Shown here: positions 1 to 64,000 of the stretch, piece by piece
Layout: each line of letters starts with the position of its first letter
Numbering within the stretch: the first letter of the stretch is position 1
Source: Mactromeris polynyma
Taxonomy: Eukaryota; Mollusca; Bivalvia; Venerida; Mactridae
DNA: 64,000 nt
Assembly (NCBI GenBank): GCA_032209605.1
Contig: JASFXZ010000035.1
Span: forward strand, 4,407,001 to 4,471,000
Direction: 5' to 3'
The notes under the pieces: generated by a model
What the model was told of the DNA's origin: nothing
Database searches by the model: none
Seen by the model: the letters and a program-made list of their open reading frames with translations, nothing else
Translations under genes and position numbers: made by a program

Positions 1-239
1 AACGACGATATTGTCATCCAATGTGCCGGTTAAGGTATTTTGTCAACCTAACTAATATAATGCGCATCATTCATGTATGAAACGCTCAGATTCACACTTT
101 CAATTGATATGTACGCATCGAACTCAAAGCATGTTTTACAAATACGCAAACTGTGTATACGGGTTTGTGCATCCATCCTTTAGCATTGGCTGCACGTTTT
201 GTTTAGGTTTTTTTTGCTACACATCTGTGTTTACATTTA

Positions 240-440
240 AATTAAATTGCATATTTATATTAACAAGGAAGTTGAATTTTCCCATCCGTGAATTGTTTGT
301 GGGTTGATGATCAAAAGATACTCGAGAGAATTTGAATCATACACATTTCACAAGTGCATCGTATTGTTTTTTCTGTGGTTTTGTAGTAGGAATTTGAAAC
401 AAATTCGGATTAATAAGATCGCGTTGGTGAATTGTAACAG
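240..440 (+). promoter_or_regulatory. putative 5' leader exon and promoter-proximal block of gene A
   Basis: This block recurs ahead of most family members (near 6535-6720, 21770-21952, 23795-23969 and 50335-50527). It ends at a conserved donor, AACAG|GTAATA, at 440/441. The signal-peptide exon of gene A opens at an acceptor (1184-1185) only 14 bases before the ATG, so a noncoding leader exon must lie upstream; this block is the best candidate because its donor is preserved in the copies. The start of transcription cannot be placed and no TATA box was recognised. Confidence 0.45.
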
Positions 441-673
441 GTAATATTTCAGTAGAGTGTTATATTTATTGTCAACTGTTCTGATGTTTTATACAGCAAT
501 TATCAAATGGTTCTGTTTTCGTAATAAATTAAAATGGATGTGTTGAATTAAGAATGATATTATGGTACCTAGTATGCTTTTTACGCATATGGTAGCAAGT
601 CATCAGATAAACGGCATGTTTGCAGCTTAATCTAAAACTGGTATATACCCTACGCAATATGTACGTACAAGTA

Positions 674-933
674 AAATATTTATTATAGCGTCACCCCTAT
701 TCTAAGGGCCAGCCGTTTCTGACTTATGAGACACCTTCGTTCTGAGCACATTTACTTCCCGATTCGTTTCCTTTAATGCCAGGCACCGGACAGGTATGCG
801 CACGGAAACCATTATTTAACTAGCTGGCGGCTTACCAACCGGCCATATTAGAATGGACCTCTACCGAGATTCGAATCTTCGATCTCCCGCTCCAAAGCCT
901 GATGCCTTAACCATTCGGCTACGGGGAAAGTTT
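674..933 (-). mobile_element. tRNA-derived SINE, minus strand
   Basis: The minus strand at 926-855 reads as a tRNA-like head with an A box (GTAGCCGAATGGTTAAGGC) and a B box (GATTCGAATCTC). An AAGTA direct repeat flanks the element (669-673 and 934-938). An AT-rich tail lies at the left end, as expected for a minus-strand insertion. The same insertion is present at 6939-7189, while the C copy has the uninterrupted site near 16015-16020. No sensible anticodon arm folds, so it is a SINE head rather than a functional tRNA. Confidence 0.6.
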
Positions 934-1199
934 AAGTACCAGTACGACTTCTCCCATTCACTACACAAATTGCTAAATACATTTAGATCTTTGATAGATA
1001 TATAACCTCGTATTTTGTATAGGAACATGTTTACTAAATACGCCTGCATTATAGTTGTATACAGTATAGTATGTCATAAAATGTCATAATATTCAATAAA
1101 ACAATATTCAAATATGGTGGCGTACTATGCAATATATTATTGCATGTAGATCGTGTAAATTTGATTGTTGGTGTTTTTTTTCCAGACATTGCTACCGCT

Positions 1200-4100
1200 A
1201 TGGTCCGTTTCGGAATGCTTCTTGTATTCCTCGTCCACATGCATTCACGTAAGTTACATTTTTATATGTTTGTAAACAAAATGGAAATTGTCACACAAAG
1301 ACCAGGTTGCGGAGTGATAGTATAATATTGTTTGATAATGAGGGCATGCTTCGATATGTTATGCGGTTCGTGCGGAAACTTCTTGCATCAAAGGAAAATA
1401 TCCATGAATAATGCATAATTTGTATTTTTGGTTGACTATTAAAACGATAAAATATACAAACCTTCAATATTTACGTCCACTTTTCAGTTTCAACATGTTG
1501 TAGAGAAACGCTTGATGAAGTTTGGGGTATTTCATGCATGTATTGTGTTGGTAGTATATTGTATAAAGTATATATCCATGTACATTTTTGTATTATTGGT
1601 CGACTATAAAAAGCGATTAAATATTCAACATTTGCGTCCAGTAATCAGCTTCAACAATGTCGTGGAGGAACACTTGATGATGTGTTATGTATTGGATAAA
1701 ATGCTATTGTTATTTGTGTTTTGTATTAATATTCATGCATATGTATGCTTATCTTTAATATAAAAAGTAACTGTCTTGTGTATGTGGCGTTGCATGTAGT
1801 TACGTATTCGCTCTCTTTTATCATGTATAAATCAATACATATTGTATATGTAATAACATTTTTGAGATTAATATTTTTGGTCGGACACATTTATTGTAGC
1901 TAATTAAAATCACGATTGTAATGTTTTATGCATCAATTAAATATACAAAGGAGAGTGTTAAAAAATAAAGTACTGCTATTATGAATTGAACAAGGAATGT
2001 TAGATTATTAATGCAGTAACGTCGTATAATCTTATGAAGCGTTGACCAGATATAAAGTAGTAACGTTTTCTAAATAAAAAAAGACTACAAACTTCGAATA
2101 TTTGCGCTATATAGCTACATGTTCCACCCGCTTGTATATTTTAATATTTTTCCAACTTTAGCTTACTTTGGTTACAGTTACAAGTGCAATTTTACCAGAA
2201 TGTGAAAACTGTGGTTGCTGTGTAGATAAGAAGTGTAAAGGAAAAAGAGTTGAAGGTGGGTATAGGGATGAGGTTTGTACAGAAGGCTGTATTGACGGTT
2301 ACGGTGGACACAAGTGCTACAACAAATGTCCAAAAGATTGTGTAACATGCGAACAGGCTAAAACTATTAATTGTGCAACCTGTGCCGACGGACTATACTT
2401 ACATGCCAGCAGACGTTGTGTAGATTGTCCAGACAGATGTAAACAATGCACATCAGAAACAAAATGCCAGGAATGCAATTTCCCTTACAACAATGATGAC
2501 ACGACAACGGACTGTTCTTTATCATGTCCGAGAAATTGCTTGTGTGGAACTCCCGGTGTCTGCTCCTCGTGTAAAGATGGTTACTACAATCTGAAAAATG
2601 ACTGTCTTGATGCCTGTCTAGATACATGCAAAACATGTACAGATCAGACACATTGCCAGTCGTGCAAACCTTCTTATTCAGGTGATATGTGTTGCATACA
2701 AGAAGGCCATTGTCGTAAGTGTTTGTCAAGTACAGTTTGTGAGAAATGTGCTGGTGGTTATCATGGAGACAAATGTAACTTAACATGTCTAACAACATGC
2801 CAAATTGTGGAAGAGGAATCGCCGTGTAAACAAAGTAGTGGCATTTGTAAAAGCTGTGAAGACGGGTCCTATGGTGACTACTGTAGTACGAATTGCAGTA
2901 GGAATTGTTTACAGAATCGTTGTAACAAGGAAGATGGACATTGCACCGATGGTTGTGCTGGTAGTTATGAAGGCCCAAAATGCATGCAAGGTAAATATAA
3001 ATATTAGTTGATGTAATTATCTTTACATTAGTAGTATTCCGTTAATATTAATGTTAAACACACATTTGCTATAAATTAACTAGTATGTATATTAATATCA
3101 ATATCCATGAAACAAGCACATGCTCTAATAACATGTATCGTCAAATATTTTGTGAAATAGGAGGCCAAAAATGTGTTCAAGATTTACACCCTTTATTTAG
3201 TAGAATGACCTAACCAGTGTTCCTTTGTTAGCAACCAGTTCTTATATGTGCTTCCGGAAGAAATGACATTCAAATATTATGAATCACGGGTGGAGGGAAA
3301 CCAAACTTCGAAGTATTACCATGTATCTACAGTATAATTGGCAAAAAGAACATATTTCTCACCAGGGTACAAACATGTGCCCTCCATGTCAGCATACGGG
3401 GGATCTTCATACTAAGTTTAGTGAACCAGGGTGGCTAAATAAGAAACCAGGGCAACATTATACATTAATTATGAAAGTAAATTATTATAAATAATTATTG
3501 TCGAGCAGTTAATGACGCAAATAAAGCATACGACATCCTTAAAGGCAAGAATATACCTGGTAATATACGACCATTAATACATAAAACAATGTTGTATTAT
3601 CAATCGTAAAACCTATCATTTTATGCAGTGAAGAGTGAATCAGGCATGATTGGTGCTGCAGTCGGCGGTGGGCTAGCGAGTTTTGTGATTCTCATAGTCA
3701 TTGTGATTGTGGTTATAGTTGTGCTCCGAAGACGGTACGTATAAATCCGTGGCTCCATTTTCTTTCTCAGTGTTTCCCGTTCATTTACGTTACTTAATAC
3801 CACCGAACAGTTAATATTTTGTGCTTGTATAATTTTCTTTCACTATTGAAGTGCATATTTTCATTGAACATAATAATTTTAAAACGCGTACAACATCCAA
3901 ATACGCTATTGGTTTATTAACATGAAACAATTCAACCATTTACTTTCTACACAATTATATTACTGATGTTTGAATTTTTGTGTATACTTTCTCATCAAAT
4001 ATCATGAATAAAGTATGCGTCTATGATATTAGCATATAATAAAACGTACTAGATGTGCCTAATCACAATGTATAACAAAACATGTCGATATGACAGTATA

Positions 4101-4903
4101 CACATAATATGTTGAAATAAATATAGTAATTTGATGTAAAGACATTTTACATAATTATAAATATTAATTGTAGGAAAATGAAACAACTGCGAAAATTCCA
4201 AGAACCTGCAAATATTGCAACCTATGTAAACACGTTACAAACATCATCGACTGATGCAGTAGATATTTGTGTCATCAATGAGCAGATAGGTAGGGCCGCT
4301 TTTCCTATTTTTTTTTCAACATTTATTAATCAAACTAATTCTATATATTAAAAACTTTCTAATTGTTGCTTGTGATCGGTTATTTTGGTTATGTTGAATA
4401 TCCTAGTCAGTACTCGTACAACAGCACGCCCAAGTCCCTTGAATTTAACAAAAATGTATTCGACTAGCAGTTCAGTATTTTATCGTATAAAGGAATAAGA
4501 GAGACTACTAACAAAACGGAGAAACAATCAAAATCCTGACATCCAGATGGATTGCAATACTTCAAGTAAAATGTACTGGCTGTGTCCATGTTATTTTGAG
4601 CTTGTTGTATTGTTGCCGAAACTCTTGCATAGTTATGTTCTAGCTGTGTCGATGTTCGTTTTGAGATTATTGTACATATTCGGTAGTTCTTGTATATAAA
4701 TCATTTGTTTGTGTCATTAAGAATCAACAATATATTATAGAATATTAGGCACTTCTTGTAGATAAGAAATATTTTGCACTTGCTCTTAATAAATAATCAT
4801 CGTTTGTATTTGCTTTTCAGATCAGTCTGATTATGAAAGGCTTGACAAAAGGAATAACACAAGCAATGATGACTACGACCAAATTAAGTCCGTGAATCAA
4901 TGA
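1200..4903 (+). CDS. Gene A: EGF-like scavenger-type receptor with an ITAM tail (388 aa)
   Basis: Single-pass receptor resembling MEGF10/Draper-type proteins. Coding exons: 1200-1248, 2178-2990, 3629-3734, 4174-4289, 4821-4903; all boundaries are GT-AG and the phases agree (1, 1, 2, 1), giving an open frame to TGA at 4901-4903. The 16-residue first exon is a hydrophobic signal peptide. Exon 2 holds about 50 cysteines in EGF/furin-like repeats. Exon 3 encodes a Gly/Val/Ile-rich transmembrane helix followed by RRR. The last two exons encode about 65 cytoplasmic residues that include ATYVNTL and an ITAM, YERL-x10-YDQI. No phosphatase domain follows. Its transmembrane exon matches that of the phosphatase paralogues D and E rather than B and C. 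The ligand is unknown; a phagocytic or immune recognition role is inferred from the family. It appears intact. Confidence 0.8.
2178..2990 (+). CDS. Gene A exon 2: complete cysteine-rich ectodomain in one exon
   Basis: Open 813-base exon, phase 1 at both ends, bounded by GGTTACAG and G|GTAAAT. It begins at the signal cleavage region and ends just before the stalk and membrane helix. Cysteines are paired in short C-x2-C and C-x3-C steps typical of EGF/furin-like repeats (for example RCVDCPDRCKQC). D has an exon of identical length and very similar sequence; E's is 804 bases. Because both ends are in phase 1, the whole ectodomain is an exchangeable module. Confidence 0.85.
4821..4903 (+). CDS. 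Gene A last exon: ITAM and stop
   Basis: Acceptor TGCTTTTCAG ends at 4820. The exon encodes D-Q-S-D-YERL, ten intervening residues, YDQI, then K-S-V-N-Q and TGA. The two tyrosines (codons at 4832 and 4874) fit the ITAM consensus YxxL/I-x6-12-YxxL/I. In known receptors of this kind, Src-family kinases phosphorylate both tyrosines and Syk-type kinases dock. The same exon is readable in B (10231-10328) and C (18485-18558). Confidence 0.8.
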
Positions 4904-6535
4904 ATTAAAACATTTAAATAGCACCAGATTCGTCAGAACAAAACAACACATTATTAAGTTTCGGATGCTTAATATGTTAACATGCTCATGATTAAAACAG
5001 TTTTCATAGTGACATCTACAATTAACCACTGTGTTTATTGTATGACTAAATTAAGGCGGTGGATCAATTTATAAAATATACTTGACCTACACCAAATTCA
5101 GCTTATTTATCCATTGGATTAAGTTTTAACATGCTCTGATTTTTATAATTCTAAAACAATGTTTCTGTTTAACCAATGTGCTGAGTGTATGATTATTAAT
5201 AAGCCATATGCATAGTTTCATTAGAGGATGGATTGAACGGATGCGGGTAACACCACACATGCAAGACAATGCACCTCCCACACAGATGCTTGGGAAACAT
5301 AAGCACACAAAACACAAGGAGTTGAAATGGTCTAACGGCAAACACATATACGGATTGGGCTGTTTTTTTGTTGTAGATAAATACTTTCACTTACATACAA
5401 GTAGCCTCTACACATGCATGTGCATGTGTATTGGATTCATGATTCTTCAATATCTGACATTTTAATCATAGCATAATCTTGTCAGTGTTGATTAGTGTAG
5501 CAATACCACTGGACGAAGCCCGTTCAAAGAGAATATGTTTAGAAGGGCCCGATTCATTTAATAAAAAAAATTGGAACAGGAATGCCACAAACATCAACAG
5601 ACCAAACGAGAGGCCATTAGAAGTCGAATCAAAAGCAAAATAGATAACCAAATCATTATGAAAAACGTCTAACGTTTGAGGTTTCCTTCCTTTTTACAGA
5701 CCACTTAATAATTAGGACCTTTAGAACCAATGGTATAGAGGTTTTCTTTGTAATTTTCACTGTTGGTACATTGGCGAACACATACAGAAACCGAATTCCA
5801 ATTGTAAACCTGTAAATTTGGTATTTGTTCGTTAACACTACGTCTATCGTATTTTGCTAACATTTATTATTGTCGAAGTTGGACATATGTCCATTGAGCT
5901 TTGTAGTGTATGTAAAGTATAAAATTACGAAATGCAGTAGATAAAACGTTATCTGTATTCGAAGTATGTATTATTTCATTTGATGTTAATTTATTTCAAC
6001 ACGTTTTTTTCAAATCCTCTTCTGTACTACATATACTGTGGACTCTAGTTGGATGGAACTCGGTGGCGTCGAACAACCTGGATACCACAAACTGATAACC
6101 AAGACCCAATAAACCTCTGTATATATTCAATATTGCTCTACTACTGTTGGTTAGAACTACCCAGCTTCGAACGCTCGAAGAAATAACCAGGTCCCTTCAA
6201 TATTAGGTACTCATAAATCGAATCGTTAGGTTGAACAGTATATTTTGTCACTTCATATTTGGCTAAGCGCAATTGTGTTAAATTGCACTAAGAATAGATG
6301 TGCTAAAACATTCGTTTGCAGTTGTTTGCCGATAGATAAATGTACATCCGATTAAATTGTCAAACTTATAAAAGCATCATACCGTGAACATACATACCCG
6401 AGTAGAATGTGCAAAATAAAGTTAAGTCCTAAATATTTAATTTTGAGGAACGAAATCCGTCATTAGTATCCGGAGCAATGGTACATTGATTGGTCGAACG
6501 TTTAGTAAAGTGATTAGTTGGGTATTGCTATTGCA
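4904..6535. other. Spacer between A and B
   Basis: No coding exon was found. At 5221-5345 there is a copy of the dispersed repeat that includes ACACAGATGCTTGGGAAAC and is related to blocks at 10630, 18920 and 48148. At 6036-6195 lies a degenerate element beginning CTGTGGACTCTAGTTGGA that recurs at 21066 and 49637. At about 6440-6510 is a short block (CCGGAGCAATGGTACATTG) repeated near 21530, 23385, 46890 and 50090, which seems to mark the start of each duplication unit. Confidence 0.5.
6036..6195. repeat. Degenerate transposon-like repeat (copy 1 of 3)
   Basis: Begins CTGTGGACTCTAGTTGGA and contains GTCGAACA, CCTGGATA and CTTCGAACGCTCGAA motifs. Homologous stretches occur at 21066-21215 and 49637-49790, in equivalent positions of duplicated spacers. 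The opening resembles pogo/Tigger-type termini, but I cannot pair both ends here. Confidence 0.4.
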
Positions 6536-6720
6536 TTGGTGTTTATATTGGTATTAAATTTCAAATTAAAGTTAACAAGGAAGTTAAAATTTGCCATCCG
6601 TGAAATTACAAACAGATGCTCGAGTGAACTTGAAGCATACATATTTCACAAGAGCATAATGTTTTGTTGTAGGAATTTGAAACATATTCGGATCAATAAA
6701 GATCGCGTGAATTGTAACAG
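6535..6720 (+). promoter_or_regulatory. putative leader exon block of locus B
   Basis: Second copy of the conserved leader block, ending in GTAACAG|GTAATATT at 6720/6721. It includes the CATCCGTGAAATTACAAAC and CGGATCAATAAAGATCGCG stretches shared with the other copies. Its function is inferred from the conserved donor. Confidence 0.4.
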
Positions 6721-6938
6721 GTAATATTTCAGAGTGTTATATTCATTGTCAACTATTCTGATGTTTTATACATCAATTATCAAATGATTCTGTTTTCGTA
6801 ATCAATTACAATGGATGTGTTGAATTATGAATGATTTTATGCACTTTACGCATATTTTAGCAAGTCATCAGATAAACGGCATGTCTGCAGCTGAATCTAT
6901 AACTGGTATATTCCCTACGCAATATGTACGTACAAGTA

Positions 6939-7189
6939 AAAAGGTTTTTATTGAGTCAAAGGGCCAGCCGTTTCTAACTTATGAGACACCTTCTTTCTGA
7001 GAACATTTACTTCCCGATTCCTTTCCTTTAATGTCAGGCAACGGGCAAGTATGCACACGGAAACCATTATTTAACTAGCTGGCGGCTCACCAACCGGTCA
7101 TAATAGAACGGACCCCTACCGAGATTCGAAACTTCGATCTCCCGCTCCTAATGTGGATGTCTTAACCAGTCGGCCACACGTGAGGGATC
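6939..7189 (-). mobile_element. tRNA-derived SINE, minus strand (decayed copy of the 674-933 insertion)
   Basis: Same element at the same place in the duplicated spacer as 674-933, with a flanking AAGTA repeat (6934-6938 and 7190-7194). The tRNA-like head at about 7109-7192 is more mutated. Shared position means the insertion predates the A/B duplication but is absent from C. Confidence 0.5.
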
Positions 7190-7465
7190 AAGTACCAGTA
7201 CGACTTCTCCCATTCACCGCACAATTTGCTAAATACATTTAGATCTTTGATGGATATATCACCTCGTATCTTGTATATTAACATGTTTACTAAATACGCC
7301 TGTATTATAGTTGTATACAGTATAGTATGTCATACTATGTCATAATATTCCATAAAACAATCTTCAAATATGGTGGCGTACTACGCAATATACTATTGTT
7401 ATTTTAGACATGTAGATCGTGTAAATTTGATTGTTGGTAGGTTTTTTTCAGACATTGCTACCGCT

Positions 7466-10328
7466 ATGGTCCGTTCACCTTTCGGAATACTTCTTGTGTT
7501 CCTCGTCCAAAATGCATTTACGTAAGATACGTTTTTATATTTGTGTAAACAAAATGGAAATTGCCACACAAATACCAGGTTGCGGAGTGATAGAATAATA
7601 TTGTTTGATAATGCGGGCATGCTTCGATATGTTATACGGTTCGTGCGGAAACTTCTTGCATCAAAGGAAAATATCCACGAATAATGCATAATTTGTATTT
7701 TTAGTTGACTATAAAAACGATAAAATATACAAACCTTCCGTATTGACGTCCAGTTTTGAGTTTTAACATGTTGTAGAGAAACGCTTGACGAAGTTTGGGG
7801 TATTTCATGAATGTATTGTGTGGGTTGTATATTGTATTAAGTATATTTCCATGTATAATAGGGGAGTGCGATAAGCTTCTCGCTAATCGAGTGTCCATCT
7901 TTAATATAAATAATATTTGTTATTATGTATCAATTAAAAATGTAAGATAATTTGAGTAATTAATTCTCTGGGTGAACCTATTTTGTGATTATGCTTATTC
8001 AAACCAAGAATAGTAATGGTTAATGTTTTATACTGTTTATTAAGTTAGCAGAGGAGAATGTGTAAATGTATAGTACAGAATATTGAAATCATGAAGTTAA
8101 GTTTTTGTATTGAATGGGGAGTTAGGTGAATGATGACCAGTGCATTTATTACGCAGCATTGTCATCTCTCAGTAATAATTAATGCAGTAACGCCATCTAA
8201 CATTATTGAGCTTTGACCAGATATGAATTAGTAACGTTATGCAAATCAACGAAAGACAATGTACGTCGAATATTTGAGATATATAGCTTCCATCCGCTTG
8301 AATAGTTTAATATGTTTCCAACTTTCGCTTACATTAAATCAGTTTCAAGTGCAATTAAACCAGAATGTGAAGACTGTGGTTGCTGTGTACATACAAGAAT
8401 TGTGAAATGTGTGCCGACGGACAATATTTGCATACCACCAAACGTTGTGTAGATTGTCCATACAGATGTAAACAATGCACGTCAACAATAGAATGCCAGT
8501 AATGCAATTTCCCTTTCTACAATGATGATAAGACAACGGACCGTTCTTTATTATGTCCACACAATTGCTTGTGTGAAACTCTTGGAGTCTGCTCTGCATG
8601 TAAAGAAGGTTACTACAACCCAAGCAATGAATGTCTTGATTCCTGTCCATAAACATGCATGACCTGTACCGATAAGACACATTGCTAGTCATGCAAAGCT
8701 ACCTTTTCGGGTGATGTCTGTTGCGTACAAGATGGTCATTGTCTCAATTGTCTGTCAAGTATATGAGGATTGTGCTGCTGGTTATTATGGAGAGAATTGT
8801 AACTTACAAGTAACATGTCCAACAACATGCCATTATCTGGAACATAAATCGATGTGTGAAAAAAACAATGGTATTTGTAAAGGCTGTCACGAAGGGTCTT
8901 ATGGCGATTACTGTAATAAGAATTGCAGCGAAAAGTGTATCAAGAAGCGCTGTCACACGGGAAATGCATGTACACCAGATATCAAATCCTTATTCTCATT
9001 ACATGTAATATACCCATTCATTGAATCAAACTGCAAGATATTGATTCGTTCAAAGTTACGCATCCGTGTTTTTATTAACACACATAATAATTTGAAATAA
9101 TGTGAACTATCCTAAGTTTGTATCTGATCCCCAGTATTCCTCGACAGAACGACAGACACCGGTAGGTTGGTACTTCAACAGCCGTTTGTGTAGTCATAGT
9201 TTCTGTCGTAATTGTGCTTGCCGTTATCACTATCAGATGATGGTAAGATGGACAATTGTATACAAGCATAATTACAAGTGAGGCATTCATTTAATTTCTG
9301 TGACTATACTTTATCGAAAATCATATATAGTTAAAAAGCAAATAAAACGTTAAAAAGTTTACATCTCCAAACACAAACGATGAAATTGGACCATTTACAT
9401 TCTACATTATAATTACCAACGTTATTAATTTTGCTATATTTGGGTCAAATATATGTATTTAACTTATTAGCGTATAACCAAACGTATCAAATGTGATGTG
9501 AGCTGTGCACCTGATCACAACACGTGCGTTAGTATATACATCAAAAGTTATACTAAATATAGTAAATATGTTAGCTAAATAAGTAGTTGTGATTATTCTA
9601 CTTACCAGTGAATACATGTGAAAGTAATGTAATAACAACTGCGAAAACACCAAGAACCTGCAAATATTGCAACCTATGTAAACACGATGCAAACATCATC
9701 GACTGATGCAGTATATATTTGTGTCATCAATGAGCAGATAGGTACACCGCTTTTCCTAATTGTGTTTTAATATTTGATATTTTTTGTTGCTTGCGATCGG
9801 TTATTTTGGTTATGTTGAGTATTCTAGTCGGTACGTATACAAAAGTACGCACACCTCCTTTGAATTTAACATATATATTCGACTGTCAATTCAATGTTTT
9901 ATCGGATAATGTAGAGAGACTAATAACAAAACAGAGTAATAATCAAAGTCAAGACATTCAGATATATTACAATACTTATGTTCTAGCTGTGTTTCGAGTT
10001 TGTTGTATGTTTCACGTAGCTGATGTGTAGAAATGTATGCTTATGTACTTGCTGTGTCGATGTTAGTTTTGAAAACTTCTGAGTTTGTTGTATTTTTCCC
10101 GTAACTCTCGTATAGAAAGCTAATCTTTTGTGTCATTTATAAATCAACAATTTCTTATATAATAGCATGTACATCTTGCATAAACCTGCACTTACTTAAT
10201 GAATAATTATCGTTTGTATATGCTTTTCAGATCACCCTGATTATGAATGGCTGGACGAAAGGAATGCCACGAACAATGATGAGTACTACCAAATTAAGTC
10301 CGTGAATCAATCAAATGAAAGCAATTAA
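7466..10328 (+). pseudogene. Locus B: broken ITAM-type receptor
   Basis: Recognisable parts: signal exon 7466-7521, ectodomain remnant 8343 to about 8985, transmembrane exon 9135-9242, tail exon to 9741, ITAM exon 10231-10328. Breaks: the signal exon carries an extra base and ends in phase 2 instead of 1; the ectodomain has an internal deletion just after TGTGTACATAC and several in-frame stops (near 8500, 8650 and 8686); the transmembrane exon has a small deletion that shifts frame into a stop; the acceptor of the fourth exon near 9630 seems lost. The last exon is nevertheless clean: YEWL-x10-YYQI. Its transmembrane exon resembles that of C (RTTDT region), not that of A. Confidence 0.75.
10231..10328 (+). 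other. Locus B ITAM exon, still open
   Basis: Acceptor TGCTTTTCAG is kept. It reads D-H-P-D-YEWL, ten residues, YYQI, K-S-V-N-Q and then five further residues to TAA at 10326-10328. It is intact although the upstream exons of the locus are wrecked. Confidence 0.65.
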
Positions 10329-10625
10329 ATAGATGCAATATTCATAAGAACAAAATAGCAAATGACTCAGTTTCGGATGCTTGTGTTAACTTGCTCATGA
10401 TTTATAATTCCACACAAATACCCATCTGCATTTAAGCAATGTGTTTATCGTATGACCAAATTTAGGCGGTGGATCTATGGATTAAATGTCGACTAACACA
10501 AAATGCAGTTCATTTATCCATTGGATTAAGTTTTAAAATGCTCCTGATTATAATTATAAAACAATGCTTTATATTTAATCAATGTGTTTTTTGTTTGAAT
10601 ATTAATAAGCAATATACATGTAAAT

Positions 10626-10770
10626 AGTTTCATTAGAGGATCTATTGAAGTGATGTAGGGAACACCGCACACAAAAGACAATGCCTCTCCCAAATAGATG
10701 CTTTGGAAACATAAGAACACAAACCAAAAATAGTTGTAAATGTCTAATGGCAAACACCAATAGGGATTTG
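10626..10770. repeat. Copy of the dispersed short repeat
   Basis: Contains GGGAACACCGCACAC, CCTCTCCCAAATAGATGC and GGAAACATAAG, matching 5221-5345 and 18920-19020. The rest of 10329-11350 shows nothing recognisable beyond similarity to the other spacers. Confidence 0.45.
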
Positions 10771-11352
10771 GCGGGTTATATAGATAAATTGTAGATAAGT
10801 AATTGTACTTACATATATGTGGCATCTACGCGTGCATGTGCATCATACTATAATCATGTCGTTTTAGTGTTTATTGAAAATCTACATACACTGTGCGATA
10901 TTTAAGTATTATCATGCTCATTGTGTTTGTTCATGTTTGTTAACTTTATAGAAATTGATATAATAGTTCATATAGGACTATATCAATGAATATGCATCAT
11001 CAATAAAAGGAAAAATAGAGAGTTGCTTAATATTTGTCGAAGAAATGAATTTGACATATCTATACATTAAAACATCTTCCATTTTTATGACAGACTGGGC
11101 CACTTGCAAGTTTTCTCCATGCCTAGCATGATAACATTGTGTTTTATCTGTAATACATTGCAATTGTTCGTATTAAATATGATTTAACCGATGCTGCATT
11201 ACCACTAGACGAAGCCTGTTCAAAGACTATACGTTTAGATGGCCCGCTACATCTTTAAGCAATATTTAAATCATTCATGCAGGAAATGCCACAAACAACA
11301 AGAAATCGAATAATGATAATAAAGGGCTTTGTGGACAAACAAATAATTGCGT

Positions 11353-11515
11353 CTTAATTAACTTTATATAAGTTAAATTCACACGAAAATGATGTTAGGT
11401 CGCAGTGGTCTAGTGGTTTGCATAACGGACCGGCAATCCGTAGACCCGGGTTGGGATCCCGGTAGCGCCATTGACAGATTTTTGTGTTCCTCCATACATG
11501 ACTTTGTTTAAATAC
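11353..11515 (+). mobile_element. Short element with an internal tRNA-like promoter (plus strand)
   Basis: An A-box-like stretch (GGTCTAGTGGTTTGCATAA) and a B-box-like stretch lie in a tRNA-like segment at 11399-11470 whose anticodon arm would read GGC (Ala). The T loop is mutated and position 33 is C, so it is unlikely to be a working tRNA. The same element lies inverted at 20697-20870. Paralogous spacers near 19270 and 48095 read straight through, so this is an insertion. It is unusual in having about 45 AT-rich bases ahead of the tRNA-like part. Confidence 0.55.
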
Positions 11516-11699
11516 CATCGGCAGTCATGCATTTGCGAAAAGGCGACGAATATCAACGACGACTCACTTACAACTGATCAACTGATCTTACTGCAGTATC
11601 CTGATACAAAAATGAAATTTCCATTTTTTTTAAGAAATTGAACATTGTTATTGTTAATACAGTAAACAGTACAAACAAGTTGTTGTGGTAACCGACACG

Positions 11700-11882
11700 T
11701 GCAGAACAGTAATACTTCACCTGAAGACCACCTCAATAATAAGCCTCCTCAAAATTAAGAACACAATTTTCAAGTTCATGACTCGCTTTTCATTGGTTTA
11801 CTTTTTATTAAATAGTAAGACCTCCTCAATAATAAGTCCAGTTTTGAGGGGTTCCAATGTTGGTTATTATTAAGGTTTTGTT
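11700..11882. mobile_element. pogo-like small DNA element (decayed)
   Basis: Left end has ACCTCAATAATAAG-type sequence; right end has TATTATTAAGGTTTTG, an imperfect inverted repeat of it. The best preserved relative is at 37809-37969, where both ends and a TA duplication are visible. Others are at 19550-19712, 20049-20215, 48432-48597 and 48944-49123. Confidence 0.45.
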
Positions 11883-14155
11883 GTATATGTGTTGTCACAA
11901 ATACACCAAATCTTTATCTTTATACATAGCAAAGAACAAAACCTGTTCTTTTTCCTTTGATGACAAATTCCGACGACAGGAATTTTTATTATTTGATTTT
12001 GTTAAGCCGTGGTGTGCAGCATTATATTGTAACAATGAATGTAATGAATAGTATTATCATTTGAGATTCAGTGTAAATGTACCACAAAAATTTCGTGAAC
12101 TTAATATTGTTGCTCAGCAGTCTGCTGATACTGGATGTGAAAAGAATAGAAAACTTAGTATTCTACGAGATTCACTTTGTTTGAGGGTTCGGTTTAAATC
12201 TGAGATTTAAGAAATTTTAGAATATAGTTTTTACACTCCGCAATCAGAACTAAAACCAGACCCTCAATAACATATACTGACTAAGATCTCAATGAAAGTA
12301 GATAACCAAGAATACGAATCACTTAAAATATGACCCACTTTGCAGTCTTAATTATTCATACCCGTACTCAATAGGGCACATTTTGAGTTCTGAGTACTTA
12401 GAATAATAGTCATAATACCGATCCCAGACAACAATACCGTTTTTCCGTTGTCCAGTTTTATTTTCCTTCCTTATCTTTGACCACTTCACAATTAAGGCAT
12501 TCGGAACCAATAGTATACATAGTATTGAGATTGTTTTTATATTTTTCACTGTGATACATTAGCAAACACATTACGACACAATAAATCCCATTTGATAAGA
12601 AAACGCAGTGGTTAAACCTATCCATTAAGAGGTTCACATACTGTCGGTCATCGTTTATTCTACAACATTATATCCGAATACTTGGTATAATCCGAAATAA
12701 TTATCAGGTCCTAATATATTTTTTGCCCGTCGAATTGAAGTAAGCTATTCGACAACATGTATTATTCGATATAGATTTCGGACCCGATGAATTCGAATGA
12801 ACGAGGTTCGACTGTATGTACAAAACCGATTGTTATGTCGGTGGGATATTTCTTTAATTCAATAGGGCAATAAAAATGAGACATATTTACAAGTTGAAAT
12901 ATAATGACATTGCACAGTAATTGAAGCATTTTACAAAACTTCCTAAATAAAACAACTTATTTGTGATGAAGCAAAATAACACTGTACATTTATTTCAAAT
13001 ATAGTGCAACATAATGTACTATGTTTGATTGCAAGAGTGATTATCATATAAACCCATTATGTATTGTTAAACTTTTGTTCAGTCTTTAGATATTTTCAAA
13101 GATGTATAGAATGATTACCATAGTATCTTGCTGACATTTACCAAATATTGCGGAATAAGAAACAAAATGTCCATCCATTCCCTGTAGCTACTTATTATCT
13201 CTCTTTTATAATTATTTTTTGCAATAACATGATAAATGTACTTTTAACGTTGTTTCTTGTCAAACAACAGTAAGTCTTCGTTTAAAAGAGAGAGAACAAG
13301 TTGCTATAGGGAACGCCCTATACATAAGTGCCCCCCTACACAGACATCCGGGGAAAACAACAATCAATAAAGCAAAAGGCATTTGAAAATGTTCAAGTTT
13401 CATACGTGAGGGAACAGAGGCCTGGTCGACCATAAGGAATAAGCAGGAGAATCAAAGAGGACAACCAGTGGAAGGGGGGAATTAATGGATGGAAAAGATC
13501 ACAGGACAAATCAAGACAGCTGGCAACAATAGGTCGAAACTGGGCAGAAACTATCATGAACACTATATAAAGTGAAAGAGTTGCACAGGGGAAAGGAAAA
13601 TATGACATACATTTAAAACATAAAAAGAAATAATAACCATACAGCAAATTACAGCATTGGAAATGTCAGAAACAATACCGAGGATTTGAATCGTTTCAAC
13701 GGCTAGCCAACCTCACACTTCATCGCTATATGGTCAATGTTTTCCAACATATACACATAAATGGACTGTTTATGAACAAACTTATCATTTGTAATAAGTA
13801 TAACTTGTTAAAGCCTAATAAGAAATTTGAATTAAAGATACGAGTTAACGTATGGGACTTACGTGGTAAGATTATATATAAATTTGTAATTATTGATACA
13901 AATATTTCAGACCAGGAACAAGAAGCTTTACGCACACTTACAATGCAATGATATTAACACTGTTTTTATTTTATTTAATTTCTAATAACTGAATTGACTT
14001 AATGCGAAAAGGACGACACCATGGCTAGGTGGTGTAATATTTTGCTGTACAGCGCAAATGTTATGTGGTAAGATTGTCCAAATGCAGCATTCGTTGTGCT
14101 TAAACATGGCAGACGACTGACTATATCATTGTAGCACCTCTATTAATGTCATGGT
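11883..14155. repeat. Duplicated spacer block, first copy
   Basis: Noncoding block whose second copy is 44505-46760; a third, partial copy is 47115-47405. The correspondence runs in order from CACAAATACACC (11896) to ATGTCATGG (14155). It contains the long form of the dispersed repeat at about 13283-13540 (GGGAACGCCCTATACATAAG, AGGTCGAAACTGGGCAGA). No gene was recognised in it. Confidence 0.6.
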
Positions 14156-14423
14156 TCGGACCTAGCAATTAGTTCGAGCCATCTATTGTTCGAGGCATCT
14201 ACGGTATACGCGTATATGTCCTAATTGATAGTCACCAGTGCAAGTGCAGTAAGCATTTGTTTTCATACTGAATGCAAGTCGATTAATAGTCGCAGCATTA
14301 TTCATAATAATAATAATTGAAAAAGAAATGAAAGGAAAGCAAAGCAAAAATGATTCCCTGTGGCAACTTATTCTCTCTCGTTTATTCTTATACGCATGAA
14401 AAGTCGGTCACATAGTACATGTA

Positions 14424-15601
14424 CAGTGGAAACTCCCTAATCCGGAAACTCTCCGGTCCGGAAACTTCCTGCAACCGGACAAATTTCTCGGTCTCGTTTT
14501 AGTTCCACCAATACGACATATAAAAATATTCCCCACAGTCTGGATTCTCCTTACTCCGTAATCCGAACGAATTTGTCTGTCTCCCAAAACCGACGATAAT
14601 TTTCCTCAAAAATACGTCAGATCGAATAATGACTGAGAATTGAGAGGAGACATTCTCTATGAATATAGACCATAAGACGTTATCATCGAATGCATTACGT
14701 TTTGATGGAAACAAGGTAAGACCGGGTACGATATGTACTTATTATGTGAACAATTTGAAAACATTGGATGTGAGCGCACAAAAGGGCCCATTAGGTACAC
14801 AAATCACAATTCAAATGTTTTAGCCTAGACCATTATTTTCCTCTACAAAAATTCTTTTGAAATGCTGCTATGGTGCATAGTTTTCAGTTATGGTGTTTTG
14901 AAAATACATCTTACTAAGTGCATAGCTTGTCATGTTTTATGGACGGTATAACGTCGTAAAACACCCATACTCAATTTCAGCTATGTTTGAAATCATTTGA
15001 CATGTTGAATGATTCATTGAAATACTTGCTTGAGATTGATATATCCACCTTATGCAGTGAAATTATCAAAATATTAATACAATTCTAAAAGATAAAATAT
15101 CTAATACATTTTCTCTACGGTGTAATTTTGGTGTAATTTCTACATCTATTTAAGAATGAACTGTAGGTCAAAATTTTAAGTTAATTATATTCAATGCTTT
15201 CATACAATTTTGATTAAACGAGTGGCGTCTATAGCAGTGCATATTCTGAAGTATCGAATAAATATAGTGATAATTTACATAATTTATGGAAGAATTCAAC
15301 TATCAACAAACATTTAACACCGCATGTATTTTGCATATCTCATTGCAAATCTTCCTTTTATGAAAGGAGCATAAATATGTTGGTCTCTAATAACTTATGA
15401 TTTTGGGCTATCAATTGAATTTTCAAGATTTCATAAATTGTGTCGTATAAAAGCATTCAGACATTATATATTGCGATCAAATTACTGAAAGAATGTCTTG
15501 CCTACGGACATTCAATGGAGGAATTCTCTCCAGTCCGGAATCTCCTCTAATCCGAATTTCATAGTTGGTCCGAGGGGTGATCTGATAAGGGAATTATCAC
15601 G
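14424..15601. mobile_element. Tigger/pogo-like nonautonomous element
   Basis: Left end CAGTGGAAACTCCCTAATCC, preceded by TA; right end GATAAGGGAATTATCAC is an imperfect inverted repeat. Sub-terminal CCGGTCCGGAAAC and CAGTCCGGAATCTCC also mirror each other. About 1.18 kb with no transposase frame. It sits in the B-C spacer and is missing from the matching block near 46760. Confidence 0.5.
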
Positions 15602-15689
15602 AAGTGCGAATAACATGTGTCGCCAATCTAGCCCGTCAACAAATAATAGTATATTAAGCGGTCAATGAAAGGTGTGAATTATTGTATTG

Positions 15690-15865
15690 TTCGACCTATC
15701 TGAACACTGAATGAAATGATAGCTAGGGACCACAAATCCTGTTCGAGTGTTCGACCTATCTCTGTTCGAGTGATCTACTGTTAGATAATATGAAATAAGA
15801 ATGGGTTTCGCCGGGAATTAAGAAACTGTTCGAGGTATCTACTGCCAAAACTGTTCGAAGTTTAA
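15690..15865. repeat. Short repeats of the GTTCGA(C/G)-TATCT type
   Basis: The motif GTTCGACCTATCT or GTTCGAGGTATCTACTG occurs several times here, with related copies at 14180-14205. It may be the remains of an element that surrounded the 14424-15601 insertion. The two ends cannot be defined. Confidence 0.35.
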
Positions 15866-16407
15866 CTGCAAATTAAAATTCATGTGGTGATTTTTATCGT
15901 ACAGATTACATGTATTTACTATATGCATATGGTAGAACTTTATTAGATAAATGTCATGTCTGCAGATTAATTTAAAACTTGTAAATGTATATTATCTACG
16001 CAATATGTACACACAAGTACGACATGACGTCTTCTCCCATTCGATCTTTGAAAGATCTATAATATCGTCTTGTGTAACGCATGTGTTCTTTTTACCATGT
16101 ATATGTGCATGTAAAACTGAAATAAATATATTGAATCGTTATAACATCAATTAAAAAACCCAGATGAGAATGTATAAAAGTATAGCAATGTTATTAAGAA
16201 TGTATGCTTTTGAATTGGATTAGGAGTTAGGGTAATGATGACAAGTGCATTCAAGTACGCAGCATTGTCACGTCTAAGTACTCACTGTTGCAGTAACGCC
16301 TTCCAACCGTATTAGGCTTTGGCCAGATATGAAGTAACATATAGCAACATGTTCCATCCGCTAAGATATTTGGATATGTTTCCCACTTTCGACGATATTG
16401 ATAACAG

Positions 16408-18558
16408 GTTCAAGTGCAATTAAACCAGGATGTGAAAACTGTGGTTGCTGTGTGGATAAGATTTGTGGTACACATCATGTCGACGGTAATTATGAGGATG
16501 AGGTTTGTATCCATTGATGTAATGATGGTTACGATGGACTAAAGTGCTACAACAAATGTTCCATATATTGTATCACATGCGAACACTCTACCGACCATAA
16601 CTGTGAAACGTGTGCCGATGGACAATACTTGAATACCACTAAACGCTGTGTAGGTTGTCAAAGTAGATGTAAACAATGCACGTCAAACACAATTTGTCAT
16701 ACAATGCAATTTCCCTTACTACAATGATGATAATACAACGGACTGTTCCTTAACATGCCCTCGAAATTGCTTGTGTGAAATTAATGGTCCATGCACCTCG
16801 TGTAAAGAAGGTTACTTCAATCTGCGGAATGAATGTAATGATGCCTGTCCAGATACATGCAAAAACTGCACAACACACGGCTACTGTCTCAAGTGTATGT
16901 CCAGTACAGTCTGTGAAAGATGTGATTATGGATATTATGGGGACAATTGTAACTTCACATGTCCAACTGCATGTGAACACGTGGAACAGTGTCCGCAGTG
17001 CATACAGGTCAATGGCATATGTTCCGGATGTAAATATGGTTTCCGTGCCGATTATTGCAATACAACTTGCACCGAAAAGTGTATCAAAACGCGATGTTAC
17101 AAGAATGGACACTGTACAGAAGGATGTTAAGACTAATACGAAGGTCAAACATGCAGCGATAAAAGTAAGATGTGAATTTGTAACACTGTTTTAGTGTTGT
17201 TTGAAATTAGGCACATTGTTCAACAGATGATCAATGTCATGACTGTGCAACATCCAGTACGTTATCAGTATATAATTGCTATGAACGATCTTGAAGTCAG
17301 GTTGACCTAATGGTGTCAAGTACAGATTGTAACAATTATTAGCAAACTTTTCTAAATACACCTGGGTTTGCAAGTTGTTTTTTAAAGTAAAGTTAGCTAC
17401 ATGCCGAGGAAAACAGCATGTACACCATATATCAAACCGCTATTCTCTAATTATACCCATTCCGTTAATCGAATTGCAAGATAAGCCTCAGTGTTTTATT
17501 GAATCACATGTTCATTTGAAATAATTTAAACAATGTTTAAACTGTATCTGATCCCCAGTACCCAACGACAGAACGACAGACACCGATATAGTGGTTGGTG
17601 CTGCAACAGCTGTTTCTGTAGCCATAGTTTTTGCCGTAATTGTGCTTGTCGTTAGAAGATGGTAAGATGGACACTAGTATATCAGTACGATTATTTTAAA
17701 CTATAGTTTAAAAGCATGTAACACGTTCAAAATGTTAACTCTTCATCTTATTAGACTTATGTATATAATTGAACAATTTATTTTCGACACGATTGAATCA
17801 TTAAGAATGCTGTTAATTTTGTATATTTTCGGATCGAATATCATGAATGAAATATGCATTTAATATATGAGCGTATAAACAAAAGTATCATATGTAATAT
17901 GAGCAGCGTGCCTGATCATAATGTGTAGGAAAAAACATCGATATAAACATAGCAGCAAATATTGCAACTTATGTTAACACGTTACAAACAACATCGATTG
18001 ATGCAGTCGATACTTGTGTCATCAACGAGCAGCCAGGTAGCACCGATTTTTTTTACAGCTTAAATTTTTTATAATTGAACTAACTCCATAAATTTAGAAC
18101 GTTATATTTGTTGCTTGATATTTTTTAGTTTGGTTTTGTTTTTTATAATTCTACTCAGCACTTATACGAAAATATGCACACACCCCTTGCATTTAACAAA
18201 ATTATATTCGACTAACAGTTCAGTGTTTTATCGTATTAGGAAACCAGAGAGACTACTAACTCATGAGAATAACAAACAAAATGAAGATATATAGTTGTAA
18301 TACAATACTATATTTACTATCTGTTAGTTTTGAGTTTGTTGCATTTTCCCGTAATTCTTGTATAGTAATCTATGCTTTTTTTAATAAGCAATATATTATG
18401 TAATGGTATGAACATCTTTTAGGTTAGAAATATGTTGAACCTGCATTTACCTTATAAATAATCATCGTTATTTTCGCTTTTGAGATCAGTCTGATTATGA
18501 AAGGCTTGATGAAAGGAATGTCACAATCAATGATGAGTACGACCAATTAAGTCAGTGA
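16408..18558 (+). pseudogene. Locus C: broken ITAM-type receptor lacking its signal exon
   Basis: Parts: ectodomain 16408-17164, transmembrane exon 17559-17661, tail exon about 17953-18036, ITAM exon 18485-18558. The signal-peptide exon is missing: the spacer jumps from sequence matching 7240 to sequence matching about 7925 in B. The ectodomain has an in-frame TGA near 16516 in place of a glycine codon, a frameshift near 16697 and a TAA at 17128. The transmembrane exon is in frame and keeps phase 2, but differs from A, D and E. The tail exon is shortened at its 5' end. The ITAM reads YERL-x10-YDQL; a one-base deletion shortens the end to S-Q-stop but leaves both tyrosine motifs intact. Confidence 0.75.
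18485..18558 (+). other. Locus C ITAM exon, still open
   Basis: The acceptor is TTTTGAG rather than TTTTCAG. The motif YERL-x10-YDQL is complete. Compared with A, one A is lost from the CCAAATTAAG run, turning YDQI-K-S into YDQL-S-Q-stop; the consensus is satisfied either way. Confidence 0.6.
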
Positions 18559-19549
18559 ATCAATGAAGTAAACATTTGAGTAACACCAAATTCATCAGAA
18601 CAAAACAGCAAATGATTTAGTTTCGGATGCTTTTTTTAAATTATCTTGATGTATAATTTCACACAAAATCTCAAAGACAGAATATTAAATCAAGAGTTTT
18701 CTTGGTGACATCAACATTTAACCAATGTTTTTATTGTATGACCAATTTAAGACGGCGAATTAATGAATCAAATTGACTTGACTAACACCAAATTCAGTTC
18801 ATTTTTCCATAGGATTAAGTTTTAACATGCTCTTGATTATAATTACAAAACAAGGTTTCTGTTTAACCAGTGTGTTGAGTGTATGCATAGTACTAAGCTA
18901 TATACTTGTAAATAGTTTCATTAGAAGAAGGATTGAAGTGATCCAGGGAACACCACACAAAGCAGACAATGCAACTCCCACACAGATGCATGGGAAACAT
19001 AATCACACAAAACACTAATATTTGTATAGGTCTTATAGCTAACACCTATTGTGCTGTTTAATGCTGTTAATATTACTTACATATATGTAGTATTGGATTA
19101 ATGTTTGTTTAATATCAGACATTTACGTCATATTATAATCATGTGTTTTAATGTTTTTTGATAATCTACACACAGTATGCTATATTAAAGATGTTTAATG
19201 CTCATTGTTTTGTTCTTTTCGTTTTCTTTGCAATAATAAAGGAGTTTATGGACAAACAAATAACGCCGTCTTAAATACCGTCTACAGTCATGTATTTGCT
19301 AGGGGTTATTGAATTGCTGAACTATGAACCTACATACCTGCATTCATGCAAAAAAGCCGACAAATATCAACACATAATCATTTACAACTGATCTTAGTGC
19401 AGTATCTTGAAAGAAACATAAAATTAACACTTTTGAAAGAACTTAAACATTGTAATTGTTAGTACAAAAAAAACGAAATGATAGTCTTAAACATTACCAT
19501 CTAAATTACAAAACAAGTTGTTGTGGTAACCGACACATGTAAAACAACT

Positions 19550-19712
19550 ACTGTAAGACCTCACTTAAAGACCACCTCAATAACAATACCACATCAACAT
19601 TAAGAACACAATTATCATTTCATTTTACACTGCGTTAGCATTCATTAAACCTAAAAAATTAGACCAGTTTTCACGGGTCCCAAATGGTGGTCTTATTTTT
19701 GAGGTTTTACTA
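19550..19712. mobile_element. pogo-like small DNA element
   Basis: Starts CTGTAAGACCTCACTTAAAG and ends GGTCTTATTTTTGAGGTTTT; the two ends are imperfect inverted repeats. The matching insertion is at 48432-48597 in the paralogous spacer, so it predates that duplication. Confidence 0.5.
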
Positions 19713-20048
19713 ATACACTAAATCATAATCTTAATACAAAACAAAAACGGTTAATTTTCCTTTGATGACTGACTCCGACGACAGGAAGTTTTATTTTTAA
19801 TTTATGTTAAGACCTAGTGTCAGATTGTAACAATGAACGTTATGAATATTGTCATCAACTGTAAAGTATTTTGGAATTGAAGTTACCACAAAATGTTCGT
19901 AAACTTGGTATAAATTTTAAAGATGTAATGGAGCTATCATGATACTGATATAATTGTAATCGCTCTCAACATCCTTTTAAATTCATTTCAACATCTACAA
20001 CAACACATAAACGTTATCGTCTACTAAATTAAGCAGCACTTCATAGAG

Positions 20049-20215
20049 TAATACTTTAATAATAACACCACCCTTGGGACACTAAAAACCGATCTTAAAA
20101 TTGAAGTGGTTTTAACATCGAGGTTGAATATAGAGCAAAACTGAGAAAATGGACTTATACATTGTTTTCCTTATCATTGTGGTTGTCTTTAAGTCGGATT
20201 TTACTGTATATGCTA
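20049..20215. mobile_element. pogo-like small DNA element
   Basis: Contains CACCACCCTTGGGACACTAA and ends GTCGGATTTTACTGTATA, related to 37809-37969. The paralogous copy is at about 48944-49123. Confidence 0.45.
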
Positions 20216-20696
20216 TAGCTTTTAAAAGTGAGTGATCCTATATTGATTATTTGCATATTTATCATTGTGATCAGACCAAAGCACCGATTATTATTGTTAC
20301 CCAGCAATCTGCTCTAAGAACTTAAATGTACCCTGCCGCGTCTGCGTGTGAAGAGAATAAAAATGTTTACAGTGTACCTAGCATTCTGTGTTGTTTAATT
20401 TGCTTGAGGATTCCTTCCTTATTTCAGACCACTTCACAATTACGACCTTTGTAACCAATGGTAGTCATATTATAGCGGTTTTCTTTGTTATTTTCACTAT
20501 TGGTACATTGGCAAACACAGTACAGAACCCTAATTCCAATTGTAAACCTGTAAATAGTCATTTGTTTGTTAACAATAAGTATATCATTATTGCTGACATT
20601 TACTAATTATTGTGGAAGTTGGACAAAATGTCCATTGAGGTTTGTAATGTATGTAAATTATAAAATTAAGTACGGCAGTAGATATAATGTCATCTG

Positions 20697-20870
20697 AAGT
20701 AAAATAAAGTCATGTTTGAGAAACACGAAAAATCGGTCAATGGCGCTACCGGGAATCTAACACAGGTCTACGGATTGCCAGTCCGTTATGCTAACCACTA
20801 CACCACAGCGACCTGACGTCATTTGCGTGTAAATTTATCATATATAAATTTATGATTTAGGTAAACTACA
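20697..20870 (-). mobile_element. Short element with tRNA-like core, minus strand
   Basis: Reverse-complement relative of 11353-11515 with better preserved ends: a palindromic AT-rich head and a CATGACTTTATTTCAC tail. A second, truncated copy of the tail half follows at 20938-21001, in the same orientation. Confidence 0.55.
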
Positions 20871-20937
20871 CTTTGGACGAAGTACGGGGCGAATTTTTAC
20901 ATCCGCCACACAGCACTTAACACCAGCTGTAGTAAAT

Positions 20938-21001
20938 AGTGAAATAAAGTCATGTTTGAGAAACACGAAAAATCGGTCAATGGCGCTACCGGGAATCGAA
21001 C
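20938..21001 (-). mobile_element. Truncated copy of the tRNA-containing element
   Basis: Repeats the first 60 or so bases of 20697-20870 and then breaks off inside the B-box region (GGGAATCGAACC), where the sequence rejoins the normal spacer at CGTAAGTATTATTTC. The paralogous spacer near 49570 lacks both copies. Confidence 0.5.
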
Positions 21002-21769
21002 CGTAAGTATTATTTCATTTGATGGTAACCTCTTTCAACATGTTAAAATCCCCTTATGTACTACATATACTGTAGACTCTACTTGGATGGAAATCGGTTG
21101 CGTCGAGCACCCTGGATAACTCGAACTGATTACCAGGTTACACGAAACCTCTCTAAATAATCTATATTGTTATACTACTGTTGGTTCAAACTTTCCAGCC
21201 TCGAACACTCGAACTAGTTATTTTGTCCCTTCAATATCAGTTGCTCATAATTCGCACCGTTAGGTAATTCAATACATAGTCTATATAAGTGGCTAAGCTG
21301 AATTGTGCTCAGTGGTAACATGGTGAAGTGTAATATGGAAACATTTGTAAAAATTGCACTAAAAGTTATCCGCTGTGCTGAAAATACACATGTTTGCAGT
21401 TGTTTGCCGATAGATACTGTACATGCGATTCAATTATCAAACTCAAAAATAGCATTATACCCTGAACAAACATATCTAAGTAGAATGTGCAAAATAAAGT
21501 TAAAAGATTTAATTTGGAGAAAAGAAATCCGGAGCAATGGTACAATGTTTAATAAAGTGATTAGAGTATTTTCAGAAAATGAATGTTTTATGCCTGATTT
21601 CATTTCACATCTTAGTTTGTAGTTGCCTTGATGACAATATATCGTTGTCGACGTGTTTATAACTGTTCATGACTACTTTTTTGTACATTGTTGTGTGTTC
21701 GTTTAGTTGTGTTGAATAGCATGAATGATCTTATTTTAACATTTCATTTGATTGATATTGGATTGGTGT

Positions 21770-21952
21770 TTACATTTGTATTTAATCGCAAATTCATTTT
21801 GACAAGGAAGTTGATATTCACCCATCCGTGAAATTACAAACAGATACTCGAGTGAATTTAAAGCGTACACATTTCACAAGTGCATCTTATTTTGTTGTAT
21901 GGACTCGAAACATATTCGGATTAATAAAGATCACGGTGGTGAATTGTAACAG
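21770..21952 (+). promoter_or_regulatory. putative leader exon block of D'
   Basis: Third copy of the leader block, ending GTAACAG|GTAAAT at 21952/21953. It could also serve gene D, which has its own copy at 23795-23969. Confidence 0.4.
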
Positions 21953-22002
21953 GTAAATTTTTAGGAGAGTGATATATTCAGTGTAACATTTTCTGATGTT
22001 TA

Positions 22003-22237
22003 TTTAAGCCGCGTCCGTGGTCCAGTGGTTGGTGCGATGGACTTGTAACCCGGCGATCCGGGTTTGATTCCCGGTCGCGCAGGTCATACCCTTCCATGGA
22101 AATTTGACAACAATGTCGATTTTCCTCCACATGTGGAGAAGTTGTCGGCTCCTTGTGGTTAGGAAAAACTGGTTAGGTGAACCGGCCGCCGTATATAACT
22201 GACGGTGAGAAACGGCGTAAAACCCGATGAAACGAAA
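22003..22237 (+). mobile_element. tRNA-derived SINE with target-site duplication
   Basis: The tRNA-like head (22008-22080) has A box GTGGTCCAGTGGTTGG and B box GGGTTTGATTCCC; the anticodon arm would read TGT (Thr). A body of about 155 bases ends GGCGTAAAACCCGATGAAAC. The repeat CTGATGTTTA flanks it at 21993-22002 and 22238-22247. The same position in the A, B, D and E leaders is uninterrupted, so the insertion is specific to D'. Confidence 0.75.
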
Positions 22238-22396
22238 CTGATGTTTATACAGCAATTATCAAATGATTTAAATGAAAGTATTTAATGAACCAATATGAAA
22301 ATATGGTAGCAGACTACGCCAAATTTTCTATTTAAGACAGGCATATCTTGTTAATTTAAATGTTGTTGCCTTTTCTTTTCAGATATTCATATCGCT

Positions 22397-23368
22397 ATGG
22401 TCAGTTTACATTTTGGAATACTTTTGGCATTTTTCATGCACTTGCATTCACGTAAGTCACATTTATATCAATGTAAACTTTCGGAGTGATAGGGTACTAA
22501 CAGTCATTCATCGGCTACATGTCTGATCATGAGAGAGTGTTTAAAAAGCATGCAATTGTTATAAGGTTCCTGGAAAAAACATTTGGTATTAAATGATAAT
22601 ATTAGTGAACATGCATAATTTGTATTTTGGGGATTATAAAAAACGATACAATATACAAAAGTTATATATTTACATTCAGTTATTTCAACATGTTCTAGAG
22701 AAAGTGTTGATGATGTTATAGTAGTGCATGAATGTTTTGTATTCATCCATGTATATTTGTAGGTCTAAGACGTTTTATAGATGATCTCGAATGCGATAAG
22801 CCTATGGCTTATCGAGCGCCTAGCTCAGATACAAAAACTTATTGTCATTATTTATAAATAAAAACATGTTTTATAACTAACTTAATGCTAGTGATTACTT
22901 AGCTTTTTCATTGTGGACCATTTATGTAACAATCTAGCTAATTAAAATCTCGAACATCAATAAGTGTGATGTTGTATACATCAATTAAACAAAGAGAGGA
23001 GAATCTGTAAAAATGAAGTACTATTTACACTATGAAATAATGCTTTTGTAATGTAAATAAGGACCATTTCATGAATTAGGCAGCATTGTAAAGCCGTCTA
23101 ATCTTAAGAAATCTTTGACCAGATATGAAGTAGTAACGTTATTAAAATCAACGAAAGACAACTAACTTCGAATTTTTGCGCTATATAGCTACATGTTCCA
23201 CCTGCTTGGATATTTTAATATTAGTCCAACTTAGTTTACTTTGGTTACAGTTACAAGTGCAATTTTACCAGAATGTGAAAACTGTGGTTGCTGTGTAGAT
23301 AAGACGTGTGAAAGAAAAATAGTTGACGGTGGGTATAGGGATGAGGTTTGTACCATTGGATGTGTTGA
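22397..23368 (+). pseudogene. D': truncated 5' end of a family member
   Basis: The signal exon 22397-22451 (MVSLHFGILLAFFMHLHS) keeps its donor. Exon 2 starts at 23251 and runs in frame for about 118 bases, through CGCCVDK, then stops matching the family after TGTGTT (23366). From there the sequence is the start of a new spacer unit (CCGTCATGAAAATCCGGAGC). It is a partial tandem duplication of the 5' part of D. Its leader and signal exon could still be spliced to exon 2 of D, because both signal exons end in phase 1. Confidence 0.7.
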
Positions 23369-23794
23369 AACAAAATCCGTCATGAAAATCCGGAGCAATG
23401 GCTCATTGATTGGTCGAATGTTTAATGAATGATTGTATAGATTGAAGTATTTCCAGAAAATGAATGTTTGTTTTGATTGATTTCAATTTACAGCTTAGTT
23501 TGTAGTTAACTTCATGCCAATATTTCTACGTCGACGTGTTTTATAACTGTTTATGTATATTCCTTTGTTCATAGTTATGTGTTGGTTATTGTATTAGTTG
23601 AATTGTTGAAAAGCTTTACATTTCATCTCGGTATTTGTAGGATAAGTGTGTGGTTGGGTCCACCTTTTCAGCCAAGATTTCTTTCTACTACGGAGTGTTC
23701 AAAGGCGTCACTGCAACATGTATCAATCATTTACGTGTTAGTTATTTAAAGATGGCTGGACGCTTTGTATAATGAGTATTGCATTGATATTTAC

Positions 23795-23969
23795 ATTCGT
23801 ATTAAATTTCAAATTTATGTTGACTAGGAAGTTGAAATTTGCCCATCCGTGACATGACAAACAGATACTCGAGTGAATTTGAAGCATACACATTTCAAAA
23901 GTGGATCTTGTTTTGTTGTAGGAATTCGAAATATATTCGGATTAATAAACCGGTGGTGAATTGTATCAG
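23795..23969 (+). promoter_or_regulatory. putative leader exon block of gene D
   Basis: Leader block ending GTATCAG|GTAATATT at 23969/23970, about 430 bases before the signal exon. Spacing and sequence match the other copies. Confidence 0.4.
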
Positions 23970-24415
23970 GTAATATTTCAGTAGAGTGATATATTCAGTG
24001 TAAAATGTTTTGATGTTTATACAGCAATTATCAAATGATTCGTTTTTCGTAATAAATTATTGTTTAATTATGGATATAAACACGATTTTATCGTACCTAT
24101 TATGCACTTTATGCATATGGTAGTATGTCATAAGATAAACGACATGTCAGCCGGTTGTCAACACTCAAATGTCTATATACATTTAGATCTTTGATAGATC
24201 CATAACATCGTCTCTTGTAGATGTACATGTATATCAATTACGCCTGTATTATATTTGTACACAGTAAAGTATGTCATAAAGTGCCAAAGTATTTAATGAA
24301 CCAATATCAAAATATGGTAGCAGACTACGCCATATTTTCTATTTAAGACAGGCATATCTTGTTACATTTGTAATTTAAATGTTGTTGCCTTTTCTTTTCA
24401 GATATTCATATCGCT

Positions 24416-27400
24416 ATGGCCAGTTTACATTTTGGAATACTTTTGGCATTGTTCATGCACTTGCATTCACGTAAGTCACATTTATATCAATGTAAACTTT
24501 CGGAGTGATAGGGTACTAACGGTCATTCATCGGCTACATGTTTGATCATGAGAGAGTGTTTAAAAAGCATGCAATTGTTATAAGGTTCCTGGAAAAAACG
24601 TTTGGTATTAAATGATAATATTAGTGAACATGCATAATTTGTATTTTGGGGATTATAAGAAACGATACAATATACAAAAGTTATATATTTACATTCAGTT
24701 ATTTCAACATGTTCTAGAGAAAGTGTTGATGATGTTTTGGGTAGTGCATGAATGTTTTGTATTCATGCATGTATATTTGTAGGTCTAAGACGTTTTATAG
24801 ATGATCTCGAATGCGATAAGCCTATGACTTTTCGAGCGCCTAGCTCAGATACAAAAACTTATTGTCATTATTTATAAATAAGAACATGTTCCACCCGCTT
24901 GTATAGTTTGATACTTAGCTTACTTTGGTTACAGTTACAAGTGCCATTTTACCAGAATGTAAAAACTGCGGTTGCTGTGTAGATAAGAAGTGTGAAAGCA
25001 AAAAAGTTGACGATGGGTATAGAGATGAGGTTTGTACCATTGGATGTGTTAATGATTACACTGGACACAAGTGCTACAACAAATGTCCCATAAATTGTGT
25101 CACATGCCAACAACATCCATCGAATGATTGTAAAACGTGTGCCGACGAACAATATTTGAATACCACCAAACGTTGTGTAGATTGTCCAGACAGATGTAAA
25201 CAATGCACGTCAACAACGCAGTGCCAGGAATGCAACCACTCTTACTACAATGATGATAATACAACGGACTGTTCTTCATCATGTCCACGAAATTGCTTGT
25301 GTGAAAGTGTTGGTGTCTGTTCCTCGTGTAAAGAAGGTTACTACAATCCAAGCAATGTATGTCTTGATTCATGTCCTGATACATGCAAAACATGTACAGA
25401 TAAGACACATTGCCAGTCGTGCAAACCGGTCTTTTCGGGTGACATGTGTTGCACACAGGATGGTCATTGTCTCAAGTGTCTGTCTAGTACAGTCTGCGAG
25501 ATTTGTACAGGTGGTTATTATGGAGAAAACTGTACCTTAACATGTCGAACAACATGCCAACATGTGGAAGAGGGAGCGCTGTGTGAAAAAACTAGTGGCA
25601 TTTGTAAAACCTGTGAAGACGGATCCTATGGTGACCACTGTACTACGAATTGCAGCGAAAATTGCTTACATAATCGTTGTAACAAGGACGATGGACATTG
25701 CACCGATGGTTGTGCTGGTAGTTATGAAGGCCCAAAATGCATGATGGGTAAGTATAAATATTAAATGATGTTATTATCTTTAGAGTAGTCATAACAACTA
25801 TTAAGCTAGTTTAATAAATTGTTGTATTAATAACAATATCCATAAATGCTCTTATAACGATCTTTGAAAGTATAACCATGTACCTACCGTCTAATTGCCT
25901 AAGAGAACATATTGCGAAAAAGGAAACCGAGGCAGCACTATACACTAATTGTAAAAGTAAATTAAAACGAATATAGTATCGAGCATAAAAGCATGAAAAC
26001 ACTTGGGAATATACGTAAATATTTAAACCTTCATTTTCGTCCAAGAATAAATACAAATATAAATATGTTAGTTATACGATCTATTAATCGTTCTGTCTGT
26101 ATTCGTGTTGTATCTATTAATGTAAGCTTTGACAGGTGAGTCGGGCATTAATGGTGCTGCAGTCGGTGGTGGACTAGCGAGTGTTGTGATTGTCATAGTC
26201 ATTGTGATTGTGGTTATAGTTGTGCTCCGTAGACGGTACGTATACATCCGTGACTCGATTTTCTTTCTTAGTTTTTGTTTGCATTTACATTACTTACGTA
26301 ATTACTTACGTTAAAGTTAATATCTTGTACTTACATGTACCAATTTATAAAAATATCGCATTCATACAAAATGTTACTTTTTCGCAGATATCAAGAGCAA
26401 ACCTCAGATTTAATTTCTAATTCATAATTATATGTATTCAAACACAGGCATAATACGTTAAATAGATATGAATTAGTACTGAATAAAAAACAGATATACG
26501 CATTATTCTTCTTGAAGATACCTGCTAATGATATAATGTTTGTAATAGCGTTGTTTTATCGTTAATACATGAAGGTTAATAAAATGCTCTACAGTGGATT
26601 CAAATTAATTGTGAATACATGTACAACGATTGTCGATGTTTTCCTTAATATGTTTTCATTGACTCCACACAATGTTGCAACAGTAATGAATATAAACAAA
26701 CACAAATAATTGATAATATTTTATCTAGACGACTGGCTGACAACCATCGTGAAGATCTGAAGCAAGATAAAGAACAAAACGTCCTTCAATCTCCAGGTAT
26801 TAAGATTCATTGGTCGGCGTGTTAATAGCATATGCCAACGATAAAAAAACTCATTTTGTCATCAGGCAGCCATAATATATCTAGTCTGATCAAATTAAGT
26901 AGCTATACACAACGATAACTTCCTGCTAATACATTTTCGCGTAAATGTTGATTTTGGTAATAAACGCGCAAAATACTGCACCAATACATTGAGAGATATG
27001 TAAAATTAAGCCATAAATCACATTTGTTGGCGTTATAAACATTTAATTATGTACCTACTTTTGATGTTTACGCTTCAATGTGTAGAGTAAACTTGAATAT
27101 GACAAACTAGGAAGTTTTGATTGAATTTCATTCTGTATATCGTGCATTTTTGTAAGCAAAATATTTTAAGATATGTATGTACGTATACACATTGATATGA
27201 AACTATGAACCATCTGTACATAATTATACTTGAAGAAAACATATATAATACAATAATGATTTTTCATAAATATAGGCCCTTCTTGTAGTAAGGACAAGAC
27301 AACAAAACAATTAAGTATTAAAAATGAAACAGTTAAGCTTGAAGTAGACTTGGAAGAAATCGACGATGAAGAACCCGTACATAGTGTCGCTATGAGACAG

Positions 27401-30400
27401 GAAGCAGTCTATGAGAATGTGACACGGGTGGCTGTTGCCGGGCTAGAAGCGTATGTAAGAAGGAAAACGAAAGAAACTTACGAACAGGAATTTGCGGTAC
27501 TTCGTAATACTGAAAATGTTCATAGAATGTAAACACGATATATACAAGATATGTTTGGAGATATTGTGGGTATTTTGATTTTGGAATAAAACTTTGTGAT
27601 ACTTCTTATTCGGAAAATAATCATGATTTGCCACATTCTCTACACGATGCAAAATGAAATACGGGACTTGATAATTGAAGTTCTTGATTTTGAAACAAAA
27701 CTACTTTGCAGTTTAGAATACGTATGGAAACTTCAGAAAACTTCGTAATTATTTTGAAATACAAAATTTAACCTCAGCCGTAGTTATAAGTTATTGATCC
27801 TGATTGCTTAATTTAAAAAATGTTTTGATTCAACTTTTGATTAAAGAGAGATTAAATTGTTCAAGGGATCGCCGCATACTAAAGAAAATGCCTCCCCACA
27901 CTATACTAACTGTAGTATTACATTTATAAAACATATATTAGTATTCTTTTATAGCAATTACCAAAGGGCCTGACTCAGAGTTACAATGATTCAATGAAAC
28001 CTGAAAACGTTGTAAAGAATCGATTCAAAGGTCTTTATCCTTGTAAGTGTTTTAAATACATATACGTGTGTATGTGTTGCTTGCATTTGGCAACATATAA
28101 TGATATTTCGGTTTGCAAGTTTAATAATATTTGATTGCATTTAGTTTTAATACAAAGCGATTAGGCATAAGTTATCGCAACATTATTGAAGCCCTCTCCA
28201 AGAACATTTACACAATCATGGCAACTGTCATGGTTTGCCAGTGCCTCACTACTTATAGTATATAAATTCATGTGGTTAAACAAAGGTAACAAAGAGCGCA
28301 AATCATTGACACAATTTATTATTACATTGTTATGAGTAAATAATAGCATGTTTCTTATCCATTTTAGACATACATTGTTTAATTATTTCTACATATCGTG
28401 AGTATATTAAGATTTGTCCTCTGTTTTAAGATGACCACTCCAGAGTCAAGATAAAAGCTGATCCGAAGTTTTTCATAAACGCTTGCTTCATTGATGTAAG
28501 TCATTTTATATAATAAATGTTCTGCTTTCTTCAAAAAAGTGTTTGTTTTAAATACAAAAATAATGCATTTATAATTATATAAAACTGTTTTGATTTTATC
28601 ACCAAAATTAAACCAAATGATTTGCTATTTTCTTATGTGTAACTATTCATATTTACAGCGTTACAAGAGGCTTAATGGATACATTGCATCAATAGGTATG
28701 TTACGGTTGTTGCACATTTTCAAATACATAATTTTGTAAGAGAAAATAAGTTGCTGAGTTTATTTCGATTTAACAGCTATCTAATCTCACACTAATCGCT
28801 ATGCTCATTGATTTCGAACACATGCATATAAATCGACTAAGTAGGCAGTTAATAATCTTAAAAACCACAGGACGTCCTCAGGGACTGGACTATTAACCAG
28901 TACGTATATAACACCAGACATTATGTGTATAATCCAGTACGAAGAAACTAGAATACTCTTAACTGGTTCTGTCCTATGATTGAACTGTAATCAGTTGGCT
29001 TTTTCTTTTACATACTCCAAAATATCACTTTATTACTTCAGAAATTCAAATAAAGCATGTCGATGACTTTTTCAGGACCAACAGAGAAAGCTACCAATAA
29101 GTTCCATACATTCTGGACTATGGTATGGCATATGCAATCTGATGTCATTGTGATGTTAACGAATCTCCAGGAACCTAGCGTGAGTATGTTGTGAAAGATC
29201 TCGACGTTACTCATGTTCTTCCTTAGTTTGCTTTGTAAACCGTACCTTTCTTTTAGAAACAATCACTTTTTACAATCTCGTACTTAATGAGTTGTGCGAA
29301 GTTAACCTGTTTTTTTCTCGCTATGATATTTTCTCAATTTGAGATTTAAATAAATTATGTAGTATGACGATGCTTAGTATATTAAGCTATATATTCTATG
29401 TTTATTGACTTCCCGGACAGTTACAGACAAACAGTGAGGTGGCCAGCAAATGAAAAATATATTTGATAAAATATCAACTAATGGCCAAAGTAAATACAAT
29501 AGTGGTATTCTCTACTAATATGCTATCCGCTATACATGTAATTCATTGTATTACAAATATCGAATAACATTACACTTCGAAATATACATTTATGGTCCAA
29601 GTACTTAATAATTCGGTTTTGGTCGTGAATATTGTATACATCGTGTAGCATGCATTAAACAATCGTGATTTAGATGGAAATGATGTTGGTCCTACTCAGA
29701 CTAGATTACGGAGTCAGACTCAGACACAGAACTCCTCATAAAAACACGTATGCTTTTCTGCCTCCCTGCTGCACTTCTTTGAACAGTATGCTGCCAAACA
29801 TTATATTGACTCAGAACATTTTGTTTTCATATAATGTTCTCATTATACTTATGTATTGCGTGATAATCAACTATATTATATCTATTTTGTTTGGCTGACT
29901 GTAAAACGTATTGTGACCTTTACAGCACAGGTATGTGCCAAAAAAATATGTTGACTCAGAACATTTTATCGTCATATAATGTTCTCATTTTACTTATTTT
30001 TTGCGTTATTATCAACTGATTTATTTTGATTTGCTGATTGTAACTTATTGTAAGCACATGTCTATATTGCTAAATTGTTGTTATACTCGAATTATCAGGG
30101 CAATAAATGCGAACAGTACTGGCCAGATGTGGACGGTACCAACATACATCAAGACATCGCAGTATCTTGTCAAAGTGTCGAAGTATTTGCTGAGTACACC
30201 GTCCGGACATTTACAATTGAAAAGGTAATACAGCATATAAAAATCTAGTAGTCGAATTCTAGCCCAGGCGTGAACTGCATTCAATAAATAATAAACGCAC
30301 CACTATCGATCCATATAAAGGAATATATTGCATCCACTACCAAAGAAATGTATAAGTATGAAGATGATATCTTTAGTGACTAGTCCATCTTTAAAATACA

Positions 30401-33400
30401 CGACGATATACGCAACAATGTCACCCTTTCTCCCCCTCTCGGCATATTGTTGCCAACTGTCTGGACTTGTCCTGTGATGTATTCTATCCAGTAAACCCCC
30501 TCATTTATTCTTCTTAGATATCCTTTAGTGTCGACCAAGCCATTCCTTGCACCCCTGTTTCCCTTGCATCTCCTCGAATAGCTGAACTTTTATAGATTGT
30601 TGTTTTCCGGGAGGTATGTCTGGGATGCATTGGATTATGTATGAGGCGTTCCCTGTAGTAACGTGTGTATTTATAGATCTTGTCAATGGAAACGTGTGAC
30701 TTTATTCGGGCAATGTGGGGTCAATGAAATTTACACTGTATGGTCCGATTAAACAATGTAGATATCTAACCATGACAGACAACACGCATTATGTATTCAC
30801 CGATGTGATCATTCTATGCGGTGGGTGTCAATTAGCATTGAGACTAGACGATTTACATTGTAGCCTTTATGTAGATTTGCATTTTTTTTTCAATTATTTT
30901 CCTGAACCTTTATAAACCAAATACGTTTCGGTTTCATATTTGAATACAGACTATTGAATTTCAGAACTAAACAAACTCTGATGTTATTTAATGTCTATAC
31001 TTCTGTCTACCTTTGCTGCATAATACAATGAAGTATTTGAATAGAAACAGGAAGTTTTTAACAAATACAGGTGGATCTATTTATGTTTTCATATATGATG
31101 CAATATAGTTTTGTTTATACCCACGAATACGGAGATTATGTACAACAATAAAAACGCTCAAATATGTCCTAGGCCAATCTTAAATACTCTTTGTTTGCTG
31201 TACTCAAACCGAGTGAAGTGGTCCTGGCCTGATGGTTTTGTGCCTAAATTCAAAATAATATGAGGCAAAATTCCACCTACCGACTCAACCAATCACGTTT
31301 TGTGGGACGGAGGTACCTCAAATGAATAGTTGGCAGAAATGCTTGTATGGTTTTTCAACAGTACAGTGAAGCATTAGCTTAGGCACGTTGCGGAATAACG
31401 GTTAGTTGCACTTGTCCTCCAACAATGTTTATTGCATAGTTGTTTTTAAAAATGCCTCAAATATGTTCAATTATTGTTTATAAATGTTCATCTTATACAT
31501 ATAACTAGTATGTTCATCCATATACATGTTTATATATTGTTTGTAAGAAAACAAAGAAGAGAACCATATACCAACTTCACTACACTGCCTGGCCAGACAA
31601 GACCATTCCTGATGAATTAACGAGTTTGGTAGAATTTCGACAAAAAGTCCGAAGTACGCCGCGTGTACTACAAGGACCAGTTATTATCCATTGCAGGTAT
31701 GGAATTTAGTCGAATAAATGTACTGTGCATTGTTCGACAGTAAAAGGCACTGAATTGGTACAGGCATATCAAGCAGGTACCATCAAAGTTTGCTTAAATA
31801 TAAAACAGAGGTGTTATTTGCCAGTCGAGTAATCAAATAATTATTGATGACCCATCTATACACTTAAGCCTACCCATAAATATCGACTGAGCTACACCAA
31901 AATCAAAGATAAATTTCTTTTGTCACTGTAATTTGTACAATGATAGCTAAATTACACAAAGTTGAGGATTTAACTGATGAAAAGCCCTAGATATTTAGGT
32001 TGTTATAGAGTGTTTACAAGCCACAAATACAAAAATACAAGTTTGTTCAAGAATTATTTAGACTGTTGCACATTATAGTAATTCATGTGTGGATAATGAT
32101 GAAATTTACATGAAAGAATATGTTACTCTTTATATGTCAAATCATGGCAAATGTTCCATTCTTAATGCCATGGAACTTGTTTCCTCGTATTTCCATAGTA
32201 ACTTTGGTTTTAATACTGAAGTTGTGTATCAATGATATTTTTTTAACGAAAACAGGAATGTATGAAGGTGTGAAGCAAAGGAGTAATAGAAGTAAAACCA
32301 ATTCCACTGGTAGCGGCACTAGCAGATATACTGCGACTAGTGTCTGCAGCGAGAATACAATTATTTTGAACCTTATATCATCTGTAAGCATACACTAAAT
32401 TGTATAACATTCCCCAATGTGAAATACTGAAAGTGAAGCCACTGCGAACGTCACTAAGATGATTTCTTGCTTTGCATAAAATGTGTAATTAGCAGACATC
32501 TTAAAATCAACTTCATGTTGTTGTAACTTCTAACTATTAGTGCAGGGATTGGTCGAACAGGAACGTACATTGCTCTAGACAAGTTGACAGAAGCTGGAGA
32601 GGCAGGGGAGAGAATCAATGTGTATGAATGTGTGAACCAAATGAGACAACAACGAGTTAGTATGGTGCAGACTCTGGTAAGTCAGACATGCAGACCTGGT
32701 TCCACCGGGGGGCCAAGGTGGCACCCAGTCGTCTGTGGAGTGACCTTTTTCTATTCCTAATATAAAATATATCCACTGATTAGGTATTGAGACCGTCTAG
32801 AAAAATAGTATGCTTTTCACTCTACATGGCGCTTTCAATGTCCTTATCATGTTGAAAGCCTCTGTAAAACACAGATTATTGAGCATCATACGTAACACAG
32901 ACAGAGATCTATCGTGGTGTTGTTTTAGTGTGAAACAGTGAAAATGAAATGTTTTACAATAATTTTAAACAATTCAATAATTAATGGCTTGGGCCTTAAG
33001 TTTTGCAAAATAAAATAATTTAGTTTTTCTAGAACAAGCCTACTTTCATATTTTCACTTTTTCCTTATTATAAATGCATTTCAAAAATCATTGAATTACA
33101 TTGTCCTCATCGTATAAAAATTTACATTAAAAATAAAACACATAATGGTTTTCGTTGTATTTTGAATACGATCGCATTACCGCGACGAAACATTTTACCT
33201 GCATGCATTCTTTATTTCAACTTTACCGAGTCATAAGATAAATTAAATCATTCAAAAGATAGAGTAATAAGACACCATCATAATTGTGGTCCTTTCATAC
33301 AAGGAAGTTTTGTAGTGAGATATGCAAAATACACTGTTAAATGTTGGCTGGTATTTGAATTCATGTATCGCTCTAACCTCGAATCTACCATAAAAACACG

Positions 33401-36400
33401 TATATGATAATTTGTTATCAGTTTTTTTGTATTTTTAAAGGTAAATATATTGAAGGTCTTTTTTAAATTGGCTTAGTCATTAACATGAGAAAATGCCTAC
33501 ATACAGTTTGTACACATGTTCCTTAAACCACAAATACACGAGTCCGATACAGGAGTTTCTATTACGACGTGCATGCCGTGATAGCGCTTGCAATATAGGA
33601 AATATCTGTTTCGCAATTCAGGAAAAATTCTAAGAAAAGTTATAATGCGGAATTGTTTAGTATGTCTGTATGAAAGCATTAACGTGCCTTATTTCAATAT
33701 TATTTCTTAGTGTGTTTTGATAAAAAAAGAAGACTATCTACCTTGAACCGTTTAATTGATATAGGCGTTGCAAGCAAATCCAAATTGAAACATATTACAT
33801 GAATACACAACTACATCCAGTTATGAATGTTAATTATCATCATAAACTGTTATTAACTAGTATTCATTATAGAAATTCGAGAATATTCCGATTATTTAGA
33901 ATTAGCACCGATAATTATGGGTATGTCGCGACATTACCGTCCATAAAACCTGACAAGCCATGGTAGGTGTATTTTCAAAACGCCATACTTGAACACTATG
34001 CAACTTCATTTCAAAAAGTCGTTTATAGAGGCAAATAATTAAATAATGTTCTCGTGTAAGAAAATTGAATTGTGATTTCTGTGCCAAATGGGCCATTTTT
34101 CTGCGTTCACAGCCAATTATTTTATGTCGGAGACGATAAACACATATATGGTCTTTCAGGGAGTATACATTAACCCGTTTGTAGTTTAGATATACTTTAG
34201 GCGGTTAACAGTTAATACAGTTTATAAATGTGCTCCCTGATCATGTTCATTTTGGACATTAAAAAGAGTCAACTTCTGCCAAATCAGCATGAAAGTTTTA
34301 ATATCTACACTATTTCACAGACTTTATGACGAAATGGCTTCTTATTCACTTGTGACAAGGGTTTTTTACTGAAGGCTGACTAGGAGTATGTACAGGAAGG
34401 GTTGTCCTCTGGAAATTTGTTAAAATGATTGTACTTGTATGATTTGGTCGTTCTGTCTTTTTAACAAGATAATACAAGTGCAATTCTCATGAATGAGTCT
34501 TAACAATTTAGACCCCAAAATGCACCAGAAGACACCATGTCATATATATTGTAAAACTTTTACGGGGGAGATCCCGCGGACCCCCTTAAAAGAGAGGAAT
34601 AATTACCTCCCCCGTACCTACCACCACTCGCCGCTGCGCACCTCAAATGCGGGGCATTTTCATTATGTTTGCCCCCCCCCCCCTGTCGGGAATTTCTGGT
34701 TCCGGGCCTGGACATGTTTGAATAAAACCTTAATGGAAGCAACTGCTGCATAATTAATGTTTTCAATATGAACAAGCAAATATTTACTTCGTCTTTTCGT
34801 AGACATTCCAAATTCATTTCGAACATTTGGTACTTACCCGAGGGATTGTCTTGTAAATGTCGGTGTAAATATGTCTTCTTAAACATCTACAATTCTGTTT
34901 ACGGTTCGATAATATCATGTGATTTGTAAATTGTTTATATGATATTCTCCGTGTTTTATGTTCAACCAGTGCATTGTCCAACATTTCAGTGCCCGAATGT
35001 AGATTTGGGGTATTTTGAACTCGACGAATAGTTTCACCACAAGTCCAGTAGGGGTGGATTAGTTTGAAACATCTAATTTCGATAACTTGTAAGATGTTCG
35101 GTGATTGGAGAAATATTGGGATTTTTTTGATTACTCATTGAAAAAATACCAAGTTTTTAATTCTAATTAATTAGTCAATTTAAGATAAAACGAGACATTT
35201 TTCTCTGTCCTGTGTCTCAGGCACTTCTATGAACATTTAGTTTCTGTCATATATAATATTTCTGTCAAATTATCATAATTTTATTTAAGGAGCAGTATAA
35301 TTTTCTTCAAAAGGCTCTGGTTTGCTCGAAAACATTTAATTCCTGTTATGTTAGGTAACATTTCGGTCATATTAATTCATATTTCAGGAGCAGTATGAAT
35401 TTCTCCACAAGGCTCTAGTACATACACTGACGTTTAAATGTGAGTCAATTCGTGCGGCGGAGATTGGTGCTTACATAAGGGACACAACTGATGATGAATT
35501 CAACAAAAACTTCAAAGTAAATAACAGTTAACTACTCATAACCAGTAAAAATGTTGATTTTAAAATAAGCCTTAACTGCACTATTTTTTACCTTCTTAAA
35601 CTTTACCAGTCTTTGTTTGACCTCCTTTAGTGCCTTATGTTTTGTGGATTGTTGTTTTTTCCGGAGATCTGCGTGGGGAGGCACTGTCTTATGTATGTGG
35701 CTTTCCCTGTCGTTACCTATTCTCTCTCTTTCATATTTAAGTGAAGTGAGTATTGATAAATATTAAACACAAATGCAATATTACTCGTTTTGAACTTTCT
35801 TTAACTCTACCGGTCTTTCATTTATGTATACATTCTTTCTGTACTAGCTTAAGATATACTTAGTTCACTCTACTAATTAGACGAGCTCGATGCCTTTACG
35901 TAATAGATTACACAATGACAATTATGAAATGTCCATGACATTTTGATGTTGTTGATCATTGTGCATTACATTAAACTCTATGCAATTTGGTACTATCAAT
36001 ATTCTTCCCACTTGACGCAGTTGTTGAAGACAATTATTGATGAGGAATTATCAGAGGACTTCCAAGCAAGGTCAGCAAATGCCCGTCATAACGATAAGAA
36101 TAGAAAGAACAGTGACATACCAGGTAATAACATGACTGGTTTAACTTATAATTAAGTGGATTCAAACGGAAAGAAATGGAACGCAAGCAAACGTCTTGAA
36201 ATATTATCATGGCATAATATGCATTATACCGATAACACGATAATCTAATATGATTACCAAAGTCCGGTAACAAATATTTTAATAAACAGTTTATGAATAA
36301 TAATATATCGTGAAAAATCTTCTGATGAACCAATTTAGTGAAAATTAAAATAATAAGGATACATATGGTAAACAAACGTTTAGAAAAGTTTTCATAATCT

Positions 36401-39400
36401 TGTCTGTTTCCAGCAAAGACATCTTTTCAACAGAGCAATCAAGTTTCGTGAGCGAACTCAAATTTGCTTTGTATTGCAATGTTTTGTCAATCTTACGATG
36501 CACATCAAGCGCTTCTAAAGTGTTGATATAACAATGTCACATTTTGAGCGTCTATAGATATGTAACTGTTGCGTGTTCTTGTGTACACAGTTGACCTTCA
36601 TTTATTATCAGATGTGCAATGTACGGTTAATTCGTTAATTTAACTGTATGCGTCTGTATGTAACGATTGTGTGTTCTTACCTTATATTACCCGATGTGCA
36701 CCACTGCCTATTAATTTGTAGATACATGTATATGCATAAGATGTCTCCCATTAATTCGAAATTAGTTGTTGACAATGTCTATTGTCTAACTTAATAAAAG
36801 TATAAATCATTTCTTTTTCATTTTTTCGTTGCATAACCTTCGTTTATTATTTCGAACAGGTGACAGATATCGACCAATGTTATACATATGTCGGAGATTT
36901 GACTCATCTAATTATATCAATGCAGTTTTTGTTAATGTAAGTATTAATCTTGAACTAAAACATATCAAATGTTCGAATAATTGAAATATAGAGACAAACA
37001 TTCTAAAATATTTATGCCGTTTTGGCAATGTTAATTTTGGTAATGAACGATATCTTCCTGTTTCATAAAATAATGTCTCTTTCGTAAAAGAATCCGTTGT
37101 TGATGACGCACTGATAAAGATACTAACAAAGTCAGTCTAATGAACATTATGAACGTACGAATTTTCAAGGGCTTCAAGAAAAAGTACCAGTACATCATTG
37201 CTCAATCTCCTCTACAAGAAACTGTTGATGAATTCCTTTGTTTGATTTTCCAAGAAAATTGCTGTTGTGTAGTATCGATGGAAGACGCTGAGTTGATAGG
37301 AACGGTAAGATAATGCTTTGCACATGTCTGAAACAATTTGTATCCACTCAATAGCATCATTCGCTGTGGTTACCTCAGATTACATATCCTCAGCGCTTCT
37401 GTACTCTTTATTTCATTTTACATTTCTTCTTTCTGTTTAAACCGTTTAGTTCTTCTTCCTTGTTTATCCTTAATAAAAGTCAAATTATTATCACTGTCTT
37501 TATCCTTTCATAACATATATATCTAAATTCTCAACAAACTACTCTAAATGGCATATAAGGCAGTTGATGCGTCATAACACACCATTAATTCATAGGGTGT
37601 ATGTACAAGATTGAGTTTGTATGTGTTTGCACATATTATTGATGATACTAAGATGGAACATAGACACGTCATTTAGATAATATATTCTACAGCAACTCGT
37701 ACTAACAATTTGGCTTGTTACTTTATTTAGCTATGTACAACTTAACCAGTTAAGCAATTTTCGTTAACTTTGAGAATATTGCGAAATAGCAAAACCTTTG
37801 CACAGCTACAGTAAAACCTCAATAATAAGACCACCCTTGGGACCCTTGAAAACTGGTCTTAATATTGAGGTTGTCTTTATATTGAGGTCGAATAAAGAGC
37901 GTAACAGTCATAATGGACTTAAAAAGTATGTTCTCAATATTGAGGTGGTATTTAAGTGAGGTTTTACTATATCTTGTTGTTGCTTTTCTTCTCTTTAAAA
38001 AGATGACATATTTAACTCAACAATGTTTAATGTTCCTCATATGATGAAGTTTTGCGAACAGAAGTTTCAATGAAGATTAAAGAGATTATAATGCTTTATA
38101 ATATTCTCTAATGTTTAAGTATATATACTATATAGTGTACGTAAAATTTGATACATCAATTATTAGGTCGTTTTTCTATGTTTCAATTTTATGGGAGTTA
38201 TTGTAATGTTATATAGTCATTTGTTTTATAAACCACTTGATACAAACATAATGTTTATATCTTTTTTCTTTCTCTAATTAAAATGCCTTGCGTACTTACA
38301 TGAAGCATGGTCGCATGATTTTCTTTGTAAATCATTATCATAAACTGTAAGATCATTTCAGTATATGTTGGTATCGGTATACATGTTTGTTCGTTTTATC
38401 ACATTTAGGAGATTGGTGTATATATAGGAGCTGATAATCAGGAAATAAAGCGCGGAAGTTTTACTGTGACGGCTTCGAGGTGTGAGTCGAAGCCACATTA
38501 TATTCTGAGGAAACTGACGATTTCAAATAATGACGAGGTAATACAGGCTGCGGTTTTCATGTTACGATGATTTCTTCATAAAAAGCGTAATAAAAAATAC
38601 GAAATAATTTACCTAATAAATAATTTCCAAAATATGTTGCACAGCGTTCTCCTGGACGATATTGCATAATAATTGCGCTGTAATTGAGAGTAGCATTGTG
38701 TTTAAAAGGTAATGTATGTATCTTATTAATCTGATTCATGTATTTCACCAAGACGACACACAACTGTGAAAAGGGTACACACCAATTTCAATGTAATGAA
38801 TTTACAGACTTGGTGAATGACCTTATAGCAATTGTTACGATATTCATATCCTTGCATGCTTGTGAGTGTAAGCACTTGTTTTTGTTTGTGTTGTAAATGA
38901 CATTATTATATTTCAGCACTCATCGGGAACAAAGATAGTTTACCATTACCAAATGACTGATTGGAAAACTGACGAGAAATCACCTGCCGATGTACAAGTG
39001 TTTACACAATCTGTGAAGGATGTCAGTAACAAAGCCGATGACATGAAGAATACCAAGGCGCCCATATTAGTTCATTGTTTGTAAGTCCGTGCATTTTGTA
39101 TTAAAACCAATGCTTTGCGCCCATACTGCAAAACTCGAAAATGAGCATCCAATTTTAGTTTAGCCTTTTTAAAACATTAAAACTGACATACATTTAAATT
39201 TGAACATGCAAATTGAAATCTCGAAATAAATACAATAATGTTTACGAGTACGTGTAACTTATTTGATTACAAATGAATGGTTAATGGTGGACAATCACTT
39301 CCGCCTTCAAATTATTTAAATGTTTCTATAATTTCTAACTAATATACTAAGTCTAACTACATGTAACAAATGTCATTAAGGAACATTTTGTTACATTATG

Positions 39401-40008
39401 TATTCATCATTTTACAGGATGTAAGGTACATCACAATTATGTCAACTAGTTTAGTATGTAAGATTAACAAACGACTACCAATATCTTTTTCAGAAATGGT
39501 GCTAAGCGCAGTGGTCTGTTCTGTGCTGTCAGTATTCTGCTTGAAAAAGTGGAGGCAGAAGGTCAAGTCAGTGTACCAAATACTCTGAGACAGCTTCGTG
39601 CTCGCAGGAAAAAGGCTATTCCAAACAAGGTTGGTTATGTTTTCTCTCTCTTGTATATGTACTGCCAAATGCTACCTGACTTAACTCCTTCATTTGCTCA
39701 ATTATTTCTGTATACAGAGATTCGATAAATTCAGTTCACATGCAATTCTTAACAAATGTACTAATTAATTGAGCGGCAATATAGGATACATTTGGCAGTT
39801 TTATCCAGCTGTCGAAGCATTTAAATCTGAAACATTATGAAACTCGTGTCAATGCATCCTCAAATATTTATTTAAATTGATAAAGACGATGTACATGTAT
39901 TTGTTAAAACTGATATTTCTTTACTTACAGGAGCAATTCAGATTTTGCTTTCGTAGCATTGAATCTCATCTGGAGTCGAACAATACGTACGCTAATTTTG
40001 CTCCGTAG
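24416..40008 (+). CDS. Gene D: EGF-like receptor tyrosine-protein phosphatase, complete (970 aa)
   Basis: Coding exons: 24416-24470, 24935-25747, 26136-26235, 26729-26796, 27276-27496, 27955-28042, 28431-28495, 28659-28695, 29076-29179, 30099-30224, 31548-31696, 32541-32676, 35388-35516, 36021-36123, 36860-36936, 37170-37304, 38409-38537, 38917-39080, 39494-39629, 39931-40008. All phases join and sum to 2913 bases including TAG. Order: signal peptide, cysteine-rich ectodomain, transmembrane helix with RRR stop-transfer, juxtamembrane region, phosphatase D1, phosphatase D2. D1 has PYDHSRVKI, WPD, HCSAGIGRTG and QRVSMVQT. D2 is degenerate. The protein ends TYANFAP, with the YANF motif that in PTP-alpha binds Grb2 when phosphorylated. 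It should remove phosphate from tyrosines at the plasma membrane, plausibly opposing the ITAM paralogues next to it. The ATG was chosen because it opens the signal peptide and matches the other copies. Confidence 0.85.
24935..25747 (+). CDS. Gene D exon 2: cysteine-rich ectodomain
   Basis: 813 bases, phase 1 to 1, same length as in A. It opens LTSAILPEC at the signal cleavage region and ends at GPKCMMG. EGF/furin-like cysteine spacing runs throughout, with several N-x-S/T sites. A match this close in length and sequence to A, despite different cytoplasmic parts, suggests recent duplication or gene conversion confined to this exon. Confidence 0.85.
26136..26235 (+). CDS. Gene D transmembrane exon
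   Basis: Encodes a stalk (GESGINGAAVGGG) and a Val/Ile helix ending VVLRRR. An alternative acceptor nine bases upstream (TGTAAG|CTTTGACAG) would add three in-frame residues. Gene E appears to depend on that upstream acceptor. Confidence 0.8.
26729..27496 (+). CDS. Gene D juxtamembrane exons 4 and 5
   Basis: Exon 4 (68 bases) is basic and charged. Exon 5 (221 bases, phase 1 to 0) is acidic, then contains AVYENV and ETYEQEFA, the usual lead-in to the first phosphatase domain. YENV fits pYxN, the Grb2 SH2 consensus. These exons occupy the place where A has its ATYVNTL and ITAM exons, with identical entry phases. Confidence 0.75.
27955..35516 (+). CDS. Gene D phosphatase domain D1 (exons 6-13)
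   Basis: Starts LPKGLTQSY; KNRF replaces the usual KNRY, and the position of PTP1B Asp48 is glycine. Then PYDHSRVKI, FINACFID, NGYIASIGP, TFWTMVW, VMLTNL, KCEQYWP, HYTAWPD, VIIHCSAGIGRTGTY, QRVSMVQT and EQYEFLHKAL. The catalytic cysteine codon is at 31692-31694, right before an intron that splits the signature motif (exon 11/12, phase 2). The WPD, P-loop and Q-loop are intact, so activity is expected; the altered phosphotyrosine loop may change substrate grip. Confidence 0.85.
30415..30690 (-). repeat. Dispersed repeat inside intron 10 of D (minus orientation)
   Basis: Contains TGTTGCCAACTGTCTGG, TGTCCTGTGATG and GATTGTTGTTTTCCGGGAGG, the reverse complement of the long repeat at 13283-13540. 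Also present in E at 58235-58510, so it was inserted before the D/E duplication. Confidence 0.55.
32256..32383 (+). other. Conserved open segment with splice sites in intron 11 of D
   Basis: Bounded by AACAG and |GTAAG, 128 bases, open in one frame (starting G-M-Y-E-G-V-K). E has the same segment at 60047-60174, same length and boundaries, also open. It would need phase 1 entry and leave in phase 0, so it cannot sit between exons 11 and 12 (phase 2) without a frameshift. Many differences between the copies change amino acids. It may be a relic exon. Confidence 0.3.
34561..34712. repeat. GC-rich repeat in intron 12 of D
   Basis: Starts TACGGGGGAGATCCCGCGGA, contains a run of about 14 C at 34670-34683, and ends near CCGGGCCTGGACATG. 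Its composition contrasts sharply with the AT-rich surroundings. A shortened copy is at 62214-62312 in E. Confidence 0.45.
35290..35354 (+). pseudogene. Partial duplicate of D1 exon 13
   Basis: Acceptor-like TTTAAG, then E-Q-Y-N-F-L-Q-K-A-L-V resembling the start of exon 13 (EQYEFLHKALV), open for 65 bases to a possible donor AG|GTAACA. The length is not a multiple of three, so inclusion would shift the frame. E has the same 65-base segment at 62883-62947. Confidence 0.5.
35613..35724 (-). mobile_element. Dispersed repeat, insertion specific to D intron 13
   Basis: E reads straight across this point (CCAGTCTTTCTTTC near 63200), while D carries about 112 extra bases with TTGTTGTTTTTTCCGGAG, GGAGGCACTGTCTTATG and TTCCCTGTCGTTACC. 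This shows that the short form of the dispersed repeat behaves as a unit of about 110 bases. Deletion in E is the alternative. Confidence 0.5.
36021..40008 (+). CDS. Gene D phosphatase domain D2 (exons 14-20), pseudophosphatase-like
   Basis: Follows D1 through an LLKTIIDEEL linker. Landmarks: DRYRPML, SSNYINAVFV, YIIAQSPL, VDEFLCLI, then TDWKTDEKS at the WPD position, HCLNGAKRSGLFCAV at the P-loop, and EQFRFCFRSI near the end. The C-x5-R spacing survives, but the general-acid aspartate region and the S-A-G-x-G core are replaced. This fits a regulatory, probably inactive second domain as in most receptor phosphatases. Confidence 0.8.
37809..37969. mobile_element. pogo-like MITE in intron 16 of D
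   Basis: Left end CAGTAAAACCTCAATAATAA and right end GTGAGGTTTTACTA are inverted repeats, flanked by TA on both sides. 161 bases with internal GGTCTTAATATTGAGGTTG repeats. It is the best preserved copy of this family in the window. Confidence 0.6.
39263..39317 (+). repeat. Left arm of a 50-base inverted repeat
   Basis: Begins ATTACAAATGAATGG and continues TTAATGGTGGACAATCACTT. Its reverse complement is at 40745-40797. The pair encloses the last two exons of D and the candidate exon at 40546. Confidence 0.6.
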
Positions 40009-40327
40009 AACTACCAATGGGATACTCCGATGTTTTGTCCCAGAAGTAGCGAGTTTTGACGACCGACCAGAACATTATTTTGAAGTGCTTACGGATTAAA
40101 ACTGCATACCATTGAATTATAACCACATCAATAGTGTACATTTTGAATATGCACAGTATATCGTCTTTAAAGAACATTAATATTGTATTTTTCTTACTGA
40201 CTTTCTCTATGTTTTGTACATATAAATTTTGTTTCAAGGATGTATTCTTCTGACGATTTTAACGTAATTTGGAAGTGGTCAACGGGAGGTAACTCGCGAT
40301 TTATTTCAATGTCGCAAAATGGCTGGA

Positions 40328-40333
40328 AATAAA
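40328..40333 (+). terminator. candidate polyadenylation signal for gene D
   Basis: AATAAA about 320 bases after the stop codon. It is the first canonical hexamer I noticed, but such motifs are common in AT-rich DNA. Confidence 0.3.
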
Positions 40334-40545
40334 TATTATCGTTTAAATGTACCTAAATTGTTTCTATATTTTCATTTCGTCGGAAATAAATTAATAAAAG
40401 GGAACTAGAAATGGTTTTATCACATAACATACGGCGCGGAGTGATTATAACCTATGCATTATTTCGCGTATTATACTAGTGTATCATTTATGCAAAATAG
40501 GGCCGCATCACATATTCATACGCGCTGTCAGAAATCAAAACAAAC

Positions 40546-40655
40546 ATGGCCGACTTTCGCGTATCGGTCTACGACAAATATGTAGCATTTCGCGGTCGTC
40601 TAAATGTCAAACAGCTTCGTAAACGAAAGTTTATCAGAATTCTAACCATTGCGAG
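40546..40655 (+). CDS. Candidate first coding exon of an unrelated gene
   Basis: ATG in good context (AAACATGGCC) opens M-A-D-F-R-V-S-V-Y-D-K-Y and stays open for 36 codons to AG|GTAAAC. The stretch is richer in GC and CpG than its surroundings, as first exons often are. The product, rich in Arg/Lys, is not recognised. No continuing exon was found in the following 2 kb. It could be the internal part of a transposon, given the flanking inverted repeat. Confidence 0.3.
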
Positions 40656-40744
40656 GTAAACGCGTTCTTCAAATCCGATGCAAGTGCACATTTCAGCTTG
40701 TCTGGAGGTATCAACATATGGTTCGCTGTCCATATAGAGATGTT

Positions 40745-40797
40745 TACATAATTTGAAGGCGGAGTTGATTGTCCACCATTAACCATTCATTTGTAAA
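40745..40797 (-). repeat. Right arm of the inverted repeat
   Basis: Reads GAAGGCGGAGTTGATTGTCC and continues to CCATTCATTTGTAA, the reverse complement of 39263-39317 with a few changes. Confidence 0.6.
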
Positions 40798-40799
40798 TG

Positions 40800-42980
40800 A
40801 TATGAACAATATTTTCGTATGTTTTCATATTGTGTTTTATTTGAATTTTTGTCCATGAGACAAGGTATTAAAGAGTTAAAACACCCAAAATTATTTTTTA
40901 TTTGAGACATTTTCAGATGGCCATAGTTTCTTTAAATGCGCACATACATATGTTTTTATTTTATGAAAACACATCAGAAAATATCTCTCTTCCAAAATAT
41001 AACGACCATTTTAAAAGTTTAATGCAGGAAAAATTTGGCTCCTCAGAAGTGTACATCCTTAACTGTGCTAACATTATAGCTAGAAATTTAGCCGGTTTGT
41101 TGTTAAATATCTCTTCATGTTTAGTTGTTATGTAGTCCCATGTTTTCATCCTTTTATTACATTTGTTTCGTTTGATTATTATTTCACCTGAAGTTAGCAT
41201 CTTCATGTTTTGTTTTGTACCCGATTAATTACTCAATAATACAATCAATGTACATGTAATAATGGTTTCATTTGAATATGTACGTGATATTAATAACATT
41301 ATTAGCTCTGGGTTGGATTTCTTCGATGTACGTATAACCCATTTACAATAGCGTTAATTGTGTGTATTTTGGTGTATGAGTAGTGTTATTATAATAATAA
41401 ATCGTAAGTCACTGGTATATATTTCTGCTTTATATAACTATCGTCCAAATAACATCGGTTACCAGCGGACAATTAGGCTTCACACACGACTACACATGTT
41501 GACAATGATAATCTGATTAATTAAAACCTATAATAAAATCAGTAGGTGGATATTGCTGACATACATCATGTTTATCTAATTTATAAATCTTCGCAAGTAC
41601 AACACATGCTATGTTACCAAAAATAAGTCATCGTCGGACAAAGCGCTCAAGTTGGTGACGTCGAAACATTGATTGGGAAATACTCGACCTCAAATACAGA
41701 CTTCCATATTTTGATACTGAGGTCAGTTTTGACATAACAATAATTATATGCATATTTACCAGGATTGCAAATCGTCTGGACAATTAACTATTCAACCAAA
41801 TTCAATTATACATAAACGACTAATATAAAGGATTGATGATAAGCATGGAATAACTTAGATGAACATATTTGAATATACATGTATTTCCTAGAGGCGTAAG
41901 TAAATTTAAAGAAACTTATATCATTACTTCAACACAATGCAATATGTTAACTAGAAGAGAGAGAATTTACATTGCTACAGGGAACGCTGTGCATCTTCAT
42001 ACAGACCTCCGAAAAAAAATCAATCTATAAAATATAAGGCATTTGAGTCATGTCTGAAGCCTACCAAGATATATTGCAATACTTTGCCAAACGTATCACA
42101 ACATTACTACATTAACCTAAGCTATCACAGTAGATAGTTTTCTTTAGTTAACGTAATAATTTAACTGTCCAAATAATTTGCGAAAGTATTTATTCATAAG
42201 TTAACACAAAACATATTCACGTGTACATTCTCATTTTACCTTTAACATTCATTCATTGTTAATTTACATTTTACTTTCACTTTGTATTTAACGTGTAAAT
42301 AGACCCTAGTCAAAATGATGTAGCATTATGAGTCCGCGATTTATACACATGTATAACTAATTGACGTATACACAGTTTGTAGTGTTAACTTGTTTAATAC
42401 TACATTTAAACAATTAGTATTCGATTTGTGTTTATCGTGCAATCTTTCCAACACATCTGTATACTATCAGCATTCAGAATCGACGGCTACGTTGGTCTGA
42501 AATATATGCAATGGAAGGAAGAAAGTCCGTTTCTCTATAAAATCATCACATGTTGTTGGACATTTGTTGACCCGCCTCACGTTGATTGTGTTGTTGGCAA
42601 TATGTTTATTTACTGCTAAGCACATTCTTTTGTTTAAAATTAGCAGGAATTAGTAAGAATCGACAAAGATTCGCGTCGAAGCACGATACATGACATTATA
42701 AAGTAGCCGTTACATCATTCGTAACCAAAAATGTAAAATATGTTACGCTAGGTCGTATTTATAGGACTAACGCAATCGATATATAAGCACGGAAGTTAAG
42801 ATATGTGCCCAGGCGTGAAATATAAAGAACATAACAACTAGACTTAAGATTAAATGTGGAATTTACGCATCCGCACAGTTTCTGACTGTCTTCTTTTTGT
42901 GGATTTATTATCAGATTCAAGTTTATTAGTAATTAGACCATGATGTTTATTTGAGCAAGGTAATAATTTCTTTTCCGAAA
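40800..42980. other. Spacer downstream of D
   Basis: AT-rich with no recognisable exon. A copy of the dispersed repeat lies at 41952-42050 (CAGGGAACGCTGTGCATC, AGACCTCCGAAAAAAAATC). The open frames of 60-80 codons near 40902 and 42428 have no motif and no paralogue. Confidence 0.4.
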
Positions 42981-44504
42981 ATGGTCCGCCATTCACTGTT
43001 TTGGGGCGATTACTGTTTTCCTTTTGCGCTTGCATTTAGGTGAGTTACCTTTATATATTTATTACATATATTATTAATCGCAGAATGAACATGTTCAGGA
43101 ATCGTCACATCTTTATACGTAGTGGGTCAGATACTGTTTAATTAGTTTTGAAAATGGAAGCATGTGAAGATATCTAGACGGCATTCCTTTACATTAAATT
43201 TTAAGTCATCGATCCAAACATGTTTACTAAGTGTGTGAGAAAATTCATTACTATACATTGGCTAGGGATCAGTAGATTGAAACAAGCATTCTGTATTTTA
43301 TCAATCGAAAACATATAAATATGTAACACGCTAGCGTCGTCGACAATCAAATTGTGGGAAAATGAAATTGATACAGCAGGGTCCGTATTCATAAAGCTCC
43401 TAAGATTTTAAGTAAGGAAAGTCCTTATCTTTATAAATCTCCTTAAAACAATACTTAAGAATATTTCCAATATCTAAGTAAAAATCTATAAAACCTCAGG
43501 AAAATGTATGAAACTAAGGGAAATTGTATCATTAGGAGCGTTATGAAGACGGACATAGGTCAATTGTTTCGAGCACTTAGGGTAGGTTAAACTACATGAG
43601 ATGTTATTGTTTCCTTAATGGAGATGTTTTAATATCTGTCTTTGAAAAACAATAGAAAACATGTCATTTACATGTATATATGTATTTTATCACAAAATAT
43701 ATAAATATACACCACAGAATAATACTAATTCCGCTCAAATTCTAGTAATAAAATATAAGCGCTTACAGAATATCCAAATAATGTGGTAGTTTTAATAGCA
43801 AATCCAGTTGCATGGGCACATGGCTCAACAGACCTGCTATTGAAAGAAATAAATGAACTGAAATGTTAATTTTATGCTATGGCTCCTGAAGGGAATTTTC
43901 ATAATTTCGAATTGAATGCTTATGTTGTCAATATGATGTAAAAGAAGGGAATCTATCGATGTAAGTCATTAATAAAATGTGAAGTGTTGTTCTGGCAGTA
44001 TTTACCGATATGCTTAGATTCTTAGAGTCTAATTTCGGTTCGATTGCCTTTATAAACCCGTTTACATTTTATTCGGTTAAACAGTTGTTTCATTTTTAGC
44101 AACCGTAGCAGCTGAATGTGAAAACTGTGGTTGCTGTGTAAACAAAAGATGCGATTGTTTACTCAATTATTGCAGAAATGGATGCATTCCTGGATTCAGT
44201 GGGTTTAAACGTAACAAAAAAATGTTCTGTAAATTGTGTTACATGTGACCGATTGACAAACACATATTGTTTAACCTGTCCCAGCGGAAGATACTTAAAC
44301 AACAACAAATGTTGTGTTGATTGTCCAGACAGATGTAAACAATGCACGTCAATATCAACGTGCCAGGAATGCAATTTCCCGTACACCAATATTGACTAAA
44401 CAACGGGATGTTCTTTATCGTGCCCACACAATTGTTTATGTGATACTCCTGATGTCTGCTCCTCATGTAAAGAAGGTTACTACAATCTGAGGAATGACTG
44501 TCTT
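42981..44504 (+). pseudogene. Locus F: truncated, frameshifted family member
   Basis: The signal-exon relic 42981-43039 starts ATGGTCCGCCATTCAC and ends TTTAG|GTGAGT, but leaves in phase 2 rather than 1. Exon 2 starts at 44100 (AECENCGCCVNKRCDC), then a shortened first repeat, a frameshift at the A-run near 44215, a return to the family pattern (KCSVNCVTCD, CVDCPDRCKQC) and a stop TAA at 44397. The match ends abruptly at GACTGTCTT (44504), where spacer sequence like 11890 begins. It is more diverged than the other copies and so may be an older member. Confidence 0.7.
43381..43554. mobile_element. Small inverted-repeat element (MITE) inside locus F
   Basis: Left end GTCCGTATTCATAAAGCTCC and right end GGAGCGTTATGAAGACGGAC are imperfect inverted repeats about 174 bases apart. 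It lies between the two exons of F. No clear target duplication. Confidence 0.55.
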
Positions 44505-46760
44505 ATGGTACATGTATATGTCTTGTCACAAATACACCAAACCATTGTCTTCATACAAAAAAATACCTGTTCATCTTCCTTTGATGACAAACACCGACGA
44601 CAGGAAGTTTTATTATTCGTTTGTGTTAAGCCCTTGTGTGCAGCATTATGTTGTAACAATGAACGTAATGAATATTGTTATCATTTGAGAATTCAAGTTA
44701 AATGTACTACAAACTTATTAGTGTTGCTGAGCAGTCTGCTGATACTGGATGTGAAAAGAATATAAAAAATAGAAAACTTAGTATTCTGCGTGGTTCACTT
44801 TGTTTGAGGGTTCGGTTTGAATCTGAGATTTAAGGAATTTTAGAGTATAGCTTTTATACTCCGCACTCAGAACTAAAACCTTACCCTCATTAAAATATAC
44901 TCACTAGGATCTCAAAGAAAGTAGATAACCAAGAATACAAATAACTTAAGAAATAACCCACTTTGCAGTCACAATTATTCACATTCGTACTCAACAGGGC
45001 ACAGTTTGAGTCCTGAGTACTTGGCATAACAGTTATAATACCGATCCCAGACAAAAATACCGTTTTTCCGAAGTCCAGTTTTATTTCCCTTCCTTATTTT
45101 TGACCACTTCACAATTAAGGCATTCAGAACCAATGGTAGAAATATTATTGAGATTGTCTTTTTATTCTTCACTGTGATACATTAGCAAACACATTACGAC
45201 ACACTAATTCCCATTTGTTAAGAAAACGCAGTGGTTACACCTATCCATTAAGAGGTTCACATACTATCGGCCCTCGTTTATTTTACATCATTCTATACGA
45301 ATACTTGGTATAATCCGAAATAATTACAAGGTCTCGATATATTTTCTGCTGGTCGAATTGAAGTGGGCTATTCGACAACATGTCTCATTCGATATAAACT
45401 TTCGGACCCGATGAATTCGAATGAACGAGGTTTACTGTATGTACTCCGACGAGTCAAAACCGATTGTTATTTGTGTAATTTAATAGGTAAATAATGAGAC
45501 ATATCTACAGGTTAAAATATCACGACAGTGCACAGTAATTGAAACGCAAGCATCTTACAAAACTTCCTTAATAAAACAACTTATTTGTGATGAAGCAAAA
45601 TAACACTGTACATTTATTTCAAATATAGTGCAACATAATGTACTATGTTTGATTGCAAGTGTGATTATATTATAAACCCATTATGTATTGTTAAACTTTT
45701 GTTCAGTCTTTAGATATTTTACAGACTTTCAAAGATGTATAGAATGATTACCATAGTATTTTGCTGACATTTACCAAATATTGCGGAATAAGAAACAAAA
45801 TGTCCATCCATTCCCTGTAGCTACTTATTATCACTCTTTTATAAATAATATTTGCAATAACATGATAAATGTACTTTTAACGTTGTTTCGTGTCAAACAA
45901 TAATAAGTATTCGTTTAAAAGAGAGAGAACACGTTGCTTTAGTGAACGCCCTATACATAAGAGTCCCCCTACACAGACCTCCGGGGAAAACAATAATCAA
46001 TAAAACATAAGGCATTTGAAAAGGTTCAAGTTTCATACGAGGCCTGGTCGACCATTAGGAATAAGTAGGAGAATCAAAGAGGACAAACAGTTGGTGGAGG
46101 GAATTAACGGAAGGAAACTATCACAGGACAAATCAAGACAGGTGGCAACAATAGGTCGAAACTGGGCAGAAACTAGCATGAACACTATATAAAGTGAAAG
46201 AGTTGCACAGGGGAAAGGGAAATATAACATACATTTAAAACACAAACAGAAATAATAACCATACATCAAATTACAGCATTGGAACTGTCAGAAAAAAATA
46301 CCGCGGATTTAAATCGTTTTAACGGCTAGCCAACCTCACACTTCATCGCTATATGGTCATTGTTTTCCAACATATACACATACATTGACTGTTTAGGAAC
46401 AAAATTATAATTTGTAATAAGTATAACTTGTTAAAACCTAATAAGAAATTTGAATTAAAGATACGAGTTAACGTAGGTGACTTACGTGGTAAGATTATAT
46501 ATAAATTTGTAATTATTGATACAAATATTTTCCGACCAGGAACAAGAAGCTTTACGCACACATACAAATCAATGATACATTGTTGTATTAACATTGGATT
46601 TATTATATTTAATTTCGAATAACTGAATTGACTAAATGAGGAAGGGACGACACCATGGCTAGGTGGTGTAATCTTTTGCTGTACAGCGCAAATGTTCGCT
46701 GTGCTTAAACATGGACGACGACTGACTATACCATTGTAACACCTCTATTTATGTCATGGC
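44505..46760. repeat. Duplicated spacer block, second copy
   Basis: Matches 11883-14155 in order, from TCACAAATACACC to TTTATGTCATGG, including the long dispersed repeat at 45920-46160. Noncoding. The junction with exon 2 of F at 44504 is a rearrangement breakpoint. Confidence 0.6.
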
Positions 46761-46879
46761 TTCACGATTTTGCACAATCGGATCGCGTAGAGTGTGTTTT
46801 GTTTTTATTAAATGTATTATTCATGCTCATACGAGGTTGGTTTTATTACCCAAACAAGGTCCTAGATATTTATTCCGCC

Positions 46880-46990
46880 ATTAGAATCCGGAGCAATGGT
46901 ACATTGATTGGTGGATCGTTTAATAAAGTGGGGTATAGATTGAAGTATTTCCAGAAAATGAATGGTATTGCCTGATTTTATTTCACGGCT
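46880..46990. repeat. Unit-start block
   Basis: Carries AATCCGGAGCAATGGTACAT and AGTATTTCCAGAAAATGAATG, matching blocks at 6460, 21530, 23385 and 50090. In 23366 and here it follows directly on a break in homology. Confidence 0.45.
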
Positions 46991-47114
46991 TAGTTTGTAG
47001 TTGACTTGATCCATTGTACTAGGCCAATATATGTCGACTTGTGTTATAACTGTTTGTATCTGTACTCTTTGTGAATTAGTATGTGTTCGTTAGTGTTGAA
47101 GTGATGAATATCAA

Positions 47115-47405
47115 TACTGGGCAGAAACTATCATGAACACTATATAAAGTGAAAGAGTTGCACAGGGAAAAGGGAAATATAACATACATTTAAACACAAA
47201 AAGAAACAATAATCATACAGCAAATTACAGCATTGGAACTGTCAGAAAAAATACCGGGGATTTAAATCGTTTTAACGGCTAGCCAACCTCACACTTCATC
47301 GCAACATATACACATAAATTGACTGTTTATGAACAAAATTTTAATTTGTAATAAGTATAACTTGTTAAAGCATAATAAGACATTTGAATTAAAGAGACGA
47401 GTTAA
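47115..47405. repeat. Third, partial copy of the spacer block
   Basis: Repeats 46160-46470 (CTGGGCAGAAACTATCATGA to GAATTAAAGA) and thus also 13540-13850. A short internal deletion removes the ATATGGTCAATG part. Nearby tandem placement suggests a local duplication. Confidence 0.6.
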
Positions 47406-48431
47406 CTTAGCTTAGTTTGTAGTTTACTTGATCCATTGGGAAGTACTGAATAGCAATACTGATCATATGTTTCAATTTTGAAATTCATTTTTGCTCGACA
47501 TAAGTGTTTATATTTATAATGAATTGCCCATTTATGTTAACAGGGAACTTATAATGTATCCATTTATTTACACAAAACGCAAGGAGTTGAAAAGTTCTTA
47601 TGACAAACCTATTGGGCTGTTTTATGTTGTAGATAAATACTTTTTACATACATATAAGTACATGTGTATTGGATTCATAATTGTTCAATATCTGACATTT
47701 AAATCAAAGTATAATTTCATTTCATATAACCAAATATCAACAAATATGCATTATCAAATAATATTCCTTCAGTTTTGACAAAATGCGAAATGTGTAATGT
47801 CTATCAATGAAAACATCTTCCAGTTTTATAGCAATTATTTGTATTAAACATTGATTTACCCCTGGACGAAGCCCGTTCAAAGAATGTACGTTCAGAAGGG
47901 CCCAATACATATTTAATTATCTCCAATATTTAACAAAAGATATTAGAGCAGAAAATTCCTCACACTTCAACACTTCAAACGAGAGGCCAATAGAAGTCGA
48001 ATAAAAAGCTAAAGAGATAAGCAAAGAATGATAAAAACGACATCGTACTATTTTATTTCATAAAGAGCTTTGTTGACAAACAAATAACTGCGTCTTAAAT
48101 ACCGTCTGCAGTACTGCATTTGCAAAGGGTTCTTTAATTGTTGAAATATGAAAGAGAGAGAATACGTAACTACAGGGAAAGCCACATACATAAGACAATG
48201 CCTACTCACGCAGATCTACAGAACTGCATTTATGCGATAAGGCGACGAATATAAACACATAATCATTTACAACTGATCTTACTGCAGTATCTTGAAACAA
48301 AAATGAAATTTGCATTTTTGAAAGAACTTAAACTTTGTTATTGTTAATACATAAAACAATGATATGAGAGTTTAAAACATTACCATTTCAATTACAAAAT
48401 AGGTTGTTGCGGTAACCGACACATGTAAACA

Positions 48432-48597
48432 AACTACAGTAAGACCCCACTTAAAGACCACCCCAAAAACAATACCACCTCAAAATTAAGAACACAAATA
48501 TCATTTCATTCTACACAGTTTTAGTCTTAATTCACCCTCAATAATTATACCAGTTTTCAGAGGTCCCAAACGGTGGTCTTATTATTGAGGTTTAACA
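48432..48597. mobile_element. pogo-like small DNA element
   Basis: Starts CAGTAAGACCCCACTTAAAG and ends GGTCTTATTATTGAGGTTTA, imperfect inverted repeats; paralogue of 19550-19712. Confidence 0.5.
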
Positions 48598-48943
48598 AAT
48601 ACACCAAATCATAATCTTCATACAAAACTCAAACCGATAGTTTTCCTTTGATGACAAACACCGACGACAGGAAGTTTTATTTTTTAATTTATGTTAAGCC
48701 CTTGTGTGCAGCATATCAGATTGCAAGAATGCACGTAATGAATATTTTCATGAACTGTTAGGTATTTGGGAATACAAGTTACCACAAAACGTTCGTGAAC
48801 TCGGTATACATTTTAACGATTAAATGGAGCTATCATGATAATGATATAATTGTAATCGCTCTCAACATTCTTTCAAATTCATTTCAACATCTACAAGAAC
48901 ACATAAAACGTCCTCGATTACTGAATCAAACAGCACTTCATAC

Positions 48944-49123
48944 AGTAATTCTTCGAAAATAAGACCACCCTTCGGAACCTTAAAAACTTTATCTTTATAT
49001 TGGAGTGGTCTTAATATCTCGGTTGAATAAAAAGCAAAACTGAGAAATTGGACTTTTAAATTGTTTTCCTTATTTCGAAGTGGTCTTATTATTGAGGTTG
49101 TCTTTAATATGGGTTTTACTATA
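48944..49123. mobile_element. pogo-like small DNA element
   Basis: Contains AAGACCACCCTTCGGAACC and ends ATGGGTTTTACTATATA; paralogue of 20049-20215. Confidence 0.45.
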
Positions 49124-50334
49124 TATGCTATAGCTTTTAAAAGTGAGTGTTCCTATATTGATTATTTGCATATTTATCATTGTGATCAGACCAAGGCACA
49201 CACTTATTATTGTTACTCTGCACTAAGAACTTCAAAATACCCGGCCGCGTCTTCGTGTCCTAGGATTCTGTGTTGTTTACTTTGTTTGAGGTTTCCTTCC
49301 TTATATCAAACCACTTCACAATTAGGGCCTTTGGAACCAATGGTAGTCATATTATAGAGGTTTTCTTTGTAATTTTCACTGTTAGTACATTGGCAAATAA
49401 TTCCAATTGCAAAACTTTAAATTGGGTACTTGTTCGTTAACAGTAAGTATATCGTAATTGCTGACATTTACTCATTATTATGGAAGTTAGAAAAAATGTC
49501 CATTGAGGTTTGTAATGTATGTTAATTATAAAATTAAGTAAGGCAGTAGATATAATATTATCTGAATTTGAAGTAAGTATTATTTCATTTGATGGTAATC
49601 TCTTTCAACATGTTAAAATCCCCTTATGTGCTGCATATACTGTACACTCTAGTTGGCTGAAACTGAGTTGCGTCGAACACCCAGGATAACTCGAACTGTT
49701 TAACAGGTTTAACGAAACCTCTCTAAAAGTCAATATTGTTCTACTACTGTTGGGTTAAACTGTCCAGTCTCAAACACTCGAACTAGTTATCTTGTCCCTT
49801 CAGCATCAGTTGCTCCGTTAAGTAATTCAATACATAGTCTAACTACACAAGTGGCTAAGCTGAATTTTGCTCAATGGTGATATGATGACGTGTAATATTG
49901 AGACATTTGTATAAGATTGCACTAAAAACTATCAGCTGTGCTGAAAATACACTCGTTTGCAGTTGTTTGCCGATTCAATTATCAAACTTAAAAACTTAAA
50001 AACAGCATCATACCGTGAACAAACATAATGATCCAAGTAGAATGTGCACGATAAAGTTAAGTCCTAAATATCTAATTTGGAGAAAAGAAATCCGGAGCTA
50101 TGGTACAATGATTGGTCGAACGTTTAATAAAGTGATTAGAGTACTTCCAGAAAATGAATGTGGTTTGCCTGATTTCATTTCACATCTTAGTTTGTAGTTC
50201 CCTTGATGACAATATATCGTTTTCGACGTGCTTACAACTGTTCATGTCTACATTGTTATGTGTTCGTTTTTGTTTTAGTTGAAGTGTTGAATAGCACGAA
50301 TAATCTTATTTTAACATTACATTTGATTAATATT

Positions 50335-50527
50335 GGATTGGTGTTTACATTTGTATTAAATCGCAAATTAATTTTGACAAGGAAGTTGATATTTGCCCAT
50401 CCGTGAAATTACAAACAGATACTCAAGTGAATTTAAAGCATACACATTTCACAAGTGCATCTTGTTTTGTTGTATGCACTCGAAACATATTCGGATTAAT
50501 AAAAATCGCATTGGTGAATTGTAACAG
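50335..50527 (+). promoter_or_regulatory. putative leader exon block of gene E
   Basis: Copy of the leader block ending GTAACAG|GTAATAATT at 50527/50528, about 430 bases before the signal exon, as in D. Confidence 0.4.
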
Positions 50528-50966
50528 GTAATAATTCAGTAGAGTGATATTCAGTGTAAAATGCTCTGATGTTTTTACAATAATTATCAAATTATTTGTT
50601 TTTCGTAATAAATTGAAATGTATGTGTTGAATTATGGATATAATCACGATTTTATCGTACTTATTATGCACTTAATGCATATGGTAGTATGTCATCAGAT
50701 AACCGACATGTCTGCCGCTTGTCAACACTCAAATGTCTACATACATTTATATCTATGATAGATCTATAACATCATCTCTTGTAGACGTACATGTATATTA
50801 ATTACGCATGAATTATATTTGTATACAGTATAGTATGTCATAAAGTGCCAAGGTATTTAATGAACCAATATTCAAATATGGTAGCAGACCATATTTTCTA
50901 TTTAAGACTGGTATATCTTGTAAATTTGTATGTTGTTGCCATTTCTTTTCAGATATTGATATCGCT

Positions 50967-53900
50967 ATGGTCAGTTTACATTTTGGAATACTTTTGGTAT
51001 TATTCATGCACTTGCATTCACGTAAGTTACATTTATATATCAGTGTAAACTTTCGGAGTGATAGGGTACTAATGGTCATTGATCGGCTACATGTTTGATC
51101 ATGTGAGTGTGTTTAAAAAGCATACAATTGTTATAAGGTTCCTGGAAAAAACGTTTGGTATTAAATGATAATATTGGTGAATTTAGTGCATAATTTGTAT
51201 TTTGAAGGATTATAAAAAATGATACAATGTACAAAAGTTAAATATTTACTTTCAGTAATCCGTTTCAACATGTTGTAAAGAAAGTGTTGATGATGTTTTT
51301 GGTATTGCATGAATGTTTTGTAGTTATGCATGTTTATTTGTATGTCTATGAAGTTTTATAGATGATCTCGAGAGCGATGAGCCTATGTTTTATAAGTAAA
51401 TTAATGCTAGTGATTACTTAGATTTCTCATTATGGACCATTTGTGTAACAATCTAGCTAATTAAAATCTGGAACATCAATAATTGTTATGTTTTATACAT
51501 CAATTAAACAAACAGAGGAGAATGTGTGAAAAGTACTGTTTACATTATGAATAAATGCTTTTGTAATGCATTAGAAATATGGAAAATAAGGACCATTTCA
51601 TTAATTAGGCAGCATTGTCACCTCTAAATAAGTATAAATGCAGAAACGCCGTCTAACCTTATTAAGCTTTGACCATATATGAAGTAGTAACGTTATAAAT
51701 CAACGAAATACAATTAACTTCGAATATTTGCGCTATATGGCTACATGTTCCATCCGCTTGGATAGTTTGATATGTTTCCCACTTTCGATTACATTGATTA
51801 CAGTTTCAAGTGCAGGATGTGAAAACTGTAGTTGCTGTGAAGATGGGTTGTGCGGTACAGATTACGCTGAAGGTACAAACACAGATGAGGTTTGTACCAT
51901 TGGATGTGTTGATGGTTACGGTGGACACAGGTGCTACAACAAATGTCCCACGGATTGTGTAACATGCGAACAGCATGCACATACAAAGTGTGCAACGTGT
52001 GCCGACGGACAATACTTGAATACCACTGAACGTTGTACAAGTTGTCCAAAGCATTGTAAAAGTTGTGTGTCAAGCACTATTTGCCAAGAATGCAATCACC
52101 CTTATTACAATGATGACACGACAACAAACTGCTCTTTATCATGTCCGAGAAAGTGCTTGTGTGAAAACATTGGTGTCTGCTCCTCATGTAAAGATGGTTC
52201 CTACAATCTGGGGAATAACTGTCAAGATGCCTGTCCTGGTACATGCAAAACATGTACAGATAAGACACATTGCCAGTCGTGCAAACCTTCCTATTCGGGT
52301 GACATGTGTTGCATACAAGATGGCCATTGCCACAAATGCTTTTCCAGTACAGAATGTGAGATATGCACTGCTGGTTATTATGGAGCAAAATGTAACTTAA
52401 CATGTCCAACAACATGTCAATTTGTGGAACAGGAATCGCTGTGTGAAAAAACTACTGGCATTTGTGAAAGCTGTGAAGATGGGTCCTATGGTGACTACTG
52501 TACTATGAATTGCAGCGGGAATTGTTTACACAATCGTTGCAAAAATGATGATGGACATTGCACGGAGGGTTGTGCTGGCAGTTATGAAGGCCCAAAATGC
52601 AAGCAAGGTAAATACAAATTTTAATTGATGTTATTATCTTTAGAGAAGTCGTATCCGTAAATATCAATCTAAACACATGTTTGCTATTAAACTAGTATAA
52701 CAACAATATCCATAAAAATACACATGCTCTTATAACCTGTATCGTCACAACATAACTATTTTATGTGAAATAGGAGGTCAATAATGTGTTCAAGATTTAC
52801 GCCCGTTATTTAGTATAGTATTTTAGTCATAAAACGGCGACAAGTACACCTAACCAGTGTTCCTTGGTTACCAACCCTTCCTGTTATGTGCTTCTGGAAG
52901 AAATAACAACCAAAAAATATCATATATCATGGGAAACGATCTTTGAAGTATTACCATGTATCTGCCGACAAATTTGCCAAAGAGAACATATTTCTTACCA
53001 GGGATACAAACTGGTGACCTCCATGTCAGCTCTACCATTTTGATAAACCGGAGTGGCAACATTATACACTAATTTTGAAAGTAAATTAAAACAAATAAAA
53101 TGTCGAGCAGATAAGGCAAACGGCCTCCATAAGAGTATATGTCACTTTAAATAAATACAAATATGTTAGTTGCACGATATATTTATCGTAATGTCTTCAC
53201 TCGTGTTGTTTTATTTTATGTAAGCTTTGATTAGTGAATCAGGCACGATTGGTGTTGCGGTCGGTGGTGGGCTAGCGAGTATTGTGATTATCATAGTCAT
53301 TGTGATTGTGGCCAGAGTTGTGTTCCGTAGACGGTACGTATAAATCCGTGGCTTCATTTTCTTTCTTATGCCTTTTTTTGCATTTGCGTTACGTAATACC
53401 GCCTCAAACTTAATATCTTGTTCTTACATGTACCAATTAAAATATCGAATTCATAATAATGGTACTTTGTCGCAAGATATCAAGAGCAAACTTCCGATTT
53501 AATTTCTAATTCATAATTGTATGTCTTATAATTTTTTTTGAATTAAAATCAGATATTCGTATCATTTTTTCTTGGCGATACCTGCTTATGATAGAATTTT
53601 TGTAAATGCATTATTTCAGCGTTAATACAGGAATGTTACTAAAATGTTCTACAGTGGATTCAAATTAATCGTGAATACAACGATTGTCAAAATTTTCCTT
53701 AACGCGATTTCATTGACTCCACACAATGTTGCTACAACTGTGCCCACTTAAGTATAAACGGACTATATTTAGTTTCCGTATTTCAGTTATGTTTAGAAAC
53801 AACCCCAACTAATTGATAATATTGTATCTAGGCGACGGGCTGACAACCATCGTGATGATCTGAAGCAAGATAAAGAACAAAACTTCCTTCAATATCCAGG

Positions 53901-56900
53901 TAAAATTCATTGGTCGTCGTTTTTATAGCATACGACATGCAACGATAAAATACCTCCTTTTGTCATCAGGCAGCCATAATATATATAGTCCGATCAAATT
54001 AAGTAGCTATACACGACAATAGCTTTAATGTTGATTTTGGTAATAAACACGCAAAATACTGCACCAATACATTGAAAGACATGTAAAATTATGCCATACA
54101 TCACATTTTTTGCACCAATAATGGCGTTATCAACATATAATTATGTACCTACTTTTGATGTTTACGCTTCAATATGTAGAGTAAACTTGAATGACAAACT
54201 AGGAAGTATTGATTGAATTTCATTCTGTATATCGTGCATTTTTGAAAGCAAAATATGTTAAGATATGTATGTACGTATACACATTGATATGAAACTATGA
54301 ACCATCTGTACATAAGTATGCTCGAAGAAAACATATATAATACAATAATGATTTTTCATAAATATAGGCCCTTCTTGTAGTAAGGACAAGACAACAAAAA
54401 AATTAAGTATTAAAAATGAAACAGTTAATCTTGAAGAAGACTTGGAAGAAATCGACGATGGAGAACTCTTACATAATGTCGCTGTGAGACAGGAAGCAGT
54501 CTATGAGAATGTGACACGGGTGGCTGTTGCCGGGCTAGAAGTGTATGTAAGGAGGAAAACGAAAGAAACTTACAAACAGGAATTTGCGGTACTTCGTAAT
54601 ACTGAAAATGTTCATAGAATGTAAAAATGATGTATACAAGATATTGTGGGTATTTTGATTTTGGAATAAAACTTTGTGATACTTCTTATTTAGAAAATAA
54701 TCATGATTTGCCACATTCTCTACATGATGCAAAATGAAATACGGGACTTGATAATTGAAGTTCTTGATTTTGAAACAATACTACTTTGCAGTTTAGAATA
54801 CGTATGAAAACTTCGTAATTATTTTGGAATACTAAATTTAACCTCAACCGTAGTTATAAGTTATTGATCCTGATTGCTTAATTTAAAAAGTGTTTTGATT
54901 CAACTTTTGATTAAAAAGATATTAAATTGCCGCATGCTAACGAAAATGCCTCCCCACACTATACTAACTGTTTAAAAACTGTTTTGTTTTATAGCAATTA
55001 CCAAAGGGCATGACTCAGAGTTACAATGATTCAATGAAACCTGAAAACGTTGTAAAGAATCGATTCAAAGGACTTTATCCTTGTAAGTGTTTTAAATACA
55101 TATACGTGTGTAGGTGTTGCTTGCATTTGGCAACAGATAATGATATTTCGGTTTGCAAGTTTAATAATATTTGATTGCATTTAGTTTTAATACAAAGTGA
55201 TTAGGCATAAGTTATCGCAACATTATTGAAGTCCTCTCCAAGAACATTTACACAATCATGGCAACTGTCATGGTTTGCCAGTGCCTCACTACTTATAGTA
55301 TATTAATTCATGTCGTTAAACAAAGGTAACAAAGAGCGCAAATCATTGACACAATTAACTATCATATTGTTATGAGTAAGTAATAGCATGTTTCTTATCC
55401 ATTTTAGACATATATTGTTTCATTCTTTCTACATATCGTGAGTATATTTAGATTTGTCCTCCGATTTTAGATGACCACTCCAGAGTCAAGATAAAAGCTG
55501 ATCCGAAGTTTTTCATAAACGCTTGCTTCATTGGTGTAAGTCGTTTTATATAATTTATATATTAAGTGTTCTGCTTTCTTCAAAAACGTGTTTGCTTTAA
55601 ATACAAATATAATGCATAAAACTGTTTTGATTTTATCACCAAAATTAAACCAAATGTTTTGCTATTTTCTTATGTGTAACTATTCATGTTTACAGGGTTA
55701 TCAGAGGCTTAATGGATACATTGCATCAATAGGTATGTTACGGTTGTTGCACCTGTTCAAAAAAATAATTTTGTTGGAGAAAAATAAGTTGCTGAGATTA
55801 TTTCGATTTAACAGCTAGCTAATCTCACACTAATCGCTATATGCTCATTGATTTCGAACACATACACATAAATCGACTAAGTAGGCAGTAAATAATCATT
55901 AAAACCCATTAACCAGTACGTATATAACAACATACACTATGTGTATAATCCAGTACGAAGAAACAAGAATACACTCAAACTGGCTCTGTCCTATGATTGA
56001 ACTGTTATCAGTGTGTTTGCTTTTTCTTCACAAAATGTAATTCATCACGACTTTACATACTCCAAAATATCATTATATTACTTCAGAAATTCACATTATG
56101 CATGTTCATGACTTTTTCAGGACCAACAGAGAAAGCTACCGATAAGTTCCATACATTCTGGACAATGGTATGGCATATGAAATCTGATGTTATTGTGATG
56201 TTAACAAACCTCCATGAACCTAGTGTAAGTATGTTGTGAAATACTCTCCTTTAGCATCGGGCGCTTATTCCGATACCTTCATATTCACCCTCTGCTTTAT
56301 AACTCCAGCACAACTGATATTTTCTATATTTAGACAGGCGAGTTGACATGCGTCCACAGCCATTCAGCGAGCCACTTACAACGACTCGCTAATGTCCCAA
56401 ATGTAGGACAGTGTAAATAAACTTTATGCGAGTGTGCATTGAATAGACAGCTTTCACTGTCATAGAAATGCCGCTGTGGCTATGGAAATTGCTAGAAAAA
56501 CTAAATAAATATAGCGTAAATGACTATCGTTTCGTCGGCATGCCAAAATTATTCCGATGCCTGTAAATGTGTAGTGATTTAAGGTCATTTTAACTGTACG
56601 GGCGGAATCCGTGTATATTTTTAAATGCGTCATATCGTTACTTGGCATCTTGTTAATCAGATTCGACACGCTATTTTCAAAACTTATCAGTACAAACCTC
56701 GATGAATGAACGAAACACTGCCTTCTGTAAGTGCTACACGTTTAATGACTTGAACTAAAACCGATTAGCTAGATAGTCAAACTTTCCTTCGACGCGAAAG
56801 GCTGTACACTGCGTACACATTTTATTGGTTTAACACTGGAAAATACCCATCTATAATAAACTCAGTAGTCACGTGATCGTGTCGACCAATGGCATTTAGT

Positions 56901-59900
56901 ATCATGAACGAACGGTGATTTCGCAAGGTCAAATATCAAAATATACTGGGTAATACAGCAGCGGGTGAATGTAACGGTAGTGGAATCAAAGCGCTGTGTG
57001 GAGCGTAGTTGTGAAAGATGTCGACGTTACTCATTTTCTTCCTTAGTTTGCTTTGTAAACCGAACTGTTCTTTTACAAACAATCACTTTTTACAATCTCG
57101 TACTTAATGAGTTGTGCGAAGTCAACCTGTTTTTTCTCGCTATGATATTTTCTCAATTTGAGATTTTAATAAATTATGTAGTATGACGATGCTTAGTATA
57201 TCAAGCTATATATTCTATGTTTATTGACTTCCCGGACAGTTACAGACAAACAGTGAGGTGGTCAGCAAATGAAAATATATTTGATAAAATATCCACTAAT
57301 GGCCAAAGTGAATACAATAGTGGTATTCTCTACTAATATGCTATCCGCTATACATGTAATTCATTGTATTACAAATATCGAATAACATTACACTTCGAAA
57401 TATACATTTATGGTCCAAGTACTTAATAATTCGGTTTTGGTCGTAAATATTGTATACATCGTGTAGCATGCAAAACAACAAGCGTGATTTAGATGGAAAT
57501 TATGTTGGTCCTTCTCGGACTAGATTATATAGAGTCAGACTCAGACACAGAACTCATCATAAAAAACACTGTTCTGCCTTCCTGCTGCATTTCTTTGAAC
57601 AGTATGCTGCCAAACATTATGTTGACTCCGAACATTTTGTTTTCATATAATGTTCTTATTATACTTATGTATTGCGTGATATTCAACTATGTTATATCTA
57701 TTTTGTTTGGCTGACTGTAAAACGTAGTGTGAGCTTTACAGCACAGGTATGTGCCAAACAAATATGTTGACTCAGAACATTTTATCGTCATATAATGTTC
57801 TCATTTTACTTATTTTTTGCGTTATTATCAACTGATTTATTTTGATTTGCTGATTGTAACTTATTGTAAGCACATGTCTATATTACTAAATTGTTGTTAT
57901 ACTCGAATTATTCAGGGCAATAAATGCGAACAGTACTGGCCAGAAATGGACGGCACCAACATACATCAAGACATCGCAGTATCTTGTCAAAGTGTCGAAG
58001 TATTTGCTGAGTACACCGTCCGGACATTTACAATTGAAAAGGTAATAAAGCATATAAAAATCTAGTAGTCGAATTCTAGCCCAGGCGTGAACTGCATTCA
58101 ATAAATAATAAACGCATCACTATCGATCCATATAAAGGAATATATTGCATCCACTAACAAAGAAATGTATAAGTATGAAGATGATATATTTAGTGACTAG
58201 TCCATCTTAAAATACACGACGATATACGCAACAATGTCACCCTTTCTCCCCCTTTCGGCATATTGTTGCCAACTGTCTGGGCATGTCCTGCGATGTATTC
58301 CATCCAGTAAACCCCCTCATTTATACTTCTTAGATATCCTTTAGTGTCGGCCAAGCCATTCCTTGCACGCCTGTTTCCCTTGCATCTCCTCGAATAGCTG
58401 AACTTTTATGGATTGTTGTTTTCCGGGAGGTATGTCAGGGATGCATTGGATTATGTATGAGGCGTTTACTGCAGCAACGTGTGTATTTATAGATCTTGTC
58501 AATGGAAACGTGTGACTTTATTCGGGCAATGTGGGGTCAATGAAATGTACACTGTATGGTCCGATTAAACAATGTAGATATCTAACCATGACAGACAACA
58601 CGCATTATGTAATCACTGATAAGATGTGATCATTCCATGTGGTGGATGGCAGTTAGCATTGAGACTAGACGATTTACATTGTAGCCTTTTAATATGTTGA
58701 TTTGCATTTTTTTTTCTCAATTATTTTCCTGAACCTTTATAAACCAAAACGTTTCGGTTTCATATATGAATACAGACTATTGAATTTCAGAACTAAACAA
58801 ACTCTGATGTTATTTAATGTCTATACTTCTGTCTACCTTTGCTGCATAATACAATGAAGTATTTGAATAGAAACAGGAAGTTTTTAACGAACACAGTTGG
58901 ATCTATTTATGTTTTAAAATCTGATGCAATATAGTTTTGTTTATACCCACGAATAAGGAGATTATGTACACCAATAAAAACGCTCAAATATGCCCTAGGC
59001 CAGTCTTAAATACTCTTTGTTTGAGTGAAGTGGTCCTGGTCTGATGGTTTTGTGCCTAAAATCAATATAATATGAGGCACAATTCCACATACCGACTCAA
59101 CCAATCAAGTTTTGTGGGACGGAGGTACCTCAAATGAATAGTTTGCAGATCTGCTTGTATGGTTTTTCAATAGTACAGTGAAGCATTAGCTTAGGCACAT
59201 TGCGGCATAACGGTTAGTTTATTGCATAGTTGTTTTTAAAAATGCCTCAAATATATTCAATTATTGTTTATAAATGTTCATCTTATACATATAACTATTA
59301 TGTTCATCCATATACATGTTCATATATTGTTTGTAAGAAAACAAAGAAGAGAACCATATACCAACTTCACTACACTGCCTGGCCAGACAAGTCCATTCCT
59401 GATGAAATAACGAGTTTGGTAGAATTTCGACAAAAAGTCCGAAGTACGCCGCGTGTACTACAAGGACCAGTTATTATCCATTGCAGGTATGGATTTTAGT
59501 TGAATACATGTAATGAGCATTGTTCGAAAGTAAACGGCACTGAATTGGTACAGGCATATCAAGCAGGTACCATCAAAGTTTGCTTAAATATAAAACAGAG
59601 GTGTTATTTGCCAGTCGAGTAATCAAATAATTATTGATGACCCATCTATACACTTAAGCCTACCCATAAATATCGACTGAGCTACACCAAAATCAAAGAT
59701 AAATTTCATTTGTCACTGTTATTTGTACAATGATAGCTAAATTACACAAAGTTGAGGATTTAACTGATGAAAAGCCCTAGAAATTTAGGTTTTTATAGAG
59801 TGTTTACAAGCCACAAATACAAAAATACAAGCTTGTTCAAGAATTATGTAGACTGTTGCACATTATAGTAATTCATGTGTGGATAATAATGAAATTTACA

Positions 59901-62900
59901 TATAAGAATATGTTACTCTTTATATGTCAAATTATGGCAAATGTTCCATTCTTATTGCCATCGAACTTGTTTCTTCGTATTTCCATAGTAACTTTGGGTT
60001 TAATCACTAAAGTTGTTTATCAATGATATTTTTTTAACGAAAACAGGAGTGTATGAAGGTGTGAAGCAAAGCAGTTATAGAAGTAACACCAATTCCACTG
60101 GTGGCGGCACTAGCAGTAATACTGATACTAGTGTCTGCAGCGAGAATATAATACCTTCGAACTTTATATCATCTGTAAGAATACACTAAAATGTATAACA
60201 TTCCCAAATGTGAAATACTGAAAGTGAAGCCACTGCGAACGTCACTAAGATGATTTCTTGCTTTGCATAAAATCAAAAATTAGCAGACATCTTAAAATCA
60301 ACTTCATGTTGTTGTTACTTCTAACTATTAGTGCAGGGATTGGTCGAACCGGAACATACATTGCTCTAGACAGGTTGACAGAAGCTGGAGAGGCAGGGGA
60401 GAGAATCAATGTGTATGAATGTGTGAACCAAATGAGACAACAACGAGTTAGTATGGTGCAGACTCTGGTAAGTCAGACATGCAGGCCCGGTTCCACCGGA
60501 GGACCTAGGGGCCCCCAGTCGGCTTTGTAATGACCTTTTTCTATTCCTAATATAAAATATATCCACTGATTAGGTCTTAAGGTTACTATTCTTTTAGCAC
60601 TTTAAATACAATACATTGATTTAAGGTCGATTTCCTATTGTATACTACCAATATAGCGGAAGCAAGTGCAATAAAAGTTGGCCCCCTGATGTTCTCATCG
60701 GCCTTGAGACCGTCTAGAAAAATCGTATGCTTTTCACTCTACATCAGACAGGCGCTTTCAATTTCCTTATCATGTTGACAGCCTCTGTAAAACACAGGTT
60801 ATTGAGCATCATACGTAACAGAGACAAGAGATCTGTCGTGGTTTTGTTTAGTGTGAAACAGTGAAAATAAAATGTCCTACAATAATTTTAAACAATTCAA
60901 TAATTAATGGAAGGGAATATAATACTTGGGCCCAAAGTTTTGCAAAATAAAACAATTTTGTTTTTCTTGAACAAGCCTACTTTCATAGTTTCACATTTTC
61001 CTTATTATAATTGCATTTCAAAATGCTGTAATCTTTAAATTACATTTTCCTCATCGTATAAAGAATTTACATTCAAACTAAAACACATAATGGTTTTCTT
61101 TGTATTTTGAATACGTTCGCATTACCGCGACGAAACATTATACCTGCATGCATTCGTTATTTCAACTTAACCGAGTCATAAGATAAATTAAATCATTCAA
61201 AAGATTGAGTAATAAGACACCATCATTATTGTGGTCCTTTCATACAAGCAAGTTTTGTAGTGTGATATGCAAAATGCACTGTGTTAAATATTGGTTGGTA
61301 TTTGCATTCATGTATCGCTCTAACCTCGAATTTACCATAAAATCACGAATTATGATCATTTATTATCAGTTTCTTTATTGTTAAAGGTAAATATATTGAA
61401 TGTCTTTTTTAAATTGACTTAGTCATAAACATGAGAGAATGCCTACATACAGTTTGTACACATGTTCCCAAAACCACAAATACACGAGTCCGATACAGGA
61501 GTTTCTATCACGACGTACATGTCGTGATATCGCTTGCATATAGAAAATATCTGTTTGGCAATTCCGGAAAACTTCTAAGAAAAGTTATAATAGAAACTCG
61601 AGAATATTCCGACTATTTAGAATTAGCACCGCTAATTATGGGTATGTCGCGACATTACCTCCATAAAACCTGACAAGCCATACACATGTTGGGTGTATTT
61701 TCAAAAATGCCATGCTTGAAAACTATGCAACATAACTTCATTTCAAAAAGTTGTTTATAGAGGCAAATAATTAAATAATGTTCTCGTGTAAAACAATTGA
61801 GTGGTGATTTCTGTGCCAAATGGGCCATTTTTCTGCGCTGACAGCCAATTATTTTATGTCAGAGATGATAAACACATGTATTGTCTTTCAGAGAGCATAC
61901 ATAAACCCGTTTGTGGTTTAAGTATATACTTTAGGCGGTTAACAGTTAATACAGTTTATAAGTGAGCTCCCTGATCATGTTCATTTTGGACATTAAAAAG
62001 AGTCAACTTCTGCCAAATTAGCATGGAAGTTTAATATCTACACTATTTCACAGAGTTTATGACGAAATGGCTTCTTATTCACTTGTGACAAAGGTTTTTA
62101 CTGAAGGCTGACTTAACAAGATAATACAAGTGCAATTCTCATGAATGAGTCCTAAAAATGTAGACCCCAAAATGCACCTGAAGCCACCATTTCATATTAT
62201 ATTGTAACAATTTTACGGGGGAGATCCCGCGGACCCCGAGAGGAATAAATCCCTGCCCTACCTACTCCCACTCGGCGCCCACGGAATTTCTGGATCCGGG
62301 CCTGGACATGTTTGAATAAAACCTTAATGGAAACAACTGCAGCATAATTAATGTTTTCAATATAAACAAGCAAATATTTACTTCGTCTTTTCGTAGACAT
62401 TCCAAATTCAGTTCAAATATTGGTACTTACCCGAGAGATTGTCTTGTAAATGTTGTGTTGCTTGTTACAAACTAATATGTCTTCTTAAAAATCTACAATT
62501 CTTTTTACGGTTCGATAATATCATGTGATTTGTAAATTGTTATATGATATTCTCCGACGTACCACGTGTTTTGTGTTCAACCAGTGCATTGTCCAACATT
62601 TCAATGCCTGAATGCAGATGTGGGGTATTTTGAACTCGACGAATAGTTTCACCACAAATCCAGTATGGGTGGATTAGTTTTATTTTCGATAGCTTGTTAG
62701 ATGTTCGGTGATTGGAGAAATATTGGTGTTTTTTTTTAATTACTCATTGAAAAAAAACTAGTTTTTAATGCTAATTCATTAGTCAATTTCAGATAAAACG
62801 AGAGACATTTTTCTCTGTCCTGTGTCTCAGGTACTTCTATGAACATTTAGTTTCTGTCAAATTATCATAAATTTTATTTTAGGAGCAGTATAAGTTTCTT

Positions 62901-63593
62901 CAAAAGGCTCTGGTTTGCACGAAAACAATAAATTCCTGTTATGTTAGGTAACATTTCGGTCATATTAATTCATATTTCAGGAGCAGTATGAATTTCTCCA
63001 CAAGGCTCTCGTACATACACTGACGTTTAAATGTGAGTCAATTCGTGCGGCGGAGATTGGTGCTTACATAAGGGACACAACTGATGCTGAATTCAACAAA
63101 AACTTCAAAGTAATTAACAGTTAAGTACTCATAACCAGTAAAAATGTTGATTTTAAAATAAGACTTAACTGCACAATTTTTACCCTTCTTGAACTTTACC
63201 AGTCTTTCTTTCATATTAAAGTGAATTGAGTATTGATAAATATTAAGCACTTGAATGGAATATTACTCGTTTCTTTAACTCTATCTTTCATTTGTGTATA
63301 CATTCTTTGTGTACTAGCTTTAGATATACTTGGTTCACTATACTAATTAGACGAGCTCGATGCCTTTACGTAATAGATTACACAATGACAATTATGAAAT
63401 GTCCATGACATTTTGATGTTGTTGATCATTGTGCATTACATTAAACTGTAAGCAATTTGGTACTATCAATATCCTTCCTATTTGACGCAGTTGTTGAAGA
63501 CAATTATTGATGAGGAATTATCAGAGGACGTCCAAGCAAGGTCAGCAAATGCCCGTCATAACGATAAGAATAGAAAGAACAGTGACATACCAG
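50967..63593 (+). CDS. Gene E: EGF-like receptor tyrosine-protein phosphatase, partial at right edge
   Basis: Close paralogue of D. Exons found: 50967-51021, 51804-52607, 53225-53333, 53832-53899, 54368-54588, 54995-55082, 55471-55535, 55696-55732, 56121-56224, 57916-58041, 59338-59486, 60332-60467, 62981-63109, 63491-63593; the rest of D2 lies beyond 64000. Exons 4 to 14 have the same lengths and phases as in D. D1 is intact: WPD, HCSAGIGRTG, QRVSMVQT. The ectodomain exon is 804 bases, three codons shorter. The transmembrane exon needs the upstream acceptor TATGTAAG (53221-53224); the acceptor used in D has lost a base and would cause a stop. The helix ends VIVARVVFRRR, with an arginine not present in D. 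D1 also has KNRF. Confidence 0.8.
51804..52607 (+). CDS. Gene E exon 2: cysteine-rich ectodomain
   Basis: 804 bases, phase 1 to 1. It opens FSSAGCENCSCCEDG and ends GPKCKQG. The first 40 residues differ most from A and D; the last third is very close to them. Such patchwork similarity is expected from gene conversion. Confidence 0.8.
56242..57016. mobile_element. MULE-like nonautonomous transposon in intron 9 of E
   Basis: E carries 775 bases absent from the matching intron of D (29180 onward). The 9-base repeat GTTGTGAAA flanks the insertion (56233-56241 and 57008-57016). The ends share GCGCTTATTCCGATACC-like and GGTAGTGGAATCAAAGCGC sequence in inverted orientation. A 9-base target duplication with long imperfect inverted repeats suggests a Mutator-type element. 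No transposase frame. Confidence 0.65.
60047..60174 (+). other. Conserved open segment with splice sites in intron 11 of E
   Basis: Counterpart of 32256-32383: same 128-base length, AG and GT edges, open frame (G-V-Y-E-G-V-K). Does not fit the phase of its flanking exons. Confidence 0.3.
60575..60705. other. Extra 130 bases in intron 12 of E
   Basis: D reads GATTAGGTATTGAGACC, while E has about 130 more bases between GATTAGGT and CTTGAGACC. No inverted ends or clear target repeat are seen, so it may be an insertion in E or a deletion in D. Confidence 0.4.
62214..62312. repeat. GC-rich repeat in intron 12 of E
   Basis: Shortened counterpart of 34561-34712; keeps GGGGGAGATCCCGCGGACCC and GGATCCGGGCCTGGACATG but lacks the C run. 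Confidence 0.45.
62883..62947 (+). pseudogene. Partial duplicate of D1 exon 13 in E
   Basis: Reads E-Q-Y-K-F-L-Q-K-A-L-V after the acceptor TTTTAG, open for 65 bases to AG|GTAACA, 34 bases before the true exon 13 at 62981. Shared with D, so it predates their duplication. Confidence 0.5.
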
Positions 63594-64000
63594 GTAATAA
63601 CATGACTGGTTTAACTTATAATTAAAGGGATTCAAATGGAAAGCAATGAAACGCAAGCAAACGTCTTGAAATATTATCATGGCATAATATGCATTATACC
63701 GATAACACGATAATCTAATATGGTTACCAAAGTTCGGTAACAAATATCTTAATAAACAGTTTATGAATAATAATATATCGTGAAAAATCTTCTGATGAAC
63801 CAATTTAGTAAAAATTACAAACATTAGGATACATATGGTAAACAAACGTTTAGAAAAGTTTTCAAAATCTTGTCTGTTTCCAGCAAATAAATCTCTTCAA
63901 CAGAGCAATCCAGTTTCGTGAGCGAACTAAAATTTGCTTTGTTGTATTGCAATATATGTACGATGTACATCAAGCGCTTACTTGTTATTCTAAAGTGTTG

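Follow-up and report, generated by a model that had tools for sequence, protein, structure and literature searches.

Most of what is known about paired receptors comes from vertebrates, although colonial animals offer some invertebrate parallels, and this locus raises the question of whether a clam holds such a system in which the opposing partner is itself a phosphatase. The window, meaning the whole stretch of 64,000 nucleotides that was analysed, carries the genes and gene copies A to E and the fragments F1 and F2, all on the forward strand. Neighbouring genes here combine related cysteine-rich ectodomains with two unrelated inner modules, a built-in phosphatase in some and a short tail of ITAM-like type in others. 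Judged from its sequence, the locus is a real, paired-receptor-like gene cluster in a mollusc.

Related ectodomains and two inner modules

Gene A (1200-4903) has five exons, all of its introns are GT-AG, and its 388 codons contain no internal stop; the internal splice sites of the A, D, and E models are all AG/GT. Exon 1 (1200-1248) starts with ATG, encodes what we judged by eye to be a signal peptide, and ends at a GT donor in phase 1, while the stop-free ectodomain exon (exon 2, 2178-2990, 50 cysteines, AG/GT) likewise exits in phase 1. Exon 3 (3629-3734) encodes the transmembrane segment, exon 4 (4174-4289) a cytoplasmic linker, and exon 5 (4821-4903) the tail and stop codon, with YERLDKRNNTSNDDYDQI at 4832-4885. 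Splicing through the transmembrane, linker, and stop-ending tail exons does reach a YERL-x10-YDQI tail, of the YxxL-x10-YxxI form given in an earlier note on this DNA. The classical ITAM, YxxL/I-x(6-8)-YxxL/I, is not matched by this tail, as its spacing of 10 fits only a relaxed range of 6-12. In all six frames of the window the relaxed expression matches 43 places, of which the A, B, and C tails account for three, and we therefore rejected the pattern as significant on its own. It arose in 1,259 of 200,000 shuffles of the A tail (0.63%), and it carries weight only because the gene whose tail contains it is correctly spliced.

The other two genes with this tail type, B (7427-10328) and C (16395-18555), bear A's two tail exons and had been described as relics, which our analysis bears out. 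The B ectodomain (about 8290-8975) has seven stops in A's frame, in an alignment that is uncertain at its 5' end, or six in a differently restricted count; that of C has one stop and a one-base insertion, with an additional gap at the alignment end. Their tail motifs are YEWL-x10-YYQI (10242-10295) and YERL-x10-YDQL (18496-18549), respectively. The breakage of two of the three tail copies, together with a spacing above the classical one, weighs against the paired-receptor explanation given below.

Two other identities for A were considered and rejected. An N-terminal EMI domain is defining for Draper, CED-1, and MEGF10, and a Pfam scan of A (E≤1) returned only a weak transmembrane model, with EMI and EGF not found; the A tail also lacks NPxY, and so we do not regard A as an orthologue of these receptors. 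A tblastn search with the phosphatase protein of D had no match at E≤1 in 1-24300 or 40021-50900. A, which the earlier note allowed might normally run on into phosphatase exons, therefore does not continue into any of its own nearby, and the same blank led us to reject A as a truncated phosphatase gene.

Gene D (24416-40008) encodes a receptor phosphatase of 970 residues (970 codons, no internal stops). It fits a tandem-domain receptor tyrosine phosphatase, with the catalytic motifs of the first domain, a second PTP domain and, judged by eye, a signal peptide (exon 1, 24416-24470) and a transmembrane segment (exon 3, 26136-26235). The ectodomain exon (24935-25747) lies between these, and is followed after the membrane by juxtamembrane exons 4 (26729-26796, with an alternative acceptor at 26684) and 5 (27276-27496), the second of which also holds the start of the phosphatase region. 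Seven exons (27955-28042 to 32541-32676) encode phosphatase domain 1, where KNRF, WPDKTIP, and HCSAGIGRTG were recognised by eye, and two further exons (35388-35516 and 36021-36123) provide the end of this domain, with the EQY of the Q-loop, and the linker. The six exons of domain 2 (36860-40008) end in a C-terminal YANF (39988-39999). Pfam detected two Y_phosphatase stretches in D (E 2.7e-118), and by eye the second keeps HCLNGAKRSG, with WPD and KNRY unrecognisable. This second domain is probably a non-catalytic regulator.

Gene E has a signal peptide exon, again judged by eye (50967-51021), an 804-base ectodomain exon (51804-52607), a transmembrane exon (53243-53333), juxtamembrane exons (53832-53899 and 54368-54588), and phosphatase domain 1 with the linker up to exon 63491-63593, after which the gene leaves the window. 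The model comprises at least 725 codons without an internal stop. The transmembrane acceptor that aligns with that of D breaks the frame and was set aside for the AG before 53243, which, read by hand, preserves it; two upstream acceptors of exon 4 meet stops, and the start was placed at 53832. The dual phosphatase domains previously assigned to both genes hold for D, while E has the first domain and its second would lie beyond the window end.

A, D, and E are thus linked genes on one strand of one cluster with the closely similar ectodomains expected of paired receptors. The ectodomains of A and D are, as noted before, single exons of exactly 813 bases each. Amino-acid identity is 74.4% between A and D, 70.4% between A and E, and 69.3% between D and E, and each ectodomain, including that of E, has 50 cysteines, which align. 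The earlier description of these domains as near-identical captured the cysteines but was too strong for sequences of 69-74% identity. AlphaFold run on the ectodomain (three sequences) gave a mean pLDDT of 30.9 and a pTM of 0.14. Two further pieces of ectodomain belong to the cluster beyond A to E: F1 (about 22.3-23.4 kb; 22275-23368), with exon 1 and the beginning of exon 2, and F2 (about 44.2-44.5 kb; 44217-44504), with one stop in A's frame. Rfam, tRNA, and tandem-repeat scans returned tRNA-like copies only.

Mosaic structure of A and exchange among copies

We compared A with the other copies in the window in segments of 200 bases. B was the best match for segments starting at 300-1500, that is, to about 1600 (80-94%; E was best for the segment at 200), while segments starting at 3000-3700, in intron 2 and the transmembrane exon, matched only D/E (71-91%, some over short stretches) and those starting at 3800-5300 matched only B/C (66-95%), giving a B/C-only stretch from about 3.9 kb to 5.3 kb. 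Consistent with this, exon 3 is 94.6% identical to D (93 bases) and 90.2% to E (112 bases), and exon 4, which has no match in D/E, agrees with B at 95.5% over 111 bases. The approximate junctions lie in intron 1 (1582-2006, B-like upstream and F1/D/E-like downstream) and intron 3 (3826-3900, D/E-like upstream and B/C-like downstream). On this comparison, A is a mosaic, a B/C-type gene with a block of D/E type that starts late in intron 1 and ends early in intron 3. Because B and C also match A's ectodomain exon, it is chiefly intron 2 and the transmembrane exon that point to D/E as the origin of the block. Misassembly, with haplotypes or copies wrongly joined, would produce a similar mosaic, and the region is highly duplicated, a setting in which collapse is common. 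However, the best match of A to any copy within the window is at most 95% in any 200-base segment, so A is not a join of copies present there and none of them could be the source; we consider such an artefact very improbable.

Recombination is also evident within the ectodomain exon. The PHI test on exon 2 of A to E (five sequences, 74 informative sites) gave p 0.0005 with windows of 5, 10, and 15, which is the floor of the 2000 shuffles used, and 0.0010 with a window of 20. By this test, the ectodomain exon has recombined among the copies, an exchange between members that is common in paired receptors, and together with the mosaic A it strengthens the earlier paired-receptor-like reading of the architecture. 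Between D and E, identity is 93% in the inner part that both genes show and 69% outside; dS is 0.057 in the phosphatase part (dN/dS 0.35) and 0.46 in the ectodomain, which indicates separate histories for the inner and outer parts. The sequences 5' of A and of D/E are also related (72-82% in the longer matches), which would allow shared expression.

The same recombination would suit a repertoire of ectodomains without pairing, in which exchange only varies what is bound, A and D recognise different ligands on different cells, and the arrangement has no signalling meaning. The 26-31% amino-acid difference between ectodomains and the several broken copies fit this account, but in A intron 2 and the transmembrane exon form a single D/E-like block joined to the other tail type, and the related 5' flanks also argue against it. 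On balance we find it doubtful, if well worth keeping in mind.

It is less probable still, and in our view unlikely, that A is a decaying by-product of recombination, heading the way of B and C and encoding no functional receptor. Both other genes with its tail type are broken, and constraint on the A lineage is not significant (pN/pS 0.52, p 0.095), although the broken B and C give 0.34-0.64, so that this ratio does not separate live from dead copies. Set against decay are the 388 open codons and the intact splice sites, phases, start, and stop, as well as neutral simulations of exon 2 at 8% substitution, which remained stop-free in 5.7% of runs (226/4000). This share, and the 854/4000 stop-free runs at 4%, also count against our best explanation below.

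Known systems and relatives elsewhere

The exchange between A, D/E, and B/C resembles, by analogy, how vertebrate paired immune receptors evolve. The ectodomains of Siglec-11/16 and CEACAM1/CEACAM3 are Ig-type, and an inhibitory vertebrate paired receptor recruits a cytosolic phosphatase through an ITIM, whereas the clam phosphatase is part of the receptor itself. Siglec-11/16 are kept matched through gene conversion according to the available excerpts (PMC5701461), and excerpts on Siglec-11/16 and CEACAM1/CEACAM3 describe the same combination as here: related ectodomains on tails of opposite kinds, paralogue exchange in ligand-binding exons, and a nonfunctional allele in one partner (PMC5701461, PMC5112662, PMC2832619). 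Drosophila Draper-I and Draper-II with Corkscrew are likewise portrayed as an ITAM-tail receptor and a phosphatase-linked splice form (PMC8092387). In Draper, however, a single gene yields both forms by splicing and the phosphatase is cytosolic; its NPxY and EMI were not found in A. The Botryllus FcoR and Hydractinia allorecognition receptors are invertebrate families with ITIM and ITAM or hemITAM motifs, at one locus in Botryllus, but they are Ig-type with ITIMs, and the available portion of the source describes no case of a shared ectodomain joined to a receptor phosphatase (PMC12065747).

The multi-EGF receptor tyrosine phosphatases of molluscs (Mactra, Mercenaria, Haliotis, Crassostrea) share with D a cysteine-rich ectodomain, one transmembrane segment, a phosphatase region, and a C-terminal YxN; twelve of them (P0001-P0011 and P0039) are 27-41% identical to D over 87-97% of its length. 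They differ in the position of the transmembrane segment, which a crude script puts at roughly 1.5 to 3.3 times its distance from the start in A. YxN occurs in the final 12 residues of 13 of 78 D matches (P0001-P0012 and P0039, differently placed in P0011), and is absent from the C-terminus of the remaining 65, mostly fish PTPRZ. None of the 13 had an ITAM-like pattern between the transmembrane segment and the phosphatase by the same crude script.

A protein search with A alone had no match at E≤1e-3 among 1160 candidates. A profile of A, D, and E had eight at E≤10 among 2009, two of them below 1e-3 (P0079 and P0080), and a transmembrane segment or tail was seen in neither. P0083 from Haliotis rufescens, a weak profile match (E 0.68), is a short receptor ending in YEQL-x8-YTPL, and a short receptor type with an ITAM tail may therefore exist outside this clam. 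In the literature as far as it was accessible, we found no description of an ITAM-like/phosphatase receptor pair in molluscs. A single comparison of C. virginica agranulocytes is reported to show 20 phosphatase transcripts raised along with draper-like and MEGF-like ones (32 scavenger-receptor) (PMC13070813).

Possible opposition or cooperation between A and D/E

Our best explanation of the whole, which we hold to be evenly balanced between right and wrong, is a paired-receptor-like cluster of exchanging copies in which the D/E phosphatase sets a threshold on A. On a single cell, A and D/E would recognise ligands that are identical or overlap, a Src-type kinase would phosphorylate A's paired tyrosines, and the phosphorylated tail would recruit a tandem-SH2 kinase of the Syk/Shark type. 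D/E, being about as tall outside as A, would be drawn into the same contact rather than size-excluded, and its first phosphatase domain would strip the A tail, creating the threshold. The antagonism is a prediction from the sequence architecture, and a shared ligand is not assured given how far the ectodomains differ. A bolder form of this proposal, which we advance tentatively, is an invertebrate paired system whose inhibitory partner is a receptor phosphatase with an ectodomain of the same kind and height as that of the ITAM-like receptor; the shared ligand would join kinase target and phosphatase, and exon exchange would keep the outsides matched and the insides opposite.

By analogy, D might instead support A's signalling. 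PTPRE, PTPRA, and CD45 have tandem PTP domains as D does, and to our knowledge their ectodomains are unrelated to the clam ones. Among solved structures, PTPRE (357.9 bits) and PTPRA (341.7) are the best relatives of D's cytoplasmic region by sequence, ahead of PTPRS (329.5) and CD45 (287.6), and PTPRA itself ends in YANF. The C-terminal tyrosine of PTPRA, Tyr789, is a binding site for Grb2 and for the SH2 domain of Src, and Src activation is stated to require it (PMC11048185). D/E would then be a PTPRA/CD45-like activator whose YANF tyrosine holds Src kinases while domain 1 takes off their inhibitory C-terminal phosphate, so that engaging D would prime the kinase that acts on A. These resemblances, and the C-terminal YxN of the mollusc relatives, favour such cooperation, but YxN is a short motif, and Src-activating receptor phosphatases can strip ITAMs too (CD45 is listed as an eraser in the excerpt seen of PMC8092387), so the roles are not exclusive. 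We regard cooperation as a minority prospect.

If the ectodomain block did change places between the ITAM-like and the phosphatase module, the logic of paired receptors would need neither ITIMs nor phosphatase recruitment to arise. The cluster also makes it possible to ask directly whether a phosphatase receptor that is brought in by the same ligand and is not size-excluded silences an ITAM-like receptor or primes it via Src kinases.

Organization of the receptor cluster

All members of the cluster in the window lie on the same strand, in the order A, B, C, F1, D, F2, E. The ITAM-like-tail receptor gene A (1200-4903) and the receptor tyrosine phosphatase gene D (24416-40008) gave intact models, B (about 7.4-10.3 kb) and C (16.4-18.6 kb) are broken copies, F1 (22.3-23.4 kb) and F2 (44.2-44.5 kb) are ectodomain fragments, and E (50967 to beyond 63593), a second phosphatase gene, runs out of the window. 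Spliced at AG/GT sites whose phases agree, A, D, and E contain no internal stop codons. A comprises a signal peptide, an 813-base ectodomain exon, a transmembrane exon, two cytoplasmic exons, and a stop, in 388 codons; D has a signal peptide, an 813-base ectodomain exon, a transmembrane exon, two juxtamembrane exons, phosphatase exons, and a stop, in 970 codons (985 if exon 4 uses the upstream acceptor at 26684). The single 813-base ectodomain exon that an earlier note had claimed for both genes is present in the spliced models. The dual phosphatase domains that the note gave to D and E were recovered in D as two Y_phosphatase stretches in a Pfam scan; E shares the layout of D up to the linker exon at 63491-63593, where the window ends. 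For exon 4 of E, reading by hand found the downstream acceptor alone open.

Antisense open frames of 130 codons (36037-36426 and 63507-63896, both on the minus strand) overlap the linker exons of D and E; they mirror the D/E duplication and need not imply genes. A 2.3-kb block with 87% identity occurs downstream of B (11882-14154) and adjoining F2 (44513-46759). A tRNA-Ala(ggc)-like sequence (20741-20812, minus strand) and a weaker tRNA-like match (11399-11470, plus strand) both lie inside an inverted repeat (11359-11509 / 20702-20852, 85.5%) that is probably a tRNA-derived short repeat.

Shared ectodomains and exchange between copies

The ectodomains of A, D, and E each contain 50 mutually aligned cysteines, with amino-acid identities of 74.4% (A-D), 70.4% (A-E), and 69.3% (D-E). 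Pfam EGF and EMI models did not match them at E<=1. In a small local comparison with 86 retrieved proteins, mostly D's own matches and therefore biased towards phosphatase receptors, the A ectodomain scored highest against P0002, a multi-EGF receptor phosphatase from Mactra (34%, 89 bits).

We compared A with the other copies in 200-base windows. B was best for window starts 300-1500 (80-94%; E at start 200), F1 for 1900-2100 (69-94%), and D or E for 2200-2900, a range in which B and C gave matches too, within the ectodomain exon. Starts 3000-3700 matched D and E only (71-91%, some across 33-90 bases). For starts 3800-5300 the sole matches were to B and C (66-95%); neither D nor E matched there at E<=1e-3. 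The transmembrane exon of B and C had no nucleotide match to that of A, although the proteins could be distantly related. A is therefore a mosaic, a B/C-type gene in which the segment that begins late in intron 1 and ends early in intron 3 is of D/E type. Identity of A to the other copies present never rose above 95% in any 200-base window, evidence against a misassembly built from these copies. The PHI test on the ectodomain exon of A-E gave p = 0.0005 (windows 5, 10, and 15) and 0.0010 (window 20), from 608 gap-free columns, 74 of them informative, in five sequences of which two are broken.

The same decoupling of inside from outside is seen in D and E. Over the 408 residues of their common inside the two are 93% identical, the phosphatase part has a dS of 0.057 and dN/dS of 0.35, and its introns are 90-96% identical, while the ectodomain dS is 0.46. 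The juxtamembrane part alone gave a dN/dS of 3.69, resting on one synonymous change, too few to interpret. Identity climbs from about 82% to 96% at 26850-27100 / 53950-54200, which marks the border between a diverged outer half and a more recently shared phosphatase half.

A is probably functional. Its reading frame has no stops across 388 codons; under neutral simulation, exon 2 remained stop-free in 226 of 4000 runs at 8% substitution and 854 of 4000 at 4%. The A-specific pN/pS was 0.52 (p = 0.095, 148 codons), and the broken copies gave 0.54-0.64 (B) and 0.34-0.38 (C), so this ratio fails to separate live from dead copies here.

Cytoplasmic tails

The earlier note had placed an ITAM tail on A, B, and C. 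The tail of A ends ...DQSDYERLDKRNNTSNDDYDQIKSVNQ; B and C carry the same two tail exons, and a YxxL/I pair is in frame in all three; its spacing lies outside the classical 6-8. The relaxed pattern YxxL/I-x(6-12)-YxxL/I arose in 1,259 of 200,000 shuffles (0.63%) of A's 68-residue tail and occurs at 43 places in the six-frame translation of the window. Because B and C are broken, related copies, its retention there is a weak sign of selection; the A-B tail dN/dS is 0.9 over 26 codons. No ITAM-like pattern was found by a crude script between the transmembrane segment and phosphatase of 13 retrieved proteins with a C-terminal YxN (P0001-P0012, P0039). A short Haliotis rufescens receptor (P0083; weak match, E 0.68) has a tail ending in YEQL-x8-YTPL.

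By motif reading, domain 1 of D retains the P-loop HCSAGIGRTG, WPD, and Q-loop, and domain 2 retains HCLNGAKRSG; WPD and KNRY were not recognized in domain 2, which is therefore probably non-catalytic. The rule that D1 is active and D2 inactive is stated in PMC7959691. D ends in YANF (39988-39999), and 13 of its 78 matches carry a YxN among their final 12 residues (the same 13 proteins, at a different position in P0011); it is absent near the C-terminus of the other 65, largely fish PTPRZ. Further such motifs are VYENV in the juxtamembrane exon of D (27276-27496) and YVNT in the linker exon of A (4174-4289). By motif class, we take YVNT, VYENV, and YANF to be possible Grb2-type SH2 sites.

Among solved structures, D is nearest to PTPRE and PTPRA. 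The main rival to antagonism, cooperation, in which D would help A signaling, draws on this and on the terminal YANF: PTPRA uses its C-terminal Tyr789 to bind Grb2 and Src and to activate Src (PMC11048185). The two roles can coexist.

A candidate paired receptor with a built-in phosphatase

Entries from Mactra, Mercenaria, Haliotis, and Crassostrea include multi-EGF receptor phosphatases. The best matches of D, in Mactra and Mercenaria, point to a mollusc, probably a clam, as the source of the cluster. Such phosphatases, paired logic, and ectodomain exchange are each established already; their joint occurrence in a single molluscan cluster, with the phosphatase built in, was not found in the open-licence literature searched. 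The most likely reading is that A and D/E would share a ligand or have overlapping ligands. By analogy with Draper (excerpts of PMC8092387), A may be an ITAM-like activator acting through Src and Syk/Shark-type kinases, and D/E would be a phosphatase drawn to where A is engaged. Exclusion of CD45 by size is regarded as important for triggering ITAM receptors (PMC8222282), although the strict need for it is disputed and it perhaps does not apply in all cases (PMC5900011). We infer that a phosphatase with A's kind of ectodomain would escape such exclusion.
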